Positions 1-64,000 of a DNA stretch of 64,000 bases are shown here, piece by piece. The stretch's first letter is position 1. Every line of letters begins with the position of its first letter. This stretch comes from a virus. Where the stretch lies: IMG/VR virus record IMGVR_UViG_3300042868_010004, positions 1-64,000 of that record; one strand, given 5' to 3'. The notes beneath the pieces are model-generated. The model made no database searches, was not told the origin of the DNA, and saw only the letters and a program-made list of their open reading frames with translations. Position numbers and translations under genes: made by a program.

Positions 1-155
1 CGTTGTAGCGCGGGGAAGTTCTCACGTTGAAGCGTGGGGAAGTTCTCACGTTGTAGCGTGGGAAAGTTCTCACGTTGAAGCGTGGGAAAGTTCTCACGTT
101 GAAGCGTGGGGAAGTTCTCACGTTGAAGCGTGGGGAAGTTCTCACGTTGTAGCGT
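1..155 (+). repeat. In-frame 24-bp tandem repeat, about 6.4 copies
   Basis: Six full copies and a partial one of a 24-bp unit that varies at few positions (tgt/gaa, ggg/gaa). The unit is a multiple of three and is open in one frame, where it reads as an octapeptide of the form SHVEAWGS or SHVVAWES. It is therefore coding repeat DNA at the 3' part of a gene that starts left of the window. There are no spacers, so it is not a CRISPR. Confidence 0.9.
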
Positions 156-676
156 CGAATGAGGTCGCTATCCATAATCATTCCGCCTCAACCGTTATTG
201 AAATCGCGGGTTACGCTGTTATTTTCGCGCTTAAGATCGCCAAGTTTATCAAAAAGTCGGAAACTTCGACTATTATCAATCTACCCCCTCGCCAATACAG
301 TGTCGAAGAATGGAATGAGCGAGAAAATACCGACAAAAACGAAGATAAAATTATTCTTTACAAGAAAGTGTCTTCCGACTGGAAAACTCAAGAAGGGGAA
401 AAGAATGAGACGGTTTGGCTGGTCGGCTCAGTCATGAGTCATCCATCTTGGAATCCATCAGAGGAAGAGTGCGGTGAAGGTAAATTCCACGCATGTTCAC
501 GGGCTTATTTCTGCGATGAGTTTCGGGATAAGCCTAATGACCGATATATCGCGATTGAGGTTGATCCGTCTGATATGTTTACTTGGTCAGAGCCGTCTTA
601 TCCGCATAAAGCTGCATTTAAGGCAGGGAAAGTTCTTTATGAATGTGATCGCTACGGGAAAAAGATTAACGGATAA
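2..676 (+). CDS. Octapeptide-repeat phage protein, 5'-truncated
   Basis: This frame is open from the left edge to a TAA at 674-676, so the gene enters from upstream and its start is not visible. The first ~50 visible residues are repeats of SHVEAWGS/SHVVAWES type. Alternating V-A-W/G-S repeats of this kind are found in phage proteins expected to fold as a short-rung beta-helix. After the repeats come a hydrophobic stretch (VIEIAGYAVIFALKIAKFI), a charged linker, and a C-terminal domain with Cys at FHACSRAYFCD and the end KVLYECDRYGKKING. That end resembles DUF7666-type phage proteins, but this is from memory only. An internal ATG at 368 could make a 102-residue product, but coding clearly continues upstream of it. 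Function unknown; binding or scaffolding is inference. Confidence 0.8.
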   Translation, partial: VVARGSSHVEAWGSSHVVAWESSHVEAWESSHVEAWGSSHVEAWGSSHVVASNEVAIHNHSASTVIEIAGYAVIFALKIAKFIKKSETSTIINLPPRQYSVEEWNERENTDKNEDKIILYKKVSSDWKTQEGEKNETVWLVGSVMSHPSWNPSEEECGEGKFHACSRAYFCDEFRDKPNDRYIAIEVDPSDMFTWSEPSYPHKAAFKAGKVLYECDRYGKKING

Positions 677-715
677 CCGACATTGCAAACCCCCTAAACG
701 GGCTCGGAATTTCTC

Positions 716-744
716 TTGACCAGAATCGGGGTTTCCCCTATCGT
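716..744 (+). promoter_or_regulatory. Early-type promoter before gene at 793
   Basis: TTGACC (716-721), 17-bp spacer, TATCGT (739-744). It lies just downstream of a stop codon and about 50 bp ahead of the next start, with an A/C-rich leader. It is one of a dispersed family in this window. Confidence 0.55.
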
Positions 745-792
745 TCTATCAGGTCAGACAACTAAAATAAAAACAAACCAATAAACAAAAAA

Positions 793-1146
793 ATGAATAG
801 CATTATTACCAATAAGCCCGCCAAGGATAAGGTTCACGTATATTTGGAGGAACTCTTTAAGGAAAAGTTCGGCGTCTTCCTTGAAATTCATCACACCCAA
901 TTTAATCCGCCCGTTCGTTTGCCTCATAGTCGGAAGACAATCCGTGCGCGAACTGCTGTTATGGCATACAAAGATCGGGCCGAGGTGGATATTGCTAATT
1001 CGGCACCGGGAACTGTAAAACCGCTGGCGATTACTGAATCTTGTTGTGCGGCAAATGATGTTTTTGTAAAGCGAGAGGGGCTTCGCTTGGCTTTGCACCG
1101 GCTTTATCGTGAATTGTCCGCGAAGAAAAAGAACGGGGAAATCTGA
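793..1146 (+). CDS. Hypothetical phage protein, 117 aa
   Basis: Not assigned to a named family. It is a basic soluble protein with a short central AYKDRAEVDIANSAPG segment and a C-terminal CCAANDVFVKREGLRLAL stretch. That pattern (cys-rich turn, then F-x-K-R-x-G-R/L-x-x-A) recurs in small phage proteins of unknown role. The ATG follows an A/C-rich leader with no Shine-Dalgarno, and the early-type promoter at 716 lies upstream. It is followed at zero distance by the next gene, so the two are probably one transcript. Confidence 0.75.
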   Translation: MNSIITNKPAKDKVHVYLEELFKEKFGVFLEIHHTQFNPPVRLPHSRKTIRARTAVMAYKDRAEVDIANSAPGTVKPLAITESCCAANDVFVKREGLRLALHRLYRELSAKKKNGEI

Positions 1147-1374
1147 ATGAATATCAATCTGAATAGCCGCTGTAAAGTCATATTGACCCAATACGGGGCC
1201 GATCATTACAATCGCATTCACGCTTTCATGGGGAAGAACGCCCCAGCAGAAAAAACAGAAGGGGACCGTTTAGAAGATCCGATTTGGAGTCTGATGCATG
1301 ATTTTGGAGAGGTTTGCTGGCACGGTAATCCAAGCATCCCATTCAGAGACATGAAGATTGAAGTGCTGAACTAA
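1147..1374 (+). CDS. Small hypothetical phage protein, 75 aa
   Basis: It starts on the base after the stop of the preceding gene (TGA then ATG), which indicates translational coupling. The layout (N-L-N-x-x-C-x-V-I-L-T near the N-terminus, W-x-L-M-x-x-F-G in the middle, P-F-x-D near the end) is shared by small proteins seen in many phages, but no function is known. No membrane segment or metal site is visible. Confidence 0.7.
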   Translation: MNINLNSRCKVILTQYGADHYNRIHAFMGKNAPAEKTEGDRLEDPIWSLMHDFGEVCWHGNPSIPFRDMKIEVLN

Positions 1375-1391
1375 AAGCAAGTTTATTAAAT

Positions 1392-1652
1392 ATGGAAATC
1401 ACATACATTGAACCGTATAAGTGGCCGGAGAAAACTCAAACGAACAGTCTGGTTAATTATATTGAATCGGAATTGACAAATACCGGTTATGATACGAGGG
1501 GTGTCGCCGAAAATGCCAAAGAGATTGCCCAGAATAACTCTGCCATGCTCGCCCGCCTGATTGATGTTTTGACGGAAAATCGCACGCTGAGTGTTTTTGA
1601 TATTAAGAAGATTGTTGGGAATTCGGACGAAATTGTAAAAATTGACCAATAG
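1392..1652 (+). CDS. Hypothetical protein, 86 aa
   Basis: Soluble, mostly helical by composition. The N-terminus carries YIEPYKWPEKTQTNS and the rest is rich in polar helix formers (EIAQNNSAMLARLIDVLTEN). The gap to the previous stop is 17 bp and to the next start 9 bp, so it sits inside a + strand operon. No recognised domain. Confidence 0.65.
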   Translation: MEITYIEPYKWPEKTQTNSLVNYIESELTNTGYDTRGVAENAKEIAQNNSAMLARLIDVLTENRTLSVFDIKKIVGNSDEIVKIDQ

Positions 1653-1661
1653 GACTGAATT

Positions 1662-2024
1662 ATGAATCAGAATCGAATACTGAAATTCCGAGTTTGGTGC
1701 AAAGTCAGCAATCGTTATGAATATAACTGGCAAAAAGTTATTTCAAGTCATTTGAATTACCGAGATGAAAAATGCCACAACGGAATTGACGCCACCTCTG
1801 ATGATTTACTGGTCTTCCAACAATTTACCGGACTAAAAGACGAAAATGATCGGGAGATTTATGAAGGGGATATTTTGGAACAGTTTGATAATTCAAAATT
1901 GCGAAGCCAGATTATTTTTAAAGACGGTATGTTTTGCGATGGCGAAAATAGCTTGATTGCGTTCGCTAGGTATAGCAAAATTATCGGAAATATCTTTGAG
2001 AATCCAGAACTAATTCAATCCTGA
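1662..2024 (+). CDS. YopX-family phage protein
   Basis: This 120-residue protein has the hallmarks of the YopX family found in phages and prophages of many bacteria. It has an N-terminal KFRVWCK, a central VFQQFTGLKDENDREIYEGD (about residues 50-69), and a C-terminal NIFENPEL. The family is probably a small beta-barrel; its biochemical role is unknown. The stop overlaps the next ATG by one base (tgATG). The family call rests on the characteristic TGLKD-x-x-x-x-IYEGD block and is fairly safe; the function is not. Confidence 0.85.
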   Translation: MNQNRILKFRVWCKVSNRYEYNWQKVISSHLNYRDEKCHNGIDATSDDLLVFQQFTGLKDENDREIYEGDILEQFDNSKLRSQIIFKDGMFCDGENSLIAFARYSKIIGNIFENPELIQS

Positions 2025-2260
2025 TGTCCGATCCGATCACCCAAACTCTCTCCCGCTCTTTCGGTTTCCAATTTCGGAATTCGGACCTACAAGGCACCCT
2101 GATTAACCTCAATCCCGGACAAGCCTCAGTCCGAACTGATGTGTATACATTCTGGGCGGAAAAAGAATTTCAGAATTTGCAGGATTTCTTCTCCGAAGTC
2201 TGCCCGACTCAGGAAGAGCAAGCGGAAATTTTAAATACGATCAACAAACTAATCAAATAG
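2024..2260 (+). CDS. Hypothetical protein, 78 aa
   Basis: One-base overlap with the YopX-like gene. The sequence has TLSRSFGFQF near the start and a C-terminal acidic helix (CPTQEEQAEILNTINKLIK). Soluble. Followed by about 50 bp of A-rich leader for the next gene. Family not recognised. Confidence 0.65.
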   Translation: MSDPITQTLSRSFGFQFRNSDLQGTLINLNPGQASVRTDVYTFWAEKEFQNLQDFFSEVCPTQEEQAEILNTINKLIK

Positions 2261-2308
2261 ACAAAAAAACAGAAAACAATTAATTAAAAACCAACAAATT
2301 ATCACACC

Positions 2309-2916
2309 ATGCCCTCCTCATACACCGCATACATCCTAGAAGATAAACTCGCAAACCTTCCGATTTCACCAAGATTTGCGCCCGCGCTTTCGGGGCCTGC
2401 ATTAACCAGCGGGACGATTCTCTGGAGGCCCCTCTGGAAATCCCCAAGGCAGAAACAAAATATTACGAAGATTCCTTAAAAGACGCCGAGAAGAAGATTC
2501 AAAAACTGATCCGCATGAATAAGGCACAGCGAATTAATTATGGCAAGAAAGTGATTCGCGAAGGTATTAGATCCGCCAAGGCGTCTATTGAAAAACATAA
2601 TAAAAACAAGGAAAAACTCGAAAAGGCCTTACTTTGGGTTTATTCATACGCTCCGCCTACCCCCGATCATGTTAACTTTAAGGATTTCATGGTGAAACAG
2701 ATTGAGGAAACTATGAAGTGGGATGGAAGTGACTCCTATTATCAAAAGGCTCTGTCGGATTATCAGGAAATGACCCCGCTTCAGATTTGGGCCGACCACC
2801 TCACGATGGCAGTTGAGGATATTCCCCGGAACGAAAAGAAAATTCAGGAAGAGATCGAGCGGGCAAACGGACGGGCGGAATGGATTAACAAACTAATTGA
2901 ATCCGTTCGGAATTAA
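2309..2916 (+). pseudogene. Frameshifted hypothetical phage gene
   Basis: An ATG at 2309 opens with MPSSYTAYILEDK but that frame runs into a stop near 2477. From 2347 the next frame is open and continues with SDFTKICARAFGACINQRDD, then runs unbroken to TAA at 2914-2916. Small phage proteins commonly join exactly these two pieces (SxYTAYI... followed by ARAFGACI-x-x-RDD, then a Lys/Glu-rich coiled coil). I therefore read this as one gene of about 200 codons broken by a single-base shift between about 2347 and 2380. The downstream part, from an internal ATG at 2515, could still give a 133-residue coiled-coil protein. A sequencing error or programmed shift cannot be excluded. Confidence 0.65.
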
Positions 2917-2941
2917 TACTAAAACAATACAAACAAACCAA

Positions 2942-3406
2942 ATGTCAGCAACCCCAACACTCCTGAACGAGACAGGAAAATTCTACCTTGACAATCAGAA
3001 TTCGGAATATGTCACGCTGGCCTTCTCAGGTGACGATGCTTTCCTAAAACGGACAGAAAATTTCCTCTACAATTACGGGGTTCTCCGCTCCGGCTCCGTC
3101 CATAAACTGAAAGACCAATTCAATTACATACACTGTCCACTCAGCCGTTTGGATGAGGCTTTAATGAGTTGTTTTCGCGGGGAGATCATAAAAGAGAAAT
3201 CTTCCGAAATTGACTACATCGTGAAGATGATTTGTGATGAGGTCGGTGATGAGATCGACTGCCAGATTGAGTGGAACGAACAGAAAGTCACTGATCTAGC
3301 CAACGAAAGGGCAAACCTCTTTATGGAACGGATTGAACGGGTCAGTCTGAATATTTATTCGGAGAATGCCGGAGAGTCAGAGGTTTATACCTTGGGTCGA
3401 GTTTAG
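2942..3406 (+). CDS. Hypothetical protein, 154 aa
   Basis: Start chosen at 2942 because the usual A/C-rich leader (aaacaaaccaa) sits directly before it; an in-frame start at 2897 lies inside the preceding gene. The protein is acidic with a long C-terminal helical region (DEVGDEIDCQIEWNEQKV onward). It is the last gene before the promoter for the rIIA-like gene. No known domain. Confidence 0.65.
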   Translation: MSATPTLLNETGKFYLDNQNSEYVTLAFSGDDAFLKRTENFLYNYGVLRSGSVHKLKDQFNYIHCPLSRLDEALMSCFRGEIIKEKSSEIDYIVKMICDEVGDEIDCQIEWNEQKVTDLANERANLFMERIERVSLNIYSENAGESEVYTLGRV

Positions 3407-3410
3407 TGGC

Positions 3411-3438
3411 TTGACAAGTTCGCCGATTCTGTCACCGT
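3411..3438 (+). promoter_or_regulatory. Early-type promoter before rIIA-like gene
   Basis: TTGACA (3411-3416), 16-bp spacer, then CACCGT (3433-3438), a weak -10. It starts 5 bp after a stop codon and 60 bp before the rIIA-like gene. Member of the dispersed family. Confidence 0.5.
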
Positions 3439-3470
3439 CTGTCTGAACAACCTAATAAAGAATTATCCGT

Positions 3471-5606
3471 ATGATACTTGAAACCGAAAACCGTCCCGTC
3501 TCTCGCTCTGGTATTTTTGAAGAGACCGAATTTAAAATATCGACCTCCGCTCATGTAATGCGGATTTTGCGAACTGGCGTTTATAGTAATAAGACGCTTT
3601 GCACCCTCAGAGAATTCGCAAGTAATTCGCAAGACGCTCATACAGAGGCACTTATAAAAGACCGCCCGATTGAAATTCAACTGCCGACCCTGCTTGAACC
3701 AACTCTAAAAATCCGTGATTTCGGACGATCCATGAGTCACGAGACGGTCATGGAATTATATTCAACCTACGGCCTCTCTACTAAATCAGAGTCCAATGAA
3801 TATATTGGAATGATGGGCATCGGAAAGTTCGCCGGGTTTGCCTATTCCCCTTCTTTTCAAGTCTCTTGCATTCAGAACAGAATCAAGCGGGTTTACAACA
3901 TGTACCTCAACGAGTCTGATAAGGGTGCGATTGCCCTTTTGATGACAGTTCAGACCGAAGAGGAAGACGGAACGGAGGTCTCCATTGAGGTCAAACAGTC
4001 TGATGTCTCATCCTTTATTTCCGAAGCTCGCGGCCTCTTTCGTTTCTGGGAACCCCATCCAATCATTGTGCCCGGATCGGATTACGAACGAATTGAAAAC
4101 AAATGGCATCTCCGAATGGAAGATTGGGGCTTCCGAGTGGGCTCAAATGGCGAATCTTATATTGTTATGGGCGGGGTGCCGTATAAGATTAACTATTCGG
4201 AAATTCAGAATCTTTCCAGTTTCTATCAAAAGTTGCTATCAAAACAACTTGTCATTTTTTGCAAGATTGGTGATGTTGATGTTTCAGCCTCCCGCGAAAA
4301 TGTCAGCCTGACGAAAAAAACAACCGACTTCATTAAATCTTTCCTTCATAAAGTAGAAAACGAAATTCGGCAGTCAATTGAACAGAAGATGGACGGAATT
4401 AAGACCGAATACGAGGCGCGGAAGCTCTACCTCGATCTTTTTAATGAACAGGGCGAGCTGAATATCGTCAAAGACATTATCAAAGATTCAATCAAAATTA
4501 AATTCGGAGAGACTGAAATTCTCGGTCCTGAATTTTCCACACCATTCCCCCATTTTGTCTCCTATTTTCGCCGGGATAAACAATGGAAGCGGCGAATTAC
4601 GGTCGATCAATATACAATCAAATCCAGTATTTTGTCGTGGGAAAAGCATCAAAAAGAGGATTCCGTCCCCCGTGTTTTCTACGATCTGAAAGAGCGAGGG
4701 AGCGGCAAGATTCGGAATCTCTCCCGATTTTATTTTGAACAGAATCAGTTCGGAGATAATAAATGTATTTGGATTGTCCAGCCAGAAAGCGTCGAACAGT
4801 TGCAGTCCTTTTGCTCTGAGAAGGGAATTGATTTCGGCCTCTTTCATGATATTGATTCCGTCATCCAACTTCCTGTCAAGCCAAGGGCGGAACGTTGCTC
4901 GGCTGTAACTCAGAAGCCCGATAGTTTTTACAACTGTTGGGCATACGATCCGGAGGACTGCCTAGAACAGAAATTTGAGGAATATAATGTCCCCGGATCG
5001 AACCTTGAATATTGCAATGTGGAATTTGATTCAAAACCGGGTTACTTTTTGATTCGTGACGGAAAGAATATTCCGTATGAGACCCGCCTTGGTGAATTGG
5101 TTAATCTGCTGGGTGATTTCTACCCTGAATTCAAGGAATGCCCGGTCATCCATGTTTTCTCCTCTCGTTATCGGAAAAAGTTGGTAGAGAACGGCTGGCA
5201 TGAATTGGGAACTGCTCTGAAGAATTTTATTCAAAAGGAGTGGGATGCTTTCAAGCCTCAGAAGATTAATTTCACTAAGATGGATTACGGTCTTCCATGT
5301 TTTTCTTACGAGGCTATTAAGGCTCTCCATGAGATTTTTGAGGCCGGTAAGGTTCAGTCCAAACTGATTTCCAATTTGTTTGAGCTGGTGAGCGAATCAG
5401 GCTGCGACTCCTTACCGCATCATAATTGGGGGGCGGCATTATTTTGTGCAAAACCGGACCTTAGCAAAGAAGAGCTGCGTATGAAAGAAAAGGCCGGGGA
5501 GATTTGGAAGAAAATGTTTGACAAGACCCCCTTGCTCCGGCATATTCCGTGTCAGAACTGGGGTGAGCCCGAAGTTCTAACCTATATTCAAAACAATTTA
5601 AAATGA
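3471..5606 (+). CDS. rIIA-like: rIIA-like GHKL ATPase
   Basis: A 711-residue protein with a GHKL ATPase N-terminus. The N box REFASNSQDA is at about 47-56, the Asp-Gly box IRDFGRSMS at about 81-89, and the glycine lid GMMGIGKFAGF at about 113-123. This is the arrangement of T4 rIIA-like and Hsp90/MutL-type folds, followed by a long C-terminal region without a recognised domain. T4 rIIA with rIIB excludes or resists other phages and is membrane associated; the precise biochemistry is unresolved. Here an rIIB-like gene follows two small genes later (6085), which supports the pairing. The next gene overlaps by four bases (ATGA). Confidence 0.85.
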   Translation: MILETENRPVSRSGIFEETEFKISTSAHVMRILRTGVYSNKTLCTLREFASNSQDAHTEALIKDRPIEIQLPTLLEPTLKIRDFGRSMSHETVMELYSTYGLSTKSESNEYIGMMGIGKFAGFAYSPSFQVSCIQNRIKRVYNMYLNESDKGAIALLMTVQTEEEDGTEVSIEVKQSDVSSFISEARGLFRFWEPHPIIVPGSDYERIENKWHLRMEDWGFRVGSNGESYIVMGGVPYKINYSEIQNLSSFYQKLLSKQLVIFCKIGDVDVSASRENVSLTKKTTDFIKSFLHKVENEIRQSIEQKMDGIKTEYEARKLYLDLFNEQGELNIVKDIIKDSIKIKFGETEILGPEFSTPFPHFVSYFRRDKQWKRRITVDQYTIKSSILSWEKHQKEDSVPRVFYDLKERGSGKIRNLSRFYFEQNQFGDNKCIWIVQPESVEQLQSFCSEKGIDFGLFHDIDSVIQLPVKPRAERCSAVTQKPDSFYNCWAYDPEDCLEQKFEEYNVPGSNLEYCNVEFDSKPGYFLIRDGKNIPYETRLGELVNLLGDFYPEFKECPVIHVFSSRYRKKLVENGWHELGTALKNFIQKEWDAFKPQKINFTKMDYGLPCFSYEAIKALHEIFEAGKVQSKLISNLFELVSESGCDSLPHHNWGAALFCAKPDLSKEELRMKEKAGEIWKKMFDKTPLLRHIPCQNWGEPEVLTYIQNNLK

Positions 5607-5803
5607 AAATTTTGCAAACATTTGAATCAGACGAGTATAATGCACTTCTTACTGCGCTTTATAATGCGGCAGAAGCAGAATATAACTTGGAAGGATCAGA
5701 GAAAGTTTACAAATACCTTGAGGAAATTCCAAAAACCTCTTTGGTTGTAGAGTTAACTGGAGAGCTGCACCGCCTTGGCTTCAAAATTGTAAAAACTAAA
5801 TAA
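5603..5803 (+). CDS. Small hypothetical protein between rIIA and rIIB
   Basis: This 66-residue ORF overlaps the rIIA-like stop by ATGA, so it is translationally coupled. It is an acidic N-terminal helix (YNALLTALYNAAEAEYNLEG) followed by a basic end (LGFKIVKTK). No known family. Its position within the rII unit suggests a linked role, but that is inference. Confidence 0.65.
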   Translation: MKILQTFESDEYNALLTALYNAAEAEYNLEGSEKVYKYLEEIPKTSLVVELTGELHRLGFKIVKTK

Positions 5804-5816
5804 AAAAATACAAATT

Positions 5817-6092
5817 ATGACCCCCGAACAAAAACAACTCCTATCTGTATCTCGTAAGTCTCTCGACTTAATGCATGTAGCTGAAAAGGAAATCCTTGGT
5901 GATGATGGCGATGCGTGGTGCGCCTTTTGGGATGCCTTATGCGATATTACCGGCGCAGAACAGGTAAATGACTGGGGGAAGCATTGGACCGACCCCCGAA
6001 TTCTTCTATCTGCGACTCCCGAACAACGAGCGCAAGCTATTGAAACTATTTTTTCAAACCAAAACCAAACACAAGAAATCAATCATGAGTAA
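5817..6092 (+). CDS. Hypothetical protein, 91 aa
   Basis: Acidic, tryptophan-rich centre (GDAWCAFWDALCDITGAEQV) with two cysteines. The stop overlaps the rIIB-like start by 8 bp, which ties it to the same transcript. No recognised domain. Confidence 0.65.
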   Translation: MTPEQKQLLSVSRKSLDLMHVAEKEILGDDGDAWCAFWDALCDITGAEQVNDWGKHWTDPRILLSATPEQRAQAIETIFSNQNQTQEINHE

Positions 6093-7056
6093 TTCAACTG
6101 CCCTGCCTTTCCTTTATTCCCCAGACTTCATCACCGTTGTCTGCCAGAAGCCCCATACGATCTATTCAAACGATCATCGTTATGGTAAACTTTTGGCGGC
6201 AATTAAAGACAAGCAGTGGGATCTTGTCCCTCAGATTGTTTCCCTGCCGAAAGCTATTTCTCTTTTTTCTTTCGGGAAAGTCAAAATCTTCGAGGGTCAA
6301 GTCATGTATAAAGATAAACCTCTCCATAATTCAGTCACAGAACGAATCCTTGAATTCATCCGAGAGGGTTTTCCTTTTGAATCTCTTGTTCGATTCCTTG
6401 ATAATCTAATGGAGAATCCAACCCAAAGTTCAATCGAGATGGTTTTCGAATATCTCCAGCGATATAAGATGCCAATTGGCGATGACGGCGCGGTTTATGG
6501 CATGAAGGCTATCAAGGCGAATTATACCGATAAATGGACCGGAAAGATTAATAATAAGCCGGGTCAGTATAATAAGATGCCGCGAGAGGAAATTAGCTGC
6601 GATCCGGATTGTGCTTTCGGCCCCGGTTTTCATCACGGCTTTGAAGATTTTGTTCGCGATTATGGTTCTGGCGATGATCGAGTTGTCTTGACCAAGTTTT
6701 TTCCGAAGGATGTTTGTCGGATTCCGGTGGACGCCTGTTATCAGAAGATTGTCGTTTCGGAATACGAAGTTGTGGCTGATCTTGGCACTGTGAAAGATTT
6801 TGGGAATTTCAGTTCAAACTATGCCCCGAATAGCAATGTAAGTTCGGAGTTTGTTCAAGTGGACAACGAAGAAAAGGCAAGACAAGTAGAAGGCAAGGAT
6901 TGGGAAACTGTTTCCGCAGACAAGGCATATAAACTCCATAGAGAAGGAGGTTTTGGCCTGATTTCTTTTCAGTTCAACGGTAATGATATTATCTATCAGG
7001 AGCCAAAACGTCCGCGCTCTTTCTTCCGGAAATACAATGATTGGGTAATTGCATAA
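6085..7056 (+). CDS. rIIB-like: rIIB-like protein
   Basis: The start at 6085 (MSNSTALPFLY) was chosen over a longer upstream frame because that extension lies inside the preceding gene. The 323-residue protein matches rIIB-like phage proteins in layout. It has an N-terminal region ending in SVTERILEFIREGFPFESL, a middle FLDNLMENPTQSSIEMVFEY, and the marker block GDDGAVYGMKAIKANYTDKW (about 138-157). It also has a Cys/His-bearing SCDPDCAFGPGFHHG segment. It is expected to act with the rIIA-like ATPase in exclusion or lysis control. The family call is good; the role in this phage is inferred from T4. Confidence 0.85.
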   Translation: MSNSTALPFLYSPDFITVVCQKPHTIYSNDHRYGKLLAAIKDKQWDLVPQIVSLPKAISLFSFGKVKIFEGQVMYKDKPLHNSVTERILEFIREGFPFESLVRFLDNLMENPTQSSIEMVFEYLQRYKMPIGDDGAVYGMKAIKANYTDKWTGKINNKPGQYNKMPREEISCDPDCAFGPGFHHGFEDFVRDYGSGDDRVVLTKFFPKDVCRIPVDACYQKIVVSEYEVVADLGTVKDFGNFSSNYAPNSNVSSEFVQVDNEEKARQVEGKDWETVSADKAYKLHREGGFGLISFQFNGNDIIYQEPKRPRSFFRKYNDWVIA

Positions 7057-7092
7057 TTTAAGTTAGAAAAACAAATAAATAAAAAACAAAAC

Positions 7093-7281
7093 ATGAACGA
7101 AAATACTGCAAATAACACCGTTAATACCTCCGCTAATCTGTCTGTTTGGACCGCTCGAAAGGGTGATGTCATTCTTGCTCAGTCCGATTCCGAAAAAGGC
7201 GCGTGGCGTCTTCTCGGAGTGCGCGGGAAAAAACAAAAGGCGGCTCTGATTGCGGCTGGATTTGAAGTTCAATCCTCCTAA
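7093..7281 (+). CDS. Small hypothetical protein, 62 aa
   Basis: It has an Asn/Thr-rich N-terminus, then a basic core (WTARKGDVILAQSDSEKGAW) ending LIAAGFEVQSS. The A-rich leader lacks a Shine-Dalgarno. Soluble; family not recognised. Confidence 0.6.
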   Translation: MNENTANNTVNTSANLSVWTARKGDVILAQSDSEKGAWRLLGVRGKKQKAALIAAGFEVQSS

Positions 7282-7312
7282 CAGAAAAACAAACTCAAAC
7301 CATTTTTTAAAA

Positions 7313-7564
7313 ATGCAAAGCGATGGCGAACAACGAATTTACCCACTGACCCACTCTGATTACATTCTAGAATGGGGACGGCGCGGCGAAGTAATCTCAG
7401 AGCTGGAAAAACAACTAGGGAAATATTCCGAAGTTCTGTTTGATGGTTATCTCGTTTATTCAAATCTGACCGAAGCCGAACAAAAATTCACAACCCCAGA
7501 GAATGTTTCGGCGGTTCTGGATGCATTCAACCGCGCCCTCAAACACAAAAGTAAAACAAAATGA
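7313..7564 (+). CDS. Hypothetical protein, 83 aa
   Basis: Start set at 7313, after a run of A/T leader; a longer in-frame start at 7250 would overlap the previous gene heavily. The sequence has ILEWGRRGEVISELEKQLGK and a C-terminal VSAVLDAFNRALKHKSK helix. Next gene overlaps by ATGA. No known domain. Confidence 0.6.
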   Translation: MQSDGEQRIYPLTHSDYILEWGRRGEVISELEKQLGKYSEVLFDGYLVYSNLTEAEQKFTTPENVSAVLDAFNRALKHKSKTK

Positions 7565-7791
7565 ACCCCAAGAAATATAAACTCCCAGATGGAAGGGTAA
7601 CGTCTTCACCCTCTCGATATACCAGAGAGTGGAATAAGCTGGCAAATCCGGTTGCGGCTGCTCTTAATTGCGACATTGTTAGTTTAGATCCCTCCGTTCA
7701 CCTAATAGAAAAGGGCCGCTCCAAAGGTTTTCAACTTTCAACTACTGTCGCTCAGAGAATTAAAGATTTGTACACTGGAACCAGTCTTTGA
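7561..7791 (+). CDS. Small basic phage protein, 76 aa
   Basis: ATGA overlap with the gene before. The opening KYKLPDGRVTSSPSRYTREW is typical of a set of small phage proteins (KLPDGR then Y-x-x-x-W), and LDPSVHL in the middle fits the same pattern. Function unknown. Confidence 0.65.
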   Translation: MNPKKYKLPDGRVTSSPSRYTREWNKLANPVAAALNCDIVSLDPSVHLIEKGRSKGFQLSTTVAQRIKDLYTGTSL

Positions 7792-7795
7792 TTTT

Positions 7796-8104
7796 ATGCC
7801 GGTCAGAATTCTACCTCCGACTCCCGCTCCGCCTGTCCCGCAAGGCTTTATCCGGCACCAGTTTGTCTTAGTAGTAGATGACGCCGAATTTCAGAAAGAA
7901 ATGAGTCGGACGGATTATGAAGTCAGCCCGTTTTACGATTTCATCAGTCGGTATTTCTGCGGGGACGTTTTGTTAGTTGAGAAGGTTTTAGAGGGGGATT
8001 TCCATGGCTGGCATCTCTGGATTGATTATTCGGAGGAGGATCACGCGAATTTCTTTCCGGAGAAGACAAAAAACGAGATTGACAAGACAAATAAGGCTCC
8101 CTAG
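7796..8104 (+). CDS. Hypothetical protein, 102 aa
   Basis: Proline-rich N-terminus (RILPPTPAPPVPQG), then a hydrophobic strand HQFVLVVDDAEF and an acidic aromatic C-terminal half (HGWHLWIDYSEEDHANFF). The stop is TAG, one of the few in the window. Family not recognised. Confidence 0.6.
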   Translation: MPVRILPPTPAPPVPQGFIRHQFVLVVDDAEFQKEMSRTDYEVSPFYDFISRYFCGDVLLVEKVLEGDFHGWHLWIDYSEEDHANFFPEKTKNEIDKTNKAP

Positions 8105-8113
8105 TTTCTCCGC

Positions 8114-8332
8114 ATGCTCGATCCTATTTATCGCCTGAAATTCATGCAAATCTATTCGGAGGCTATCGCACAGAATTATAGTGGCTGCGAGGCGCGGGAT
8201 CTAGCCGAGCTGAGTATTAATAACAAATTATTTCATCAACCCACCCAAAATCTTTCGCCCAATGGCCCGCTTCATTATGTTGACCCTCTGCCTGATAGTT
8301 CTCGGCTCGATCCTTCTATCCAAACTTTGTAA
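8114..8332 (+). CDS. Hypothetical protein, 72 aa
   Basis: The first 40 residues (helix YRLKFMQIYSEAIAQNY, then CEARDLAELSI) look coding. The C-terminal 30 overlap another possible ORF at 8262 in a different frame. Function unknown. Confidence 0.5.
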   Translation: MLDPIYRLKFMQIYSEAIAQNYSGCEARDLAELSINNKLFHQPTQNLSPNGPLHYVDPLPDSSRLDPSIQTL

Positions 8333-8345
8333 GATTATTTTCTGA
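8262..8345 (+). CDS. Possible 27-aa single-span membrane peptide
   Basis: A short ORF overlapping the end of the previous gene in another frame. It encodes almost nothing but a hydrophobic helix (MLTLCLIVLGSILLSKLC) with a basic end. Size and character fit a phage micropeptide that inserts in the membrane. Support is limited to this hydrophobicity and to its position. Confidence 0.35.
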   Translation: MARFIMLTLCLIVLGSILLSKLCKIIF

Positions 8346-8361
8346 AAACAAAGAAAACCGC

Positions 8362-8390
8362 TTGACAGAAAAGATTCAATCTGAAAATCT
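8362..8390 (+). promoter_or_regulatory. Early-type promoter, leaderless start at 8397
   Basis: TTGACA (8362-8367), 17-bp spacer, AAATCT (8385-8390), then 6 nt to the ATG at 8397. The predicted +1 is at or next to the start codon. Confidence 0.5.
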
Positions 8391-8396
8391 CCTCCA

Positions 8397-8777
8397 ATGA
8401 ACAATAAATATCTACACCTTGCAATAGTCATTGCCGCCCTGTCTTTCCTATATTTCAAGTTTTACCGGAAGGAAACCCCGCCGCCCGCTCCCCCGCCTTC
8501 TGTCCGAATTGTCGAGCCGCCCCCGGCACCGCTTGTTGATACGGAATTTCTGATTGTAAATAAGGTTATGATTCCCGGAAAGATCATTAATACGAACGAA
8601 AAGTCAAGGTTCGATGGCCGGACAATTCAGAAAAATATTCCCCCGGTGCATTATTTGGTGATTCGCGGGACGGCGACCGGGAAGGAAAATGAAATTGAGG
8701 TTGGGCATATTGTTTTTAATGGAGTCCGCATCGGCGAGAGATATTCGGCGGAACAGATTCGGAAGATGGGAAATTAA
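8397..8777 (+). CDS. Membrane-anchored hypothetical protein, 126 aa
   Basis: The N-terminus carries one membrane helix (HLAIVIAALSFLYFKFY, about residues 7-23). A proline-rich stalk (TPPPAPPPS... EPPPAP) and a soluble beta-rich domain follow. The basic residues after the helix suggest the C-terminal domain is cytoplasmic if the positive-inside rule holds, although a periplasmic anchor is also possible. A promoter with its -10 only 6 nt upstream predicts a leaderless message. Function unknown. Confidence 0.7.
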   Translation: MNNKYLHLAIVIAALSFLYFKFYRKETPPPAPPPSVRIVEPPPAPLVDTEFLIVNKVMIPGKIINTNEKSRFDGRTIQKNIPPVHYLVIRGTATGKENEIEVGHIVFNGVRIGERYSAEQIRKMGN

Positions 8778-8787
8778 GAAAATTAAA

Positions 8788-9039
8788 ATGAAATACCGAA
8801 TACTCACACGCTGGCCGAAATCAAAACCGAGCTGGGGATACCTGCCGGAACACGATGGCGTAACGCTCACCCGCGCCCGCTCTATCGTGAATGGCGCGAA
8901 ACACTGGCAACCATGCGGACTACAGCAGCGCATTACGACAACCGGCGGGCGAATCATAAGCACGCATCGAAGCCGGATCGTCTCCCAGCAACGACAAGAC
9001 ATAATCCGCCGGACCTACCTTCCAGAGATCTTCACCTAA
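8788..9039 (+). CDS. Hypothetical protein, 83 aa
   Basis: Start at 8788 follows a short A-rich spacer after the preceding stop; an upstream in-frame ATG lies inside that gene. It begins MKYRILTRW, then Arg/Thr-rich sequence. Composition is somewhat unusual (many Arg, Thr, Gln) and the reading frame may not be conserved to its end. No family assigned. Confidence 0.5.
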   Translation: MKYRILTRWPKSKPSWGYLPEHDGVTLTRARSIVNGAKHWQPCGLQQRITTTGGRIISTHRSRIVSQQRQDIIRRTYLPEIFT

Positions 9040-9048
9040 TAATCCTTT

Positions 9049-9267
9049 ATGACAATTCTTGATATAATTAACAAGGCGGGGATGGAAAACATTAAAGTTC
9101 AGACCATGCACGGATCTCTCGTGAAAATGCATAAGAAAAAGCATGATACTGAATTAACTATTGCTACCGAGCATGAAAAAGGTGGAAGCGTTGCCCGCGA
9201 ATCAAACGGAATTGAAGGGGACTACCTCGGGCTGATCCTTTGGGTGCCTCGTAAGAATTTGAAATAA
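9049..9267 (+). CDS. Hypothetical protein, 72 aa
   Basis: Soluble protein with a His/Lys-rich segment (KMHKKKHDTELTIATEHEKG). Ends GLILWVPRKNLK. It lies 9 bp after the previous gene. No recognised domain. Confidence 0.6.
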   Translation: MTILDIINKAGMENIKVQTMHGSLVKMHKKKHDTELTIATEHEKGGSVARESNGIEGDYLGLILWVPRKNLK

Positions 9268-9279
9268 AAGGGTCTGCGT

Positions 9280-9474
9280 GTGATTATCTTCAAATATCAA
9301 ATAAAGAAGCTGCTGAAAGAAGCAGAAGAGAAAGGTTTCGCGCGGGGCTATGCGAAAGGCTGTTTGGATGGGTATCGAAATTGTGAGACTCATTCTCAAG
9401 AGGCTTTCCGGCATGCAATGGAGTTGTATAAACATGAGGTTCGGACTGGTCGCCGGGGGATTGGCAAGGAGTAA
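9280..9474 (+). CDS. Small helical protein, GTG start, 64 aa
   Basis: The frame begins with GTG at 9280; no ATG is available nearby. The product is almost entirely basic/acidic helix (YQIKKLLKEAEEKGFARGYA) with a Gly-x-x-x-Gly pattern. The next ATG starts 1 nt after its stop. Function unknown. Confidence 0.5.
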   Translation: MIIFKYQIKKLLKEAEEKGFARGYAKGCLDGYRNCETHSQEAFRHAMELYKHEVRTGRRGIGKE

Positions 9475-9475
9475 A

Positions 9476-9937
9476 ATGTTTTCCGTCCGAAAGTTTAATC
9501 TCGGCAAGACCACTCCGAATAATCCAATTTGGGATCAATTGCTTAGTCTGACTGTTCCGCGTTGGGCCGCACGGAGATACTTTAAGGGAATACGGGCTGG
9601 TTTGTATCCGGAGGGGAAATTCAATCTGTTGGCAGTCTTTGATAAGACAACAGAAAGAAAGGATCGCATGATTGCTTGGGGATTCTCTGGCGAGTTTGAT
9701 CCTTCCGAATATCCTGTTCTTTGGATATACACTGATCCTGAATTTCGCGGACAAGGCATACAAAAAGAGATTGTCATTCCGTATTTCAATCAGAAGAAGG
9801 ATTGTTTTTGTGTCATGATGAGGACGGCTGGGCAAAAGAAAATTTTCGGTGCTTTGAGGAAAAAAATCGACATTTCGGGTCGAAATCCAGTTGACAAGAG
9901 CCAATCTGATCAACAGGATGGCCTCCGATTTGCTTAA
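9476..9937 (+). CDS. GNAT-fold N-acetyltransferase-like protein
   Basis: Start at 9476, right after the previous stop; an upstream in-frame extension lies within that gene. The segment VLWIYTDPEFRGQGIQKEIV (about 81-100) is a GNAT motif A: a beta strand, then R-G-x-G-I/K that binds the acetyl-CoA pyrophosphate, then a helix. The rest fits a short GNAT (153 aa), but the C-terminal motif B is weak. Phage GNATs can modify host or phage proteins; no substrate can be inferred here. Confidence 0.6.
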   Translation: MFSVRKFNLGKTTPNNPIWDQLLSLTVPRWAARRYFKGIRAGLYPEGKFNLLAVFDKTTERKDRMIAWGFSGEFDPSEYPVLWIYTDPEFRGQGIQKEIVIPYFNQKKDCFCVMMRTAGQKKIFGALRKKIDISGRNPVDKSQSDQQDGLRFA

Positions 9938-9956
9938 AAAATCTGTAATATCTGTA

Positions 9957-10394
9957 ATGGAAAACCAAAACCAAACAACCAATTTTTCCGATCTTAAACT
10001 TGCCCGGAACTATATCGGAAAGGCGGATAATGCAAGATCTCGCGGGATCGAATTCAGCCTGAGTTTCACCGCGTATAAGAATTTAATGAGGGCGAAAAAA
10101 TGTCAAGTCACTGGAACTATTCTGACTGACCCCCGCCCGCAAAAAGACCTTCTGGCGACTGACCGAACGATTGACCGGATTGATTCTAAGAAAGGATACG
10201 TTTCCGGTAATGTCATGGCGGTCTGTCATGCTGTTAATGGCTTTAAGTCATTTTTTGAGAATGGGAATCACAATAAAATCATCACGCCGGAAATCGGAAT
10301 GAAAATTCTCGGAAAAATGGTTGACAAGACTGGGGAAGCGGGTAGAGTGGTTAAAGTTAAGACAAGTAATGTAAACGATCCGATTCCAAATTAA
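9957..10394 (+). CDS. HNH/treble-clef-type endonuclease-like protein
   Basis: A 145-residue protein with the block DRTIDRIDSKKGYVSGNVMA followed by VCHAVNGFK (about 71-99). This is the beta-hairpin plus helix seen in HNH/endonuclease VII-like phage proteins, preceded by a KCQVTG knuckle. The classic first His of HNH is not obvious, so the active site may be altered. Start at 9957 was chosen because the longer frame overlaps the previous gene. Likely a nuclease of the phage mobile or recombination set. Confidence 0.6.
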   Translation: MENQNQTTNFSDLKLARNYIGKADNARSRGIEFSLSFTAYKNLMRAKKCQVTGTILTDPRPQKDLLATDRTIDRIDSKKGYVSGNVMAVCHAVNGFKSFFENGNHNKIITPEIGMKILGKMVDKTGEAGRVVKVKTSNVNDPIPN

Positions 10395-10422
10395 AAAACA
10401 AACTTAAAAAACAAAAAAAAAT

Positions 10423-10785
10423 ATGAAAAAATACACAGTATATCAGGAGGGGCGCAAAACTCCAATTTCCGTGAATGCAGAAGAGTATTCCCGAAATGGG
10501 AACGTTTACTTCTTCATGGTTAAAGGCTCTGTTATTCAAACGATCCACAATGTCATTTCGGTTCGAGCGGAGGAAATTCCTCTTTCCGATGCGGAAATCA
10601 TCGCCTATCTTAAAGAAAAGCTGAGTCGGGCAGAAGGGATGGCGGAGAAATATAAGGATCTTTGCCGCCGAAAAGGCGAGGCCCTCTCTAGTATTCGTTC
10701 TCTCGCCCATGAAGTTGAATTTGGCTCGCGGAAAACTGCACTCGAAAGTATTTATAAAAAGACTGGGGAGGCGTATTCATTCTGA
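10423..10785 (+). CDS. Hypothetical protein, 120 aa
   Basis: N-terminal beta region (KKYTVYQEGRKTPISVNAEE), then a helical region with a basic coiled coil (KEKLSRAEGMAEKYKDLCRR). It is preceded by an A-rich leader and is the last gene before the tRNA cluster. No known family. Confidence 0.65.
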   Translation: MKKYTVYQEGRKTPISVNAEEYSRNGNVYFFMVKGSVIQTIHNVISVRAEEIPLSDAEIIAYLKEKLSRAEGMAEKYKDLCRRKGEALSSIRSLAHEVEFGSRKTALESIYKKTGEAYSF

Positions 10786-10818
10786 GGGTTGATTAATTGT
10801 CTTAATTGTTCTTTTTCC

Positions 10819-10894
10819 GAGTCGGTAGCTCAACTAGAAGAGCGTTGCCCTCCGAAGGCAAAGGTTGAAGATTCGATTTCTTCTCGACTCGCCA
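10819..10894 (+). tRNA. tRNA-Arg (anticodon CCG)
   Basis: Full cloverleaf by eye. The acceptor is GAGTCGG paired with TCGACTC, the D arm GCTC/GAGC, and the anticodon arm TTGCC-CTCCGAA-GGCAA with anticodon CCG. The T arm is GAAGA-TTCGATT-TCTTC, the discriminator is G, and CCA is encoded. It reads CGG, an Arg codon that is frequent in this phage. Confidence 0.93.
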
Positions 10895-10920
10895 CTTTTT
10901 GTTCTTTTTAGATAGTTTTT

Positions 10921-10997
10921 GCGCGATTGGTGTTTAACGGTCAGCACGCGAGTTTTCCAAACTTGATGTAAGGATTCAACTTCCTTATCGCGCTCCA
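10921..10997 (+). tRNA. tRNA-Gly (anticodon TCC)
   Basis: Acceptor GCGCGAT with ATCGCGC, D arm GTGT/GCAC with GG in the loop, anticodon arm CGAGT-TTTCCAA-ACTTG (anticodon TCC). T arm AAGGA-TTCAACT-TCCTT, discriminator T, CCA encoded. It reads GGA. Confidence 0.92.
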
Positions 10998-11021
10998 TTT
11001 TTGTTCTTTTTTAGAATTTTT

Positions 11022-11113
11022 GCAAGCGTATGCCGCCGTGGTTCTAACGCGGATAAAGCTAATTGGAATGAGATAATTTCAAATGTGGGTTCGAGTCCCA
11101 CCGCTTTGCACCA
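11022..11113 (+). tRNA. Aberrant tRNA-like sequence, isotype uncertain (Arg-TCT-like)
   Basis: The T arm (GTGGG-TTCGAGT-CCCAC), encoded CCA and an acceptor stem (GCAAGCG with CGCTTTGC, one bulged T) are clear. An anticodon-like hairpin CCGTG-GTTCTAA-CGCGG would give TCT (Arg, AGA). It starts only 7 nt after the acceptor, leaving no room for a D arm, and 32 nt lie between it and the T arm. An alternative fold uses CCGC/GCGG as the D stem and leaves a poor GAG anticodon arm. It may be a decayed, rearranged or otherwise unusual tRNA. Confidence 0.45.
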
Positions 11114-11130
11114 CTTTTATAAGCTCTTAT

Positions 11131-11205
11131 TGGCGAATAGCATAATGGTAGTGCCGAGCACTCATAATGCTTAAGGTATCAGTTCGACCCTGATTTCGCC
11201 AACCA
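11131..11205 (+). tRNA. tRNA-Met (anticodon CAT)
   Basis: Acceptor TGGCGAA with TTCGCCA, D arm GCAT/GTGC, anticodon arm GAGCA-CTCATAA-TGCTT (CAT), T arm ATCAG-TTCGACC-CTGAT, discriminator A, CCA encoded. The first acceptor pair is T-A, not the mismatch typical of initiators. CAT could also be tRNA-Ile2 if the C is modified. Confidence 0.92.
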
Positions 11206-11223
11206 CTTTATTATTAATTAGTT

Positions 11224-11400
11224 ATGAAAACATTTGAAGAATTGTCCGAAAAGGAAAAGATCGACCTTGAAAACGCCATGCCATTAGGATTGGTTGAAGT
11301 CCACTGCCCTTGGTGGTGCAAAGGCCATTGGGAAGATAAAATCAGAGGACCATTTTTTGATGAGGCATTTTATCGGCTGAAAGAAAAAAAAGCATTATGA
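11224..11400 (+). CDS. Small acidic protein, 58 aa
   Basis: ORF from ATG 11224 to TGA 11398-11400, overlapping the next start by ATGA. Sequence: charged N-terminus (KTFEELSEKEKIDLEN), then VEVHCPWWCKGHWEDK, a Cys-x-x-x-Cys/His/Trp cluster that could bind metal. Function unknown. Confidence 0.6.
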   Translation: MKTFEELSEKEKIDLENAMPLGLVEVHCPWWCKGHWEDKIRGPFFDEAFYRLKEKKAL

Positions 11401-11732
11401 AAACCAAATCCAAAACCAAAGAATACTCCCACGACTCCGAAGATCATATCAAATACTGGTATAACAGAACTACTCGCTGGTGGGAGGTTTACGATTATCT
11501 GAGAGGTGATTGGGTTGGATTTAATTTCAAGCATAAAATAGACGCACAGAACGCCGCTCATTATCATTACGAGAACGGAATCTATGCTTACGCGAATGGT
11601 GTTTTTGGTAATCCTTTGACCCGAAAAGATGTCTCGACTTGGGCCATGACAACCAAGAATGAAAAGAAATTCACTAAAATCACCCGGATAGACGGAAAAG
11701 AATTTACATGGGTAGGAATTGGCTGGGTATAA
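11397..11732 (+). CDS. Hypothetical protein, 111 aa
   Basis: ATGA overlap with the previous gene. Aromatic-rich (KYWYNRTTRWWEVYDYLRGD), soluble, ends TWVGIGWV. No domain recognised. Confidence 0.65.
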   Translation: MKTKSKTKEYSHDSEDHIKYWYNRTTRWWEVYDYLRGDWVGFNFKHKIDAQNAAHYHYENGIYAYANGVFGNPLTRKDVSTWAMTTKNEKKFTKITRIDGKEFTWVGIGWV

Positions 11733-11759
11733 CAAATAAAAATTAAATTAATTTGCGCT

Positions 11760-12038
11760 ATGAATAACAATCTTCAAAACGACATAGAAAAATTAGAGCG
11801 CGAAAATAAAATCTTCCGCCGGTTGCTCGCCCTATCTTACTCCGGGGCCGGAAATTTATATCACGACGACGGCGAATTGCAAGACTCCTCCTCTGTGCCT
11901 TTAATTGATTTCCGGAGGGATTCCGCCGAGGAGATTGAAGATAAGATTCAGCAAAGGGGTCTGAATTGCTTGAAAGAAGAATTGTCTCGCAATCCGAATT
12001 TTTGGGAAGACCTGAAAAAACCGAAAATCCAGCCTTGA
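11760..12038 (+). CDS. Small coiled-coil phage protein, 92 aa
   Basis: Short coiled-coil start (DIEKLERENKIFRRLLALSY) followed by LYHDDGELQDSSSVPLIDFR, then a C-terminal helix. The DDGELQD-x(5-7)-P-x-IDF-x-RD pattern recurs in small phage proteins of unknown role. The A/T leader has no strong Shine-Dalgarno. Confidence 0.7.
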   Translation: MNNNLQNDIEKLERENKIFRRLLALSYSGAGNLYHDDGELQDSSSVPLIDFRRDSAEEIEDKIQQRGLNCLKEELSRNPNFWEDLKKPKIQP

Positions 12039-12063
12039 CGCGCCCGCAATCTCTTGTCAGTCT
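12035..12063 (+). promoter_or_regulatory. Early-type promoter, leaderless start at 12070
   Basis: TTGACG (12035-12040), 17-bp spacer, CAGTCT (12058-12063), then 6 nt (tccgat) to the ATG. The -35 overlaps the end of the preceding gene. Confidence 0.55.
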
Positions 12064-12069
12064 TCCGAT

Positions 12070-12321
12070 ATGAAATCCCTAGGATCATATAACTCCTTCC
12101 CCTACTATTTCTTAACGGATAATCCTTCCGACTTTTATGTATTCCGGCGGCTCTCAAAAGATGGCGGAGGAGAGTGCTCTGGTTGGATTAAAGGGCGGGC
12201 CGACCTCTGGCATAAACTTTTTAACATGAAAGACAAAACGGAATTCCGCGCCCTCTGTGATCGAATTTTTGAATGCCGTCCGAAGAATATTCTTTCGGGG
12301 CAGAATAGTTTTAAGGAATGA
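12070..12321 (+). CDS. Hypothetical protein, 83 aa
   Basis: Aromatic N-terminal half (YNSFPYYFLTDNPSDFYVFR), C-terminal FRALCDRIFECRPKN with two Cys. Start fixed by a promoter whose -10 ends 6 nt upstream. Function unknown. Confidence 0.65.
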   Translation: MKSLGSYNSFPYYFLTDNPSDFYVFRRLSKDGGGECSGWIKGRADLWHKLFNMKDKTEFRALCDRIFECRPKNILSGQNSFKE

Positions 12322-12346
12322 CAGACCGGAAGGAGAGATTTCCAAA

Positions 12347-12553
12347 ATGAAAACACTACAAATTAAGCGCTTGGCCCTCTTCTGCAATATAGATCGTTGG
12401 ACTTGGCTCGGCTATTCAGTTGCTAAAGACGGGCATAATATCATTGGGTCAATCTGTTTTTTGACTTTGGAGTTCGGTTTTGAATATGTCTGGAAAAACT
12501 TTGAAGAAAACGGAAAAAGAAAAAAATATTTTTGGAATTTGGCGAAAATTTAA
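12347..12553 (+). CDS. Hypothetical protein, 68 aa
   Basis: Start at 12347, with an AAGGAG about 10 nt upstream, is preferred to an in-frame upstream start that overlaps the previous gene. It has a hydrophobic middle (GHNIIGSICFLTLEFGF) that may be buried or membrane-associated. Family unknown. Confidence 0.6.
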   Translation: MKTLQIKRLALFCNIDRWTWLGYSVAKDGHNIIGSICFLTLEFGFEYVWKNFEENGKRKKYFWNLAKI

Positions 12554-12574
12554 AACAAGCCACAAAAATCTGTC

Positions 12575-12603
12575 TTGACTCCGACCCGCCTTCCATCCAG
12601 CCT
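12575..12603 (+). promoter_or_regulatory. Early-type promoter, leaderless start at 12610
   Basis: TTGACT (12575-12580), 17-bp spacer, CAGCCT (12598-12603), 6 nt to ATG 12610. Confidence 0.55.
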
Positions 12604-12609
12604 CTCCCC

Positions 12610-12984
12610 ATGTCCGAACGAACTTCATACGATCATCCCGCTCAAACCTACACCGATGTTTGCCCGGAGAATGGCGCTACAAAATTCGGCTTTCTGAATA
12701 AATGGGAGAAGACTAATTCATGGTTTTACAAGCTTCCGAATGGCGAATTTGGCTGTTATCCAGCGGCTCACTCTTCTATATTTGAGCCCGAACGGACGGA
12801 CTCCGGGTATGAGAAGACAACGGTTGCCGAAATACGGAATGGCCCACTTCTGGGCTTTTACTCCGAGAGATTCATGGTTAATTCAAACACGAAGATTGCT
12901 ATGAGGCAGATTGAACGGAGAATTCATAAGCTTCTTGCTGACAAGGAGTGGAAGAGAGAAAATGCAAGAAAGGCAATGATTTAG
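12610..12984 (+). CDS. Hypothetical protein, 124 aa
   Basis: Start at 12610 is fixed by the promoter 6 nt upstream; a longer frame to 12532 would begin inside the previous gene. Soluble, with a W-x-F-Y-x-L-P-x-G-x-F-G-C-Y segment (WFYKLPNGEFGCYP) and a C-terminal basic helix. No known family. Confidence 0.65.
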   Translation: MSERTSYDHPAQTYTDVCPENGATKFGFLNKWEKTNSWFYKLPNGEFGCYPAAHSSIFEPERTDSGYEKTTVAEIRNGPLLGFYSERFMVNSNTKIAMRQIERRIHKLLADKEWKRENARKAMI

Positions 12985-12986
12985 TC

Positions 12987-13015
12987 TTGACTCCCATTTG
13001 TCTTCCGTCCAGTCT
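12987..13015 (+). promoter_or_regulatory. Early-type promoter before 13037 operon
   Basis: TTGACT (12987-12992), 17-bp spacer, CAGTCT (13010-13015), then a 21-nt A/C-rich leader to ATG 13037. Confidence 0.55.
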
Positions 13016-13036
13016 CATACACGAACAAAACAAATA

Positions 13037-13135
13037 ATGAAAACAAAACAAATCGCATTCTGGCGGCATGATACATTTCCCTTTTGCCTTTGGGGTGAAA
13101 TTCTGAACGAAAATACAGGCTATGGAAATGAATGA
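13037..13135 (+). CDS. Small phage protein, 32 aa, possibly shortened
   Basis: ATG after an A/C-rich leader and a promoter. The sequence AFWRHDTFPFCLWGEI matches the start of a known small phage protein type (W-x-x-D-x-F-P-Y/F-x-L-x-G-x-V), which is usually longer. It ends at TGA 13133-13135 and overlaps the next ORF by 8 bp. It may be a truncated member. Confidence 0.5.
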   Translation: MKTKQIAFWRHDTFPFCLWGEILNENTGYGNE

Positions 13136-13241
13136 CGCAGACCGTTTTGTATGGATGGCCAAGCACTTCCAAATGTTTCGACTCGTAATTGGCGGGGCGA
13201 CACTGAAATATTTCGGACCAACGGGCGATATTGAATTATGA
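13128..13241 (+). CDS. Small protein, 37 aa
   Basis: Overlaps both neighbours. Begins NDADRFVWMAKHFQMF and contains a strand GATLKYFGPTGDIEL. The D-A-x-R-F-x-W start is typical of very small phage proteins of unknown role. The next gene overlaps by ATGA. Confidence 0.5.
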   Translation: MNDADRFVWMAKHFQMFRLVIGGATLKYFGPTGDIEL

Positions 13242-13414
13242 AATGGGAAGAATTACATAAACCAGACTTGTCAAAACCTGTTGCAAGAATTTCTAAAGAA
13301 GCCGCCGAACTTTTTGATGATGATTCGTTGGTTGCTCTTTTGATTTCTCGCGGTGTTAACATGAAAAGGAAAACAAAAATTGACGAACATGGGCAAGTGT
13401 TTTACCTTGAATGA
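13238..13414 (+). CDS. Small protein, 58 aa
   Basis: Four-base overlaps on both sides place it firmly in this operon. Helical centre (VARISKEAAELFDDDSLVAL) and a basic tail. No recognised domain. Confidence 0.6.
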   Translation: MKWEELHKPDLSKPVARISKEAAELFDDDSLVALLISRGVNMKRKTKIDEHGQVFYLE

Positions 13415-13908
13415 TGACCCCTCCGATTAAAATAATTCATGTCCGCCAACAAACGGATTATACATGTGGCGCGGCATCATTCGGAATGCTATTTGGTATT
13501 TCCGAGGCAGAGGCCGCTCGGCTGGTCCGAACGGATAAATCGGGAACCCATGTCGGAGATGTTATGAGCTGCCTGAGAGATAAAGAGATACCTCACGAAA
13601 TCATTAATCTGAATAAAGATTTCGAACTGGTAATCCCCGATCTGATTACGGTCTCTCTGAAATTCCCAGTGTATGTCTCTGGATTATTCAAAGACAGAAA
13701 ATTCAGTAAAGGCCGTTGCCGCGAGCGCCGCCATGCTTTTGTCTTGTCTGACAGATTGATTTACGATCCCGGAGAGGATCGAGAGATGACTTGGGAATCA
13801 TTTCGATCTGTTTTCAATCACTCTCTGACGATCAATTCGGCAATCATAATTGACATTGAATGCCCGAACTTTCTGAAAAACAGTCGAGAAAATCCTCTCG
13901 CTGCATGA
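13411..13908 (+). CDS. C39-like papain-fold cysteine peptidase
   Basis: A 165-residue protein with the peptidase C39-like active-site layout. The block QQTDYTCGAAS puts the nucleophile at Cys19, RRHAF gives a general base at about His108, and IYDPG gives an Asp at about 119 ordering the His. Families of this fold include bacteriocin-leader peptidases and BtrH/guanylate-cyclase-like thiol proteins. No transporter or leader peptide is nearby, so it is more likely a free-standing effector or anti-host peptidase. It is fourth in an overlapping operon. Fold call good; substrate unknown. Confidence 0.7.
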   Translation: MMTPPIKIIHVRQQTDYTCGAASFGMLFGISEAEAARLVRTDKSGTHVGDVMSCLRDKEIPHEIINLNKDFELVIPDLITVSLKFPVYVSGLFKDRKFSKGRCRERRHAFVLSDRLIYDPGEDREMTWESFRSVFNHSLTINSAIIIDIECPNFLKNSRENPLAA

Positions 13909-13923
13909 AAACCTAATATTATT

Positions 13924-14052
13924 TTGACCCCTGAATATTTATATCTGTTCGTCCTTGTTCTGATTCTTGGGAAAATGATCGGGCCAATAGACCAAAAAGA
14001 CAAAAATACAAAAAAAACGAGTATTCCTGAAAAATTCCGAAAAAACACTTGA
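13924..14052 (+). CDS. Possible 42-aa membrane peptide with TTG start
   Basis: Frame opened by TTG at 13924 and closed by a TGA that overlaps the next promoter's -35 box. It encodes one hydrophobic helix (YLYLFVLVLILGKMIG) then a Lys-rich tail. Only the helix and the otherwise empty gap support it. Confidence 0.3.
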   Translation: MTPEYLYLFVLVLILGKMIGPIDQKDKNTKKTSIPEKFRKNT

Positions 14053-14077
14053 CCAGTTCGGCTCCGTCTGTCAGTAT
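14049..14077 (+). promoter_or_regulatory. Early-type promoter before 14142
   Basis: TTGACC (14049-14054), 17-bp spacer, CAGTAT (14072-14077). It is followed by tgaatcgttagac and a long A/C-rich leader. Confidence 0.55.
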
Positions 14078-14141
14078 TTGAATCGTTAGACAAACACAAA
14101 CCAAAACACAAACCCGTTAGAATCAAATAAAAATCCGAAAA

Positions 14142-14441
14142 ATGAACGCCCCCGTAGTTCTAAATAGTAAAGTCAGCCCACGAGTGAATCACCAGAGCAA
14201 CATTTTGAGTGCCATGGACGAGATTGCCCGCGCGACAGAAAACTTGGAGAAGGTTAATTCCCGGTATCGTTATACAGTCATGGTCGGAAACAAATATGCC
14301 TTCCGCGATACTAATTCTCCAAAGCGTTACTCTTTGTCCGATAAGCCTTTTTACTTCTATCAAGAATCGCTGGCAAGGGATTGCCTCCGTAGTTTGCCGG
14401 GCCGACCTGTCTTTAATGCGGAGCTGATGACAAACAATTAG
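14142..14441 (+). CDS. Hypothetical protein, 99 aa
   Basis: Soluble, helix ILSAMDEIARATENLEKVNS, then a beta-rich part (YRYTVMVGNKYAFRD). About 65 nt of A/C-rich leader follow the promoter. Family unknown. Confidence 0.65.
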   Translation: MNAPVVLNSKVSPRVNHQSNILSAMDEIARATENLEKVNSRYRYTVMVGNKYAFRDTNSPKRYSLSDKPFYFYQESLARDCLRSLPGRPVFNAELMTNN

Positions 14442-14465
14442 ACAGTCCCCAAACGGTTCCGCGTT

Positions 14466-14693
14466 ATGAAGGTTTTATCTGTCAATCTATCCTATTTGGA
14501 AAATCTGAAATTCAAACTCAGAGAGCTGGAAGAGAATGGGTATTTTTTGTGGTTTGATTTTGAACTTTCTGACTGGTCCTGTTTTAAGGGTGAAAAATGG
14601 GAGGACTCGTTCGATATTTCCGGCTGGGTTGTCAGTGGGCAAGATAAAAATCAGGTGATAGAAACGGCTTTTCTCTATCTGTGGACGCGCTGA
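14466..14693 (+). CDS. Hypothetical protein, 75 aa
   Basis: Acidic, tryptophan-rich (WFDFELSDWSCFKGEKWEDS). No domain recognised. Confidence 0.6.
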   Translation: MKVLSVNLSYLENLKFKLRELEENGYFLWFDFELSDWSCFKGEKWEDSFDISGWVVSGQDKNQVIETAFLYLWTR

Positions 14694-14713
14694 ATCAGAG
14701 TTGATTGGCTTGT

Positions 14714-15127
14714 ATGAATACTCGAATATACAATCGCGCGATTGAAATTGCTACCGCCCTAAAAACAAAAAAGACCGGAAAATCCCATCATTGTTGTTTA
14801 ATTTATAGGAAAGGTAAAACAGTTGCAATAGGGATTAATGACTATACAAAGGCTCATAATTCAAATCGTTTTGGCCGATACGAGAATCATAAGGGTTATC
14901 TGACCGAATATAGAGCCTGTAGGCACGCGGAACTGTCTGCCGTTATCCGCTATGGCGAGGAAGATTTAAGTGATTGTGAAATGCTGGTGGTCCGAATTGA
15001 CAAAGATAATAATCCAACCCTTTCCCGCCCTTGTCCGAACTGCGCTCGCGTTGTTGGTGGACTAAATATTAAGAAGGTCTTCTATTCGGATTCGGATGGG
15101 AATTTTATTCAAGACGAAAGATTTTAA
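14714..15127 (+). CDS. Cytidine/dCMP deaminase-like zinc enzyme
   Basis: A 137-residue protein with the zinc-dependent deaminase signature. The motif CRHAELSAV has His71 as zinc ligand and Glu73 as catalytic acid, and SRPCPNCARV has Cys107 and Cys110 as the other zinc ligands. These enzymes deaminate cytosine in nucleosides, dCMP or nucleic acid; phages use dCMP deaminase to balance dTMP supply. The short length without extra allosteric segments fits a small CDA-like member, so the substrate is not settled. Start at ATG 14714 is preferred to an in-frame TTG nine bases upstream. Confidence 0.75.
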   Translation: MNTRIYNRAIEIATALKTKKTGKSHHCCLIYRKGKTVAIGINDYTKAHNSNRFGRYENHKGYLTEYRACRHAELSAVIRYGEEDLSDCEMLVVRIDKDNNPTLSRPCPNCARVVGGLNIKKVFYSDSDGNFIQDERF

Positions 15128-15129
15128 TT

Positions 15130-15318
15130 ATGACATTCAAAATTAAAACGCATTGCAAGTTTTTTCAAGGTTGGCCAATTTCTTGGTTTGAACCGTGCAG
15201 TTATTTAGAGTGTGAGGGATTAGTTATAAAAGATGGCTCTTTATGGTTGCCGGGCAGAGGAGATTATGTTTGCGCGTTCCGAATGAAGGACAAATACAGG
15301 AAGAAGGCGGGATGGTAA
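15130..15318 (+). CDS. Hypothetical protein, 62 aa
   Basis: Two bases after the deaminase stop. Has two Cys in the first half (THCKFFQGWPISWFEPCSY) and a basic tail (MKDKYRKKAGW). Function unknown. Confidence 0.6.
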   Translation: MTFKIKTHCKFFQGWPISWFEPCSYLECEGLVIKDGSLWLPGRGDYVCAFRMKDKYRKKAGW

Positions 15319-15328
15319 AGAAAACCTC

Positions 15329-15356
15329 TTGACTCTTTCCAAAAGTCAGTCATAGT
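15329..15356 (+). promoter_or_regulatory. Early-type promoter, leaderless start at 15363
   Basis: TTGACT (15329-15334), 16-bp spacer, CATAGT (15351-15356), 6 nt to ATG 15363. Confidence 0.6.
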
Positions 15357-15362
15357 CCAGTC

Positions 15363-15977
15363 ATGAACACTAAAACCCGAACCCTGATTGTCTCCGCCCT
15401 CATTCTCTCCTCCTGCACTCCCGCGCCCGCACAAATCCGCGAGTGGACAAACCCTGATGGGCAAATAATTCGGGCTGAAGTCATTGAAAGGCCGGACCAG
15501 AACACGATTACAATCAAGCGGGAAGACGGCCTGATTTTCACGGTTCAGAATGACCGATTTTCGGACGCCGATCAGGTATTCATTCGGTCTTTACCGGTTG
15601 TTAAGACTTTTGATGACAAAGAATTGGGAGAGATTTTCCGGGCGAAGTTCCCCAAAATTAAAATTTCCGCGCCTCTCCCGTCTGATTACGAACCGCTCGC
15701 CCGCCTTCAGAAAGAGTATGAAAGAGAGTTTGGTAATCTCCGTTCGGATACTTATAAAGTCAATCTGAGGGTAACTCTGAATAAAATTAAACGCTCAAAA
15801 GAGCATTATTCCGTAATTGCAAATTCAGATTTCCGCGCCCCGACAAAAGGTTTTTCCGGGGTGTATTCTGGGGGCTCCCCGGCTTGGAAAGAAGGTTTGG
15901 CGGCTCGCGCGGCTTTGGTTTGGCTGGGGGAGCTTGAAAAGATGATTCAGACGGAATATAAGGTTCGGGTAGATTGA
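15363..15977 (+). CDS. Lipoprotein with SHD1-like domain
   Basis: The N-terminus is a lipoprotein signal: basic start, hydrophobic LIVSALIL, lipobox LSSC with Cys about 18. Residues 25-75 (REWTNPDGQIIRAEVIE then NTITIKREDGLIFTV then FSDADQVFI) match the SHD1-type small beta domain, W-T at the start and L/F-S-x-x-D-x-x-F-I at the end. SHD1-like domains are abundant in secreted proteins of Verrucomicrobia and Planctomycetes. The C-terminal 120 residues are unassigned. A phage lipoprotein made early could act in superinfection exclusion or be cargo taken from the host; both are inference. Confidence 0.65.
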   Translation: MNTKTRTLIVSALILSSCTPAPAQIREWTNPDGQIIRAEVIERPDQNTITIKREDGLIFTVQNDRFSDADQVFIRSLPVVKTFDDKELGEIFRAKFPKIKISAPLPSDYEPLARLQKEYEREFGNLRSDTYKVNLRVTLNKIKRSKEHYSVIANSDFRAPTKGFSGVYSGGSPAWKEGLAARAALVWLGELEKMIQTEYKVRVD

Positions 15978-15989
15978 AGAAAGTTTTCC

Positions 15990-16017
15990 TTGACCTTACC
16001 CCCAAAAACGCAATCCT
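15990..16017 (+). promoter_or_regulatory. Early-type promoter, leaderless start at 16024
   Basis: TTGACC (15990-15995), 16-bp spacer, AATCCT (16012-16017), 6 nt (tccgtt) to ATG 16024. Confidence 0.5.
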
Positions 16018-16023
16018 TCCGTT

Positions 16024-16599
16024 ATGGAATCAGAAAGACAAGCTGCGTATAAAAATTATCTCCAAACCGAACACTGGAAGAATAAAAGACTGGAAGTTTT
16101 AAAAGAAAGGGGTAGTATTTGTGAAAAATGCAAAGAATGGGGTAATGAAATCCATCATTTGACCTATGAGAATATGTGGAACGAGCCCCTTTCCGATTTA
16201 CAGGTTTTATGCCGAGATTGTCATGAGGCAACCCACAGAGCTTTGACTTGTATTAAAATTTCTGATGGCGTAAAAAACTCCAAAACAAAGAATCTTGCCA
16301 AGCTAAAAATTAGCAGAGGTGCCTTAGCTCACTCTATATCATATAAACAATTGGAGTTTGTTTGCAAAAAATTAAACCAGTGGGACGGGGTTGGAATTTT
16401 TCGTAATGATACGCCCGAAACGGTTTTGGATATTATTCGATTTTCTTTTGACGAGGAAAATATAGAGGTAATTAGTGAGGCTGCTAAAATATTAGGCTTT
16501 AAAGATTATTTTCCTAAAAAATTAAAGCAGAAAAATCCGTCCAAACATAATAATCATTACAATGGCAGCCCAACGTATAAAACAGCGGCGAGTCTCTAG
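16024..16599 (+). CDS. HNH endonuclease
   Basis: A 191-residue protein whose first 75 residues are a zinc-bound HNH domain. It shows Cys33-x-x-Cys36, His44-His45 (EIHHLTYEN) as catalytic His pair, Asn/Asp-bearing LSDLQ, and Cys63-x-x-Cys66-His67 with a final His71. The pattern (Y-x-x-Y-L-x-x-x-H-W at the start, LCRDCHEATH at the end) is the common phage/prophage HNH type. The C-terminal half is helical and may bind DNA. Probably a free-standing homing or recombination nuclease. It has its own leaderless promoter. Confidence 0.8.
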   Translation: MESERQAAYKNYLQTEHWKNKRLEVLKERGSICEKCKEWGNEIHHLTYENMWNEPLSDLQVLCRDCHEATHRALTCIKISDGVKNSKTKNLAKLKISRGALAHSISYKQLEFVCKKLNQWDGVGIFRNDTPETVLDIIRFSFDEENIEVISEAAKILGFKDYFPKKLKQKNPSKHNNHYNGSPTYKTAASL

Positions 16600-16608
16600 T
16601 CAAATCCC

Positions 16609-16637
16609 TTGACAGACAGCCCGGCTACGGATAAAGT
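16609..16637 (+). promoter_or_regulatory. Early-type promoter before 16673
   Basis: TTGACA (16609-16614), 17-bp spacer, TAAAGT (16632-16637), followed by cttgtctgtaaacc and an A/C-rich leader. Confidence 0.6.
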
Positions 16638-16672
16638 CTTGTCTGTAAACCAAAAAAACAAACCAAAAAATC

Positions 16673-16879
16673 ATGAACTTTAAAGTAATCAACCGAAATC
16701 CGGGCCATTGGGATATTTACGCTTTCAATTACTCTTTCGATCATCGTGTGGCTGCGATTCGCGGGGGAGGTAATCAAGTTGAACTTCGGGCCGAAAAAGA
16801 ACCATTCAAACAAAATATGACCTTTCCTTCCGTTGAATCCTGTATGTCTTATATTTGCGCGACTCTGATGAAGGAATAA
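16673..16879 (+). CDS. Small phage protein, 68 aa
   Basis: Opens FKVINRNPGHWDIYAF and ends with a Cys-bearing segment (VESCMSYICATLMKE). The N-R-x-P-x-x-W-D-I-Y start with a late C-x-x-Y-I-C block is shared by a group of very small phage proteins; no function is known. A/C-rich leader without Shine-Dalgarno. Confidence 0.65.
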   Translation: MNFKVINRNPGHWDIYAFNYSFDHRVAAIRGGGNQVELRAEKEPFKQNMTFPSVESCMSYICATLMKE

Positions 16880-16894
16880 AAGAAATGCCAAATT

Positions 16895-17155
16895 ATGAAA
16901 AATTTTGTAAATGATGCCTTCGCTTCTTCTTCTTCTTGAATTAATTCAATCGCGAAAGAAATTCATTATCTAGCCCAAGCATTTAATATAACTGGGAACA
17001 CAATGATGTCTGACCGTCTTTTTGGTCTGGCTGATTTGTTGACAACGGAGGCCGAAGAGGTGAAAAGTATTTGTTCGGAGAAGGTTGACGAAGATTTCCG
17101 GGAAAGTCAGAAGGGCTTGGGTCAGATACTAACCGCTCTCGTCCATAAAAACTAA
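16895..17155 (+). pseudogene. Small gene interrupted by in-frame TGA
   Basis: ATG 16895 reads MKNFVNDAFASSSS and then TGA at 16937-16939. The same frame continues with IAKEIHYLAQAFNITGN and SDRLFGLADLLTTEAEEV to TAA 17153-17155. The post-stop segment looks like the conserved body of a small helical phage protein (E-I-x-x-L-A-x-A-F/L-x-x-T-G-N then S-D-R-L-x-x-x-A-D). A (TCT)4 run precedes the stop. A 50-residue product could still start at ATG 17003. Read as a nonsense-interrupted gene; readthrough is possible but not shown. Confidence 0.55.
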
Positions 17156-17159
17156 AAAT

Positions 17160-17357
17160 ATGAAAGCCCTGATACATAAAGATACCGAAATCAACTGGAA
17201 GACCGTTTGTTACAATCGGGCATGGCTCGGCCATATCACAATCATGCAGGAATTAGCTCAGAAGCTCGCCTATCCGTTTTTTATGTGGAACGGTTGGATT
17301 TTCAGCACAGAGGATGGAGAAGACACAGGATTCGCTATTAAGGATTTGGAGAATTGA
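17160..17357 (+). CDS. Hypothetical protein, 65 aa
   Basis: Aromatic, soluble (WLGHITIMQELAQKLAYPFF). Starts 4 bp after the preceding stop and the next gene begins 7 bp after its end. No domain recognised. Confidence 0.6.
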   Translation: MKALIHKDTEINWKTVCYNRAWLGHITIMQELAQKLAYPFFMWNGWIFSTEDGEDTGFAIKDLEN

Positions 17358-17364
17358 TTCCGAC

Positions 17365-17694
17365 ATGAATATCTCATTCGACACCACCAAAATTCAAGAC
17401 CCGAATAAATTCGGAGAACTTTTGCGCGAATATTTCTTCACAAAAGAGGGAATTGGCTGTTATTCAAACTTTGAGGTCGAACCTTTTATGTTTCAGGGCG
17501 AGCCTCCTGCAAGTATCAAAGAATTTTTCGGAGACTGCGAGAATGCAATTCATTTTTATATCTCTCGGGATAATCAAAGTCTTTGGCTGGCTTGGACATG
17601 GGACGGTGATGGCACGCTGATTGTTAGCGATGGGGAGAGAAGCGCGGAGAATCATGATTGTAAGAAGGGCTATGGCTGGAGGTTCTTATACTGA
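17365..17694 (+). CDS. Hypothetical protein, 109 aa
   Basis: Start at 17365 preferred because an upstream in-frame ATG lies in the previous gene. Acidic with a Trp-rich block (LWLAWTWDGDGTLIVSDGER). Function unknown. Confidence 0.65.
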   Translation: MNISFDTTKIQDPNKFGELLREYFFTKEGIGCYSNFEVEPFMFQGEPPASIKEFFGDCENAIHFYISRDNQSLWLAWTWDGDGTLIVSDGERSAENHDCKKGYGWRFLY

Positions 17695-17711
17695 TTTACG
17701 AATTTTTTATC

Positions 17712-17740
17712 TTGCAAATCAATCCATCTGGACTTAATAT
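17712..17740 (+). promoter_or_regulatory. Early-type promoter before 17750
   Basis: TTGCAA (17712-17717), 17-bp spacer, TAATAT (17735-17740), only 9 nt to ATG 17750. The -10 is the closest to consensus in the family. Confidence 0.55.
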
Positions 17741-17749
17741 CTGTCTGCC

Positions 17750-18097
17750 ATGAAAACCAAATTAAATACATTCGCCGAGAAAATTCGTGCGGAGAAATCA
17801 CTAGTAGAAGAAAAATACGCGCCACAGATCAGAAACCATATTTTACAAATTTTTAACAAAGCCAAAATTAAGGATAAAAAACTTGAAGGCGTTAAAGTAA
17901 TTTGCGGGATTGTTTTTCTAAACGGTTTTTATCGAACTAATTACGGATCGGATGAAAAGGTGGAGTTTTTTAATTGGCGGGATTATAATCAGGATTGCTG
18001 GCCTGAATTTGAGGAGACTCAATTTTTGTTTGACATCCTTCGTGAATACGAACAGGGTCTTTGTAGTGAATTTCCCTACATAGAGAACATTAAATGA
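17750..18097 (+). CDS. Hypothetical protein, 115 aa
   Basis: Lys-rich helical N-terminal half (FAEKIRAEKSLVEEKYAPQI), C-terminal aromatic part (FFNWRDYNQDCWPEFEETQF). Overlaps the next gene by ATGA. No known family. Confidence 0.65.
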   Translation: MKTKLNTFAEKIRAEKSLVEEKYAPQIRNHILQIFNKAKIKDKKLEGVKVICGIVFLNGFYRTNYGSDEKVEFFNWRDYNQDCWPEFEETQFLFDILREYEQGLCSEFPYIENIK

Positions 18098-18354
18098 GTT
18101 CCATCCAACAAACCTGTAAATGCGGCACGGTTTATTTCGCCCGTGAGGCCGACCTGAAACGTGGATGGGGGAAATCCTGTTCAAAGCGTTGCGCGGCAAT
18201 TAAACGGACTAAGCAAGAGAGGGCCAGAAATCACAAGCTGGCCCCCGCTTCATTGAAATATAGGAACCGCCCAGAGGAATTATATGTCGGGAGCCGCTTG
18301 TGGAATGAATTAAGTGATGATTGGAGTTGGGACGCACATAAAAATGAATACTGA
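18094..18354 (+). CDS. Zinc-knuckle phage protein, 86 aa
   Basis: Cys-x-Cys near the start (TCKCGTVYFAREADLKRGWG) and Cys-x-x-x-Cys (SCSKRCAA) give a four-Cys zinc knuckle within the first 32 residues. The C-x-C-G-x-x-F/Y-x-A-R-x-A-D-x-K-R-G-W pattern is frequent in small phage proteins and probably binds nucleic acid. It overlaps both neighbours. Confidence 0.7.
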   Translation: MSSIQQTCKCGTVYFAREADLKRGWGKSCSKRCAAIKRTKQERARNHKLAPASLKYRNRPEELYVGSRLWNELSDDWSWDAHKNEY

Positions 18355-18856
18355 TGAATTGATAGAAATACAGAAAGAACTCAAAAGCCCAATCGGCAAA
18401 CCCGCCGAGTATGTTGTTACAAAAATCTTGCAAAAGAAGGGGCAGTTATGCCGAATTAAATACGCCCGACCACTCAGAATACGGAAGGAGTTTCAATCAG
18501 AGTATTCCGGGATGAAAATTACGGATGGGGTCTTCCGCGTTGGGATTTCGTATGATAATACAAAGGCGGTTCAAGAAAAGAGGCTGTCTGGTGAACTTCC
18601 GGCGGAGAATCAGGGGCTCAGAAATAGAGTCTGGCTTGTTCCTAATTATCTGATGAAGGGAAAGGATGATAAGCTCTTGGTCCGGATATATACTGTTCGG
18701 AACGCTTATCGTCGGATTTATTATGAACTGAACTCTGAAATGATTGATTTCGAGACTCTTCAGGGAATGAATGTTTGTCTAGCCTCTGAATTTGTAATCA
18801 AGCCGGACTTGGTTTCATTTGATTTAGAGGTCGATCATATATTAGAAATGACTTAA
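18344..18856 (+). CDS. Hypothetical protein, 170 aa
   Basis: Start at 18344 inside the end of the previous gene; an upstream in-frame start at 18314 is less likely. Soluble alpha/beta protein (GKPAEYVVTKILQKKG; VRIYTVRNAYRRIYYELNS). No recognised motif. Followed by a gap and a promoter. Confidence 0.65.
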   Translation: MNTDELIEIQKELKSPIGKPAEYVVTKILQKKGQLCRIKYARPLRIRKEFQSEYSGMKITDGVFRVGISYDNTKAVQEKRLSGELPAENQGLRNRVWLVPNYLMKGKDDKLLVRIYTVRNAYRRIYYELNSEMIDFETLQGMNVCLASEFVIKPDLVSFDLEVDHILEMT

Positions 18857-18882
18857 AAATACAGAAAAACTCTATAAAGGAC

Positions 18883-18911
18883 TTGACAATATGCACGGGC
18901 CGAGTTATTGT
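18883..18911 (+). promoter_or_regulatory. Early-type promoter before 18941
   Basis: TTGACA (18883-18888), 17-bp spacer, TATTGT (18906-18911). One of the best matches in the family; followed by ctgaatcgtaacac and an A/C-rich leader. Confidence 0.65.
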
Positions 18912-18940
18912 CTGAATCGTAACACAAACACAATCTGAAT

Positions 18941-19231
18941 ATGAACTACGCAATCAAACTCAAGTCCGGTAAATACCTCGGGGAAGACGAGCCTACTAAA
19001 TATTTTTCCGAAGCCGGGATATTCACTCTGGAAGAGGCCGAGCGAATTGTTAATCTTAAGGAGGGTGAGAAAATTGTCAGCGAGGAAGATATTGATTCCG
19101 AAATTGGCATGTCAATCGCCACCTGTCTATCCCTGACTCAAAAACCGAATGGCCGGTTTGATACTCTTTGGGGCGACAAGACGCCCGCCGGTTTGGCCCG
19201 GACTATTAAACGGATTATTGAGGAAAGCTGA
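18941..19231 (+). CDS. Hypothetical protein, 96 aa
   Basis: N-terminal strand (YAIKLKSGKYLGED), middle acidic helix, C-terminal WGDKTPAGLARTIKRIIEE. The T-x-W-G-x-K-T-P-x-G-L-x-x-T-I-K-R-I ending is common in small phage proteins. Function unknown. Confidence 0.65.
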   Translation: MNYAIKLKSGKYLGEDEPTKYFSEAGIFTLEEAERIVNLKEGEKIVSEEDIDSEIGMSIATCLSLTQKPNGRFDTLWGDKTPAGLARTIKRIIEES

Positions 19232-19281
19232 ATCAAACCGAATTCCAAATATGAGGATTTGAAACTAATTACGGAGTAAAA

Positions 19282-19614
19282 ATGAAAAATCCAATAGAAA
19301 AGATTAATGCTCTTGGCTATGTTTATTCGGGACACCACCACGAAGTAGATATAACTTATTTTAAACATCCTTCTGGCGCGACCATTCAAATTGGCTCAGA
19401 TGCTTTTCGGACGCTGGAATGTCAAATAGAGAGGTCCGAAGAGAACATAATGCGTTATGAAAAAATGAATAAAGCATTTGAAATTTTGAAAGAAAGATTT
19501 AAAGGGTGCTCTATTCCATTACCTGATTTTATTAACGGAGAATGGATTTTTACCGTATGGACAAGCGGGATTTCCTGTAAAACATTTACGGATAAAGAGG
19601 TCTTAACCGCTTGA
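19282..19614 (+). CDS. Hypothetical protein, 110 aa
   Basis: Preceded by GGAG about 6 nt upstream of ATG. Contains IQIGSDAFRTLECQIERSEE and a C-terminal FINGEWIFTVWTSG. Last gene before a promoter. No domain recognised. Confidence 0.6.
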   Translation: MKNPIEKINALGYVYSGHHHEVDITYFKHPSGATIQIGSDAFRTLECQIERSEENIMRYEKMNKAFEILKERFKGCSIPLPDFINGEWIFTVWTSGISCKTFTDKEVLTA

Positions 19615-19638
19615 CAAAACCAGAATTCCAGCCATTCT
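19611..19638 (+). promoter_or_regulatory. Early-type promoter before 19663
   Basis: TTGACA (19611-19616, overlapping the previous stop), 16-bp spacer, CATTCT (19633-19638). Confidence 0.6.
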
Positions 19639-19662
19639 TTTATCTGAAACGAATAAAAACCA

Positions 19663-20358
19663 ATGAATACACAAGTAAAACAATCCACCGCTCCATCCAT
19701 CTATAATGATTCCGTCCGGGAATATCTAAAGTGGGCGCGAGCCCAACACGATCATACCCTGATCGAGCAAATTAAAACCCGTATCGGCGAGCAATTCCGA
19801 ATGGATTATATTAAAGGCGATCAAATCATTTATACAATCACTGATTCCTACCTTCTAAAACGCATCCACCTCGTAAATAAAATAATCCGTATTCGTAATT
19901 CAGTCCGAAAGATTGTCTCCGATTGTTGTGCGACGGCAAACGGCTCGCCCTATACAGATACAAAGGGCTGGTGGATCATCCCGATGGTAACTCAGGATAA
20001 AACGGTCGGCCTGATTAATATAGCCAAAGGAGTCGCCTTGGATACTGGCATTAAACTTTCCTGCGCTCAGATTGGAGAAATGGCCATACGGACAAAAAAA
20101 CTTCAGTCCGGCAATATGGCAGCAGAGGCTCATAATGCATCTTATCCCGAGGGTTGGATTCAACTTGTGGCTGATAGCAGGGGAGGTGAAGTTAAACCGA
20201 TTTCCGAATTTATGCCGAATGCCCGAATTGTAAAACACGGACTCATGACTTGTTATAAGACAGAGGGTGGGCCAAATGAAAATTTTGAGACGGCTTGTGG
20301 TTGGCCGCGCGAACAATATTCTCCATTTTGCGAGGGATCAGAGAAGAAAGTCGCTTGA
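19663..20358 (+). CDS. Hypothetical protein, 231 aa
   Basis: One of the longer genes of the left block. It has an N-terminal helix (VREYLKWARAQHDHTLIEQI), then a basic region (KRIHLVNKIIRIRNSVRKI) and several Cys residues (DCCATANG; KLSCAQIG). No family recognised; no membrane segment. Own promoter at 19611. Confidence 0.65.
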   Translation: MNTQVKQSTAPSIYNDSVREYLKWARAQHDHTLIEQIKTRIGEQFRMDYIKGDQIIYTITDSYLLKRIHLVNKIIRIRNSVRKIVSDCCATANGSPYTDTKGWWIIPMVTQDKTVGLINIAKGVALDTGIKLSCAQIGEMAIRTKKLQSGNMAAEAHNASYPEGWIQLVADSRGGEVKPISEFMPNARIVKHGLMTCYKTEGGPNENFETACGWPREQYSPFCEGSEKKVA

Positions 20359-20382
20359 CAAAATCGGAATTTCTGTCAGAGT
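20355..20382 (+). promoter_or_regulatory. Early-type promoter before 20407
   Basis: TTGACA (20355-20360, overlapping the previous stop), 16-bp spacer, CAGAGT (20377-20382). Confidence 0.55.
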
Positions 20383-20406
20383 TCTAAATGTAACAACGAA
20401 ACACTC

Positions 20407-20646
20407 ATGAAAACTTCAACCAGCACGAAAACAAATCTTCTTTCCGTATTCTGCGAAAAAGTTCCAACTTCTGACCCTCTCGGAATTATGAGGGGAAGTC
20501 GGAATTATGATGTTCGGATTTGGGCCGATAAAGAGAAGACTCAGCAGAAAGCAATCTTCTCTTGGTTCCAAAAATCTAAGCCGACCCACCGTAATAAATA
20601 TCTGACGCTGAATTGCTTCCGTTGGGAGATTGTTTGGTTGAACTAA
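20407..20646 (+). CDS. Hypothetical protein, 79 aa
   Basis: Basic, Thr/Lys-rich N-terminus, then RNYDVRIWADKEKTQQKAIF and a basic C-terminal part. Function unknown. Confidence 0.6.
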   Translation: MKTSTSTKTNLLSVFCEKVPTSDPLGIMRGSRNYDVRIWADKEKTQQKAIFSWFQKSKPTHRNKYLTLNCFRWEIVWLN

Positions 20647-20665
20647 AAATACAAACCTCTCCGTC

Positions 20666-20773
20666 ATGAAAATCCGCTCCTACGATTACTTTGCCCTCGG
20701 CTGCATGGTTCTGATAACATCGGGATTCATATCCTCAATGTTTTATGCGATCTATCGCTATATAGCCCGATAG
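20666..20773 (+). CDS. Small membrane peptide, 35 aa
   Basis: ATG 20666 to TAG 20771-20773. A single hydrophobic helix (FALGCMVLITSGFISSMF) is flanked by charged ends (KIRSYDY and YRYIAR). Typical of small phage inner-membrane proteins. Supported by hydrophobicity and by filling an otherwise empty gap in the operon. Confidence 0.5.
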   Translation: MKIRSYDYFALGCMVLITSGFISSMFYAIYRYIAR

Positions 20774-20782
20774 GAAATAAAA

Positions 20783-20986
20783 ATGTTTATCCAGCCTCAT
20801 AAATACTCTGTCTGTCTTGCCTCTCAATCCGGATATACAAAACGGAAATACGGTTTTATCATTCGGATTGACCCGCCGATCCCCTGTGTGTCCCCGACTG
20901 GAAAAAAGTATTCCCAAAGGTTCGCCCGCTGGTTTAAATACAAGCAGGACGCGGAAAAAGAAGCCCGGCAACTAAATCAATTCTGA
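20783..20986 (+). CDS. Small basic protein, 67 aa
   Basis: Tyr/Lys-rich, beta-like (YSVCLASQSGYTKRKYGFII) then PPIPCVSPTGKKYSQRFARW. Possibly nucleic-acid binding by charge only. Confidence 0.6.
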   Translation: MFIQPHKYSVCLASQSGYTKRKYGFIIRIDPPIPCVSPTGKKYSQRFARWFKYKQDAEKEARQLNQF

Positions 20987-21023
20987 GACGGAAACTACAA
21001 GTAAGGCAAAAAGAAACAAACAA

Positions 21024-21338
21024 ATGAATAAACAAATTTCCCCCGGAGAACTTCATTCTGGAATGATTGTAACCGTGCTTGAAAACAAGCCGTTCATTCA
21101 GCAACAGCCTTCGTTTTCCGACTCTTCCATTGAAACGATTGCCAAGACTGATAGAAGTGGAATGGGGGATGTTCATACAATTCTCGCCGTAGATCTTCCG
21201 TATGCGGTATTACGTAAAGAGGAGAGGGATAAAAGCAGTTATATCTACAAAATAGACACGCGGAGAACGTTTTTAATGGAGTTAGATCAGCAGTATGTTT
21301 TTGCTCTTTGTCCTCACTTGAAACCGATTAATGCATAA
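21024..21338 (+). CDS. Hypothetical protein, 104 aa
   Basis: Soluble. Starts NKQISPGELHSGMIVTVLEN, suggestive of a small beta-barrel. A/C-rich leader with no Shine-Dalgarno. It overlaps the next gene by 8 bp. Confidence 0.6.
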   Translation: MNKQISPGELHSGMIVTVLENKPFIQQQPSFSDSSIETIAKTDRSGMGDVHTILAVDLPYAVLRKEERDKSSYIYKIDTRRTFLMELDQQYVFALCPHLKPINA

Positions 21339-21528
21339 AAGGTTAGAGGGATTTATTATGCAAACCGTAATAATGTATCGGGTTCTTCAGACACAAAAAA
21401 ATCGGGATTGGTATAAACCCTTGGTAGGTCGCCTTTTAAATGAAGCTCAATTTTCCGAGGTATTATGTCCTTTCTGGATTGACATACAGAAGATTGAATG
21501 TCAGGTTAGGGACGTAACATCAGACTGA
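21331..21528 (+). CDS. Hypothetical protein, 65 aa
   Basis: The start may be ATG 21331 or the in-frame ATG at 21358 (MQTVIMYRVLQTQKN), which would avoid the overlap and is equally plausible. No domain recognised. Confidence 0.5.
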   Translation: MHKRLEGFIMQTVIMYRVLQTQKNRDWYKPLVGRLLNEAQFSEVLCPFWIDIQKIECQVRDVTSD

Positions 21529-21532
21529 TCGT

Positions 21533-22027
21533 ATGAATATTCAGCCCGTCCTAGATTATATCAAAGAGAATTTCCGTTCGGAATTGAAGGCGACGGAGCT
21601 TGCCAAAAAATTCCGCCTGAATCGGTTTAACTTCAGTAAGACCTTCAACAGGGAAGTCGGCCAATCGTTTGACCGATACATTCAGGGTCTGAGATTTTCC
21701 GAATCCCGCCGACTAATTGATGAAGGTAAGAGCCCGAAAGAAGCCTGTTTTGAATCCGGCTTTCAATCCGAAAGTCAATTCCAGAGAGTCTTCCGTCAGA
21801 GAAACGGTCTGAGCCCGAAAGAATATCGGAAAGCTGGGATTGTTGAGAGATGGCAAATAGAGAAGGAATTACAAAAACTTCTTGCGGAATATATTCAATG
21901 TCTGAATGCTGGGGTGATTGGCTGGGGACTGTCTTTTAAGAAATGGCTGGAAGTCAATAATCATTATTTCATGATCGGAAATAATAAGTTTAAGAAAATT
22001 CGGAAGGCAGAGCTGAAAAGTGATTGA
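21533..22027 (+). CDS. AraC-type helix-turn-helix protein
   Basis: The first ~105 residues are an AraC/XylS-type double HTH. It shows VLDYIKENFRSELKATELAK (helices 1-2), FNFSKTFNREVG, EACFESGFQSESQFQRVFRQ (second HTH) and the closing GLSPKEYRK. The usual N-terminal sensor domain is absent; instead a 60-residue C-terminal extension follows. It is therefore a stand-alone DNA-binding protein, perhaps a regulator of host or phage genes. AraC-type regulators are unusual in lytic phages. It lies within the + strand operon. Confidence 0.8.
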   Translation: MNIQPVLDYIKENFRSELKATELAKKFRLNRFNFSKTFNREVGQSFDRYIQGLRFSESRRLIDEGKSPKEACFESGFQSESQFQRVFRQRNGLSPKEYRKAGIVERWQIEKELQKLLAEYIQCLNAGVIGWGLSFKKWLEVNNHYFMIGNNKFKKIRKAELKSD

Positions 22028-22487
22028 CGAGCGGGTAGCACGGCATCATAGTCTGAATTATATGAGTTATACACCTTCATCTGGCCTTGAAAAAGAGCTA
22101 TCCATGATCATTGGTCGCCCTATACTTATCCAAACCGAATGCGGGCTTTGTGTGCGGGATATGTCAAATTTCGATGTTCTCCTTTCTGTTTCCAAACCCC
22201 CGAAATCTTATGATGCGGCTTGGATTCTGAACAAGATCGAGAAGAAAAATAAGCAAGCGGAGGATATGAGGGCAAGGCGTGAAAAGATCATTACCGAAAT
22301 GCGGAAGAGCTTGATAGAGAAAGGTATAAAAGATTTTTCCACTTATGAGACGACATTCGGATTCTCCGTCTGTAATCTCTTTCAAGACGGTCTGAAATAT
22401 GCGCGGGAGGTGATTGAGAAGTGCGGTATTCAGTATAAAAAGATTGAATATTCGCCCGAACATTGGGTTGTGAGGGTATTCGTATGA
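22020..22487 (+). CDS. Hypothetical protein, 155 aa
   Basis: The frame can start at GTG 22020, overlapping the AraC-type gene by 8 bp, or at ATG 22062 giving 141 residues; the latter is as likely. Basic coiled-coil centre (ILNKIEKKNKQAEDMRARRE) and a C-terminal Cys-bearing part. Overlaps the next gene by ATGA. Unknown. Confidence 0.6.
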   Translation: MIDERVARHHSLNYMSYTPSSGLEKELSMIIGRPILIQTECGLCVRDMSNFDVLLSVSKPPKSYDAAWILNKIEKKNKQAEDMRARREKIITEMRKSLIEKGIKDFSTYETTFGFSVCNLFQDGLKYAREVIEKCGIQYKKIEYSPEHWVVRVFV

Positions 22488-22816
22488 AAAAGGAAATCCC
22501 TTGGCGGCTGAATATGAATGTAAGGGTAGGTGATAGACTTGTCCAGCATTATACTAAATGTTATGGCTGTAAATCAACTGACAGCCCACCAGAAGAAAAG
22601 ATCACAATTGATGGCAAAATAGTTTTTAACCAAAAGGGCTGGTCGGTTAATTTCTTCGATGAATTTACGAAAATAGCCGGTTTTACTTGCGTTGGTTGGG
22701 ATTCCGAAAATGGACATCATTTATACAAGAGTTCTGAGCGTGTGGAAATATTAAACTATCCAGAATTACTTTCCGGGCGGCAATACTGGAAAGCAGGAAT
22801 GTTTGTTTATGATTAA
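22484..22816 (+). CDS. Hypothetical protein, 110 aa
   Basis: ATGA overlap with the previous gene fixes the start at 22484. Has a Cys-x-x-Cys (TKCYGCKST) early on; one pair alone is not a full zinc site. Overlaps the next gene by 8 bp. Unknown. Confidence 0.65.
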   Translation: MKKEIPWRLNMNVRVGDRLVQHYTKCYGCKSTDSPPEEKITIDGKIVFNQKGWSVNFFDEFTKIAGFTCVGWDSENGHHLYKSSERVEILNYPELLSGRQYWKAGMFVYD

Positions 22817-23123
22817 ATTCATTCAGTATTTGAAATTAAACTGGTGGCGCTTCACTCCTGATAGCTGGCCCGATTGGTATTATCATTGGAAATTCAGAAT
22901 GAAAGATGGTTTGTTTTTCTGGTGGTATTATCGGACTAAGCCGTGGGAAAACAATTCGCGCTGCTGTGTTTGTGCGGGAACAGGTCGGCATCCTAAATAC
23001 GGGGATGAATGTGATGATTGCAAAGGGGCGGGGCAATATCCGAGGTATTGGGAAAGCAAAACGAGTCGAGCCTTTCAAATCCTTCGCCTGAGAATTAATA
23101 ACAGAATAAAGAAAAACCCTTGA
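22809..23123 (+). CDS. DnaJ-type zinc-finger protein without J domain
   Basis: A 104-residue protein with two CxxCxGxG repeats, CCVCAGTG and CDDCKGAG. They are spaced as in the DnaJ central zinc domain and form one zinc site. There is no J domain or substrate-binding region; the N-terminus is aromatic and basic (WWRFTPDSWPDWYYHWKFR). Small zinc proteins of this type occur in phages and may bind nucleic acids or unfolded proteins; which is unknown here. Confidence 0.7.
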   Translation: MIKFIQYLKLNWWRFTPDSWPDWYYHWKFRMKDGLFFWWYYRTKPWENNSRCCVCAGTGRHPKYGDECDDCKGAGQYPRYWESKTSRAFQILRLRINNRIKKNP

Positions 23124-23148
23124 CAGTAAAGAGCTTTTACCTCAATGT
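23120..23148 (+). promoter_or_regulatory. Early-type promoter, leaderless start at 23155
   Basis: TTGACA (23120-23125, overlapping the previous stop), 17-bp spacer, CAATGT (23143-23148), 6 nt to ATG 23155. Confidence 0.6.
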
Positions 23149-23154
23149 TTAAAC

Positions 23155-23352
23155 ATGACCGCTAAATACGGAATTCGGAATAAAATTACCGGGAAATACT
23201 TGAATTGCAAGCTCGGCGGGGTCTTTCATTATCAAGACTATCCAAAGGGCGATCCCGCCGAATATTGGGACAGTATGACGGAAGCAATTCTAAATATTAT
23301 CGGGTTGAACGGAGAGGTATTCCTAGAGGTATTCCAGAAACAATTTGACTGA
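23155..23352 (+). CDS. Hypothetical protein, 65 aa
   Basis: TAKYGIRNKITGKYLNCKLG start, then aromatic acidic part. Start fixed by the promoter. Unknown function. Confidence 0.6.
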   Translation: MTAKYGIRNKITGKYLNCKLGGVFHYQDYPKGDPAEYWDSMTEAILNIIGLNGEVFLEVFQKQFD

Positions 23353-23405
23353 AAAAACAAAAACAATGAGCGAAGTGAATTGCTTTGCGCCGTGAAACAA
23401 GCAAA

Positions 23406-23606
23406 ATGAAAACCACCAAACATATTGAATTGATTGAAAAACACACCGGCGGGCTGCATTCCGGCATTAAATATTATGCGGACGACAAACAAATCAGTCG
23501 GGAGGAATTTCAAGATATAAAGAACGAGGCTTGCCGATTGGAATGCATGTCGAACAGTCAGACGAACGGAGTTTGGACGTTTTATACAACGGCAGTTCTG
23601 AATTAA
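23406..23606 (+). CDS. Hypothetical protein, 66 aa
   Basis: Start at 23406 chosen over an upstream TTG. The 40 nt before it can fold into a GCGAAG/CTTTGC hairpin that has a counterpart before 32111. Starts KTTKHIELIEKHTGGLHSG; two Cys in the C-terminal half. Unknown. Confidence 0.6.
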   Translation: MKTTKHIELIEKHTGGLHSGIKYYADDKQISREEFQDIKNEACRLECMSNSQTNGVWTFYTTAVLN

Positions 23607-23610
23607 TTTT

Positions 23611-23826
23611 ATGAAAATCATTGAAGCAGAAAAGGGCGATTCAATCTATATTGCCTGTCAGAAAGCGGCTATGGAGTCTAAAAATATCCGAGGGATGGTA
23701 TCTCTGAATTTTAACGACATATCTATTATTATATCCCCATTTAGCGATCCAGATGACTCCGCAACAATCTACAATCTAAAACATAAAATCAAACAATTAG
23801 AACGGCCAATAGACTATCAAAATTAA
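23611..23826 (+). CDS. Hypothetical protein, 71 aa
   Basis: Helix-strand layout (DSIYIACQKAAMESKNIRG; MVSLNFNDISIIISPF). Last gene before a strong terminator. Unknown. Confidence 0.6.
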   Translation: MKIIEAEKGDSIYIACQKAAMESKNIRGMVSLNFNDISIIISPFSDPDDSATIYNLKHKIKQLERPIDYQN

Positions 23827-23850
23827 AATAAATCAGGTCGGTTTGTCTTC

Positions 23851-23880
23851 GCGGGCTCTTTAATTAGAGTCCGCTTTTTT
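23851..23880 (+). terminator. Intrinsic terminator
   Basis: Nine-base stem GCGGGCTCT with AGAGTCCGC (one G-T pair), 6-nt loop, then six T. Strong factor-independent terminator closing the preceding operon. Confidence 0.85.
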
Positions 23881-24143
23881 GTGCTCAGGCGGTATTCTTT
23901 GACAATTTTTTAAACTTGACACACTTCTTGCTTCATAATTTTTTACAATTTCCCTATGTATTTCCAGTAATTTCCCCCATGCTTCATTAGGGGAGTTCGC
24001 CCTTACTTTGCATTTGATTTCGGCATTTCTCCTCGTATGTTTGTTCTCGTTAAGGCAAGAAGAAAAAGGATCGACAAACCTTTACTCTTTAAGCCAATCA
24101 ATAAAAATAAACACACAAAACAAACACAAACAAAGGAATACAA
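23881..24143 (+). other. Intergenic control region before HTH gene
   Basis: No ORF seen. Two TTGACA hexamers (23899-23904 and 23926-23931) lie after the terminator. Neither has a good -10 at 16-17 bp, although CATAAT follows the second at a short distance. A long A/C-rich leader with AAAGGA ahead of the ATG at 24144 closes the region. It probably contains the promoter for the next unit. Confidence 0.45.
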
Positions 24144-24563
24144 ATGCTGACTATGAATGTAAAGGTCTCCCGTGAAATCGCCTCCATTGAGAAGCTTGAA
24201 AAGAAAATGGTCGCCCGAACGGCAAAATTGCGCGCGCTGATTGAATCGTCAATGCAGACCCCGCCTCGGTATGCGAATTCGCCCCGCTATAATCTTATGA
24301 ACCCGGTCATTAAACCGGAGGACGAGAAGAAAATCAATGCCATTCAGTCTGGCCAGAATGCGCCCACTCCGTTTAAGAAAACATGGGGGCCGGGAAAAGC
24401 TGTGCCGAATAAAATAAAGGATGAAGTCAAAGACTATCTCAGAGAGGGATTTACTGGGAAAGAAATTCGGACCCATCTAAATATCTCTCTTCCGACCATC
24501 CAGAAGATCAAAAAGGAGATCGGGCTGGTTAAAGAACGGAGTCTGTTCGGGGGTGGCAAATGA
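24144..24563 (+). CDS. C-terminal helix-turn-helix DNA-binding protein
   Basis: A 139-residue protein with a coiled-coil-like basic N-terminus (SIEKLEKKMVARTAKLRAL), a Pro-rich linker, and a C-terminal HTH (about 95-130). The HTH reads VKDYLREGFTGKEIRTHL then ISLPTIQKIKKEIG, typical of sigma-4/resolvase-like HTH. It follows its own control region and terminator, which fits a regulatory protein. Role inferred. Confidence 0.65.
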   Translation: MLTMNVKVSREIASIEKLEKKMVARTAKLRALIESSMQTPPRYANSPRYNLMNPVIKPEDEKKINAIQSGQNAPTPFKKTWGPGKAVPNKIKDEVKDYLREGFTGKEIRTHLNISLPTIQKIKKEIGLVKERSLFGGGK

Positions 24564-24751
24564 AAGACATGCTATGGGAAGGCTTCGTTTTAAGGAAATC
24601 CGATGGGGAAGAATTAAAAGCGACGATCTGGGATTTAGGATATGCAATTGTGGTGTCTTTCGATGAAGATTTACATTTACTTAATGAAGTAATACTGCCG
24701 GACGAATGCAAATGGATCTTAGAGAAACAGATGGATAAATTCACCGGATAG
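24560..24751 (+). CDS. Hypothetical protein, 63 aa
   Basis: ATGA overlap with the HTH gene. Sequence WDLGYAIVVSFDEDLHLLNE suggests a small alpha/beta fold. Unknown. Confidence 0.6.
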   Translation: MKDMLWEGFVLRKSDGEELKATIWDLGYAIVVSFDEDLHLLNEVILPDECKWILEKQMDKFTG

Positions 24752-24767
24752 ACAGTTCAAACGCCGT

Positions 24768-24899
24768 TTGCCGGTATACAAACCTCTGGAAGAGGATGTT
24801 GTTGATTCTCAGACCGCGCAGGAGAAACTAAGAGAGTCTTGCGAAGAATATCAGAAGTGGTTAGTATTCTCTGGTTTAACAATTAACTTATCTAAATAA
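24768..24899 (+). CDS. Possible 43-aa protein with TTG start
   Basis: Open frame from TTG 24768 to TAA 24897-24899. Acidic helical product (PLEEDVVDSQTAQEKLRESC). It fills a 150-bp gap between genes. Start codon is weak; it may instead be a frameshifted tail of the preceding gene. Confidence 0.3.
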   Translation: MPVYKPLEEDVVDSQTAQEKLRESCEEYQKWLVFSGLTINLSK

Positions 24900-24900
24900 A

Positions 24901-25210
24901 ATGTCTATCATAATCATCCCCCGCCAGCCTTTATAATCCCGACAAACGGGCGGAATTCATACAACTGATCGAAAAGAAAATTCACCAATCAATCACGCAT
25001 TGGGAGCGGTATTCCGATGGCCAAATAATTGCCAGCCAGCAAAAATTTCACCATGATCGTTATCAAGCTCTGACTGATGAAGTGGAAGAAATGTTCGGAG
25101 CCATTGGCATTAAAACGGATTGGCCCGGACTGCATCCTGTTTGCTTGATGCCCGATGGAACATCCGAATACAATATTGAGCGGGCCGTTAATACTATATT
25201 CAAACAGTAA
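24901..25210 (+). pseudogene. Frameshifted hypothetical gene
   Basis: ATG 24901 gives MSIIIIPRQPL then TAA at 24934-24936. The +1 frame is open from 24914 to TAA 25208-25210 and reads YNPDKRAEFIQLIEKKIHQS ... FGAIGIKTDWPGLHPVC. This is clearly protein-like but lacks its own early start. Joining them at a C5 run (24918-24922) or the following T run restores one ~100-residue protein. Single-base indel, sequencing error, or less likely programmed shift. Confidence 0.6.
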
Positions 25211-25214
25211 TAAT

Positions 25215-25430
25215 ATGAACTTAATTGGTTTTATATATTTTCATGATTTAGATCCTAATGATTTTCATCATGCGGGATATTTCAAGGCAGATGGACACGC
25301 CCTGACAAACATTCCTCTGGCTTACCATGTTGATTTTCAAACAAAATCCGGCGAGCCCTTCTGTTGTTGCCTTGGCGGAGAAGAGTATTTTTGGCCGGAC
25401 AGAGAATGGGGATTTACTTTTAATCCGTAA
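25215..25430 (+). CDS. Hypothetical protein, 71 aa
   Basis: Start at 25215; a longer frame would overlap the preceding broken gene. Aromatic/His-rich (FIYFHDLDPNDFHHAGYFKA), with a CCC motif (GEPFCCCLGGEE). Unknown. Confidence 0.55.
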   Translation: MNLIGFIYFHDLDPNDFHHAGYFKADGHALTNIPLAYHVDFQTKSGEPFCCCLGGEEYFWPDREWGFTFNP

Positions 25431-25435
25431 AATGG

Positions 25436-25464
25436 TTGACAAACCGGAAAATCCGCCCTAGATT
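25436..25464 (+). promoter_or_regulatory. Early-type promoter before 25486
   Basis: TTGACA (25436-25441), 17-bp spacer, TAGATT (25459-25464), followed by cattatcgtaatac and a short leader. Confidence 0.6.
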
Positions 25465-25485
25465 CATTATCGTAATACAAACACC

Positions 25486-25668
25486 ATGAAATTCACCATC
25501 GTAAATAAAACCCATCGCCGATATTTCTCTCATAGGGCTGGAGATAAAAATTTCTATCATGATAAACCCGTGATCGAATTTTCGGAAAAGCTCCCTGCCG
25601 AAGAGTTTATTTTTCAATTGGATGGCGAAAGATATTTGGAAGTCATACCCACAATTCCAACCGAATAA
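25486..25668 (+). CDS. Hypothetical protein, 60 aa
   Basis: Basic N-terminal half (KFTIVNKTHRRYFSHRAGDK), acidic C-terminal. Unknown. Confidence 0.55.
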   Translation: MKFTIVNKTHRRYFSHRAGDKNFYHDKPVIEFSEKLPAEEFIFQLDGERYLEVIPTIPTE

Positions 25669-25674
25669 AACATT

Positions 25675-26001
25675 ATGAAGCTGAACAATAAACAGTCCTG
25701 TGCAATTATTCGATACCTCATTACAAACAATCTCTTCGGGGATCTAAATACAACTTGGCCAATCAGTGATGCCTTGCCGACCCTCGGCGAATTGTTTGAT
25801 GGGGAAATTAAAGAGGCTCGAATTATTTATCGGTTTGGCATGGCTGGGAAGATTTGGAACAGCGGAGACCGAATTTATATCACGGGGCGGAATGAGACCG
25901 AATTGGGGCAAATTCATTTCGGATTGGCCGAACGAGAGCGGGTAGAAATTCAATCGGCAAATAATAATATAGCAGCAATCATTGAGGATTATAAGGACTA
26001 A
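25675..26001 (+). CDS. Hypothetical protein, 108 aa
   Basis: N-terminal helix (KQSCAIIRYLITNNLFGDLN), then mixed alpha/beta. Ends in a helical tail. Short gaps on both sides. Unknown. Confidence 0.65.
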   Translation: MKLNNKQSCAIIRYLITNNLFGDLNTTWPISDALPTLGELFDGEIKEARIIYRFGMAGKIWNSGDRIYITGRNETELGQIHFGLAERERVEIQSANNNIAAIIEDYKD

Positions 26002-26003
26002 TC

Positions 26004-26216
26004 ATGGGTGCGCATTCCACAATCAACGTAACTAGAAAAACCGCTTTAGAGTTATATCTTAAGCGATTTCCACAAATAACAGACAAGGAACTAGAGGATT
26101 TCCTAGGGTATCACTTGGACAAGTATCTGTACAATGTAAATATCGTGCCGGATGATTATGAGTTCCGTGAAGATGTATTACAAGGCGACCGTATTGCGCG
26201 AAGTCATTTAGAGTAA
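26004..26216 (+). CDS. Hypothetical protein, 70 aa
   Basis: Two bases after the previous stop. Helical (ALELYLKRFPQITDKELEDF), then an acidic end. Unknown. Confidence 0.6.
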   Translation: MGAHSTINVTRKTALELYLKRFPQITDKELEDFLGYHLDKYLYNVNIVPDDYEFREDVLQGDRIARSHLE

Positions 26217-26257
26217 GCGTTTTCCGTTTTCTGTGCATTATCATACCTGATAAACCC

Positions 26258-26701
26258 ATGAATACTACAACGAAGGCTACCTATAAGACTGTTAAGACAA
26301 TCAAGGATTACCCCGTTAATAAGTTTCGCGGAGGCTACTCTTTCACAATCCCCGCCGGTTCTATTGTTAGTAATAAAACCGCTTGTGGCTATGATGATTC
26401 ATGCCGCTTTTGGGTTAATTTCCGGGAAGTCGCGCGGAAAGTAACGGGATACAAAAATAGTCTTCTGTCTCATGATTTGGAGTATTATGGGGTGAATGTC
26501 CCGGCGGTGTATTACAAGGGCTCGGATTACATTTATGATGGCCGGGCGGGAATCTTTAAGGATCGGGCATTCGCTGAATTAACAGCGGAGAAAATTAAGG
26601 CGGATTTAGAAATGGAAAACAGGCCGATCATAAAAGAAGTTTTACTGAATGAACACGAATTCAGAAACCAAAAATGGATAATTGAGAAAATGTTGCCTTG
26701 A
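26258..26701 (+). CDS. Hypothetical protein, 147 aa
   Basis: Thr/Lys-rich start (TTTKATYKTVKTIKDYPVNK), then FRGGYSFTIPAGSIVSNKTA, which suggests a beta-rich fold, and a helical C-terminus. The -35 of the next promoter overlaps its stop. Unknown. Confidence 0.65.
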   Translation: MNTTTKATYKTVKTIKDYPVNKFRGGYSFTIPAGSIVSNKTACGYDDSCRFWVNFREVARKVTGYKNSLLSHDLEYYGVNVPAVYYKGSDYIYDGRAGIFKDRAFAELTAEKIKADLEMENRPIIKEVLLNEHEFRNQKWIIEKMLP

Positions 26702-26725
26702 CTTGGCCGGGCTGTCGGGTATTGT
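26698..26725 (+). promoter_or_regulatory. Early-type promoter before 26750
   Basis: TTGACT (26698-26703), 16-bp spacer, TATTGT (26720-26725), then cttatctgtaaatcg, which is the sequence shared downstream of several family members. Confidence 0.65.
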
Positions 26726-26749
26726 CTTATCTGTAAATCGAAATCAAAC

Positions 26750-26998
26750 ATGAAAACAATTTCCATTTCTGATTATTTGTTTCATTCTTTTCGCTTATCT
26801 TGCGATCAACTTGAAGTTAGTGAAGGCCCGGATTCTTTTACAATTGATGCAAAAGATATTCCAGTCGCCATACTGGCTGCTGATAGCAGCGCGGCAGAAG
26901 AAATTTTATCAGAGATAAGTGAGAGAAAAGGCTATGTTCAATTTGTTAGAAAGTTTGATTCTGTTGCGGTAAAATTTTCAAAAAAGCCAAAGCTGTGA
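26750..26998 (+). CDS. Hypothetical protein, 82 aa
   Basis: Alpha/beta composition (FRLSCDQLEVSEGPDSFTID; IPVAILAADSSAAEEILSEI). Overlaps the next gene by GTGA. Unknown. Confidence 0.6.
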   Translation: MKTISISDYLFHSFRLSCDQLEVSEGPDSFTIDAKDIPVAILAADSSAAEEILSEISERKGYVQFVRKFDSVAVKFSKKPKL

Positions 26999-27312
26999 AA
27001 ACAATCAATCCAGATAATTTCAAATACCGAGTGGACTATGCCGCTCAATGCTTTACAAAAGGTATTCAATCCCGATCTTTTGATAACTGTTTTGAAATGT
27101 TTGATGGGGATGCGGTTATTGTCGCACTTATTCGCCGGGCAAATAAAAACGAAAGGCTGAAACAGGCGATTCGTCGCGGTTGGTCTGAATTTGGCCCGAT
27201 GGGCTTTCCTGTAAGCTGGGAGAATGTTTACAATCTGCACAAAGATATTAAAGACCTTGTTGCCTTGGCCAAGCAAATGAGGGAATCCGCTGGGAGGAAA
27301 TATGGAGTATGA
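26995..27312 (+). CDS. Hypothetical protein, GTG start, 105 aa
   Basis: GTGA overlap with the previous stop and ATGA overlap with the next gene place it in a coupled operon. Basic helical protein (VALIRRANKNERLKQAIRRG). Unknown. Confidence 0.6.
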   Translation: MKTINPDNFKYRVDYAAQCFTKGIQSRSFDNCFEMFDGDAVIVALIRRANKNERLKQAIRRGWSEFGPMGFPVSWENVYNLHKDIKDLVALAKQMRESAGRKYGV

Positions 27313-27872
27313 AAGACTTTACCCTAGACGAATTAAAAGAATCTACCCCCTGTCAAATCTCCGACAATCCGGTTCGCTATATGTTGCCGAGCTGGTATGA
27401 TTCACGAGGAGAGAAGGGCGGATATATCTTTGATGATCCATCCAAAGCATTAGAATTCAAAGAGATTGAAATCCGAAATGCGGAATACCGATTAAGGGTA
27501 TTTAAAGAGCGGGAAGAGAAAGAGGAAAAAGAAAAGGCGGAACAAGAGAAGTTTCTAGCCTCATTCAACGGTTTTCTAAGTTCGGATCGTATGAAGGCCG
27601 GAAAACAATTGAAAACCCTAACCGCTTTAATTCGCTGGGAAGACAATGACGGACTAAGGACCGGAAATAAAAAAGAGTATATCGAGCGGAAGATAGAGCT
27701 GGGGTATGTTCCAAAGATTGATCGGAAGGCCATGTGTGACAAGCGACGGCGCTTTCTGGGCTATTCCGAAGACAAGACAGAGTTTTTACTTTGGAATGAA
27801 GCCGAACAGGTTTCCTCTACGATTAATAAGACGGAGTATGATTACGCTGTATTTCTGACTGAAAAACAATAA
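27309..27872 (+). CDS. Coiled-coil hypothetical protein, 187 aa
   Basis: Central highly charged coiled coil (KEREEKEEKEKAEQEKFLAS, about 65-85) between globular ends. ATGA overlap with the preceding gene. No recognised domain. Confidence 0.65.
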   Translation: MKDFTLDELKESTPCQISDNPVRYMLPSWYDSRGEKGGYIFDDPSKALEFKEIEIRNAEYRLRVFKEREEKEEKEKAEQEKFLASFNGFLSSDRMKAGKQLKTLTALIRWEDNDGLRTGNKKEYIERKIELGYVPKIDRKAMCDKRRRFLGYSEDKTEFLLWNEAEQVSSTINKTEYDYAVFLTEKQ

Positions 27873-27893
27873 AAGCCGAATTACTCTTCCGTC

Positions 27894-28154
27894 ATGAGAA
27901 TCAAACCCTACGAACTCCCGACATATATTGACGGATCTTATTATCCAGACAATCGGATAATCCATTTTTATGAAGATATGACCGGAATGCATGGCGGGCG
28001 GCTTGTCCATTTTTATTATGAATTCAATCATGCCGTTGCAGTAATATTTCTGACGGAGGGGTCAAAGAAAGAATTTTTAAATAAACTGCCTTTACATGAA
28101 AAGTCCGTGGGGAATTCTCTGAAAGATTATCTGAATTGGCGTGGAATTGCTTGA
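27894..28154 (+). CDS. Hypothetical protein, 86 aa
   Basis: A TACTCT hexamer ends 6 nt before this ATG, as at the leaderless promoters, but the -35 is poor. Aromatic/His-rich (DNRIIHFYEDMTGMHGGRLV). Unknown. Confidence 0.6.
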   Translation: MRIKPYELPTYIDGSYYPDNRIIHFYEDMTGMHGGRLVHFYYEFNHAVAVIFLTEGSKKEFLNKLPLHEKSVGNSLKDYLNWRGIA

Positions 28155-28178
28155 CAAGGCAGGATTTTTGGGTATTGT
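28151..28178 (+). promoter_or_regulatory. Early-type promoter before 28223
   Basis: TTGACA (28151-28156, overlapping the previous stop), 16-bp spacer, TATTGT (28173-28178), then cttccctgtaatc. Confidence 0.65.
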
Positions 28179-28222
28179 CTTCCCTGTAATCAAGACCGAA
28201 AACCTTCAGGCGAACAAAAAAA

Positions 28223-28435
28223 ATGATAACCGGCACTTCATATTTCCCAAGTAAGGCCCACGCTGAGTCTTATTATACCCCCTATTATGCGGGATTTTCT
28301 GATTTTAATTTCAATAAGATAATTAAGGAAAAAATTCAGTCGGGCGAAATTCATATCGGGAAGCCCCCAATCAAACCCGGACAGACTCTTTTTATTCAGG
28401 ATAATCGCTATTTTATACAGGAGACTAAAAAATGA
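28223..28435 (+). CDS. Small phage protein, 70 aa
   Basis: MITGTSYFPSKAHAESYYTP start, E-K-I-Q-S-G-E-I-H-I-G-K-P-P and KPGQTLFI later. This arrangement (ITGT-x-x-FPSK, then x-EGEI-x-IG-x-P, then PG) is found in many small phage proteins of unknown role. ATGA overlap with the next gene. Confidence 0.7.
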   Translation: MITGTSYFPSKAHAESYYTPYYAGFSDFNFNKIIKEKIQSGEIHIGKPPIKPGQTLFIQDNRYFIQETKK

Positions 28436-28677
28436 ATAATTCAACACAAATTGAACGCAATCTAGCTATTAATTATCGCTGGTGGTGAGACGATAAAGCT
28501 CCGATCTCATATAAGCATAACGAACAATTGGAAGAAATGGCTTGGGAAAGGATCGTTAAGCAAATTTCCAATGGTTATACCTCTGGTGAGCTTTCGTGTA
28601 GTGTTTGGGAAAATAACGATCATGATACCGAATATTCGGGGTGGTGGGAATTAAAGAAAAGCGAGGGCCGGAAATGA
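28432..28677 (+). pseudogene. Small gene interrupted by in-frame TGA
   Basis: ATG 28432 reads to ...LAINYRWW, then TGA at 28486-28488, then on in the same frame with DDKAPISYKHNEQLEEMAWE and YTSGELSCSV ... TEYSGWWELKK to TGA 28675-28677. Intact phage relatives of this small protein carry a charged residue between RWW and the acidic pair (YRWWRDD-type). A CGA-to-TGA change is therefore the simplest reading. ATGA overlaps on both ends show it was a regular operon member. Confidence 0.7.
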
Positions 28678-28910
28678 AAATTCAATCCGAAGATAAGATC
28701 GTCCATGAATCCTCCGATAAGGCATGTTATGTTTATAAACTCGGACAGGGCTTGTATGAGGTTCGCCTGAATGGTCCGACTCATTCTAAAATCATAGGCC
28801 GGTTTGATATGCCGGACGAGGATTGTGAGGCGAAAGAACGAGCCGTTTCTGTGTGTGATGACTGGCAAAATGTTTTGAAAATTATAGAAAAATACCAGAC
28901 AAGCCAATAA
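28674..28910 (+). CDS. Hypothetical protein, 78 aa
   Basis: Start set at 28674 by ATGA overlap. Acidic (VHESSDKACYVYKLGQGLYE), C-terminal helix VLKIIEKYQTSQ. Unknown. Confidence 0.6.
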   Translation: MKIQSEDKIVHESSDKACYVYKLGQGLYEVRLNGPTHSKIIGRFDMPDEDCEAKERAVSVCDDWQNVLKIIEKYQTSQ

Positions 28911-28916
28911 AACCGC

Positions 28917-28944
28917 TTGACCTTGGTTTGAATTTCTCTATGGT
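28917..28944 (+). promoter_or_regulatory. Early-type promoter before 28970
   Basis: TTGACC (28917-28922), 16-bp spacer, TATGGT (28939-28944). Confidence 0.6.
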
Positions 28945-28969
28945 TTATAACGTAGCCAACAAACACCCA

Positions 28970-29290
28970 ATGAATCCTCACGAAATTCCATTCCGCCTCA
29001 ATCTTTGGCCAATTTTTTCTTATATTGAGTGGCCAGAAGATCATATGAAAGTACCGGAAAGGAGGGATTGGCTTTATTTAAAGGAAATTCCCGAGGATAT
29101 TTGTGCTAATCTTTCAATCGGGCGACTAAAAGAATTTTTAGAAAACGAAGTCCGCAATCCAAATTTTGTCTTACATAGAGACGAGGCCGTTTGGATTCGT
29201 GAATATCTCTGGAAGCAGGAAAAGCATTTCCGAAATAAAGATTGGCGGAAAGCCTTTGGGGAGTTTTACGAAATGATTTTTCAGGCGTAA
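28970..29290 (+). CDS. Hypothetical protein, 106 aa
   Basis: Start at 28970, after the promoter. Trp/Glu-rich (WPEDHMKVPERRDWLYLKEI), helical C-terminal half. Unknown. Confidence 0.65.
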   Translation: MNPHEIPFRLNLWPIFSYIEWPEDHMKVPERRDWLYLKEIPEDICANLSIGRLKEFLENEVRNPNFVLHRDEAVWIREYLWKQEKHFRNKDWRKAFGEFYEMIFQA

Positions 29291-29297
29291 TTCCGCC

Positions 29298-29325
29298 TTG
29301 ACTCCGATGGTCTTTCTGCCATTCT
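29298..29325 (+). promoter_or_regulatory. Early-type promoter, near-leaderless start at 29333
   Basis: TTGACT (29298-29303), 16-bp spacer, CATTCT (29320-29325), 7 nt to ATG 29333. Confidence 0.6.
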
Positions 29326-29332
29326 CTTATCT

Positions 29333-29596
29333 ATGGAACACACAAACCTCCGCAAACAAGTTAAAACCATTGTTGAAGATAAAATTAAACGCATTTGCGC
29401 AAAGGAATTTCTTGCTGCGAATAAAAAACCAGACGGAACATTTAAGAAAAAGCACGTTCCTTATTCCGTTCCATCTATTATTTCAACACTGACCGGTTTT
29501 CTTTCCGAATTGGCGGACGAAGAAACGGGAATGGATAGAATTGAGGGAATCGCCTCTTTTGTTATCACGGGGGAAGTTTTTGAGAAAGCATTTTAA
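29333..29596 (+). CDS. Hypothetical protein, 87 aa
   Basis: Basic first half (KRICAKEFLAANKKPDGTFK), then VPSIISTLTGFLSELADEET. One-base overlap with the next ATG. Unknown. Confidence 0.6.
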   Translation: MEHTNLRKQVKTIVEDKIKRICAKEFLAANKKPDGTFKKKHVPYSVPSIISTLTGFLSELADEETGMDRIEGIASFVITGEVFEKAF

Positions 29597-29871
29597 TGAG
29601 AAGTAAAAAACCACTTTGGGAAATAACACCCGCTCCGGGAATTTATTGCGATAAAGTTTGGGGCGAGGGCGATGGTTATCAAATTGCCTGCCGGTATTTA
29701 GATAAATGTTGGCGCAAGCCCACGATTAAATCCGCCTTTCGTTATGCGCAAAAAGTTGCAAATGAATCTGGTTATGCGATGGCAATTAATGCGAGATATA
29801 ACTTAAAAAGATTTCGGAGTAAGAAACCCGTTAAATGTTTTATAGTTAGACCAGAAAAAAATCATGAATAA
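29596..29871 (+). CDS. Basic hypothetical protein, 91 aa
   Basis: Lys/Arg-rich with Trp and Cys (WGEGDGYQIACRYLDKCWRK), basic C-terminus. Overlaps the next gene by 8 bp. Unknown. Confidence 0.6.
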   Translation: MRSKKPLWEITPAPGIYCDKVWGEGDGYQIACRYLDKCWRKPTIKSAFRYAQKVANESGYAMAINARYNLKRFRSKKPVKCFIVRPEKNHE

Positions 29872-30037
29872 GTCACTCAAGCTCAGTAAGAATTTTTCGC
29901 GTAATATAAAGAAATTCGTGGAAAAACATGTTGAATTGGAAGATTCTGGATATACAAGAGAAGAGGCTATAATTTTCTTTTCTAATATTGCTCTTACGTT
30001 TACTAAAAGCCCCGATTCAGTCCGGCGCTATTTCTAA
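29864..30037 (+). CDS. Small protein, 57 aa
   Basis: ATG 29864 to TAA 30035-30037. Basic N-terminus (KSLKLSKNFSRNIKKFVEKH), then a helical acidic part and FFSNIALTF. The next gene starts 2 bp later. Unknown. Confidence 0.6.
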   Translation: MNKSLKLSKNFSRNIKKFVEKHVELEDSGYTREEAIIFFSNIALTFTKSPDSVRRYF

Positions 30038-30039
30038 TT

Positions 30040-30327
30040 ATGCCCGCCCCAAAAGAACCTGATTATTCCTGTCCGCATATTGATGAGGCTATTGCGGAAA
30101 TGGAAAAGGCGCGGAAAATTCATGATGCGCTCCGTAAATGGGGATCGTGGTGGGAAGATAAGGCAGGGGAAGTTGAAAAAGAACTAGGGGAGAAAATTGA
30201 AAAACTGGAAGGCGATATAGAGAAATTAAATGTTACCATAGATGATTTACGCGACGAAGTAGAATATTTTAAGAAAGAACGAGATGAAGCGTTGGAACGG
30301 GCTAAAGAATTAGAAAAATCTGAATAA
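30040..30327 (+). CDS. Coiled-coil phage protein, 95 aa
   Basis: N-terminal PAPKEPDYSCPHIDEAIAEM (a frequent start in small phage proteins: DYSCPHID), LRKWGSWW in the middle, then an uninterrupted charged coiled coil to the end. Possibly a structural or adaptor peptide. Unknown role. Confidence 0.7.
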   Translation: MPAPKEPDYSCPHIDEAIAEMEKARKIHDALRKWGSWWEDKAGEVEKELGEKIEKLEGDIEKLNVTIDDLRDEVEYFKKERDEALERAKELEKSE

Positions 30328-30333
30328 AAAGTC

Positions 30334-30361
30334 TTGCGTTTCGCTCGGTTTAGGTCATTCT
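30334..30361 (+). promoter_or_regulatory. Early-type promoter before 30403
   Basis: TTGCGT (30334-30339), 16-bp spacer, CATTCT (30356-30361), then a ~40-nt A/C-rich leader. Confidence 0.5.
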
Positions 30362-30402
30362 CTTAATTGCAACACCCATACCAACTCCGAACACTCATAC
30401 TA

Positions 30403-31026
30403 ATGAATACCACCGATCTAAATAAAGAAAAGTTTGTCGCCCTCGTGGGTGCTCTGTCCGTATATTTCCCTGATTATCAGGTCGAAATGAAGGCGGAGGA
30501 TGTTTGCGCCCGGTTTGCCTTTAAGACTGACCCGGCAAAAGGTTTCTGGCTCCGCCCCGATGTTTATCGCGGGAAGTTTGAAATCACTCCATATTTTAAG
30601 AAGTTGCCCAATTATAGCATTTCGGAAATTTATGATAAGGAAGGTAAAAAGATTTCGCCTCCGTCCGCCGGTTTCAGTATTGATCGCCCCGTTGAGGCAA
30701 TTGCAAAGGGTATTAAAACCCGATTCTTCCCGGATTTTGAATTGTATTATTCCGAATGGTTAAATAAGTGGGAAAGCAGTCATAAATATAAAACGGGGAA
30801 GGAAGAGGTTATTAAAACCTTGGCGGAAATTGTTGGGGTGCCAGCCGAAAGCGGCCACAATGGAGAAATTCGAGAAAATCTCTCTCTTTATCGTTCGCCT
30901 CACGCCAGTCTTAAAGAATATCTGTCGGATATTCGTGTTTCATCCCCGGAAAGCATTGAAATTAAGACTTCCTATCTCAACCTTGAACAGGCGAAAAAGT
31001 TGTTGGAATTTATTAAGACGATCTGA
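30403..31026 (+). CDS. Hypothetical protein, 207 aa
   Basis: Start at 30403 follows the A/C-rich leader; an upstream in-frame start is in the leader itself. Alpha/beta composition with VALVGALSVYFPDYQVEMKA, FWLRPDVYRGKFEITPYFKK, and a C-terminal helical region. No recognised family. Confidence 0.65.
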   Translation: MNTTDLNKEKFVALVGALSVYFPDYQVEMKAEDVCARFAFKTDPAKGFWLRPDVYRGKFEITPYFKKLPNYSISEIYDKEGKKISPPSAGFSIDRPVEAIAKGIKTRFFPDFELYYSEWLNKWESSHKYKTGKEEVIKTLAEIVGVPAESGHNGEIRENLSLYRSPHASLKEYLSDIRVSSPESIEIKTSYLNLEQAKKLLEFIKTI

Positions 31027-31071
31027 AAACCCATGAAAAGCACGGGGAATAACAAAAACTCACTCTGAAAT

Positions 31072-31554
31072 ATGAAAAATCAGAAACTTCTATATGGTCG
31101 GAAAATCGGCTCGGAAGAGCAAATTCTTTCTTCTCAGCCTGAGAATTTTGAAAAAGTCAGAGTTTTGGCCGCGCGGGACGGTTTTGGATATTTCCGGGAG
31201 GCTGAATCCCGAAAAAAAATGGCCACAACCTTAGACTTTTATTCTCAAACTCGCATTTCCTTGCCCGATCAAATGGGTCGGGCGACTTTGAAAAATGTTT
31301 TAGAGGCGGCAGATGCGGTCGGCTGTATTGAAATTACGATTCGGCATATTGCGCAAGCGGAGGGTCCGGCATTAAATAAAACCTGTGAAGATTCTTTGAA
31401 TGAATTCGGAATACATAAACTAACCTTGGCGCGGGCTAAACATATTCTTTCTCTTTGGAAGAAATGGACTTGGCCCTATGCGGCAAATATAGGCCAGCTT
31501 CCTAAATTATCAGACTGCACTCAATTTTTATATGATTTGAAGCGAAATAAATAA
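31072..31554 (+). CDS. Hypothetical protein, 160 aa
   Basis: Soluble; mid segment (MGRATLKNVLEAADAVGCIE) and C-terminal ARAKHILSLWKKWTWPYAAN. Unknown. Confidence 0.65.
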   Translation: MKNQKLLYGRKIGSEEQILSSQPENFEKVRVLAARDGFGYFREAESRKKMATTLDFYSQTRISLPDQMGRATLKNVLEAADAVGCIEITIRHIAQAEGPALNKTCEDSLNEFGIHKLTLARAKHILSLWKKWTWPYAANIGQLPKLSDCTQFLYDLKRNK

Positions 31555-31578
31555 TCAGAATAAATCCCGAATTCCGCC

Positions 31579-31606
31579 TTGACTTTGCCCGACCTTTCTA
31601 TACAGT
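31579..31606 (+). promoter_or_regulatory. Early-type promoter before 31646
   Basis: TTGACT (31579-31584), 16-bp spacer, TACAGT (31601-31606), then cataaacgtaatac. Confidence 0.6.
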
Positions 31607-31645
31607 CATAAACGTAATACAGACAATCTAAAAACAAATCCGACC

Positions 31646-31843
31646 ATGAATGACACTCGAACCGATTGGGAGAAATATCAGGCTTGGCTCAAAGCCGTTT
31701 TGATTTGCGCTGAAAATGGTTGGAAAAACATTTCCGGCTGGATTTTCAAAGCGCCCGGCGGCACAATTCATGATTTGAGCGCGGCGGATTTAACCCGCCT
31801 GAATTATATTGAAAAGAACGGAAGTTTTTTGATCGCGGCCTGA
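31646..31843 (+). CDS. Small phage protein, 65 aa
   Basis: ENGWKNISGWIFKAPGGTIH then DLSAADLTRLNYIEKNG. The G-W-x-F-x-x-P-x-G-x-x-H-D-L-S-A-A-D-L pattern recurs in small phage proteins. Unknown function. Confidence 0.7.
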   Translation: MNDTRTDWEKYQAWLKAVLICAENGWKNISGWIFKAPGGTIHDLSAADLTRLNYIEKNGSFLIAA

Positions 31844-31849
31844 ATAACA

Positions 31850-32044
31850 ATGAATACATCCGCAAAAGAATTCGCCCGCGCCTTTTATCTTGATTGGGTT
31901 AATAATTATATCTCGCTCGAAAAGATTGCCGAGCATCACGGAATTTCCGTTGAGTTGGCCCGCCTTTTAATTTCCGAAGGTCGGGATACCCATATAAACA
32001 GGATTGGGATGGCAAATGAAACGTTGGTCGAACTTAAGAAATAA
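31850..32044 (+). CDS. Small HTH-like protein, 64 aa
   Basis: The segment YISLEKIAEHHGISVELARL fits a helix-turn-helix (A-x-x-x-G-I-S) and is followed by a short basic tail. Possibly a small DNA-binding protein. The call rests on one motif. Confidence 0.5.
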   Translation: MNTSAKEFARAFYLDWVNNYISLEKIAEHHGISVELARLLISEGRDTHINRIGMANETLVELKK

Positions 32045-32110
32045 AAAACAATCTACAAAAATTATTGAGCGAAGCGAAATAACCGTTTCGCCGCGAAGCA
32101 AGAAACAATT

Positions 32111-32383
32111 ATGAATACAAACAGTTCTGAAACCGCCCTCTTTACTCCTATCGGTAATTTTGATAATCTATATTTTACCAAGGGCCAGAAATACCAAGGG
32201 CGGAAAGTAAATGATCTTCTCTGGGAGGTTACTTGTGATAAGGGTTGTAAACGAATTATAATGCCGGATTGCCCATCCCCGCATCTCATACAGAGGACGG
32301 AGGGGAAGGATATGAAGTATTTCAACTCCTCTCATAAAGTCACTGGGAAATTTGTTTTTGTTAAGACCGAAGACAAACAATAA
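32111..32383 (+). CDS. Hypothetical protein, 90 aa
   Basis: Beta-rich. YFTKGQKYQGRKVNDLLWEV then CDKGCKRIIMPDCPSPHLIQ, with three Cys and a His that could bind zinc. The leader carries a GCGAAA/TTTCGC hairpin just upstream. Unknown. Confidence 0.6.
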   Translation: MNTNSSETALFTPIGNFDNLYFTKGQKYQGRKVNDLLWEVTCDKGCKRIIMPDCPSPHLIQRTEGKDMKYFNSSHKVTGKFVFVKTEDKQ

Positions 32384-32418
32384 AAACGGAAAAACTGTTT
32401 AAATTCCGAAAAACAGGG

Positions 32419-32447
32419 TTGACTCTCCCCGGTTTGCCTGTCAGGGT
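32419..32447 (+). promoter_or_regulatory. Early-type promoter before 32487
   Basis: TTGACT (32419-32424), 17-bp spacer, CAGGGT (32442-32447), followed by an A-rich leader. Confidence 0.5.
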
Positions 32448-32486
32448 AGGGGAGTAATAAAAAACCAAACACGAAAATCTCCGAAA

Positions 32487-32678
32487 ATGAATCCTACCTT
32501 TTACAAAACATTCAAACGCTCCTGCACGAATTTCAAAACCTTCGCCAGCGCGCGAAAGATTACGGTTGATACCGGTTTGACTTATGAGCAGGCGCGGAAG
32601 TAATGCGAGGAATTCAATAAAAACCGCTCGGCGGCGCAAATCCGTAAAGGTACGATGATGGAATTCACGGCGGAATAA
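32487..32678 (+). pseudogene. Small gene interrupted by in-frame TAA
   Basis: ATG 32487 reads TFYKTFKRSCTNFKTFASAR, then KITVDTGLTYEQARK, then TAA at 32601-32603. The same frame continues with CEEFNKNRSAAQIRKGTMMEF and a stop at 32676-32678. Intact phage relatives have ARKI-x-V-x-x-GLTY-x-E/Q-A followed directly by x-M-C-x-x-FN-x-NR-T/S-x-x-Q-x-x-KGT-x-x-EFT. One sense codon has become TAA. The interruption at TAA argues against simple TGA recoding for the other broken genes. Confidence 0.7.
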
Positions 32679-32712
32679 CACAAATAATCTAAAAATAAAA
32701 AAGGATTGGATT

Positions 32713-33072
32713 ATGAATATCACAAAAGAAATGCTTCTGGAAACCGTTAAGACTCTTAAGGGATGGGGCTTCCGAGTTTTTATTAATGAGAATAACGATT
32801 GTTACTGTTATATATCTGACGGAAAACAAATTGGGTATATCGAGATTGATCGTCTCGGCGGATATAATTTTTCAACCAAACACAAAGAAAATAAACAGAC
32901 CGGCACAGGCTTTGCGATTGCTCGGAATGCGGTTTTGACAAAAGAAAATGCGGAAAAATGTTTTGCATTCGCGCCGGATTGGGTGCTTGGGCGTGATTTA
33001 CATACGGTTGAGAAATATACCTTGGACAAATACCTGAAAACCTATTGGGGGAAAAATCTTACAGAGGTTTGA
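32713..33072 (+). CDS. Hypothetical protein, 119 aa
   Basis: Preceded by GGA-rich leader (aaaggattggattATG). Beta-alpha protein (CYCYISDGKQIGYIEIDRLG, TGTGFAIARNAVLTKENAEK). These small phage proteins resemble each other around G-Y-x-x-x-x-R, but function is unknown. Confidence 0.65.
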   Translation: MNITKEMLLETVKTLKGWGFRVFINENNDCYCYISDGKQIGYIEIDRLGGYNFSTKHKENKQTGTGFAIARNAVLTKENAEKCFAFAPDWVLGRDLHTVEKYTLDKYLKTYWGKNLTEV

Positions 33073-33097
33073 AATAAAATTCAAATAAACCCCGACT

Positions 33098-33298
33098 ATG
33101 AAAAGCAATACCTTTGCGTTTGGTTTAATTTCCGGCGCGGCTCCCTCTGGTTTTAATTGGCAAGTGTTATTACATGCGGAGGGCGGCGGACTGGATCAAG
33201 TGATGAATTTTAAGACAACGGAGGGAATGAATGTTGCAATGCTCGGACTCGGATTGAAATTAAGTAAAGGCGGGGCCAGTTATTTGCCCGCGAATTAA
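33098..33298 (+). CDS. Small glycine-rich protein, 66 aa
   Basis: SNTFAFGLISGAAPSGFNWQ and GLGLKLSKGGASYL. Gly/Ser/Ala-rich and probably soluble. Unknown. Confidence 0.55.
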   Translation: MKSNTFAFGLISGAAPSGFNWQVLLHAEGGGLDQVMNFKTTEGMNVAMLGLGLKLSKGGASYLPAN

Positions 33299-33338
33299 AA
33301 AAATCTGAAAATAATTCTAAAATTCAGCTAGAATTGTC

Positions 33339-33366
33339 TTGCAACAGGGCGGGGCTTTGCTATGGT
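33339..33366 (+). promoter_or_regulatory. Early-type promoter before 33416
   Basis: TTGCAA (33339-33344), 16-bp spacer, TATGGT (33361-33366), then ttaggagtaacaag. Confidence 0.55.
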
Positions 33367-33415
33367 TTAGGAGTAACAAGCGAAACCAATCCGAAAACAC
33401 TCGAAAAACTCCGCC

Positions 33416-33877
33416 ATGACAATCTACGAACCAGTTATTTCCTACCGCAAAAAAGAAATTGAAGCGGTTGAATTGATAGATGCGGCCTCCGCTTACAAAC
33501 ATATTAAAGATTTCCTCTGGTCAATCCGCGATTTCAATCCAAATAAAGAATATGCGGTTTTGGTCGGGATGAATACTCGCGGGATTGTTAAATTCACCCG
33601 CATTCTTTCAATCGGGACCGACAATCAATGTTTGGTGACTCCGAGGGAAGTAATAAAGGAAATTCTTCTTTCGAATTGCAATTCTTTTATTCTGGCCCAT
33701 TCCCATCCTACGGGAGATCCCGGCCCTTCCTCCGCTGATAGTCAAATCACTCGGAAAATAAGAGAGGCGGCGGGCATTATGGATATTCAGTTCCGCGATC
33801 ATATTATTATCGGGCTGCCCGAAAATGATCCGGCGGGGCTTGGTTATTATTCTTATCGGGAGGCGGGTTTGATTTAA
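33416..33877 (+). CDS. radC-like: RadC-like JAB/JAMM metalloprotein
   Basis: A 153-residue protein with the RadC/JAMM zinc motif AHSHPTGDPGPSSAD (about 94-108): His95, His97 and Asp108 as ligands, Ser in the usual PSxxD position. This is the C-terminal RadC domain alone, without the helix-hairpin-helix N-terminus of full RadC. RadC proteins are found on many plasmids, phages and islands; their role is unresolved and the old repair assignment is in doubt. It has its own promoter. Confidence 0.85.
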   Translation: MTIYEPVISYRKKEIEAVELIDAASAYKHIKDFLWSIRDFNPNKEYAVLVGMNTRGIVKFTRILSIGTDNQCLVTPREVIKEILLSNCNSFILAHSHPTGDPGPSSADSQITRKIREAAGIMDIQFRDHIIIGLPENDPAGLGYYSYREAGLI

Positions 33878-33913
33878 ATCGGAAAATAAAATTCAGAATT
33901 CGGAATAAAAGCC

Positions 33914-33942
33914 TTGCAATGAAGCCGGGCGTCTGTCATTAT
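33914..33942 (+). promoter_or_regulatory. Early-type promoter before 33968
   Basis: TTGCAA (33914-33919), 17-bp spacer, CATTAT (33937-33942), then ctgaattgtaataac. Confidence 0.6.
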
Positions 33943-33967
33943 CTGAATTGTAATAACTGAAATACCA

Positions 33968-34234
33968 ATGAAATCCACCGAAATTAAGAAAATCCTGAAA
34001 GAAAAATTTAATCTTTCCGTCCGCGTGCATACAGGCGTGAGCAAAAATCCTTTCATAAGGGCAAGTCTTGGTTATGACAATCCGGTCAAATTCCCTTTGT
34101 CTTTCCGTCAAAAATGTTTGCGGGTTATTTATGGGGAGGATTGCACGTTTGCAGAAAACGGAAATGCCGGAAATGTCGCCCCGCATATGATTGCAATGCA
34201 TAGTCAGCAATGGGAAAAGGCTCTGGCGGACTGA
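33968..34234 (+). CDS. Hypothetical mobile-element-type protein, 88 aa
   Basis: Starts KSTEIKKILKEKFNLSVRVH; KS-x-E-I-K-K-x-L-K-E-K-F is frequent at the start of proteins from plasmids and conjugative elements that interact with large polyvalent proteins. The rest is basic with two Cys. Function unknown. Confidence 0.6.
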   Translation: MKSTEIKKILKEKFNLSVRVHTGVSKNPFIRASLGYDNPVKFPLSFRQKCLRVIYGEDCTFAENGNAGNVAPHMIAMHSQQWEKALAD

Positions 34235-34301
34235 AAAACAATTCCGAAATAAGCAAAAAATAAATCAGATCCCTGTATGAAAAACACTTCAATCTCTTGG
34301 C

Positions 34302-34341
34302 ATTAAAGAATGTAAAGGCAATTCCGCCTCCATTCTTTAAT
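34302..34341 (+). promoter_or_regulatory. Long hairpin directly upstream of zinc-ribbon gene
   Basis: Perfect 11-bp inverted repeat ATTAAAGAATG / CATTCTTTAAT with 18 nt between, which itself contains GGC/GCC. The 3' arm ends 2 nt before ATG 34344 and contains a -10-like CATTCT. There is no T tract after it, so it is more likely a translational or operator element than a terminator. Confidence 0.5.
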
Positions 34342-34343
34342 AT

Positions 34344-34538
34344 ATGCAAAACAAAAAAATCGTTGTCAAAGGTTTGGTCCGCTTGGAAATGACTTGCCCG
34401 CATTGCGAAAAAAAATCTTTCCAAAGCGTTTTGTCGAAAAATTTCACTTGGGATTGCCCTTGGTGTCAGAAGATCAATCACTTTGACTTTTCGCGCGGAT
34501 ATTCCGTGAAGATCGAAGATTTGAAGGGATTGGAATAA
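34344..34538 (+). CDS. Small zinc-ribbon protein, 64 aa
   Basis: Two Cys-x-x-Cys knuckles, TCPHCEKKS and DCPWCQKIN (about residues 17-45), form a typical treble-clef zinc ribbon in a 64-residue protein. Such proteins usually bind nucleic acid or RNA polymerase. Start lies at the foot of a long hairpin, so its translation may be controlled. A terminator follows. Confidence 0.75.
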   Translation: MQNKKIVVKGLVRLEMTCPHCEKKSFQSVLSKNFTWDCPWCQKINHFDFSRGYSVKIEDLKGLE

Positions 34539-34549
34539 AAATCACAGAT

Positions 34550-34583
34550 TGCCCGCTTTATTAATTTGAGGCGGGTATTTTTT
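34550..34583 (+). terminator. Intrinsic terminator
   Basis: Stem TGCCCGC with GCGGGTA around a 14-nt loop, followed by TTTTTT. Confidence 0.7.
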
Positions 34584-34615
34584 AGAAAAGTATTTTAAAA
34601 ACAGGATAAATTAGC

Positions 34616-34643
34616 TTGATTTCGTCCGGTTTCCTGTCATTGT
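34616..34643 (+). promoter_or_regulatory. Early-type promoter before 34668
   Basis: TTGATT (34616-34621), 16-bp spacer, CATTGT (34638-34643), then cttaaatgtaacaag. Last member before the gene-poor region. Confidence 0.55.
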
Positions 34644-34667
34644 CTTAAATGTAACAAGAACACTACC

Positions 34668-35018
34668 ATGAAAAACAAAAAAGATGATCGTAACGGCGAC
34701 TTTTCCGAGTTCGCCTCTTATATTGTTAATTCGTCAGAGCCTCGCTATATGCAACCAAACGAAAAACTCAGCCTGAAATATACAATCGCGCTCAGAGTTC
34801 GATCAATGGGTCCGACCGGCTTTCCCGGAATTAAATATGAGATCCGGCAACAGTATATCGGATCGGAAGGTCTGACTGACGAAATGATTGAAAAGGCAAT
34901 TACGGAAATGGTCCGCGATGGTATTATTGAACAGTATGATGATATGGCCGGGCAATATGTAAGCGGGCCGAATATGGAAAACATGGAACTGCCGGAAAAT
35001 AAGTTTGAATTGCGGTAA
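34668..35018 (+). CDS. Hypothetical protein, 116 aa
   Basis: Last gene of the left block, enclosed by its own promoter and terminator. LKYTIALRVRSMGPTGFPGI, then GLTDEMIEKAITEMVRDGII, which could be a winged-helix-like C-terminal part. A regulatory role is possible but unproved. Confidence 0.65.
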   Translation: MKNKKDDRNGDFSEFASYIVNSSEPRYMQPNEKLSLKYTIALRVRSMGPTGFPGIKYEIRQQYIGSEGLTDEMIEKAITEMVRDGIIEQYDDMAGQYVSGPNMENMELPENKFELR

Positions 35019-35026
35019 AAGTATTC

Positions 35027-35064
35027 TGCCCGCCTCTGGATTTAATTCTGGGGGCGGGTTTTTT
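35027..35064 (+). terminator. Intrinsic terminator closing the left block
   Basis: Stem GCCCGCCTC with GGGGGCGGGT around a 14-nt loop, then six T. Stem sequence is close to that at 34550 and 37842. Confidence 0.8.
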
Positions 35065-35726
35065 GTACCAAGACATAAAGATGGATAAATGAGAATTGGT
35101 CTCAATAACGGAATCAATTCGCGTTTTACCTTTCGAGTTTCTGATCGGGGGAATTAAATACAAACCTGCCTTTCGGGGGAATTAAGACGGGCGGCAATAC
35201 CGATAAAACAAATATAGAGGGCGGAAAACCCAAGGGAAAGCCCGACAGAATTGTTTTACTAAGAATGGTTCCTTATTAAGAATGATTCTAAATAACGATC
35301 CGGCTGAATGATTAAAGCCAAGGGTAAAAACATAAGGATTGATCGCCTAAATATAGGGCTGAAAAGGGGCTTGAAATGAGGTCAAAAGTCGGTCGGTTTT
35401 CTGTCAAATAAAAGGGGCGCGGCACCCTCTGAATGCATCGAAGATGCGGTGATTCAAAAGTTACGTAAATAGTTTAATGCAGAGGTGTTTGCGAAAGATT
35501 TGACGCCTCGCGTCAGCTCTTAAAAGTAATCCAGACAAGGCAATAAATAAAACAACCCCATAGAGATTAAACAGTAAAGAAGAACAAAGGAAATAAATAG
35601 ATAGAGAATGAAAGAACGATATAGGAGAGAATGAATGGAAACAAATAAAGAATGACAGAAGGTTTTTTTGTTTTAGGGATGGGGTTTACATGTCCTCTCC
35701 CCCTATCTCTCGCGCTTTTTTACAAA

Positions 35727-35818
35727 AACGAAAGCAAAACGAAAGCTCTTTAGCCTAAAACGAAAGGTTTTCGTAAGTTTTGAAAGGTTTTCGCCTTAAA
35801 ACGAAAGACAAACGAAAG
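35727..35818 (+). repeat. Iteron-like AACGAAAG cluster
   Basis: Exact AACGAAAG at 35727, 35738, 35759, 35800 and 35811, with a TGAAAGG variant between. The copy at 35759 extends into a CGAAA/TTTCG mini-hairpin. Another exact copy lies at 36589. Spacing is irregular (11, 21, 41, 11). Confidence 0.55.
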
Positions 35819-36131
35819 GTCGGCAAATAAAAACGCGCCGTATTTGAAAGTATATAGACACGAAAAAATTCCCAAAACTGCATGGGATAAATAAAAGTCT
35901 TTCTGAGTATTCCTATAGTTTTTCCTACATGATTCTAAATAAAATTCATTCCGCGTTTCCTTTGTTTCGTTTTGTTTTCAGTGTTTGAACACCCTTGCTT
36001 TTCAGTCGCTAGGCTTGATAGGGAAGGCCGAGGCCTTTAGAGGGAAGCGTCGCGTTAAATACTAGGGAGGTATGTTCGTGAAATGAGTTTACACAGAGCG
36101 GGAATAAAAGGGAAGGCGGGCAGAAAAACAA

Positions 36132-36263
36132 ATGAAAAAGTTTCAAATACTGGGGCGGGCCGCCCAAATAATAAAAATAAAAGTTGCAAATAAGAAAGAC
36201 GGAATGCCCGAAATATTAATGAATGAAGGCCAAATAAATAAAAGGCAAGCCGCTCTGGTTTAA
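36132..36263 (+). CDS. Possible 43-aa basic peptide
   Basis: ATG after gcagaaaaacaa, TAA at 36261-36263. Basic helical product (KKFQILGRAAQIIKIKVANK). The leader resembles those of real genes here, but there is no other support. Confidence 0.3.
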   Translation: MKKFQILGRAAQIIKIKVANKKDGMPEILMNEGQINKRQAALV

Positions 36264-36319
36264 TTATTTAGAAAGCCAAAGGCAGAAAAAGCCCGCCGCC
36301 CAATCTGTTTGTCAAGTAG

Positions 36320-36505
36320 GTAATTCTACGTATGATGGCGGGTAGCATGACAGAGCGGACCACGAAAGCAAGACAAAAATGCGGATCATCACTAAGTAAG
36401 ATTACGTATGAATTCCGTCTTGACTTTTTCTTATAGCAGGCTTGAAATGGTATCGTAGGGGACTGACTTTGAAAAAAGCCCGCTGACTGCCATACGTAGA
36501 ATTAC
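36320..36505. repeat. Inverted and direct copies of a TACGTATG motif
   Basis: GTAATTCTACGTATG at 36320-36334 is found as its exact reverse complement at 36491-36505. A related TAAGTAAGATTACGTATG lies at 36393-36410, and CTAAGTAGTTATACGTATG at 37887-37905. A working consensus is CTAAGTAnTTmTACGTATG. Arrangement suggests operator or initiator-binding sites. Confidence 0.6.
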
Positions 36506-36877
36506 TTAGATGGATTGCCTTGCAAGGTTTGCCGTTTTGGTTATTCGCGCGAGCGCGGGCATGCGTGCGCGTCACACTAAGAGAGACAACGAAAGCCCTA
36601 CCCAATCCCCCGGCCAGCACTCCGTTTTTTACGTTTGTTTTACACAAAAGAGGATTGACACAGTTTTAAGCCGGGCGCGCGTGACAATTTCATTTTCGCT
36701 CTGTTTTTTCTGCTTTCAGAAACTAGGGGTTTCCAACGGTTTACGGGATTGAAAAAACTATTTTTTAGAGAAACAAAACAAAGGCTTGTCAGGAAAACAA
36801 AGAAAGGTTTTTGTCTTCTCATCGAAAGGCAGCAAGCCCAACGGTAAAACAGCTCAAACACTCTTTCCCCTTCCTTC

Positions 36878-37021
36878 ATGTGCAACTCAAACAAAACCGG
36901 CCTTGCAATGTTCCTTTGGCACTTGGCCGCCGCCCTCGCAATTCTGGCAATGTTCGCAATTGCTGGCACTCTGGATTGCCCCCCCCCTTCAAGGTTTAAA
37001 CACCACAGGGTTTTATATTAA
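36878..37021 (+). CDS. Possible 47-aa membrane peptide
   Basis: ATG 36878 to TAA 37019-37021. One clear membrane helix (MFLWHLAAALAILAMFAIAG), followed by a short Pro/Arg/His tail that crosses a C9 run. Character fits a small phage membrane protein; the homopolymer would make the frame sensitive to sequencing error. Confidence 0.45.
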   Translation: MCNSNKTGLAMFLWHLAAALAILAMFAIAGTLDCPPPSRFKHHRVLY

Positions 37022-37137
37022 ACGTATAAACCCCTCTATGTTTCACCCTTGAAACAACCTAGTAAGGTAAACGACTAGTAAAGCCACAAAGGCACGTTTC
37101 CCAGTTCGCAAAACTACTGCATTAGAGCAATCCTACT

Positions 37138-37677
37138 ATGTCCGCCAATATCAAAGCCCTCGTCTCCGCCCTCGCCCTCGCCTCCAAAGCCGTGAAGGCC
37201 CTCCCCCCCGCCCCGTCCTTCGATCATGCCGCCCGACTCGCGATCATGCTCTCCGCCTTTGAGGGTATGCCCGACGCCGAAAAGAAAGCGCGCAATGCAA
37301 CTGACCGACTCAAGGAGCAGTTTGACGCCGCGCATGGTGATTCGTCCGAACGTATCACGCGCACGGTTTTGGCCGAGTTGGCCGAATCCCTCGGGGGGAT
37401 CGAAACTCTCGCCACCGTCGCCGGACGCATGGCCAAGGAAAGTCGGAGCGCGGGCAAGGTCAATGCGACTGCGACCCAGTGGCGCGCCGCCCTGACCGAG
37501 GAAGAGGGTTTTGATAAGAGCCTGCAAGGCTTGGCCGAGAAAGCCTCTGACATGCGCAAGGCTGGCAAGGCGTGGAGTGAGGTCGAAGAGAGTTTGAGCC
37601 TCTCCCCCGCCGCCCGCTCGCAACTCTACCTTGTCGCGAAGGAATTCACCGACCTTTTCCCCGCTAAAGCTGAGTAA
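37138..37677 (+). CDS. GC-rich helical protein, 179 aa, foreign-looking or highly expressed
   Basis: The gene is visibly much richer in G+C than its neighbours, with C/G-ending codons throughout (GCC, CTC, GCG). The product is Ala/Lys/Glu-rich and almost wholly helical (IKALVSALALASKAVKALPP; HAARLAIMLSAFEGMPDAEK) with no recognised domain. It stands alone between the gene-poor region and a terminator at 37842. Either recent acquisition or strong codon selection for high expression would explain the composition. Function unknown. Confidence 0.75.
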   Translation: MSANIKALVSALALASKAVKALPPAPSFDHAARLAIMLSAFEGMPDAEKKARNATDRLKEQFDAAHGDSSERITRTVLAELAESLGGIETLATVAGRMAKESRSAGKVNATATQWRAALTEEEGFDKSLQGLAEKASDMRKAGKAWSEVEESLSLSPAARSQLYLVAKEFTDLFPAKAE

Positions 37678-38223
37678 GGCACGAAAGGATAAGACACGGC
37701 GCGCGACTCTTCACAAGTTGCGCGCTCCCTCTGTAAACCTTTCGCAATGCCTTACCCGTGGAAATTATCATTTGTGTACTAGCGTTAACGATTTATCTCT
37801 GGCCCTAGTATAAACACTATAGTAAATCCTATATAATTCTTGCCCGTCCTTGTATAAAACGAGGGCGGGTTTTTCGTGTCCTTATACTAAGTAGTTATAC
37901 GTATGCCCGACCGTGCGCAGGAAGCGTGCCAACCAAAGGGACACCACCACCCTTTTACAATTCTTTTACACATGTAAAAAAGGTGTTTGGGCGTGGGGGA
38001 CTTCCATTTCAATTTCTAAGCCAATTTCGAAACCGAACCACAAACCACAATCCCCGCGCTCCTTTATCAGCCCCACCTTTTCTTTCCTTACTGTATCCCC
38101 ACCAGAGTTAATCTACACCCACCCCATCCCCCTTTTTTATTTTCCTATATCTTTTCACCCTTTGGTTTTCCGCCTTGATCTGAAAAAATTGGCCGGGCTT
38201 TTTTAATTTTCAAACTTTTTTGT
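37678..38223. other. Intergenic region with terminator and operator-like motif
   Basis: About 550 bp without a convincing gene. Contains palindromic A/T pieces (CTAGTATAAACACTATAG), the terminator at 37842, a TACGTATG motif at 37887, a TTTTACACATGTAAAA palindrome near 37965, then C/T-rich sequence up to the end of the convergent sigma-like gene. An open frame at 37913-38206 here has poor coding character. Confidence 0.6.
37842..37874 (+). terminator. Intrinsic terminator after GC-rich gene
   Basis: Stem GCCCGTCCT with AGGGCGGGT around an 11-nt loop, then TTTTT. Confidence 0.75.
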
Positions 38224-38742
38224 TTAATTCCCCCTTCTCTCCTCTCTTAACCACTGCTCCCTCTTAATCCTAATTTTCTTTAAATCGTTATAAATGGTTC
38301 GCGTGGTTGTCTTCATTTTCTTACTTATCAAATCTGGCGCGATCCCGCTTAGACTTAATTTGAAAACCTTCTCCTCTTTATCTGTTAAGGAAGGATAAAA
38401 CCCAATCTTAAAATCCGTTACATAGCTCTCCCAAGGGCTTTCGGCCAAACACCAAGAATCATTTTTTATATTACTAAGGCTGGATAAGTCAGCTTTTCTA
38501 AATTTTGAGCATCTTTGTCTTATGGTGTTTCTCATAAGGTTATAGCACAACCTATGAACCCAAGCGTAGAAATTTTTTGATTTAGATGGATCAAACTTTT
38601 CTTTTTTGTTCCAAATTCTAATCAGACAATCTTGTTTTATCTCTTGTATATCCCAATTAATATATCTCCCAAAAGTAAAGGCCCTAACATAGGTATCAAC
38701 CCTTTTAATTAATTCTGGACCAAAATTAAAAGAAGAACTCAT
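38224..38742 (-). CDS. ECF-like RNA polymerase sigma factor
   Basis: 172 residues from ATG at 38742 (MSSSFNFGPELIKRV). Region 2: INWDIQEIKQDCLIRIWNKK, FDPSKSKNFYAWVHRLCYNL, then NLMRNTIRQR. This follows the D-x-x-D/E-x-x-Q-E/D-x-x-x-R-I-W...F-x-x-W-x-x-R-x-x-x-N pattern of ECF sigma factors. Region 4: YPSLTDKEEKVFKLSLSGIA then ISKKMKTTTRTIYNDLKKIR, a HTH with -35 recognition helix. No anti-sigma gene is adjacent. Likely redirects host polymerase to phage middle or late promoters. A longer in-frame start is possible but runs through the upstream gene. Confidence 0.8.
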   Translation of the reverse strand: MSSSFNFGPELIKRVDTYVRAFTFGRYINWDIQEIKQDCLIRIWNKKEKFDPSKSKNFYAWVHRLCYNLMRNTIRQRCSKFRKADLSSLSNIKNDSWCLAESPWESYVTDFKIGFYPSLTDKEEKVFKLSLSGIAPDLISKKMKTTTRTIYNDLKKIRIKREQWLREERRGN

Positions 38743-38747
38743 TTTAT

Positions 38748-39176
38748 TTACAATCGGCCCTTCCGCCCACCACGAGCCGCCCCACCCCTCAGACCTCCAC
38801 TCCGAGTTGTCGCCGCCGGACAGACAGAATAAGACGAACTGAAGACGGGCTTGGAGTCTACTCTCGGATTGAAATCGGATTTGTTCGCCCGATAAGATTT
38901 CTGTAAGCAATTCAGCACAGGCATTGGCTCATTAACCGGATTATTTGAATTAATGCTCACCTGATTGCTCAGTCGGTCAATCTCCGCCCGCATCCGGGCA
39001 TTTTGTCTTTCAAGGGAAGAGGTTGAACGAAAGCTGATTCCACTCATACTTGCCCGCCCAAGCTTCAACCCTCCCGGAGAAAATCCAAGCAGATTGAGTT
39101 TGATTGTATGTGCGAGAGTAGTCCGGAGCGCGTTTCGGATCGGAGTGCGGAAATTTGGTAGACGGAAGAGATACAT
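38748..39176 (-). CDS. Hypothetical basic protein, 142 aa
   Basis: Five bases upstream of the sigma-like gene, same strand. Basic N-terminus (YLFRLPNFRTPIRNALRTTL), a short coiled coil (SLERQNARMRAEIDRLSNQV) and a Gly/Arg-rich tail (GGLRGGAARGGRKGRL) that may bind nucleic acid. Unknown; might modulate or accompany the sigma factor. Confidence 0.55.
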   Translation of the reverse strand: MYLFRLPNFRTPIRNALRTTLAHTIKLNLLGFSPGGLKLGRASMSGISFRSTSSLERQNARMRAEIDRLSNQVSINSNNPVNEPMPVLNCLQKSYRANKSDFNPRVDSKPVFSSSYSVCPAATTRSGGLRGGAARGGRKGRL

Positions 39177-39353
39177 GGGTGAATTCGTTTAAATGTTCAG
39201 GTTACTTAAATGAGATTTTGTCTTTTGCGGCCAAGGTCAAGGGCAATTTTAAGAAAACTTTCAAATAATCCGCCCGTTATTTCCGGTGTCTACCTTCCCT
39301 TTCCCGCCCTACCTTTGTAACCTCTTATTTGTAAAACAATCCGTCAAACAATT

Positions 39354-39800
39354 ATGAGCGCCGAGACAAAATTTACAAACGTGGCGGGACTAGAACTAAA
39401 GTCAGAGTTTTGCGATAAAGTCCTGTATAATACCATCCGCTCTCTGCAATTCTTATTCTTGCATACCTATAAATTCGGGTCAAACCTTGTGATCGAGGAA
39501 ACAGGCCGCGCCGGTCAATTCATGTATTGCATAGAGAATCATGGGCTGAAACTCCGAGGTTATGTCGGGCGGGACGAGAAGACGAAATCGGTCAGATTCT
39601 TGGTGATGGACAACGCAAGAATTTTATGGATGGTCAGGGAAGGGTTTGAGGTTTGCCCGGAGAATTATGATCGAGTCGGCGTGATGATGAATCTCCCGAC
39701 GATGAATGACTTCATTCTGTTCTTAGCGGGCCGCTGTGGTTGGGATTCGGCGGGTTATGTTCGGGCTGAAGAATTTCAAAACAAGAAGAAAAAAAGATAA
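39354..39800 (+). CDS. Hypothetical protein, paralogue of 42330-42791
   Basis: 148 residues, on the + strand inside a mainly - strand block. It shares a core with the protein at 42330: L-K/R-G-Y/F-V-G-R, x-R/V-x-L-V-x-D, R-I-x-W-x-x-R/K-E-G, VGV, and a C-terminal PT-x-x-D-F-x-L-F-x-A-G-x-x-G. No named family. The promoter region upstream includes TTTGTAACCTCTTATT, similar to sequences before several late genes. Confidence 0.7.
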   Translation: MSAETKFTNVAGLELKSEFCDKVLYNTIRSLQFLFLHTYKFGSNLVIEETGRAGQFMYCIENHGLKLRGYVGRDEKTKSVRFLVMDNARILWMVREGFEVCPENYDRVGVMMNLPTMNDFILFLAGRCGWDSAGYVRAEEFQNKKKKR

Positions 39801-39908
39801 TCGGAGGAAAGATAGTTAGCAGCCTAACTACTTTCTAGAACGTCAGACCGATTTGTTTTCAGTCCCGAATTCTCGACGGCGCTTCTTAAAATAAACAGGT
39901 TGATTTGA

Positions 39909-40181
39909 TTACCGTCTAATCCCGGCCTGCTGTAAAATTTGCCGAGCATCTTCTACTTTCGACAACGGTCCAGAGGTTACCTGTCGGATTGTCTTATGCA
40001 GAGACCGAACCCCATCCTCGTATTTTTCAACATAGGCTCTCCCCATTTTCTCATAAAATACTTTTAGAAAGCGCTCTACGTCATATCCGAAAATTCCATT
40101 CAGAGCCCGAGCCTCGGATTCATTCAATTCTAAATGGACTTTCAGATCCATGTTTAATTCAATATGTTTTACAGTTGCCAT
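39909..40181 (-). CDS. Hypothetical phage protein, 90 aa
   Basis: HIELNMDLKVHLELNESEAR, then ALNGIFGYDVERFLKVFYEK and a C-terminal helix. Beta-alpha protein of a type common in phages (L-x-L-x-E-x-E-A-x-A-L). First of the - strand run read toward 39909; 3 bp separate it from the gene at 40185. Confidence 0.65.
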   Translation of the reverse strand: MATVKHIELNMDLKVHLELNESEARALNGIFGYDVERFLKVFYEKMGRAYVEKYEDGVRSLHKTIRQVTSGPLSKVEDARQILQQAGIRR

Positions 40182-40184
40182 AAT

Positions 40185-40553
40185 TTATAATCCTAATTGT
40201 TTTGCCTTTGCCGCAAACTTAGGGACGTTCTCCGTCATCCATAAGTAATATCGCAAATCATTTTCTTTAACCCACTCATACGTTTTATCAGCATACTTTC
40301 CATAACCAATTCCATCGGGCTTTACTTGCTCAGTTTGTTTACCCTCGGAGTTTTTCTTATCCCAAGGTGGAAATTTCAGTTTCTCAATCTGCCCAGTCCC
40401 ATTCAATAAGTCAGACTTGGTGATCGGTTTGATTGCCTTAAACTTCGGATCGTCCCGCCATTTATTCGCATTAACCTTTCTTTGCTCCTCCGAGATTTGT
40501 TCGGCGACATGTTCGTAAGCCTGAATATTTGTCTGATAGTCTTCGTATTCCAT
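40185..40553 (-). CDS. Hypothetical protein with C-terminal DUF3820-like part
   Basis: 122 residues. N-terminal charged region; the C-terminal GYGKYADKTYEWVKENDLRY then YLWMTENVP matches the short domain (G-K-x-x-x-K-T-x-E-x-V/W-x-x-x-D-x-x-Y-x-x-W) seen in DUF3820 and the C-termini of exodeoxyribonuclease X-like phage proteins. That part may bind nucleic acid. No nuclease domain here. Confidence 0.6.
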   Translation of the reverse strand: MEYEDYQTNIQAYEHVAEQISEEQRKVNANKWRDDPKFKAIKPITKSDLLNGTGQIEKLKFPPWDKKNSEGKQTEQVKPDGIGYGKYADKTYEWVKENDLRYYLWMTENVPKFAAKAKQLGL

Positions 40554-40557
40554 TGGG

Positions 40558-40935
40558 TCAGCGCGCCCCTAATTGATTTAATTTCTTCTCAACCCTCACC
40601 CAATACTTTTCCGTAGATTGTTTCTTCCAGCCATTCGGACCCCCATTCATGATTCTCGCGAAATCCTCATTCGTTGGTTTTCTTCCGAGTCGTCTCATTG
40701 TCCCGTAATGCCCAAGATATTTTCGCGCCATCTCTTTTGACTTTTCCGAATCCCACCGATCTTCATATGTGTAGTATGGCGGGCCGTAAATCCGATTCAA
40801 ATCATCCACGAATATCCGTCGAATTTGCAAAACCCCGGCGGCATCCTCTGCCCGATTGTATGCCCGTGGGTTGCCCGAACTTTCAACCTGAATGAGCGCG
40901 GCGAGAAGAATTGCGGGAATGACTGGATCGGACAT
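40558..40935 (-). CDS. Lysozyme-fold muralytic protein (transglycosylase-like)
   Basis: 125 residues. The opening AALIQVESSGNPRAYN puts a catalytic Glu at about 18 in the V-E-S-S-G-N-P context of lytic transglycosylases. AAGVLQIRR (G-x-x-Q-I) and IMNGGPNGWKK near the end complete the fold. There is no signal peptide, so it would need the adjacent membrane protein (40936) or host export to reach peptidoglycan. Probable endolysin. Confidence 0.75.
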   Translation of the reverse strand: MSDPVIPAILLAALIQVESSGNPRAYNRAEDAAGVLQIRRIFVDDLNRIYGPPYYTYEDRWDSEKSKEMARKYLGHYGTMRRLGRKPTNEDFARIMNGGPNGWKKQSTEKYWVRVEKKLNQLGAR

Positions 40936-41139
40936 TCAGACGCCCTTCCTGATTAATGCAATTTTCTGACGAAACCATTCGCCGATTTCTTTCTGCGGTG
41001 CAACCCCGATTGTTGCCGCCGCCAAGACAAATGGAGCCATTCCAACAAAAACGCAAAAGGCGTAAAGAAGAACTATCAGACTGATTGGCAACATAATAAT
41101 CAAATTTAAAAAAATATCTAGTTGATGTTTTGTTTTCAT
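40936..41139 (-). CDS. Two-helix membrane protein, holin candidate
   Basis: 67 residues with hydrophobic helices at about 9-32 (FLNLIIMLPISLIVLLYAFC) and 33-46 (FVGMAPFVLAAATIGVA), then a basic tail. It directly abuts the muralytic gene on its upstream side. Size, topology and position fit a holin; sequence alone does not prove it. Confidence 0.6.
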   Translation of the reverse strand: MKTKHQLDIFLNLIIMLPISLIVLLYAFCVFVGMAPFVLAAATIGVAPQKEIGEWFRQKIALIRKGV

Positions 41140-41142
41140 ATT

Positions 41143-41397
41143 TTACTCCTTAGCTCGTTTTTCTAAACTGATTGCATTTTCTTTCCAGTTTACGAACTCC
41201 GAATCATTAAATTCCGGCCACCAATATATAGTATGAAACGGAACGTAAATCCTTCCATCATGAGAGCCTTCTACCAGTTCGCCGACTGGAGACTGGACGA
41301 TAGCGTGGCCATTTACGATTTTGTATTTGATTGGACGGATCTTCCCCTCTTCTTTGAAGAATCCTTTCTTCCAGTCGGATTTAAATAAATTAAACAT
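41143..41397 (-). CDS. Hypothetical protein, 84 aa
   Basis: The start at 41397 (MFNLFKSDWKKGFFKEE) is fixed by a TTGACA promoter on this strand whose -10 ends 6 nt upstream. An alternative start at 41445 would lie upstream of that promoter. Aromatic C-terminal half (IYWWPEFNDSEFVNWK). Unknown. Confidence 0.65.
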   Translation of the reverse strand: MFNLFKSDWKKGFFKEEGKIRPIKYKIVNGHAIVQSPVGELVEGSHDGRIYVPFHTIYWWPEFNDSEFVNWKENAISLEKRAKE

Positions 41398-41403
41398 ATA
41401 GCG

Positions 41404-41432
41404 AGAAAACCATCTTTCCTCGAACTTGTCAA
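41404..41432 (-). promoter_or_regulatory. Early-type promoter on - strand, leaderless start at 41397
   Basis: Read on the - strand: TTGACA (41432-41427), 17-bp spacer, TTTTCT (41409-41404), 6 nt to the ATG at 41397. Confidence 0.6.
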
Positions 41433-41511
41433 GACAAAGATTCAAGAAAAAGAAAAACCCGCTCGGACTTAACCGAACAGGTTTAGTTTCTTGGTTTTCA
41501 ACCGATCTGGT

Positions 41512-41910
41512 TTAGTCCACCAGAATCTTTTTCACAACCTTCTTCTCCTTCGGCAGATTGACAACCAGTATCCCATCCTGCATCTTTCCAGAAATACCCT
41601 CCGTCTGAATGCCTTGCCAGAGTTCCAAGGTCTTTGTGGTTTCTCCGTATTTCTCATTCTTCGCGCGAACCTCTAGGATTCCGTCTTGGATGCTAACCTC
41701 AATATCTTTATTTGCGTAACCGGGCAACTCCAGAGACAACTCCCATTGAGAATCAGTCTCATTTAATTTCATCCGGGAGGAGAATTGTGCAGAGGAGAAA
41801 GCAAATAAATCCCCGATTGATTTTTCATATCGGTCAAGGACGGTCGGATAATAATTAACGCGACCAAGGATTGGAGTAAGAAGGTTTGATGGATTTGAAT
41901 TGTAAGTCAT
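41512..41910 (-). CDS. Small heat-shock protein, Hsp20/alpha-crystallin family
   Basis: 132 residues from ATG 41910. The alpha-crystallin domain spans about 45-130: WELSLELPGYANKDIEVSIQ, GILEVRAKNE, and the closing GILVVNLPKEKK (the usual G-V-L-x-I-x-x-P-K). These are ATP-independent holdases. In phages they appear in T4-like and cyanophages and may help head or tail assembly. Family call secure. Confidence 0.88.
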   Translation of the reverse strand: MTYNSNPSNLLTPILGRVNYYPTVLDRYEKSIGDLFAFSSAQFSSRMKLNETDSQWELSLELPGYANKDIEVSIQDGILEVRAKNEKYGETTKTLELWQGIQTEGISGKMQDGILVVNLPKEKKVVKKILVD

Positions 41911-42008
41911 GGCGTCTTTCTGAATTAGCAAGAGGCGGGCCAGCCACGGGCAAACTCTAAACAGTTCTCAACCAAGGAATTACGCTTTCCTTTATCTTTC
42001 CGTCTGTG

Positions 42009-42299
42009 TCACTCTGTCTCAGTCGGCCCAAGATAGCGGGACAGCCCCATATTCAGAACGGCGAAAAGCGGGACGTATAACGGGTCAAACGGTTGGGAAT
42101 TCAGACAGGCGATCAGAAAGTGCCCGAGCCCGGCCCAAAAACCGAAACAAAAAGAACAGCCAAGCGCATAGCGGACCTTCTCGGGTAAATCCAAAATATG
42201 ATAGAACCGGAGATATTCCCCAATCTGATGTCGCCCATTCAGAAGGAAGAAAATAAAATAATTTAGACCGGCGGAAAGAATAAGTATCTCAGCATTCAT
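42009..42299 (-). CDS. Membrane protein, DUF1360-like, 96 aa
   Basis: Hydrophobic segments ILILSAGLNYFIFFLL, CSFCFGFWAGLGHFLIACL and PLYVPLFAVLNMGLS suggest three membrane helices. The C-x-F-C-x-G-F/W-W/A block resembles DUF1360 membrane proteins. Function unknown. Confidence 0.65.
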   Translation of the reverse strand: MNAEILILSAGLNYFIFFLLNGRHQIGEYLRFYHILDLPEKVRYALGCSFCFGFWAGLGHFLIACLNSQPFDPLYVPLFAVLNMGLSRYLGPTETE

Positions 42300-42329
42300 A
42301 AAGGGGAAAATTTATTGTAAACTCGGGAT

Positions 42330-42791
42330 ATGTCTGACTCGCCAAAACTCTCCACTCATTTTGGCTTTTCTTTTCAATCGGAAAAAGATGACAAGACATT
42401 ATTTGAAAGAATTAGAGAAATACAGGATTTCCTGATTAAATGTTGGGGAGGAAAAATCAGGGAATATACTATTCAAGAAATCCCGATTAAAAAAACTTTC
42501 TTTTACGTCTTCCATAATGTTAGTCTGAATCTAAAAGGTTTTGTCGGGCGCTGCAACCACACGGGAAAGATCGTTTATTTAGTCAGAGATCCAAAAAGAA
42601 TTTCTTGGGCTTTTAAGGAAGGGCTGATTGAAGGTAAGAAAGATTCCGACTTGGCTGATATCTTATATTCCAGTGTTGGCGTCTTAATCGCGGTTCCCAC
42701 CCCAGCCGACTTCGCTCTTTTTGTTGCCGGAGGGATGGGTTATCAGACTCGCGGGGATTATATTAGGACTTCTGACCGGAAGGCTTTTTGA
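42330..42791 (+). CDS. Hypothetical protein, paralogue of 39354-39800
   Basis: 153 residues. Shares LNLKGFVGR, VYLVRDPKRISWAFKEG, VGVLIAVPTPADFALFVAGG with the protein at 39354, so the two arose by duplication. Like that gene it is a lone + strand gene within a - strand block. Its 3' end overlaps the convergent ClpP-like gene by 29 bp. Unknown function. Confidence 0.7.
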   Translation: MSDSPKLSTHFGFSFQSEKDDKTLFERIREIQDFLIKCWGGKIREYTIQEIPIKKTFFYVFHNVSLNLKGFVGRCNHTGKIVYLVRDPKRISWAFKEGLIEGKKDSDLADILYSSVGVLIAVPTPADFALFVAGGMGYQTRGDYIRTSDRKAF

Positions 42792-43461
42792 GGAGTTTAG
42801 AGGTTGGCGCAACCGTCTTGCTTTTGGGTTTAGTTGCTGCGATATTCTGGATGTCCCAATTGACTTTGACATCCATGACGAGACGGGGTATTCCGACATG
42901 ATCGACTAGGCCATAGTCCTTACATTGCTCGGCACTAAGGAAGAAGTCGGCATTGTTGTTCTTCTTAATCAGATTTTTGAAAAAAGATTTCGGCTTTCCG
43001 GCGTTCTGCGCAAGGATATCCATCAGTTCGTCGTTCAATTTTTGTGTTTCAAGGGCGTCCGAAATAATATCGGAGGACTTTCCTTCGGAGGCGGTGGCAA
43101 CCTCGTGGATCATCAGCTTAGAATTGGGCGACATCCAGCGGTAGCCCTTTGTGCAAGAGGAGAGTAGGAGAGACGCCGCACTGAATACCATTCCACCGCC
43201 GAACCCCATGACCGGAACGGGCGAATTAATAACTAGATCGCGAATCTGGTTGAGTTCAAACACACTGCCGCCGGGTGAGTTAATACTAAGGCAAACCATC
43301 GGTTGGTGGCTATTAATGATGGCGTTGAATAACATCGCGAAATGAGACGCGGAGTATTCGGAAAATTCGTTAATCGTGATAACCTTTGGTTCAAATGTCC
43401 GAGGGATACCCTCCTCATCATTAATGATTAGACCAGCGGGAATTTTGGTTTGGGTGAGCAT
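42763..43461 (-). CDS. ClpP-like serine protease
   Basis: 232 residues with a ClpP fold. SINSPGGSVFE (about 59-69), FGGGMVFSAASLLLSS with the nucleophile at about Ser97, LMIHE with His119, and NADFFLSAEQCKDYGLVDHV with Asp172. The sequence around the Ser is A-S-L-L rather than A-S-M-G, which is acceptable for phage ClpP-like enzymes. Such enzymes act as prohead or general proteases in some phages. Here a separate assemblin-type protease sits with the capsid genes, so its target is open. It has a C-terminal Lys/Ser-rich tail. Confidence 0.85.
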   Translation of the reverse strand: MLTQTKIPAGLIINDEEGIPRTFEPKVITINEFSEYSASHFAMLFNAIINSHQPMVCLSINSPGGSVFELNQIRDLVINSPVPVMGFGGGMVFSAASLLLSSCTKGYRWMSPNSKLMIHEVATASEGKSSDIISDALETQKLNDELMDILAQNAGKPKSFFKNLIKKNNNADFFLSAEQCKDYGLVDHVGIPRLVMDVKVNWDIQNIAATKPKSKTVAPTSKLLKKPSGQKS

Positions 43462-43511
43462 AAGGATTTAGTTAGAGCGTTATTAGTTTTTGTAGAAAAT
43501 TCTTGAATTAG

Positions 43512-44657
43512 TCAATATTTGTTTCTTTTCTTAGGGATGTAATCAACGGGTTTTTCAATAATTTCTTCGCTTGGAAAATTGAGGCGATTCAGATTCACCG
43601 AATTTACGCGGCAATGATAGTCATGCGCGCGAGCTGCCGACACTTCATCTAAATGAATCTCTCTAATTCTATTTCCATTAAAGGTTAATATCATTTCCCA
43701 TGTTTTTGGACTTCTTTTGTTGACCCCGTTAAATACAGAGGTTTTACCTTTTCTTCTAAAAAGTGGTTTATTGGGGTTTGTCCTTTTTTCATAAATCTCT
43801 TTCCCTTCGGAAATATAAGAGTCTTTAGAAACTAGATTTGGAAAATTCATTACCGCATCTTCGCCGTGAAGATAATAGGTGACTTTATCTCTAACGACAG
43901 CCGCTTCCTCCTCTGTGTTATATCTTCCCAGAAATACTCGGTTGCCCTTTCCTGCGGTTGCCCGGGCATTAAAAGCAGATCCATCATGTAGAACTTCCAG
44001 ATATTTACTTTTAGGTTTGCGGATAACGCAAATTTTATCCAAATATTCTGTTATGTTCATATTCAAATACTCTTCTTTTTTGTCCGGATGAATCAAAACA
44101 GCTTTCTCGCCATATTGAAATATAGAAGCGATGTCTCTTGCCGTTTCAGCATCTTCTTTATTTTCAAACCTCTTGCTCACATTTTTACCATTATAAAACA
44201 TATTGAAACACCATTTATTTCTTTTTTTGTCCCACGAAACGCCGTGGCTTCGGTTTCTTGATTTTATATGGGAGTTTAATCCAATCATCTTTCGAGTTTC
44301 ATCGGAAACAAATTCCTTACCGTCCCCATAGCCATCTATAGTCAGATTATACCCATAATTCGGATCAATCGCGTTATAATATTTGATATAAAAACCCTCT
44401 AAAAATACACAATGTTTAAAACTATTAGCTGAATCAATCTGTTTTATTTCAAAATTTTCTATACCATATTTTCTCATTGTGTGATAAAGATAGGTCATAC
44501 CTACTTTTTTACCAGATTTCAAAGTATATTTTTCTCCATGCTTAGCGTGCGCTTTATGCACTGACCATCTGTGGAACAAAGACTTCTCCGTCTTGCCTAT
44601 ATAGAATTTTCGGGTTATTAGGTTCAGGATACGGTATAAAATATATGTTTTTGGCAT
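43512..44657 (-). CDS. GIY-YIG homing endonuclease with three AP2-like domains
   Basis: 381 residues. The N-terminal GIY-YIG nuclease domain begins YILYRILNLITRKFYIGKTE (about 5-24). After it come three AP2/NUMOD-like DNA-binding units at about 138-190 (HGVSWDKKRNKWCF...), 220-278 and 305-360, each with a W/F-rich strand and an A-A/E-x-A-R/x-x-x-D helix. A GIY-YIG plus triple AP2 arrangement is uncommon. It is a free-standing homing endonuclease inserted between the ClpP-like and PhoH-like genes. Base composition is more A/T-rich than the flanking genes. Confidence 0.85.
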   Translation of the reverse strand: MPKTYILYRILNLITRKFYIGKTEKSLFHRWSVHKAHAKHGEKYTLKSGKKVGMTYLYHTMRKYGIENFEIKQIDSANSFKHCVFLEGFYIKYYNAIDPNYGYNLTIDGYGDGKEFVSDETRKMIGLNSHIKSRNRSHGVSWDKKRNKWCFNMFYNGKNVSKRFENKEDAETARDIASIFQYGEKAVLIHPDKKEEYLNMNITEYLDKICVIRKPKSKYLEVLHDGSAFNARATAGKGNRVFLGRYNTEEEAAVVRDKVTYYLHGEDAVMNFPNLVSKDSYISEGKEIYEKRTNPNKPLFRRKGKTSVFNGVNKRSPKTWEMILTFNGNRIREIHLDEVSAARAHDYHCRVNSVNLNRLNFPSEEIIEKPVDYIPKKRNKY

Positions 44658-44714
44658 CTCGCATTAAGAATACACGGAAAACGATCCGCTGGGATTCTTA
44701 AATGGAGAACTATG

Positions 44715-45500
44715 TCATTTTAAAAATCCGAACCTTTCAATCACGAATCCGAGAATCTTATTCCTTTTAATATCTGTATGGTCAAATGAGAAGCAGTGAA
44801 TACCATTATCCTGACATTCCTCGCTGTTGAATAAATCAAAAATATTCATAAAAGCGCTCTTTTTTACATTTGACTGGCATTGATCGCCAATAATGGCCAT
44901 TTTTGAGAATTTACCCAAGCGGCTCATTGACAAGCGGAAATCCGTCCCGTTTAAATCTTCCGCCTCATCCAGAATAATGAAGCTAGCATTGAATGAACGG
45001 CCTTTTAGGAAGCCGATAGGGAGCGATTGAATATATCCCCCTTCAAAGAGTTTTTTAATCTCGTTCTGTGGGAGTAATTCGCTCAATTGGTCGATCATCG
45101 GAAGAGTATATGCTTCCATTTTCTCGTCCAAGCCTCCTCGGAGATAACCAAGACCATAACTGGCGCTTTCAACGGGCATACGGAAAAAATAAATATTCTT
45201 AACGCGACCCTGCTGAAGTAGTTTGAGGCCGATATAGACGGCAACAAGCGTCTTGCCCACCCCCGCCGGAGCTTGGCAAATAATATAATTAGTTTCCTTC
45301 TCTAACGCCCGATCAATCATCTTTTGTTGTTTAGCGGTAAAGGGAAAATCTTTAACAGTAAGGTCGAACGTGAGGGCCTTCCCTTGGAATACGGACTCCG
45401 TATTATCTTTCTTCTGTTCTCCCCCTCCCTCCAATTCATTAGTCCGATCTGCCTTTTTTGCCTTCTCTGCCTGATTTTTTAACCTTTTGGGTTTTGACAT
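44715..45500 (-). CDS. phoH-like: PhoH-like ATPase
   Basis: 261 residues. Walker A APAGVGKT at about 77-84 and Walker B FIILDEAEDLN at about 174-184 are in the PhoH arrangement. Other conserved pieces: LTFDLTVKDFPFTAKQQKMI before the P-loop, MPVESASYGLGYLRG (with GxLxG), and MAIIGDQCQ. PhoH-like genes are widespread in phages; they are thought to act on RNA or under stress, but the role is unproved. Charged low-complexity N-terminus. Last gene of the - strand block; divergent from the late module. Confidence 0.88.
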   Translation of the reverse strand: MSKPKRLKNQAEKAKKADRTNELEGGGEQKKDNTESVFQGKALTFDLTVKDFPFTAKQQKMIDRALEKETNYIICQAPAGVGKTLVAVYIGLKLLQQGRVKNIYFFRMPVESASYGLGYLRGGLDEKMEAYTLPMIDQLSELLPQNEIKKLFEGGYIQSLPIGFLKGRSFNASFIILDEAEDLNGTDFRLSMSRLGKFSKMAIIGDQCQSNVKKSAFMNIFDLFNSEECQDNGIHCFSFDHTDIKRNKILGFVIERFGFLK

Positions 45501-45694
45501 AATTTTATTTTTTAATTAAATGAAACGAACAGGTGATGGGTTTTGCCCGTTCGGAGTTTACAAGAAAACCCCTCCGCCAAGAACTGATTCTCCCTGAAAA
45601 CAATAAAGTTCAATCAATCCGTTCTACACCGCCTTAGAACCGTGTAAACCCTCTTACAAGGTTTAAGGATTTTTCCCAATTTTATAAGGCTCGT
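45501..45694. promoter_or_regulatory. Divergent promoter region of - block and late module
   Basis: It contains GTAAAC(C) elements on both strands. One is CTTGTAAACTC read on the - strand (45551-45561) toward the PhoH-like gene. The other is GTGTAAACCCTCTTAC on the + strand (about 45645) toward the tail-fibre-like gene. No TTGAC/16-bp promoter was seen. Candidate late promoters. Confidence 0.4.
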
Positions 45695-46774
45695 ATGGCA
45701 TACAACATTCTAAAAACTCTCCCCGCCGTCATTCAAACGGCCTTGGGTCTGAAACAAAACACTCCCCGAGTCGTCACCTCAAGCACGCAAGCCAGCATTG
45801 ATGAAGTCTTGCATGTAACTGCAACATCGACAATTAGCGATCCCGATTCCCCGACTGAGGGAAAAGGTTTTACGGTTATCGTCAGAAATGGCACTGCAAC
45901 GGTCGGGGGCACGGCATATTCTGTCGCCGGAACGGAAATCAAAAGAATTTATCAGTCTGCCTCATACGTTAATTATGTAAAGTCTGCCGAGACAACCGTT
46001 GGAACTTCATTAGTTCAAGCCTCTGATGCTGCCAGTGTTCGTAATGCGGCGGGGGCAACGGCGGGGGTCTTCCCGGCCAATGTCGTTGCTAGTGCGGGGA
46101 CTTCGGCGGCGGGTGTGGTTCCGGGCATTGGAGGAGTTTTACCAGATAATGCACCCACCGTTCGCCAGCTTTCGCGCATGGTAACTCTGGATATTGGTAA
46201 TGATACCCCGGCTGTTACAGGAAGCGGTAATTCGGCGGTGGCGGCAGGCAGTAATTTGCAGTCCTGCATTGACCAGACTTCAGGCACCACAGCGGGAAGC
46301 ACTGCCGAACGTCTCATAACGATGTTAGGGAATACCGGCGGCGCGCAAACTATCCCCGGCCCTGTGCGTTTTTCTTTTCGTTTTCATTTTGCATCATTTA
46401 CCGCAAACGGAATTACTAGAGTTTTTCTTGGAGGAACCCAAGCAACGGCAGCTTTAGCGGCGGCGGGCTTTGGTTTCGAGGTGCGTAATACTCGTGTTTG
46501 GTTGGTTGCTCATAATGGTACAACACTAACGAGCCTAGATACCGGGTTTGATTGCAATTCCTCGCATCTTTTTGATATTACACTCTCCGCTGGTAGCGTT
46601 GTTTTAACTTCCTTCAATTGGTCAACTCAAGTAACAAGCACTATCGGTACTATAAGCGGGGGTCCGGCAGTTGGCGCGGCATTCACGGGCCTGCTCTGTG
46701 TTGGAAACATTAACGGAGCGGATTCCGCAGCGATGCGCTGGTTTTATGGTCGCAATATTAGTATTCTTTTCTAA
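45695..46774 (+). CDS. Tail-fibre/adhesin-like structural protein
   Basis: 359 residues rich in Ala, Gly, Ser, Thr with long beta-prone stretches and few charges (TATVGGTAYSVAGTEI; VVASAGTSAAGVVPGIGG). The first 20 residues are a helical start (AYNILKTLPAVIQTALGLKQ). The C-terminal 150 residues look like a beta-sandwich (VRFSFRFHFASFTANGITRV). This composition fits tail fibre, tip or capsid-decoration proteins, and the next gene resembles a tail-assembly chaperone. No diagnostic motif, so the class is an inference. Confidence 0.6.
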   Translation: MAYNILKTLPAVIQTALGLKQNTPRVVTSSTQASIDEVLHVTATSTISDPDSPTEGKGFTVIVRNGTATVGGTAYSVAGTEIKRIYQSASYVNYVKSAETTVGTSLVQASDAASVRNAAGATAGVFPANVVASAGTSAAGVVPGIGGVLPDNAPTVRQLSRMVTLDIGNDTPAVTGSGNSAVAAGSNLQSCIDQTSGTTAGSTAERLITMLGNTGGAQTIPGPVRFSFRFHFASFTANGITRVFLGGTQATAALAAAGFGFEVRNTRVWLVAHNGTTLTSLDTGFDCNSSHLFDITLSAGSVVLTSFNWSTQVTSTIGTISGGPAVGAAFTGLLCVGNINGADSAAMRWFYGRNISILF

Positions 46775-46776
46775 TT

Positions 46777-47223
46777 ATGAACTTATACATCTTAAAACAC
46801 CCCAATCCGTCCACACTTTTAGCTAAAATATATGCTAATGAAGCACCAGACGGATACGAAGAAAGCACAGAGGAAGCCGCTGAAGAATGGGTCGCCGCGC
46901 AACTTGCCGCCGGGTGGGTGCCCGCGCCGCCTCCCGAACCAACCGGACGCCTCACCCTAGCTCAAGCTGAATCCCTATTAGACTCAATCCTAGATGATTG
47001 GGCTCGGGCCAAAGGCTATGTTGATGCCGCCCGCTGTATAACCTACGCGAATGATCCCGATGAGACCTTTCAATCCGAAGGTCAGGCTATGCTCGCCGCT
47101 CGATCCAGTGTTTGGGTCGCCTGCCGCGCGATGATTTCCGCGCCTGACTTCAATGGGGTTATGACCGAGGCCGGAGTTCGATCCTTCGCCGCGCCGTTTG
47201 CGCCTTATTGGATAGAATCATGA
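46777..47223 (+). CDS. Tail-fibre-assembly/chaperone-like protein
   Basis: 148 residues. N-terminal LYILKHPNPS and a middle linker with PPPEPTG. The C-terminal RCITYANDPDETFQSEGQAM, LAARSSVWVACRAM is like the helical domain of small phage tail proteins (Y-x-x-x-x-x-x-F-x-x-E-A/G-x-A-x-x-x-R-x-x-V-W). It is 3 bp after the fibre-like gene, consistent with an assembly partner. Overlaps the next gene by ATGA. Confidence 0.55.
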   Translation: MNLYILKHPNPSTLLAKIYANEAPDGYEESTEEAAEEWVAAQLAAGWVPAPPPEPTGRLTLAQAESLLDSILDDWARAKGYVDAARCITYANDPDETFQSEGQAMLAARSSVWVACRAMISAPDFNGVMTEAGVRSFAAPFAPYWIES

Positions 47224-48308
47224 AAAATTTTATTAAAAATGTAGGGCGGAATCTCCGGGAGAATTATCGAGCATATCTCTTCGGAATTGCAATGCTCGGA
47301 CTGATTGCCTCGCTGTCATCTTGTAAAACGGTTGACTCCCCCTATGTCAAGCGGACGACTCTTGAAAATAAAATAACAGAACTCGGAATACAGAAAGAAC
47401 AGGCAATCAAAGTCGCGACTCAGGATATTATACAGAAGAAGAACGTCGAAATTTCCTCTATAACCCTGAATTTTCAAAATACGGCTGATTGGCTATATGG
47501 CTCACGGCTTGCCTTGGATTTATTCGAGCCAAAGGGTCGTCTGTGGGATATTACATCAAATCGTCTGAATACCGCCGCGAGTTATGCTCCCCCGCCCTCC
47601 CGCGAGGCATTGATCGAACAGGTCAAGACTCTGAAGGAAGAGTTAGACGAGAGCAAAGTCAGTAATGAAGAACTGAGCGCTCGATATAACAAAGCTCGTG
47701 AAGATGCCGTGATTGCTGTCCAGACACAGGAAGCCGCGAAGATTGAGGCGGAAAATGCAGTTCGGAAATTGACCGAGACGGAGCTGGAGTGGGAAAAGAA
47801 AATTGGCGGGGTTCAACTTGAACTGATCGAAGCGCAGAAGAAAATTCAGGCCGATTCCGATGAGAAAAAGCGTCAGGACGAATGGCGGCGCGCTCAAATT
47901 CAAAAACTCATGTATGTTTCCGGTGGCTTGTCTTTACTGGCTTTGGCGGGAGCCATCTTTATTCCTGTCGCCAAGAGAGAACTAGGCTCGCTTGCGGCAA
48001 TTTTGGGCGGAATAACAGTGCTTCTCCCTTTTGTTACCCCTTTTCAAGCCTCATTGGTCTTTGGAATTGGCTTGGCCCTTGTATTATTTGTCATTCTCCG
48101 CAAGCTTTTCATTAAGGATAAGTCGGAAAAAGCCGTCTATCGCGCGGTTCAAGAATACAAGACGGAAAAGCCGGGGGACTTCAATGTTAATCTAGCTCCA
48201 AAACTAGAAAATTGGACTGGTAAGTATGATAAGGATGGAAAAGTGGTTAAAGACGAAGTAATTGTTAAACACATTGACAGCATTCTGCTGGAAACTGAAG
48301 CGAAATAA
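47220..48308 (+). CDS. Lipoprotein-like coiled-coil membrane protein, 362 aa
   Basis: Start at 47220 by ATGA overlap. N-terminal LFGIAMLGLIASLSSCKTVD has a lipobox-like L-S-S-C (Cys about 35). A long charged coiled coil follows (about 50-215), then two or three membrane helices (MYVSGGLSLLALAGAIFI; LAAILGGITVLLPF; LVFGIGLALVLFVILRKL) and a ~60-residue soluble tail. Such a span-and-coil layout could bridge membranes (spanin-like) or act in entry or exclusion. No family match recognised. Confidence 0.65.
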   Translation: MKNFIKNVGRNLRENYRAYLFGIAMLGLIASLSSCKTVDSPYVKRTTLENKITELGIQKEQAIKVATQDIIQKKNVEISSITLNFQNTADWLYGSRLALDLFEPKGRLWDITSNRLNTAASYAPPPSREALIEQVKTLKEELDESKVSNEELSARYNKAREDAVIAVQTQEAAKIEAENAVRKLTETELEWEKKIGGVQLELIEAQKKIQADSDEKKRQDEWRRAQIQKLMYVSGGLSLLALAGAIFIPVAKRELGSLAAILGGITVLLPFVTPFQASLVFGIGLALVLFVILRKLFIKDKSEKAVYRAVQEYKTEKPGDFNVNLAPKLENWTGKYDKDGKVVKDEVIVKHIDSILLETEAK

Positions 48309-48337
48309 TTCCAGAAACCTTCCCAAAACAACATCTT

Positions 48338-48371
48338 AGGTGTAACCTTTTCTCTGGGTTACACCTTTTTT
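48338..48371 (+). terminator. Intrinsic terminator
   Basis: Perfect stem AGGTGTAACC with GGGTTACACCT, 8-nt loop, then T run. Its stem core (GTAACC/GGTTAC) is shared with the terminator at 62162. Confidence 0.88.
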
Positions 48372-48460
48372 ATTGTTTTAGAGAAAGAATTTTTGCCTTT
48401 TTCGACTTTTCTTCACAAAAGATAATACAACCAATCGTTCAATCCAACAATTATTCCGTC

Positions 48461-48877
48461 ATGGCACAAAAAACCTACTGCGTCAATCCGAAATGCGCCA
48501 AACCTATTGAATACGCTTACGAGAAGCCCAAGTTTTGCCCTTTTTGCGGTAATTCTTTGACGGCAATTCTAGCTCGACCCATTCCCGCCTATAATCCCTA
48601 TACAAGCCCTGCGCCCGCATCCCGCCCGGAACCTTCCCGCGCTTCCCGGCAATTCAGCCAGCCGAGCCCCGGACTGAGTTCGGTTCAGCGACGAATGGAA
48701 GCACGGAGAAATCGAGGGACTGACGATGACGATTCAGAGGATTACGATGACGATGATTATGAAGAATCCTCTGCTTTCATTGACTTTAATAATTTCCAAT
48801 TTAAGGCAACCGTCCGAGTTCCCCAAGAACCCAAAATGACCCTCGGGGATTTCGTAAACAAAGAGGATAAGAAGTAA
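48461..48877 (+). CDS. N-terminal zinc-ribbon protein with acidic tail
   Basis: 138 residues. Zinc ribbon TYCVNPKCAKP ... FCPFCGNS (Cys pairs about 7/12 and 27/30), a Pro/Ser-rich linker, an acidic run (DDDDSEDYDDDDYEESS), and a short C-terminal domain (FQFKATVRVPQEPKMTLGDF). It sits directly before the sigma-like gene, so a role in late transcription is possible. Confidence 0.65.
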   Translation: MAQKTYCVNPKCAKPIEYAYEKPKFCPFCGNSLTAILARPIPAYNPYTSPAPASRPEPSRASRQFSQPSPGLSSVQRRMEARRNRGTDDDDSEDYDDDDYEESSAFIDFNNFQFKATVRVPQEPKMTLGDFVNKEDKK

Positions 48878-48892
48878 TTCTGCCTTTCCTGT

Positions 48893-49609
48893 ATGTCAAA
48901 CCTACTTGGTGTTAGAAAGCCTCGGCACGAACGGCAATCAAATGGTCCCCTTCTGTATGAGGACTGTTCGGCGGTCATAGATAAGGAAATCAGAAAGCGC
49001 CGTCATAAATGGCTCTATCACCATATTGAATGGGATGATGTCGCTCAAACCATTCGCGCCAAGATTGCTCTCCGTTGGGGTCATTGGGATCAAACAAGGC
49101 CGCTTGCGCCCTATGTTAACCGTATTATAACCCGACATTTACAAAATTTAGTTCGGGATTCTTACGCCAAACTCGTTAAGCCCTGCGTGAAGTGCGCGGG
49201 CAATGAAGGTGAAAATTTCTGCCGATTCACGGCGTCAAAAACCCAGTGCGCCCAATGCCCCCTGTATGCTGAATGGCAGAAGAGCCGGGAGTCCGCTTTT
49301 AATGTCAGTCTGCCGGTCCCAATTGAGAATCATATTGATGAGGTCGTGAATATTCAGGAAGATTTCGTTGATATTGAAGATGGAAGGCAGAAATTAACCA
49401 AACTGCTAAAAAAGCATCTGACGCCGGTTGAATACAAGATTTATGTCTGGTTCTTTGTTGAGGGCCGCGACGATATGTATGTCTCGCAGAAGATGAATTT
49501 GAAGACAACCGAGGAAAATCGTATTCCGGGCTATCGGACAATTAAGAAATACAAGGTTCTGATCGAACAGAAGACTCGGGCGATCCTGAAAGAGCATGAC
49601 TTATTTTAA
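48893..49609 (+). CDS. Late sigma-like factor with zinc-finger insertion
   Basis: 238 residues. Region 2-like part: HIEWDDVAQTIRAKIALRWG then PYVNRIITRHLQNLVRDSYA (sigma-2 helices with core-binding and -10 contacts). It is followed by a four-Cys insertion CVKCAGNEGENFCRF ... CAQCPLY, and a region 4-like HTH at the end (LKKHLTPVEYKIYVWFFVEG; VSQKMNLKTTEENRIPGYRT). Sigma-like phage proteins with a Cys-rich insert after region 2 are known from large phages and are taken as late-transcription factors. A second, ECF-like sigma is at 38224. Confidence 0.7.
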   Translation: MSNLLGVRKPRHERQSNGPLLYEDCSAVIDKEIRKRRHKWLYHHIEWDDVAQTIRAKIALRWGHWDQTRPLAPYVNRIITRHLQNLVRDSYAKLVKPCVKCAGNEGENFCRFTASKTQCAQCPLYAEWQKSRESAFNVSLPVPIENHIDEVVNIQEDFVDIEDGRQKLTKLLKKHLTPVEYKIYVWFFVEGRDDMYVSQKMNLKTTEENRIPGYRTIKKYKVLIEQKTRAILKEHDLF

Positions 49610-49670
49610 AGCGCCAAATTTGATATGCTAATCTAGTTTTTCTCACTTAAAATACCAAATATAATCACTT

Positions 49671-50816
49671 ATGGCGCGCAATTATAAGAAAAAAGTCGAT
49701 CAATTACAACTGACAGAAGAGCAAGTTCAGTTCATCGAGGAAAACTGGGATAAGAAGAGCGTGATTGAGGTCGCGCAAGTTGTCTTTGCCGACCCGACCA
49801 TTGATGGGCATCGGGCGGAGGCGCGGAAGATTAAGGAATACATTTTGAAGAGGTTTGGTCAGGAGGTAAGCGCGAAAGCAAATCCCCCGCCTAAGACTGC
49901 GCAGATTGGACTCAGTAAAGAACAAGAGGAGTTAATTCGTAACAATATCGACCAATTCAATAATCCGGAGGAGGCGGCACAACTCTGCTTTCCGGAGAAA
50001 TACAAAGGAAATGCAAAGGTTTTGCCGACAGATAGGGAATTTTTATGGGTTTATGCTTTTATGCAGTCGGTCAATCCGAGTGTAATTTCTCGGGAAGATC
50101 AGTTGGCCGATGAGGTTGAGTATCGTCCGCCGGGTAGTATAGCGAGAATGGTTCCCAGAGTTAATCTCTATGTAACGAAAGGATCAACTGAAGATAATAA
50201 GAAATTTCTTGACCCGATGAATCTAAAACCGCAAGAGCGTCGTTTTGTCGAGGCTCTAATTGGTTACATGAAAACCCACCGCTTTGTCATGGTGATGAAT
50301 GAATACAAAATGAAGATTGATAGGGAGCTGGCCGAGTCCTCTTTTGTTCGTTGGTGCTATGGCAAGGACGATCTTCTTGAAGAAGAGGTTGATCGCTATA
50401 TTTCCCTCGTGGAAGAGGTTGTAGATTCTGCAAAAATTCGCCGACAGATTGAAGATCTTGACCGTGAGGCGAATAGATTAAGAAAGGGAGAAGATCCAGA
50501 GGGAAAAAAAATGAGCATGACCCTTGTGGAATTAATGAATAGCCAGAGAGACAAACTCAAGATGTCAAAAGACCGTGGTGAAAAACTATTGTCAAACCTT
50601 ATTGACTCGCGCGCTGAAAGATTGAAAAAGAGGGTGCAAGAAAATTCATCAATCATTAATTTAGTCGAAGCATGGAAGAACGAAGAAAAAAGACTGGAAT
50701 TGTTGGAATTGGCCGAACTTGAAGCTCAGGCCGACGAACACGAAATAGACAAACTTTCTTCAATGGACGCCGTTGTGGCGCTTATTGCGGGTATTCAAAA
50801 ACAAGAACTTAGATAA
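49671..50816 (+). CDS. Possible small terminase / DNA-binding protein upstream of terminase
   Basis: 381 residues. N-terminal helical unit (LTEEQVQFIEENWDKKSVIE) and a similar second one (LSKEQEELIRNNIDQFNNPE) that could be tandem HTH-like modules. Then a middle domain (PQERRFVEALIGYMKTHRFV) and a long C-terminal coiled coil. Position before the terminase nuclease block suggests a small terminase or packaging regulator; sequence does not prove it. Confidence 0.5.
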   Translation: MARNYKKKVDQLQLTEEQVQFIEENWDKKSVIEVAQVVFADPTIDGHRAEARKIKEYILKRFGQEVSAKANPPPKTAQIGLSKEQEELIRNNIDQFNNPEEAAQLCFPEKYKGNAKVLPTDREFLWVYAFMQSVNPSVISREDQLADEVEYRPPGSIARMVPRVNLYVTKGSTEDNKKFLDPMNLKPQERRFVEALIGYMKTHRFVMVMNEYKMKIDRELAESSFVRWCYGKDDLLEEEVDRYISLVEEVVDSAKIRRQIEDLDREANRLRKGEDPEGKKMSMTLVELMNSQRDKLKMSKDRGEKLLSNLIDSRAERLKKRVQENSSIINLVEAWKNEEKRLELLELAELEAQADEHEIDKLSSMDAVVALIAGIQKQELR

Positions 50817-50839
50817 CAAAAACAAACAAAATAAATATT

Positions 50840-52180
50840 ATGGGTCGCAAAACCAAAACATTTACGGAAGAACAGGAAAATGAAATTATTAAGGATTACC
50901 TCGGGGGTATGTTCCACAAGGAGCTACTAAAAAAGTGGGCTCTGGCCCATTATAAGTGGCGCGAAATCAAAGACCGGCGTGGCGTCGGTGATAGACGACC
51001 TGATTACTCCCATTTACCCAAAGATGAGGTTGCCGCTGATTACTCCGCTGGCATGCGGATTCCGGCCCTGATGGAAAAGTATAAATGCACGAAAGACGCG
51101 ATTTATGACATTACCAAACCTCTTAAGGTGGAAAGTCCGTTCTGGGTGCGGAGGGGATCTTCTGTGGAGAAGAGAATTTTAGAGCTACATGCCCTTGGTT
51201 GGCCCGCTCTTCCGATTGGGCGAGAGGTAGGAAAGAGCCAGTGCTGTGTTATTGGATGCTTGGAGAGGAATGGACTGAAGGCAGATAATCATTTGGCGGT
51301 TCCATTAGACGAGCACGATGTTGTTTGCGCTAGATATTTAGCGGGGGAAAGTTCGGAAGATATTGCTAAAACTTACCAAACCGCCGGATGTGTTATCCGT
51401 AATGTTTTAGAAAAAAATGGAATTGCTCGCCGTGGGATGAGTGAAGCTAGGCAAATTTATTCTATTAATCAAGATTATTTTGACGTAATTGACTCGGTAG
51501 AAAAGGCTTATATTATCGGTTACTTTTATGCGGATGCATGCAACAAAACCTACGACAGAACGGTTTCGATGGGCCTTTCCATTGTTGACGAAGAAATTCT
51601 GCATAAAATCAAAAAATGGATGGGAACAGAAGATAGACCCCTTCGCTATTTTCAACACGAGACAAAAAGCGGAGAAATAAAAGATTACGTTGAGCTAAAT
51701 ATTTATAACAAAAAAATTAGCGAAAAACTAGAAGAGATAGGTATTGTTCGCGCGAAAAGCTATGTTGAAATTCTTGATCTACCCAAGGGGATTCCCTACT
51801 CCCTGATACGCCACTTTCTTCGCGGGTTGATTGACGGTGACGGATGTATTTTCACGGCTAACACGGCAGAGTTTAACTTGGATTGCAGCGTCATGGGTAA
51901 TCCCGTATTGCTCGGAAAGTTGGCCGACCATATTCATAAAGAAATTGGTTATCTCCCAACTATTCGTGAAGCTAATTTGATAGAAAATACGAAATGTCGT
52001 AGCCGAAACATGTATATCGCCGGGAATCGGAATTGCGTTAAATTCCTGCAATGGCTCTACAAGGATCATAATGGTGCTCGGCTTGAAAGAAAATATCAAA
52101 AGTATAAGGGTGTAATTTCTGATTATTTTTCCAGAATTAAGGGTTCAGAAGATTTAGCGGAGTATAACTATGTTCATTAA
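50840..52180 (+). CDS. LAGLIDADG homing endonuclease with N-terminal HTH repeats
   Basis: 446 residues. Two LAGLIDADG helices: KAYIIGYFYADAC (about 223-235) and RHFLRGLIDGDGCIF (about 321-335), with the catalytic acidic residues present. The N-terminal 200 residues hold several HTH-like repeats (EVAADYSAGMRIPALMEKYK; VCARYLAGESSEDIAKTYQT) for DNA recognition. It sits between the packaging genes and overlaps the ERCC4 gene by 11 bp. Neighbours are intact, so it is a free-standing mobile endonuclease, not in an intron or intein. Confidence 0.85.
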   Translation: MGRKTKTFTEEQENEIIKDYLGGMFHKELLKKWALAHYKWREIKDRRGVGDRRPDYSHLPKDEVAADYSAGMRIPALMEKYKCTKDAIYDITKPLKVESPFWVRRGSSVEKRILELHALGWPALPIGREVGKSQCCVIGCLERNGLKADNHLAVPLDEHDVVCARYLAGESSEDIAKTYQTAGCVIRNVLEKNGIARRGMSEARQIYSINQDYFDVIDSVEKAYIIGYFYADACNKTYDRTVSMGLSIVDEEILHKIKKWMGTEDRPLRYFQHETKSGEIKDYVELNIYNKKISEKLEEIGIVRAKSYVEILDLPKGIPYSLIRHFLRGLIDGDGCIFTANTAEFNLDCSVMGNPVLLGKLADHIHKEIGYLPTIREANLIENTKCRSRNMYIAGNRNCVKFLQWLYKDHNGARLERKYQKYKGVISDYFSRIKGSEDLAEYNYVH

Positions 52181-53081
52181 GTCAAAGATTGACGGTAAAG
52201 AATTTAACTCAATAAAAGACTTTAATGTTTATTTGAGGTCGGTTAAACTTACGCAAAAACAGTATTTTACTCAGCACGATCCCAAGTTTTGCAAGAGTTC
52301 CGGCAAGCCAATTGAGTTCAAGACTATTGAACAATACCTTTTGACTGATTTTTTTGATAAGAACGAAATCAAAAAGTGGTATAAAGCCAATCCTACGGAG
52401 GCCAAGCAATACACGATAGATATTCTTAAAAAAAGAAAGGAAATAAAGGGTCTATCCTACCAGATGGGCGAAACTGAATTGCGCAGTCTCGGATTACCTA
52501 GTCCGAAGTATTTTTTGCAAACCTTTGAGGATTATGGATTCTTCTGCGCTGAATTAGGCATCAAGGAAAGGTATAATTACTCTCTCAACATTTCTTGTCG
52601 GCTAGTTCCAGAATCATCCATTATTATTGATACGAGAGAACAATCAAACATATCATTCGCGGGGGCGAAAACCGAGAAGATTGAATATGGCGACTATTGT
52701 TTGGCGTCAAACCCGAAATTATCAATTGAGAGGAAGTCGTTACCCGATCTGATCTCTACATTAGTTACGAATTTTGATAGGTTTGAGCGGGAGGTAATTA
52801 GATGTAAAGAAGATGGCGGCTATCTGGTCGTTTTATGCGAATCTGCCCTGACGGACGCCTTATCTTTCGACTATTTGCCACATATCAAACGATACACCAA
52901 GATAAAACCACAAGTCGTTTTCCACAACATCCGAGATTTATGCCAGAGATATGAAAATATCCAATTTGCCTTTTGCGACGGGCGAAAGCACATGAAAGAT
53001 TGTATAAAGAAAATTCTGACCTGTATCAATGATGTTTCCAAGATGGATTTACAGTATTTAATTAAGGAGAAAAAACTTTAA
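52170..53081 (+). CDS. ERCC4-type nuclease beside terminase
   Basis: 303 residues. The C-terminal half has the ERCC4/XPF nuclease core: SIIIDTREQ (about 150-158), EYGDYCLAS then LSIERKSLPDLIST (the G-D-Y ... E-R-K-S-x-x-D signature, about 171-195), FDRFEREV and a final helical part. The N-terminal ~120 residues (FTQHDPKFCKSSGKPIEFKT) may bind DNA. ERCC4-type nucleases cut branched DNA. Located between small-terminase candidate and large terminase, it may resolve replication or packaging intermediates. Confidence 0.8.
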   Translation: MFIKSKIDGKEFNSIKDFNVYLRSVKLTQKQYFTQHDPKFCKSSGKPIEFKTIEQYLLTDFFDKNEIKKWYKANPTEAKQYTIDILKKRKEIKGLSYQMGETELRSLGLPSPKYFLQTFEDYGFFCAELGIKERYNYSLNISCRLVPESSIIIDTREQSNISFAGAKTEKIEYGDYCLASNPKLSIERKSLPDLISTLVTNFDRFEREVIRCKEDGGYLVVLCESALTDALSFDYLPHIKRYTKIKPQVVFHNIRDLCQRYENIQFAFCDGRKHMKDCIKKILTCINDVSKMDLQYLIKEKKL

Positions 53082-53082
53082 T

Positions 53083-54954
53083 ATGTGGATAGAATCTAAA
53101 AAAGTCGGGCGAGACAATAAAGATTGGAACGCCGAGCTACGTAATATAAAGGACTCTCTGACGGACGAAGAAGCCCGCGTTTCTTTGTGCCAATTTTTGA
53201 GACACAATCTCAAATTTACCACATTCATTCTTACGGGCATTCGTCTCGCTCCGTATCAATCGCTTCTAGTTAAGGCGTGGTTCAAAAAAAACTTTTGTCT
53301 TAATGTCCTTGGGCGCGGATGCGGTAAAACCTTCAGCGCGGGTATCTTTGCTTTGCTGTATGCAATTTTCTTCCCGAATGAGCACATCCTAGTAGTCTCC
53401 GCAACCTTTCGTTCAAGCCGTCGAATATTGGAGGCTATTGACAAGTTAGCTAGGGGACGTGGCGGCGCTTTGTTGATGCAAGCATTCGGAACACAAATGA
53501 AGAAAGGTAACGACATGTATACTATTTCTTTCAAGAACGGATCTAGTATCAGTGCGGTTCCATTGGGTAATTCTGACAAGCTAAGAGGTCTTCGTTGCTC
53601 CGTTCTAATCCTCGACGAGCTATTACTAATTCCGAAAATCGTTGTAGAGACGATACTTATGCCATTCTTAAGTGCTTCCGCGAACATTCCTGAGAAGATG
53701 CGTATTCGCTCTATTGAGGACAGACTCATTAAGAAAGGGGTGATGAAGGAGGAGGAGCGGCGGAAGTTTGAGTCTACAGCCAAACTAATTGGGCTATCTT
53801 CCGCATCTTTCACTTTCGATTATCTGTATGAGATGTATCAGTCTTATTTGGATAAAATCAATAAGGGTGAGTGTGATGGCCGTTATTTCGTCTCTCAGTT
53901 AAGTTACGAAGTGGTTCCGAAAGACCTTCTAGACCCGAGCATTATTGACGAAATGGTTAATGGTAGTATGTCAAAGGCTGTCGTTGATCGAGAGATGCGC
54001 GCTATGTTTACGTCAGGTAGCGAAGGGTATTTCTCAGCGGTTAAAATGAAGGCGTGCTCAATTCCTGATGGAGAAAAACCCTCCGTGGAATTGGTGGGCA
54101 AGCCAGAAGATCAATATGTCTTGGCAATCGACCCCTCTTTCTCAAGTGCGGAACACAGCGATAATTTTGCGATGTGTCTAATGAAAATCGTAGAAAAGAA
54201 GGATGGCCGCAAAATTGGCATGGTTGTCCATCAATACGGGGTGGCTGGTGGCGACCTAAAGAGTCATATTTGTTACCTGCATTATATCCTAACCTGCTTT
54301 AATGTTGTTTATATTGCCATTGACTCCAGCGGCGGTGATTCCAACGAGTTTATTTCTAGTGCAAATAATTCCAAGGTTTTTAAAGACTCGAAAATTGAAA
54401 TTCTTGATATTGAGGCTGACTTCAATAAGGATGATTATGTTAATCTACCTACGCAAATAAAGCGGAGCTACAATAAGGGCGCGGGTCGCATAGTTCAGAA
54501 ACAGGGTTTCAACGCCGTCTTTCAAAGAGCCGCTAACGAACATTTACAAGCATGCTTGGATTTCAAACAAATTCTTTTTGCGAGTAAGGCCGCTTCTCTG
54601 ACAGACGCTGGTTCATTAGTAGAGGGCGTAGAGCACCTTTTAACCCCGCTGAAAAATCATGAAAGTTTTAATAATCCAGAAGAGAACAGCCCTCTAACTT
54701 TCCTAGAAGAGCAAGACCGACTTTTGGATCAGGTTAAAAAAGAATGCGCGCTGATTGAGCCTCGCCTGAGCGCGCTTGGAACGATGACCTTTGATTTGCC
54801 CACATCATTAAAGCGTAGTCGTAGCCCGAATCGCCCGAGAAAGGATAATTATTCCGCCCTCTTTCTTTGCAATTTCGCGCTCAAACTATATTTGGAATCT
54901 CAATCGGTTGAAGTTGAAGAAATCCCCGAGACTTTTACTCCCTTTGCCGTCTAG
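53083..54954 (+). CDS. terL: Terminase large subunit
   Basis: 623 residues. Packaging ATPase: Walker A LGRGCGKTFSAG (about 76-87), Walker B SVLILDELLLI (about 173-183, Asp-Glu), coupling motif near VVSATFRSS. RNase H-like nuclease: first acidic strand LAIDPSFSS (about 346-354), second IAIDSSGGDSNEF (about 411-423), later acidic residues near the C-terminus. Length and layout are of the T4 gp17 type, suggesting headful packaging. Starts 1 bp after the ERCC4 gene stop (TAATATG). Cuts and pumps DNA into the prohead with the portal at 55034. Confidence 0.92.
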   Translation: MWIESKKVGRDNKDWNAELRNIKDSLTDEEARVSLCQFLRHNLKFTTFILTGIRLAPYQSLLVKAWFKKNFCLNVLGRGCGKTFSAGIFALLYAIFFPNEHILVVSATFRSSRRILEAIDKLARGRGGALLMQAFGTQMKKGNDMYTISFKNGSSISAVPLGNSDKLRGLRCSVLILDELLLIPKIVVETILMPFLSASANIPEKMRIRSIEDRLIKKGVMKEEERRKFESTAKLIGLSSASFTFDYLYEMYQSYLDKINKGECDGRYFVSQLSYEVVPKDLLDPSIIDEMVNGSMSKAVVDREMRAMFTSGSEGYFSAVKMKACSIPDGEKPSVELVGKPEDQYVLAIDPSFSSAEHSDNFAMCLMKIVEKKDGRKIGMVVHQYGVAGGDLKSHICYLHYILTCFNVVYIAIDSSGGDSNEFISSANNSKVFKDSKIEILDIEADFNKDDYVNLPTQIKRSYNKGAGRIVQKQGFNAVFQRAANEHLQACLDFKQILFASKAASLTDAGSLVEGVEHLLTPLKNHESFNNPEENSPLTFLEEQDRLLDQVKKECALIEPRLSALGTMTFDLPTSLKRSRSPNRPRKDNYSALFLCNFALKLYLESQSVEVEEIPETFTPFAV

Positions 54955-55033
54955 CTTTTAATTGTCGCAAAAGTAGATTCAATTCTACAATTTCTACTTT
55001 CTCATTCCGTCTTCCGGCGTGTAAACCTCTTTC

Positions 55034-56977
55034 ATGCCTCGGAAATACACTAAAAAGTCGGAGTTTTGGAATCTTAAATCTGCCGCCGCTGGCAATTCTA
55101 CTTCGGCCCCGCTCGCCGAACAAATCGCGGAGTCCCGCCTATCCGAACCCAGCATTCCAAATATTACGTATGATGATATTGCCTTGGCCGACTGCCGAAC
55201 AGAGGGGCGTTCAAGCTATCGGAATCTAGAAGGGCCGGGCACACAGGGCATTTTCGCGCAGACTTCATTTCCAAACATCTCCTCTGGAGTTCTTCCTTAT
55301 TGCAACAAAAACGGGTCAATCAACGTTAGGGAGTCCATTGAACTTTGTCAGCGTGCTTATGCTAACGTCTCTATCTTCCGCTCGACTATTGACATCATGA
55401 CGGAGTTTTCCAACTCCAAACTCCAACTCAGAGGCGGTTCGGCGGCTTCCCGCTCCTTCTTCTCTAAATGGTTCGAGAAGATTAATATACATAATCTGAA
55501 AGAAGAGTTCTTCCGGGAATACTACCGGTCAGGTAATGTTTTTATTTACAAGATTGATGGAAAGTTCAAGTCGGATGATTTCGTTCAACTGATGGGAGTT
55601 CGGAATAAGATCCCCTTGAAGTATCTTCTTTTGAATCCCGCTACGATTGCGGCGACCGGCGGCATTGGGTATGATTATGCCTACATGAAGTTAATGTCAA
55701 AGTATGAGATTGAGAAATATAAGAATCCCAAGACTGATGAGGATCGAGCTGTCTTTAATGCTCTTCCCGAAAATGTAAAAAAGCAGATCAGAGCGTATAC
55801 TACCAGTTATTCCGAATTGTATATGAATATTGAGCCGGAAAAGCTCTTTTATGTCTTCTATAAGAAACAAGGATATGAGCCATTTGCGGTTCCAATGGGG
55901 TTTCCCGTTCTGAATGACATCGAATGGAAACTGTCCCTGAAAAAGATGGATATGGCGCTAGCTCGCACGGTTGATAGTATCATCCTGCTTGTGACCATGG
56001 GTGCTAAGAAGGACGATGGCGGTATTAATTATAAGAATATTGAGGCAATGCAAAAACTACTTGCCAATCAGTCGGCGGGGCGGACAATCGTATCGGATTA
56101 TACTACCAAGGCTGAGTTTGTCATTCCAAAATTGGAAGACATTCTTGGAAAAGAGAAATACGAGGTTGTTAACAAGGACATTGAAGACGGCTTGCAGAAC
56201 ATCCTTCTAGGCGACTCAAAGTTCGCCAATCAGATGATTAAGACAAAGGTGTTCCTTGAACGTCTGAATGAGGGTCGCGATGCCTTTATTGACTTCATCT
56301 ATCCGGAAATGAAAAAAATCGCTGAAGATTTGGGTTTCCGTTATTGCCCCAAACCGGTCTTCGAAAAAATCAATCTGAAAGACGAGGCTCAATTTGCCCG
56401 TGTTGTTACTCGTATGGCCGAACTCGGTATTTTGACGCCTGAACAGGCTTTTGAGACTCTTGAGAGCGGACTGTATCCCGATAATGAATCTCTGGTTCCC
56501 GCGCAAGAAAAATATAAACAAGAGAGAGATAAGGGCCTTTGGACTCCGCTGCTTGGCGGGTCAAACCAAGGGGAAGGCAAAGATGGGCGACCAACCGGGA
56601 CAGGAACCCCGAAAAAGAGTAATCCAATTGGAGCAAAGGGCAAGGGTCTGGCTTCGGAAGAGTATTCTGCCAAGAAAATTGCCTCCGTTTTTGAATTAGC
56701 TACAAGCTTAGAGGGTCGGGCGGTTGCCGAGCTGAAGAAAAAGCATGGGGTTAAGAAACTTAATAAGGCTCAGACGGCGGTTGCCGAGCAAATTACCAAA
56801 ACAATCGTGGAGTCTAATAAAGTCAAAGACTGGGATTTGGCCTTGGATGGATTTATTGAAAAAGGACAGCTCTTGGAGGACAAAGAATTTATTTCTGCCG
56901 CCATGGATTTAGCTGCCGAGAAAGAATTGGATCTTTATCAGGCTTCTGTCATGCTGAACTCAAAGGAGATTGAATAA
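55034..56977 (+). CDS. Portal protein
   Basis: 647 residues, directly after the large terminase and before protease and capsid genes. Characteristic portal features: SIELCQRAYANVSIFRSTID (early helices, wing), EEFFREYYRSGNVFIYKIDG, and the clip/stem region VLNDIEWKLSLKKMDMALAR near the middle. The C-terminal 150 residues are Lys/Ala-rich helices that may form the crown. GTGTAAACCTCTTTC ends directly before the ATG, which may be a late promoter element. Family by context and layout; forms the dodecameric DNA gate. Confidence 0.85.
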   Translation: MPRKYTKKSEFWNLKSAAAGNSTSAPLAEQIAESRLSEPSIPNITYDDIALADCRTEGRSSYRNLEGPGTQGIFAQTSFPNISSGVLPYCNKNGSINVRESIELCQRAYANVSIFRSTIDIMTEFSNSKLQLRGGSAASRSFFSKWFEKINIHNLKEEFFREYYRSGNVFIYKIDGKFKSDDFVQLMGVRNKIPLKYLLLNPATIAATGGIGYDYAYMKLMSKYEIEKYKNPKTDEDRAVFNALPENVKKQIRAYTTSYSELYMNIEPEKLFYVFYKKQGYEPFAVPMGFPVLNDIEWKLSLKKMDMALARTVDSIILLVTMGAKKDDGGINYKNIEAMQKLLANQSAGRTIVSDYTTKAEFVIPKLEDILGKEKYEVVNKDIEDGLQNILLGDSKFANQMIKTKVFLERLNEGRDAFIDFIYPEMKKIAEDLGFRYCPKPVFEKINLKDEAQFARVVTRMAELGILTPEQAFETLESGLYPDNESLVPAQEKYKQERDKGLWTPLLGGSNQGEGKDGRPTGTGTPKKSNPIGAKGKGLASEEYSAKKIASVFELATSLEGRAVAELKKKHGVKKLNKAQTAVAEQITKTIVESNKVKDWDLALDGFIEKGQLLEDKEFISAAMDLAAEKELDLYQASVMLNSKEIE

Positions 56978-57165
56978 TGAAATCTATTTTAAATGGCCTA
57001 CTGTTGCTATTGATTATTCTGTTGGATTTCGTTTTGTTTTTCGGTGCGGTTGTGTTCGGAATCATCTTTACGCTCACATTTCTAGTTTTATATTTCCCAA
57101 TAAGCTTTCTTATTGCCTTTGGAAGCCTTGGCCGAGATATTCTATTTTGTAAAAAAGTAGTGTAA
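56977..57165 (+). CDS. Small two-helix membrane protein, 62 aa
   Basis: TAATG overlap with the portal gene. Almost wholly hydrophobic (LLLLLIILLDFVLFFGAVVF and IIFTLTFLVLYFPISFLIAF), basic end. Inserted between portal and protease genes. Possibly holin-like or a morphogenesis membrane anchor; unknown. Confidence 0.6.
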   Translation: MKSILNGLLLLLIILLDFVLFFGAVVFGIIFTLTFLVLYFPISFLIAFGSLGRDILFCKKVV

Positions 57166-57174
57166 TCCTATTTG

Positions 57175-58818
57175 ATGCAAGTTGACGACTCTTTAAAGGA
57201 TTACCCATACTCAGCCTGCTTCCTGAGTGTCGCCAGCGTTATTAAACCAACGGATGAGGATCATGAGGTTGCCAAGGCGTCTCTACAATCCCTTTCCGGC
57301 CTTCTCCCTCCCGACGTTACCCCGGAAGAGAATCCTGATTTAATTTATTTTGCGGCAAATGGAGCCGTGGCAGGTATTTGTAATGAGAATGATGACTGCC
57401 TAGACCCTGCTACGGCATTAGAGATTTACCCGCAATCTAAACACAAATATATCAATGTCGATCACAAACGGGATATTGTAGTCGGCAGCGTTCTGTATCC
57501 CGGGCTGTCTAAATATGGCGAGAACACTCTAATTGATCGTGAAGCGGCGGCGGGCGAAAAGTTTTTCAATCTGTCCGTCGTCGCCATAATGTGGAAGGCA
57601 ATCAACAAAAAACTTGCCGAAATTCTATCTATTGCGGGTGACGAGTCCTCCTCTGAGTTCGGCAAAGTCTCTCTGTCGTGGGAGGTCTTTTTTAAGGGTT
57701 TCGACATTGCTATTGGCTCGCCGATCCTAGCCGAGGCCCGAATCGTAACTGATCCCGCTGAATACGAAAAACTCCTGCCCTATCTTAAACACAACAAAGG
57801 TCGAGGTGAATACGAGGGGCAAAAAGTCTATCGTGTCATTCGAAATACTGCCGACTCAAAAAATGTAATCATCGGCGGCTACTCATTAGTAACAAATCCG
57901 GCGGCTCAGGTTGAAGGTATTCTAAGTATTCTTAGTAACCCTCAGTATGATGTCTCGGATGAACGAGTCGCCGAGATAATTCCGGAGGATAATAAACAAA
58001 AAGAAAAAAATCTTTCAATTTCCGATAATTCTTTTTCCCAAACTCCGAAAACCTTTGTAAACCCCAATATAGCACACTCTGAGACTGTGACTCAAACTCA
58101 CTCAACCCTTACAATCAAAAAGTTCATGGACATTCAAAAAGTAGAAGATATTACCTCCAACTGGAACGAGTTTTCCAAGTTGGAAGAGTCTGTCGCCTCA
58201 ACCAAGATTTCCGAAATCTGGAAGACCGGGCTGAAAGAAGCCTCTGATAAGTTCGTTGCCGAGATTTCCGCCAAGGATGCCGCACTTGCCAAAACTCAGG
58301 AAGAGGCCGCGAAGGCTGTCGCTGAAGTCGAGGTTGTCAAAGCGTCTTACAATAAGGTGATGGCCGAACTTGATGCTATTAAACAGGGCATTAAGGCCCA
58401 GATGGATCAGGAAGCTTATTCCGCCCGCATGTGCGAGATGGAAGATGAGTATGATTTGGATGATGAAGACCGTAAGGTTGTCGCTTCTGAAATTATGGGC
58501 ATGGATGACGAGACCTATGCTGGTTATAAGAACAAGTTCGCTTCTTTCGCCAAGTTCAAGTCCAAGAAATTCAAAGCTCAGATGGAAGAGGAGATGCGCG
58601 CCAAGTGCATGAAAGAGATTCAGGAAAAGGCCGCTGCCGCGACTTCTACCGCTTCCACTAAAACCAAAGAGGAGATCGCCGAAGAGGCTCTAGCTTCCGC
58701 CAAAGCAAATCCCGGTTTCGTTCCCGCTCCCCATACCGACACCCAAGTCAGTCTTCTTGACAAGTATTCCGCTGCTTTCGGTAAAGACGCCGTGAAGGTT
58801 TCTTACAAGACTCGTTAA
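57175..58818 (+). CDS. Prohead protease-scaffold fusion
   Basis: 547 residues from ATG 57175. The N-terminal ~240 residues resemble assemblin-type (herpes/T4 gp21-like) maturation proteases. YINVDHKRDIVVGSVLYP gives His at about 97, VSLSWEVFF gives Ser at about 166, and VIIGGYSLVTNPAA is a third conserved region. A Ser/Asn-rich linker follows, then a ~200-residue charged coiled coil (ISAKDAALAKTQEEAAKAVA onward) and an acidic/basic C-terminus as in scaffolding proteins. Fusion of protease and scaffold in one chain is known from lambda C/Nu3 and herpesviruses. It lies between portal and capsid genes, as expected. Confidence 0.75.
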   Translation: MQVDDSLKDYPYSACFLSVASVIKPTDEDHEVAKASLQSLSGLLPPDVTPEENPDLIYFAANGAVAGICNENDDCLDPATALEIYPQSKHKYINVDHKRDIVVGSVLYPGLSKYGENTLIDREAAAGEKFFNLSVVAIMWKAINKKLAEILSIAGDESSSEFGKVSLSWEVFFKGFDIAIGSPILAEARIVTDPAEYEKLLPYLKHNKGRGEYEGQKVYRVIRNTADSKNVIIGGYSLVTNPAAQVEGILSILSNPQYDVSDERVAEIIPEDNKQKEKNLSISDNSFSQTPKTFVNPNIAHSETVTQTHSTLTIKKFMDIQKVEDITSNWNEFSKLEESVASTKISEIWKTGLKEASDKFVAEISAKDAALAKTQEEAAKAVAEVEVVKASYNKVMAELDAIKQGIKAQMDQEAYSARMCEMEDEYDLDDEDRKVVASEIMGMDDETYAGYKNKFASFAKFKSKKFKAQMEEEMRAKCMKEIQEKAAAATSTASTKTKEEIAEEALASAKANPGFVPAPHTDTQVSLLDKYSAAFGKDAVKVSYKTR

Positions 58819-58912
58819 TTTCTCCCTATAATCAATCAACCAATTCAGACAGACAATCAGTTCAAACCTAGTTTACTTTAAGCTCTAAAACCCTTTCAAC
58901 CTATAAAACAAT

Positions 58913-59506
58913 ATGGCTACTATCAATACCCGTCTCCTCCCCTTTCGTGACTATGATGAGCACGAAGTTCTTGGCTTTTTCGCGCTGAATCAAACCGGCG
59001 TTGCTGGCCAATTCGTTTCGTTCAGCACTTTCGACCCCGACAATCAAAAGGGCTTTAGCTCTGTTTCTCCGGGCGCTGATTATGATAACGTTTACTCCAA
59101 GCGTTATGAAGTTAAAGCCAAAGTCGCCCCTGCCGCTTCTGGCACCAAGGCTTCTCAAGTCGCTGGCATCACTCTTTATAGCACTCTCGAATTTGACGAG
59201 AATGGCGAAAAGCTGATTTTCCATCCCGAGAAGAAAGACAAGCTCAAAGCCGTGACCTCCGGCGAGGGTGTTCCTATCCTCAAGCGTGGTCTCGTTACCC
59301 TTACTCAGGGCGCTTATCTCGGCACTCCCGCCCCCGGCTCTTACGGTGTTATCAGTCCTTCTGGTGATGGCAAGATTCTCGCCGTTTCTGCCACTGGTCT
59401 CGTTACTACCGGCGTTGGTTACAAACTTGATGATGTTGTCGGTCGCTTCATCAGCTCCGCTGGCACCAAGCAGGGCGGCTATGCTCTATTCGAGGTTTCC
59501 GTCTAA
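58913..59506 (+). CDS. Head decoration/stabilisation-like protein
   Basis: 197 residues beginning ATINTRLLPFRDYDEHEVLG, a start seen in structural proteins next to capsid genes of large phages. The body is Gly/Ser/Val-rich beta (GVPILKRGLVTLTQGAYLG; GYKLDDVVGRFISSAG). Codons end largely in C or T, as in the capsid gene, consistent with high expression. Placed between scaffold and major capsid genes. Decoration role by position. Confidence 0.65.
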   Translation: MATINTRLLPFRDYDEHEVLGFFALNQTGVAGQFVSFSTFDPDNQKGFSSVSPGADYDNVYSKRYEVKAKVAPAASGTKASQVAGITLYSTLEFDENGEKLIFHPEKKDKLKAVTSGEGVPILKRGLVTLTQGAYLGTPAPGSYGVISPSGDGKILAVSATGLVTTGVGYKLDDVVGRFISSAGTKQGGYALFEVSV

Positions 59507-59553
59507 TCACTATCGGTCATTTTAACCAACCTCAATTTTAATTTACTAAAATC

Positions 59554-60678
59554 ATGAATTATATCACTCTCAAAAACGACGGCGAGCAGATTGAACTTAT
59601 CAAGGCTCTCGCGTCCAAAGACCCCGCCAAAGCTATGCAAGCCCGCATGGCCTTCGCCGCCGCTGTTGGCCCGCTCATTCAGCAGGTCATCAACTTTGCT
59701 CCCGGTTTCGCCAATATGTATACTCGTCTGGAGTTGAACGAGAACCAGAACCACGAGATCGACCTTGCTCAGTATTACGACATCAAGCAGATGGAGTTCC
59801 TGAAGATCTGGTCCCAGCGCATTGCTGGCGGTCTCCCTTCTAACGAGCTGCCCGGTAGCGAAGTTCTGAAATTCACCACCTACCGCCTTGAGTCCGCTCT
59901 TTCGGTTCTCGTGAAATTCGCTAAACAGGGTCGTATTGACTCCGTTCAGCAGGGTCTTAACTTCCTTGCTCAGAACTTCCTCGTTCAGAAGGATCAGGAT
60001 GCGGCTTTCGTAGCTCTTACCGCCCTTGCTCAGGCCGAAACCAATGACGGTCTCGTTGATAAGAAGCATATCATCCGCACTAAAACCGCTGGTAATATTG
60101 TTCTCGCAGATTTCTTGGCTCTCGGAACCCTGTCTTCGCGTATTCTCTCTTCGTGGAATGGTGGCTCTGCCGTTGGGACCATGGGTAATGGCATTACCGA
60201 TATGGTGTTTTCTGCCGAGGGTATTGAAAAGCTGAAGAGCATTTCCTTTAATCCTGTTAACACTGTTGGAACTCTTACCAACATCCCCGCCCATGAAGAT
60301 CTTCGTAAGAAGTTGTTTGAAGGCGGTGGCGCTCTCAGCTTCTATAATGTCGCCATTCAGCAGAATAACCTCCTCGGTGTTGGTCGCGAGTATAATACTC
60401 TCTTCGACACCGCCGCTGGCTCAATCGCTTATCCCGGCTATAACGCTTCTGGCACTGCCGTCTTCGACGGCTCCACTGAAGAGGTTGCGTTCGGTGCTAA
60501 TCTTGCGGCTCCCGGAATGTTTCAACCTGTTGTGCTGGACGGTGATACGGGCTCGGAAGTTACAATGTCACCCGACGATCAATACGTTGGGAGACAAAAA
60601 AAGATCGGCTTCACTGCCGAAGTTGAGCAGGGCTTTATTCAGACTGACTCGCGCACGACTATTGGATTGGTCTTCTGA
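59554..60678 (+). CDS. Major capsid protein
   Basis: 374 residues, after the protease-scaffold and decoration-like genes and before a strong terminator. N-terminal helical segment (IELIKALASKDPAKAMQARM), then LELNENQNHEIDLAQYYDIK, a typical E-loop/P-domain region, and a C-terminal part with GMFQPVVLDG ... GQ/RQKKIGFTAEVEQGFIQT. Highly biased codons suggest abundant expression. HK97 fold is expected but cannot be seen from sequence alone. Position makes the call strong. Confidence 0.85.
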   Translation: MNYITLKNDGEQIELIKALASKDPAKAMQARMAFAAAVGPLIQQVINFAPGFANMYTRLELNENQNHEIDLAQYYDIKQMEFLKIWSQRIAGGLPSNELPGSEVLKFTTYRLESALSVLVKFAKQGRIDSVQQGLNFLAQNFLVQKDQDAAFVALTALAQAETNDGLVDKKHIIRTKTAGNIVLADFLALGTLSSRILSSWNGGSAVGTMGNGITDMVFSAEGIEKLKSISFNPVNTVGTLTNIPAHEDLRKKLFEGGGALSFYNVAIQQNNLLGVGREYNTLFDTAAGSIAYPGYNASGTAVFDGSTEEVAFGANLAAPGMFQPVVLDGDTGSEVTMSPDDQYVGRQKKIGFTAEVEQGFIQTDSRTTIGLVF

Positions 60679-60699
60679 TTTGATTAAGAAAATCTCACA

Positions 60700-60730
60700 A
60701 AAGAACCTGTTAATTCAGGTTCTTTTTTTA
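60700..60730 (+). terminator. Strong intrinsic terminator after major capsid gene
   Basis: Stem AAAGAACCTG with CAGGTTCTTT around a 6-nt loop, then seven T. Confidence 0.9.
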
Positions 60731-60773
60731 TTGCCTTTTTAACGGATCATCAATAAAATATAAGAACTAACAC

Positions 60774-61658
60774 ATGAGAACGCACAAAAAATTCTGGACA
60801 CAGGAAGAAAAAGATTTGCTTGGCAAAGTATGCAATGGAACGGAAAGTTTCAAAACTATTGCGAAAAAATATTTTCCTAATAGAACGCATATGGCGGTTG
60901 AGTCAGCATGTAGTGTTTTTGGGTTTAAAAACGATTTCGATCATCGGACTTATCCGCCTGATGACAATTTTTGGTCTGTTCCAAATGAAAATAATTCATA
61001 TTGGGCTGGGGTGATGGCGGCAGACGGATGTATTTATAAAGATAAAGGCTTAAAATGTCGATCTTTTCATTGGGCTATTTCAGAGGTTGATTTGCCGTTG
61101 ATGAATATTTTTTATAAAGATGCCAAGTTGACATGTCCCATTATTAGATTTCAAAACACAAGAGATACTGGATACGTTAGTAAATTTATCAGGGTCAGCG
61201 TCTTTTCAAAACAATGGATGGAGGATTTTGAAAAAAATTTTAATCTAGTCCCTCTTAAAACACAAAGGCTCGCGCCCCCGGAACATCTTGAAGAAAAGCT
61301 ACTGTGGTCTTATTTGAAAGGCTACACCGATGGTGACGGATGCGTAAGAATAAGTAGAGGAAAAGAACACAAGACACTGGTTATAGAATATGCTTCTAGT
61401 AGCATAGAAATATTGCACTGGATAAAAAGGATGACTGATTTAAAATTTACATCAAGAAGGAATTACGGAAGAGAGGTTCACTCTAGCGGAAATAAACATA
61501 CTTTTTCTATTGGGGGACAAGCCGCAATTCAAATGTTCTTGTTTTTGTCAAAACTTCCCGTCCCTTGCCTTGACCGAAAATGGAAAAATCCAGAAGTCTT
61601 AGAGCTTGTCGCCAAAGAAGTCGCCGCCCGACCCGAAGCCTACAAAGACTTCGTTTAA
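60774..61658 (+). CDS. LAGLIDADG homing endonuclease
   Basis: 294 residues. N-terminal HTH (FWTQEEKDLLGKVCNGTESF, IAKKYFPNRT), then two LAGLIDADG helices SYWAGVMAADGCI (about 79-91) and SYLKGYTDGDGCV (about 177-189). Inserted right after the capsid terminator, and A/T-richer than the capsid gene. It is the third homing endonuclease in the late half of the window. Free-standing: flanking genes are intact. Confidence 0.85.
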   Translation: MRTHKKFWTQEEKDLLGKVCNGTESFKTIAKKYFPNRTHMAVESACSVFGFKNDFDHRTYPPDDNFWSVPNENNSYWAGVMAADGCIYKDKGLKCRSFHWAISEVDLPLMNIFYKDAKLTCPIIRFQNTRDTGYVSKFIRVSVFSKQWMEDFEKNFNLVPLKTQRLAPPEHLEEKLLWSYLKGYTDGDGCVRISRGKEHKTLVIEYASSSIEILHWIKRMTDLKFTSRRNYGREVHSSGNKHTFSIGGQAAIQMFLFLSKLPVPCLDRKWKNPEVLELVAKEVAARPEAYKDFV

Positions 61659-61733
61659 TTCTTTCCCGCCCCAAAATTCTTTTTCCCATCCTTCCATCTT
61701 CTGTGTAGTCTTCATTTATAACCACACTAATTT

Positions 61734-62135
61734 ATGCCCAAAGCTAAAACCAAAATTAAACCGACTGAAAAATTCGAATCTCTGGAGGTCGCCGATGGCC
61801 AAAAAGAGGTTCCTGTCGCCGCGCTCAAAAAACCTAAAAACATTGAAGAAATTCTTCGCGCGAGCAAGAAGCTCCGTATGGAACAAACGCAGGAAGAGTA
61901 TGAAGATCATATCTCGGCTCTGTCTATGGCCGAATTGCAAGACCACGCCTATCAAAAACGCCTTCTCCCTATTGCGAATCGGAAGAAGCTCGAAAGTTTG
62001 CTTGTTCAAGAATTTATTCGTGAGCGAATTTACGCGAAGTCTGCCCGACCGCTGACCGACCCGTTTGCTGACATTCGGAAAAATCCCGATAAGTATAAGG
62101 CTCTGCAAGATATTCTGAATAAGCATAAGAAGTAA
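61734..62135 (+). CDS. Hypothetical structural-module protein, 133 aa
   Basis: Lys/Glu-rich helical protein (PKAKTKIKPTEKFESLEVAD; RASKKLRMEQTQEEYEDHIS) followed by a terminator. Located between capsid and neck genes. Could be a head or completion accessory; unknown. Confidence 0.6.
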   Translation: MPKAKTKIKPTEKFESLEVADGQKEVPVAALKKPKNIEEILRASKKLRMEQTQEEYEDHISALSMAELQDHAYQKRLLPIANRKKLESLLVQEFIRERIYAKSARPLTDPFADIRKNPDKYKALQDILNKHKK

Positions 62136-62161
62136 CTCGGTCTTTCTAATCCAAAACCAAA

Positions 62162-62194
62162 AAGTGTAACCTCTAAAGCGGGTTACGCTTTTTT
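62162..62194 (+). terminator. Intrinsic terminator
   Basis: Stem AGTGTAACC with GGTTACGCT around a 9-nt loop, then TTTTTT. Confidence 0.85.
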
Positions 62195-62223
62195 ATTTTT
62201 TAATACCAACCATCCTATCCCTC

Positions 62224-62745
62224 ATGTCTTGCAACTATATATATAATCTAGCTTCTGGTATCTGGGAAGACATTGGGCAACCCACAGCGACTTCCATACA
62301 ATATATCTCCGGCTGGCTGGTCGCGGATTCAAACTTAGGTAAGCTGAATAATGCTGTCAATACCTGCTATTCCGGTGTCTCTGGATGTGTCGATCCGGTC
62401 ATTAGCGGGGATGAGCAAGCCATTTACAAAGACCTGTATTTAATTTCTTATTATGGTCGTCAAGCCACCGCCTTTCTTGGAGCCGCCGGGATCGACCAGT
62501 GGTTGGAAATCAAAGACGATGTTAGTTCAATCAAAAGGCAGAATAAGAATGAGCTAAGTAAATCATTTATAGCCCTACAAAAACAGACGCAAGAAGATCT
62601 CCGTGATAAGATCTTCGCTTATGAGCGCAATCGAGCCCAACCCGCCGTTATTGATATGGGTAGCGGTGATGAAATTGTCTATCAAGATTACGTCAATGAG
62701 AGAAATACTCGGGCGAATGGTCCGGGCGGAACCTGTGGCTGTTAA
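62224..62745 (+). CDS. Head-completion/adaptor-like protein
   Basis: 173 residues: helical N-terminal half (IYNLASGIWEDIGQPTATSI; ISGWLVADSNLGKLNNAVNT), Gly/Cys-rich end (GPGGTCGC). Helical adaptor proteins (DNA-entry connectors) are found at this position, after the capsid. Placement supports a neck role; no motif proves it. Confidence 0.55.
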   Translation: MSCNYIYNLASGIWEDIGQPTATSIQYISGWLVADSNLGKLNNAVNTCYSGVSGCVDPVISGDEQAIYKDLYLISYYGRQATAFLGAAGIDQWLEIKDDVSSIKRQNKNELSKSFIALQKQTQEDLRDKIFAYERNRAQPAVIDMGSGDEIVYQDYVNERNTRANGPGGTCGC

Positions 62746-62771
62746 GACAAACTTCTGACTGAACCTATCTC

Positions 62772-63233
62772 ATGCCCTCTTTAATTTCTCCGACTGAAGA
62801 TGCCTCATACAGAGCAGCAATAACTGACTTGCACGATACTTGGGCCAAGCCGATTGTTATTTTTTCTACTCGGAAGAGGGTGGTTATCTCAACTAATCCG
62901 AATCACAATTTCCTGTATGCTACGGGACCAAATCAAACTCAAACTGCTGACGAAGTAGTTAAAACAGAGGGAGCGGCCCGCATACATTACAAGAGGGAAC
63001 TTCAAACTGCCGACTTGGCAAAAAATACTTCCGGCACGGCCTCCGATCAATTTAATACATCCCGGAAGGATTGGGACGTTAAGTTGATTGTCACAAAAGA
63101 CATCAAAACCCTGATTGAAAAAGCGGAACGGATAGAGTTCAACGATCAGATTTTCCAAGTTCATACTGACCCGCGTCCACACGGAGTTGTTTCATACCAG
63201 TTTTACAACTTCTATCTCAAAGCCCTGAATTAA
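62772..63233 (+). CDS. Head-closure/neck-like protein
   Basis: 153 residues, beta-rich (KPIVIFSTRKRVVISTNPNH; VVSYQFYNFYLKALN). The size and beta composition fit a stopper/head-closure protein, which normally follows the adaptor. Inference from gene order. Confidence 0.55.
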   Translation: MPSLISPTEDASYRAAITDLHDTWAKPIVIFSTRKRVVISTNPNHNFLYATGPNQTQTADEVVKTEGAARIHYKRELQTADLAKNTSGTASDQFNTSRKDWDVKLIVTKDIKTLIEKAERIEFNDQIFQVHTDPRPHGVVSYQFYNFYLKALN

Positions 63234-63281
63234 ACAAAAAAGTTTTCTTAATACAGCCCCCTTTGATTTCCAGTCTCCTTC

Positions 63282-63896
63282 ATGGCCTCCTTTAACCGCA
63301 TTAACTTCCAAAGAGAAGTCTCAGCTCAAATCCGAAATAAGGCATTTCCGGTTATGGCAGCGCGCACGCGGGGCTTCTTCGAGCGGGAAAAAGACCGAAT
63401 GCTTTCTGAATTTGAATCCCATCCGGTCACGAAAGAACTGCAATCACCTTCTGATTCCTCTCAATTTCTGTCCCAAGGCAATCTCGTTGGTTTATTCGGT
63501 TATGAAGATGCGACAGGCGAAGTTGATAAAGTCCGTGAGAATTTAGAGCAAACCAGTATTGTTTTCTTGGATCGTGGTCGCGTTGATAAGGATGGCAGGT
63601 ATGTAATTAGAGTCAAAGCGGAAACCCCTTCGGTTGCCCTGTTGAATGAGGAAACGGAATTACCTTGGCAGAGCAAGGGGCTTGTTGATGCGGTCGAATT
63701 GGGCGTTAGTGGATTCTTCCGGACCTTGTTTGGTGGCGGGTTTGAAGGTTCGCGCTCGGGCGAAGGCATTCAGGTTAAAAACAAAGTCAGGGATGAGTCA
63801 TTTAGTGGTATCGGTCGCGGTGGTTATCTCCGTGGCATTCTCCGGCGTTTCGCCCAAAGGGTTCGTAGCGGGCCTATAACCAGAGGACAATCATAA
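63282..63896 (+). CDS. Neck/tail-completion-like protein
   Basis: 204 residues. Starts INFQREVSAQIRNKAFPVMA and FFEREKDRMLSEFESHPVTK, similar in layout to HK97 gp10-like or tail-terminator-like completion proteins. The middle is beta-rich (RVDKDGRYVIRVKAETPSVA) and the end Gly/Arg-rich. Next gene starts on the base after its stop. Position-based assignment. Confidence 0.55.
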   Translation: MASFNRINFQREVSAQIRNKAFPVMAARTRGFFEREKDRMLSEFESHPVTKELQSPSDSSQFLSQGNLVGLFGYEDATGEVDKVRENLEQTSIVFLDRGRVDKDGRYVIRVKAETPSVALLNEETELPWQSKGLVDAVELGVSGFFRTLFGGGFEGSRSGEGIQVKNKVRDESFSGIGRGGYLRGILRRFAQRVRSGPITRGQS

Positions 63897-64000
63897 TGAA
63901 AGAAACTTTTAATCATAAGGCAACCTCTTCTTTCTATCTCTGGTTTGATAATTATCTACTAGACAAAGGAGAAGCCTTTATAAATGAAACCGGTATTTTC
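63897..64000 (+). CDS. Partial gene at right edge, probably tail module
   Basis: ATG 63897 immediately after the preceding TAA; 34 codons are visible and the frame is open to the edge. Sequence: KETFNHKATSSFYLWFDNYL. Too short to assign; its place suggests neck or tail. Confidence 0.6.

Follow-up and report, generated by a model that had tools for sequence, protein, structure and literature searches.

Many promoters of a large tailed phage and its relatives are placed so that transcription would begin at the A of the start codon. It is highly probable, judging from the arrangement of the sequences, that these sigma-70-type promoters produce leaderless mRNAs and that this is a main mode of expression in the clade. 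The reading is based on the register of -35 box, -10 box and ATG, on a precision that is not random, on recurrence in related phages and on the lack of a Shine-Dalgarno (SD) signal.

The window analysed here comprises the first 64,000 nucleotides (positions 1-64000) of the 191,122-bp IMG/VR virus record IMGVR_UViG_3300042868_010004. RIIA/RIIB, PhoH, a large terminase and a possible portal protein are encoded in it, and the genes are densely packed (238 gene calls by the coding model). There are three tRNAs in the window, and an Rfam scan rendered no other hits. An early-type region with many small ORFs covers approximately 1-42 kb and the structural genes lie downstream; the label "early" refers only to promoter type and gene position. 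Comparisons of the terminase, DNA polymerase and RIIA with cultured phages (tblastn) gave distant matches only, with less than about 33% identity among the matches listed, and no close relatives were found with three early proteins as queries.

According to the first-pass annotation, a -10 hexamer ends 6 nt (7 nt at 29333) before the ATG at eight early starts. All eight ATGs are preceded by TTGAC, at 35 nt for 8397, 12070, 12610, 23155, 29333 and 41397 and at 34 nt for 15363 and 16024. The position of the -10 box holds for seven of them, in the degenerate form xAnnnT, but not for 41397, where only the -35 distance fits. On the plus strand the sequence reads TTGACA-N17-AAATCT-N6 at 8362..8396, adjoining ATG 8397 (ORF 8397-8777, 126 amino acids), TTGACG-N17-CAGTCT-N6 at 12035..12069 before ATG 12070 (83 amino acids) and TTGACT-N17-CAGCCT-N6 at 12575..12609 before ATG 12610 (124 amino acids). 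It continues with TTGACT-N16-CATAGT-N6 at 15329..15362 before ATG 15363 (204 amino acids, lipoprotein-like with a weak SHD1 match), TTGACC-N16-AATCCT-N6 at 15990..16023 before ATG 16024 (191 amino acids, HNH-like by eye), TTGACA-N17-CAATGT-N6 at 23120..23154 before ATG 23155 (65 amino acids) and TTGACT-N16-CATTCT-N7 at 29298..29332 before ATG 29333 (87 amino acids). The minus-strand site at 41398..41432 has TTGACA 35 nt upstream of ATG 41397 (84 amino acids) and a poor -10 box, TTTTCT.

A clear additional plus-strand site, absent from the earlier list, is TTGACA-N17-TAGTTT-N6 at 8079..8113, with TTGACA at 8079 and adjoining ATG 8114 (ORF 8114-8332, 72 amino acids). A weaker plus-strand candidate, TTGACG..TACCTT-N5 at 13380..13413, adjoins ATG 13414 (164 amino acids; a second ATG is found at 13411). 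Two further starts had been listed as having a -10-like hexamer at the same distance and no good -35 box, and this agrees with what is seen: TACTCT-N6 at 27882..27893 (plus strand) precedes ATG 27894 and CATTCT is found 7 nt upstream of ATG 34344, both without TTGAC. Several of the ORFs at leaderless sites are short. The coding model made no gene call at starts 8114, 12070, 13414 and 41397.

The -10 boxes in this phage are weak, retaining only xAnnnT, and such degeneracy is what would be expected if TTGAC and AT-rich hexamers were aligned with ATGs by chance in an AT-rich genome. The counts in the window are also modest. There are 12 TTGAC-to-ATG pairs at 34-36 nt compared with 1.8 expected (P 5e-7, ORFs of at least 60 amino acids), but another 3-nt bin reached nine pairs, probably through clumping of nested ATGs. 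The window alone is therefore only moderately strong evidence, and the argument depends on the whole record and the relatives. In the whole 191-kb record TTGAC is found 35 nt before the ATG of 14 ORFs of at least 50 amino acids, compared with 1.63 expected (P 2e-9), and this combination is the most extreme among all pairs of pentamer and distance. The earlier statement that the spacing is too uniform for chance is thereby borne out, in that the spacing clearly stands out when set against other sequences. Of the ATGs located 34-36 nt from TTGAC in this phage, 70% begin an ORF of 50 amino acids or more compared with 25% elsewhere (P 1.5e-8), and only ATG is enriched at this offset while GTG, TTG and CTG are not. 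With P values from 1e-11 to 1e-63 in the relatives that carry the signal, and no signal in T4, chance alignment is refuted for the clade and has next to no probability as a general explanation.

Relatives were found through the terminase (37-46% identity), and the signal is present in five further records, designated G002, G003, G008, G010 and G016. G008 and G010 have near-identical stretches and are therefore not independent counts. In G003 (179 kb) TTGAC is located exactly 33 nt before 52 ATGs (P~1e-63) and 34 nt before 17, followed by four and three at 35 and 36 nt and 0-4 at larger offsets, with approximately 1.3 expected at each. In G008 (203 kb) the counts at 34, 35, 36 and 37 nt are 14, 48, 5 and 4 with 4.0 expected (P 1e-34 for 35 nt). 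G002 has 15 at 35 nt (0.4 expected), G010 has 24 (1.9 expected) and G016 has nine (0.24 expected), and the number of sites in the clade reaches about 70 per genome. The -10 box is TGTGNTATAGT ending 5 nt before the ATG in G003 and TGNTANNNT ending 6 nt before it in G002 and G008, and a pyrimidine is found at -1 in 77-81% of the clade's sites. The TTGAC signal was absent from four short contigs around the terminase gene (G005, G012, G014 and G015), which is as expected if these hold late genes only, and from a distant 166-kb record (G017, 23% identity, 63% GC).

It might be argued that promoters in a compact genome, replicating in a host without SD, simply drift against the ATG, so that leaders are short rather than absent and leaderlessness is a by-product that was not selected. 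The dense packing of genes and the lack of an SD signal throughout the genome would suit such compaction. However, the offsets in G003 and G008 form a spike and not a gradient, and leaders of 2-14 nt are near background; counts at this level beyond the spike indicate leader lengths of about 0-1 nt. The phage in the window furthermore has a separate class of genes with leaders of 14-57 nt, and compaction is considered an unlikely explanation.

This second class uses the same kind of promoter, TTGAC with xAnnnT, but the start codon is located 14-57 nt further downstream. An element at TTGAC+35/+36, usually GTAA but also GAAA, GTAG or GTTA, follows the -10 box after 7 nt (once 6) and is in turn followed by a leader rich in A and C (mostly 70-90% A+C). 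Examples on the plus strand are 18883..18940 (TTGAC, TATTGT and a GTAAC start at TTGAC+36, with a 22-nt A/C-rich leader before ATG 18941), 20355..20406 (GTAACA start at +35, 17-nt leader, ATG 20407), 26698..26749 (TATTGT-N7-GTAAAT, 17-nt leader, ATG 26750), 28151..28222 (TATTGT-N7-GTAATC, 37-nt leader, ATG 28223) and 31579..31645 (TACAGT-N7-GTAATA, 32-nt leader, ATG 31646). The proposal of two early classes, leaderless and A/C-leader, thus holds, with both at the same promoter type in the window. No peak for the leader class was seen in the relatives. The conserved GTAA-type start of one class, which begins with a purine, and the ATG of the other coincide within one nucleotide, and because they share this place the transcription start is calibrated internally, without assumptions about a foreign polymerase. 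The prediction that transcription begins at or within a base of the ATG is supported by this calibration as well as by the precision of the register, its recurrence in relatives and the comparisons with phiYS40 and T4.

The start site could also be genuine and translation begin at a downstream codon, in which case the RNAs would have leaders after all. In favour of this, some of the ORFs are short, but ATG is specifically enriched at +1 and long ORFs follow it. In G003 a long ORF is opened by 88% of the ATGs at the offset compared with 25% elsewhere (P 3e-29), and over the window phage and the five others the proportions are 70-88% and 15-31%, with only ATG enriched overall among the candidate start codons. 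The layout is kept in five homologous pairs between phages (34-64% identity) although the spacers have diverged, and three of the five leaderless pairs align from residue 1. Initiation at a downstream codon is accordingly regarded as very unlikely, and a start at the promoter-adjoining ATG remains the preferred reading.

The first-pass annotation also pointed out that no SD sequence is possible at the leaderless genes. The SD signal is indeed near background, but this holds throughout the genome and is no peculiarity of these genes. SD 5-mers of AAGGAGGTGA were found at 22 of 238 genes in the window phage compared with 16 at a control position, and in other phages of the clade the corresponding numbers were 16 and 10, and 20 and 14. 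In T4, used as a negative control, SD 5-mers were found at 40 of 108 genes compared with six at the control position, SD motifs gave the top signals and there was no TTGAC peak. The positive control, phage phiYS40, has nine TTGAC at 35 nt (0.55 expected) together with SD motifs.

The late genes appear to follow the same principle with another promoter. Among hexamers in the structural region of the window phage, GTGTAA shows the strongest enrichment (10 compared with 0.38 expected), and four copies are located 15-16 nt before an ATG. Two of these are in the window, both on the plus strand: GTGTAAAC at 55019..55033, which begins 15 nt before ATG 55034 (647 amino acids, weak portal match), and GTGTAATC at 57160..57174, which begins 15 nt before ATG 57175 (547 amino acids). 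In G008, GTGTA is found 14 nt before 16 ATGs (0.96 expected, P 1e-14), mostly as GTGTAAT. T4 late promoters consist of TATAAATA, are read by the gp55 sigma factor and place +1 after a gap of about 5 nt from the 8-mer. By analogy, transcription from the motif of the clade, GTGTAATA, would start at the AUG or within about two bases of it. The two systems are alike in having a short motif without a -35 box before late genes and a phage-encoded sigma factor with a relationship to late sigma PHROGs. They differ in that T4 genes use SD leaders, whereas the motif of the clade is found 14-15 nt before the ATG; the T4-type TATAAATA motif did not stand out and GTGTAA(T/A) was enriched instead. Profile matches identify a phage sigma factor gene in the window (38224..38910, minus strand; PHROG RNA polymerase / late sigma factor), with a Sigma70_r2 match over the cut-off at 38512-38688 (minus strand) inside the ORF. 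Sigma70_r2 matches were found in all five phages tested, over the cut-off in three. This sigma factor is a possible reader of the GTGTAATA motif.

The host is plausibly a bacterium that makes little use of SD and translates leaderless mRNA well, and the best guess is a member of Verrucomicrobiota, which would fit the TTGAC/-10 promoters, the scarce use of SD and the tolerance of leaderless mRNA. The SHD1 domain is associated with the superphylum of Verrucomicrobiota, and the weak SHD1 match of the product of 15363 points in this direction; plasmid or viral-contig relatives of this lipoprotein were not found. Akkermansia muciniphila, a member of Verrucomicrobiota, has -35/-10 promoters, and approximately 10% of its start sites are leaderless and located at annotated starts as determined by Cappable-seq (PMC4782308). 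Several members of the phylum are SD-scarce (PMC10783764). A GDP-mannose dehydratase had its only match in a Flavobacteriaceae MAG (53%) in a scan of a genome collection, but the gene is mobile and uninformative on the host. The possibility that Bacteroidota are the hosts and share this layout was considered and rejected, as about 85 sites compared with 75 at a +12-nt control among the matches listed in 41 genomes is no clear enrichment. None of these comparisons yielded a direct link to a host.

A phage-encoded initiator tRNA was also considered and rejected, as neither in the window phage nor in its relatives do the CAU tRNAs have the GGG/CCC anticodon stem of initiators. No homologues of IF3 or bS21 were found in the five phages searched. 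The phages thus probably rely on the unaltered initiation machinery of the host. In a strategy like that of phiYS40, the levels of host IF2 and IF3 would be expected to shift during infection. In bacteria it is established that 70S ribosomes recognise a 5'-terminal AUG (PMC9031893).

Taken as a sequence of events, the RNA polymerase of the host, carrying its main sigma factor, would initiate at the AUG and ribosomes, probably 70S with fMet-tRNA, would bind the 5'-terminal AUG directly. In the window phage the second set of early promoters would add the A/C-rich leader of 14-57 nt beginning with GTAA. Later in infection a phage sigma factor may read GTGTAATA-type promoters, many of which are placed so that the predicted start would be the AUG or lie no more than about two bases from it. 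We consider it somewhat more probable than the opposite that a widespread clade of phages of approximately 180-200 kb has dispensed with SD, that leaderless mRNAs are a major mode in its early genes, under host sigma, as well as in its late genes, under phage sigma and GTGTAATA, and that +1 is set exactly on the AUG; the window phage would then be an intermediate with its additional A/C-leader class.

Leaderless genes are already known from a few bacteria and from one leaderless Thermus phage. Most middle and late mRNAs of this phage, phiYS40, have been described as leaderless (PMC3594737). It resembles the clade in being a large lytic phage with many leaderless mRNAs, promoters abutting the AUG and the same TTGAC/35-nt signature, and the likeness is one of promoter-ATG layout. 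In contrast to the clade, which has almost no SD signal, phiYS40 has a clear one at other genes, and the clade is distinguished by as many as about 70 sites in a genome and by the GTGTAATA late motif at the AUG. Leaderless genes in Deinococcus-Thermus have a "-10 region adjacent to ORF", with TANNNT a few bases before the start codon (PMC12340547; PMC3160421), but this is a feature of host genomes beside SD genes, whereas in the clade it belongs to phage genomes, which also have a strong TTGAC -35 box and lack SD. The leaderless transcripts of A. muciniphila likewise belong to a cellular genome and not to phages, for which Verrucomicrobiota are a candidate host group. The literature searched, in which few subscription journals were covered, yielded no description of a clade that lacks SD, has such a register at as many as about 70 genes in a genome and sets both promoter classes on the AUG.

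Leaderless translation in bacteria has often been studied one gene at a time, and the clade offers dozens of genes that share an exact register. It would serve as a natural experiment on two questions, namely whether 5'-terminal AUGs are preferred by the ribosomes of SD-poor hosts and by what means a phage can promote its own mRNAs without SD. An internal comparison is available in the window phage, where leaderless and A/C-leader genes share one promoter type. In phages of this kind, SD-dependent gene prediction may put start codons in the wrong place and overlook small genes; the promoter-ATG register could serve as a correction and may also aid in predicting the host.

Genes of mostly 45-120 aa are densely arrayed on both strands at 19070-36683 of G002, a relative phage record reached via its terminase, and each gene in these arrays has its own promoter with TTGAC located 35 nt before the ATG. 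In the window, about 2 kb without a called gene (about 35000-37200) separates the early-type region from the sigma-factor region. A phage-encoded sigma factor matching Sigma70_r2 is found at 38224-38910 (-), and a second one, with a weaker match, at 104592-104693 of the full record.

The product of the predicted leaderless gene at 16024-16599 (+) appears HNH endonuclease-like when judged by eye (CEKC..HHLTYENMWNEP..CRDCH); Pfam at 0.01 gave no match for it. Sequence stretch L004 carries a 1102-aa ORF (11775-15083, +) with a LAGLIDADG_3 domain match inside, possibly an intein or homing insert.

In the 203-kb relative G008, ARAGORN called a tmRNA gene (L061 8618-9001) and, downstream of it, a cluster of 17 tRNAs spanning stretches L061-L062. 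In the window, a tRNA-like stretch ending in CCA at its 3' end (11021-11112, +; GCAAGCG...CGCTTTGCACCA) is flanked on both sides by called tRNAs. Neither ARAGORN nor Rfam made a call at this stretch, which is possibly a fourth tRNA of the window, degenerate or with a long variable arm.
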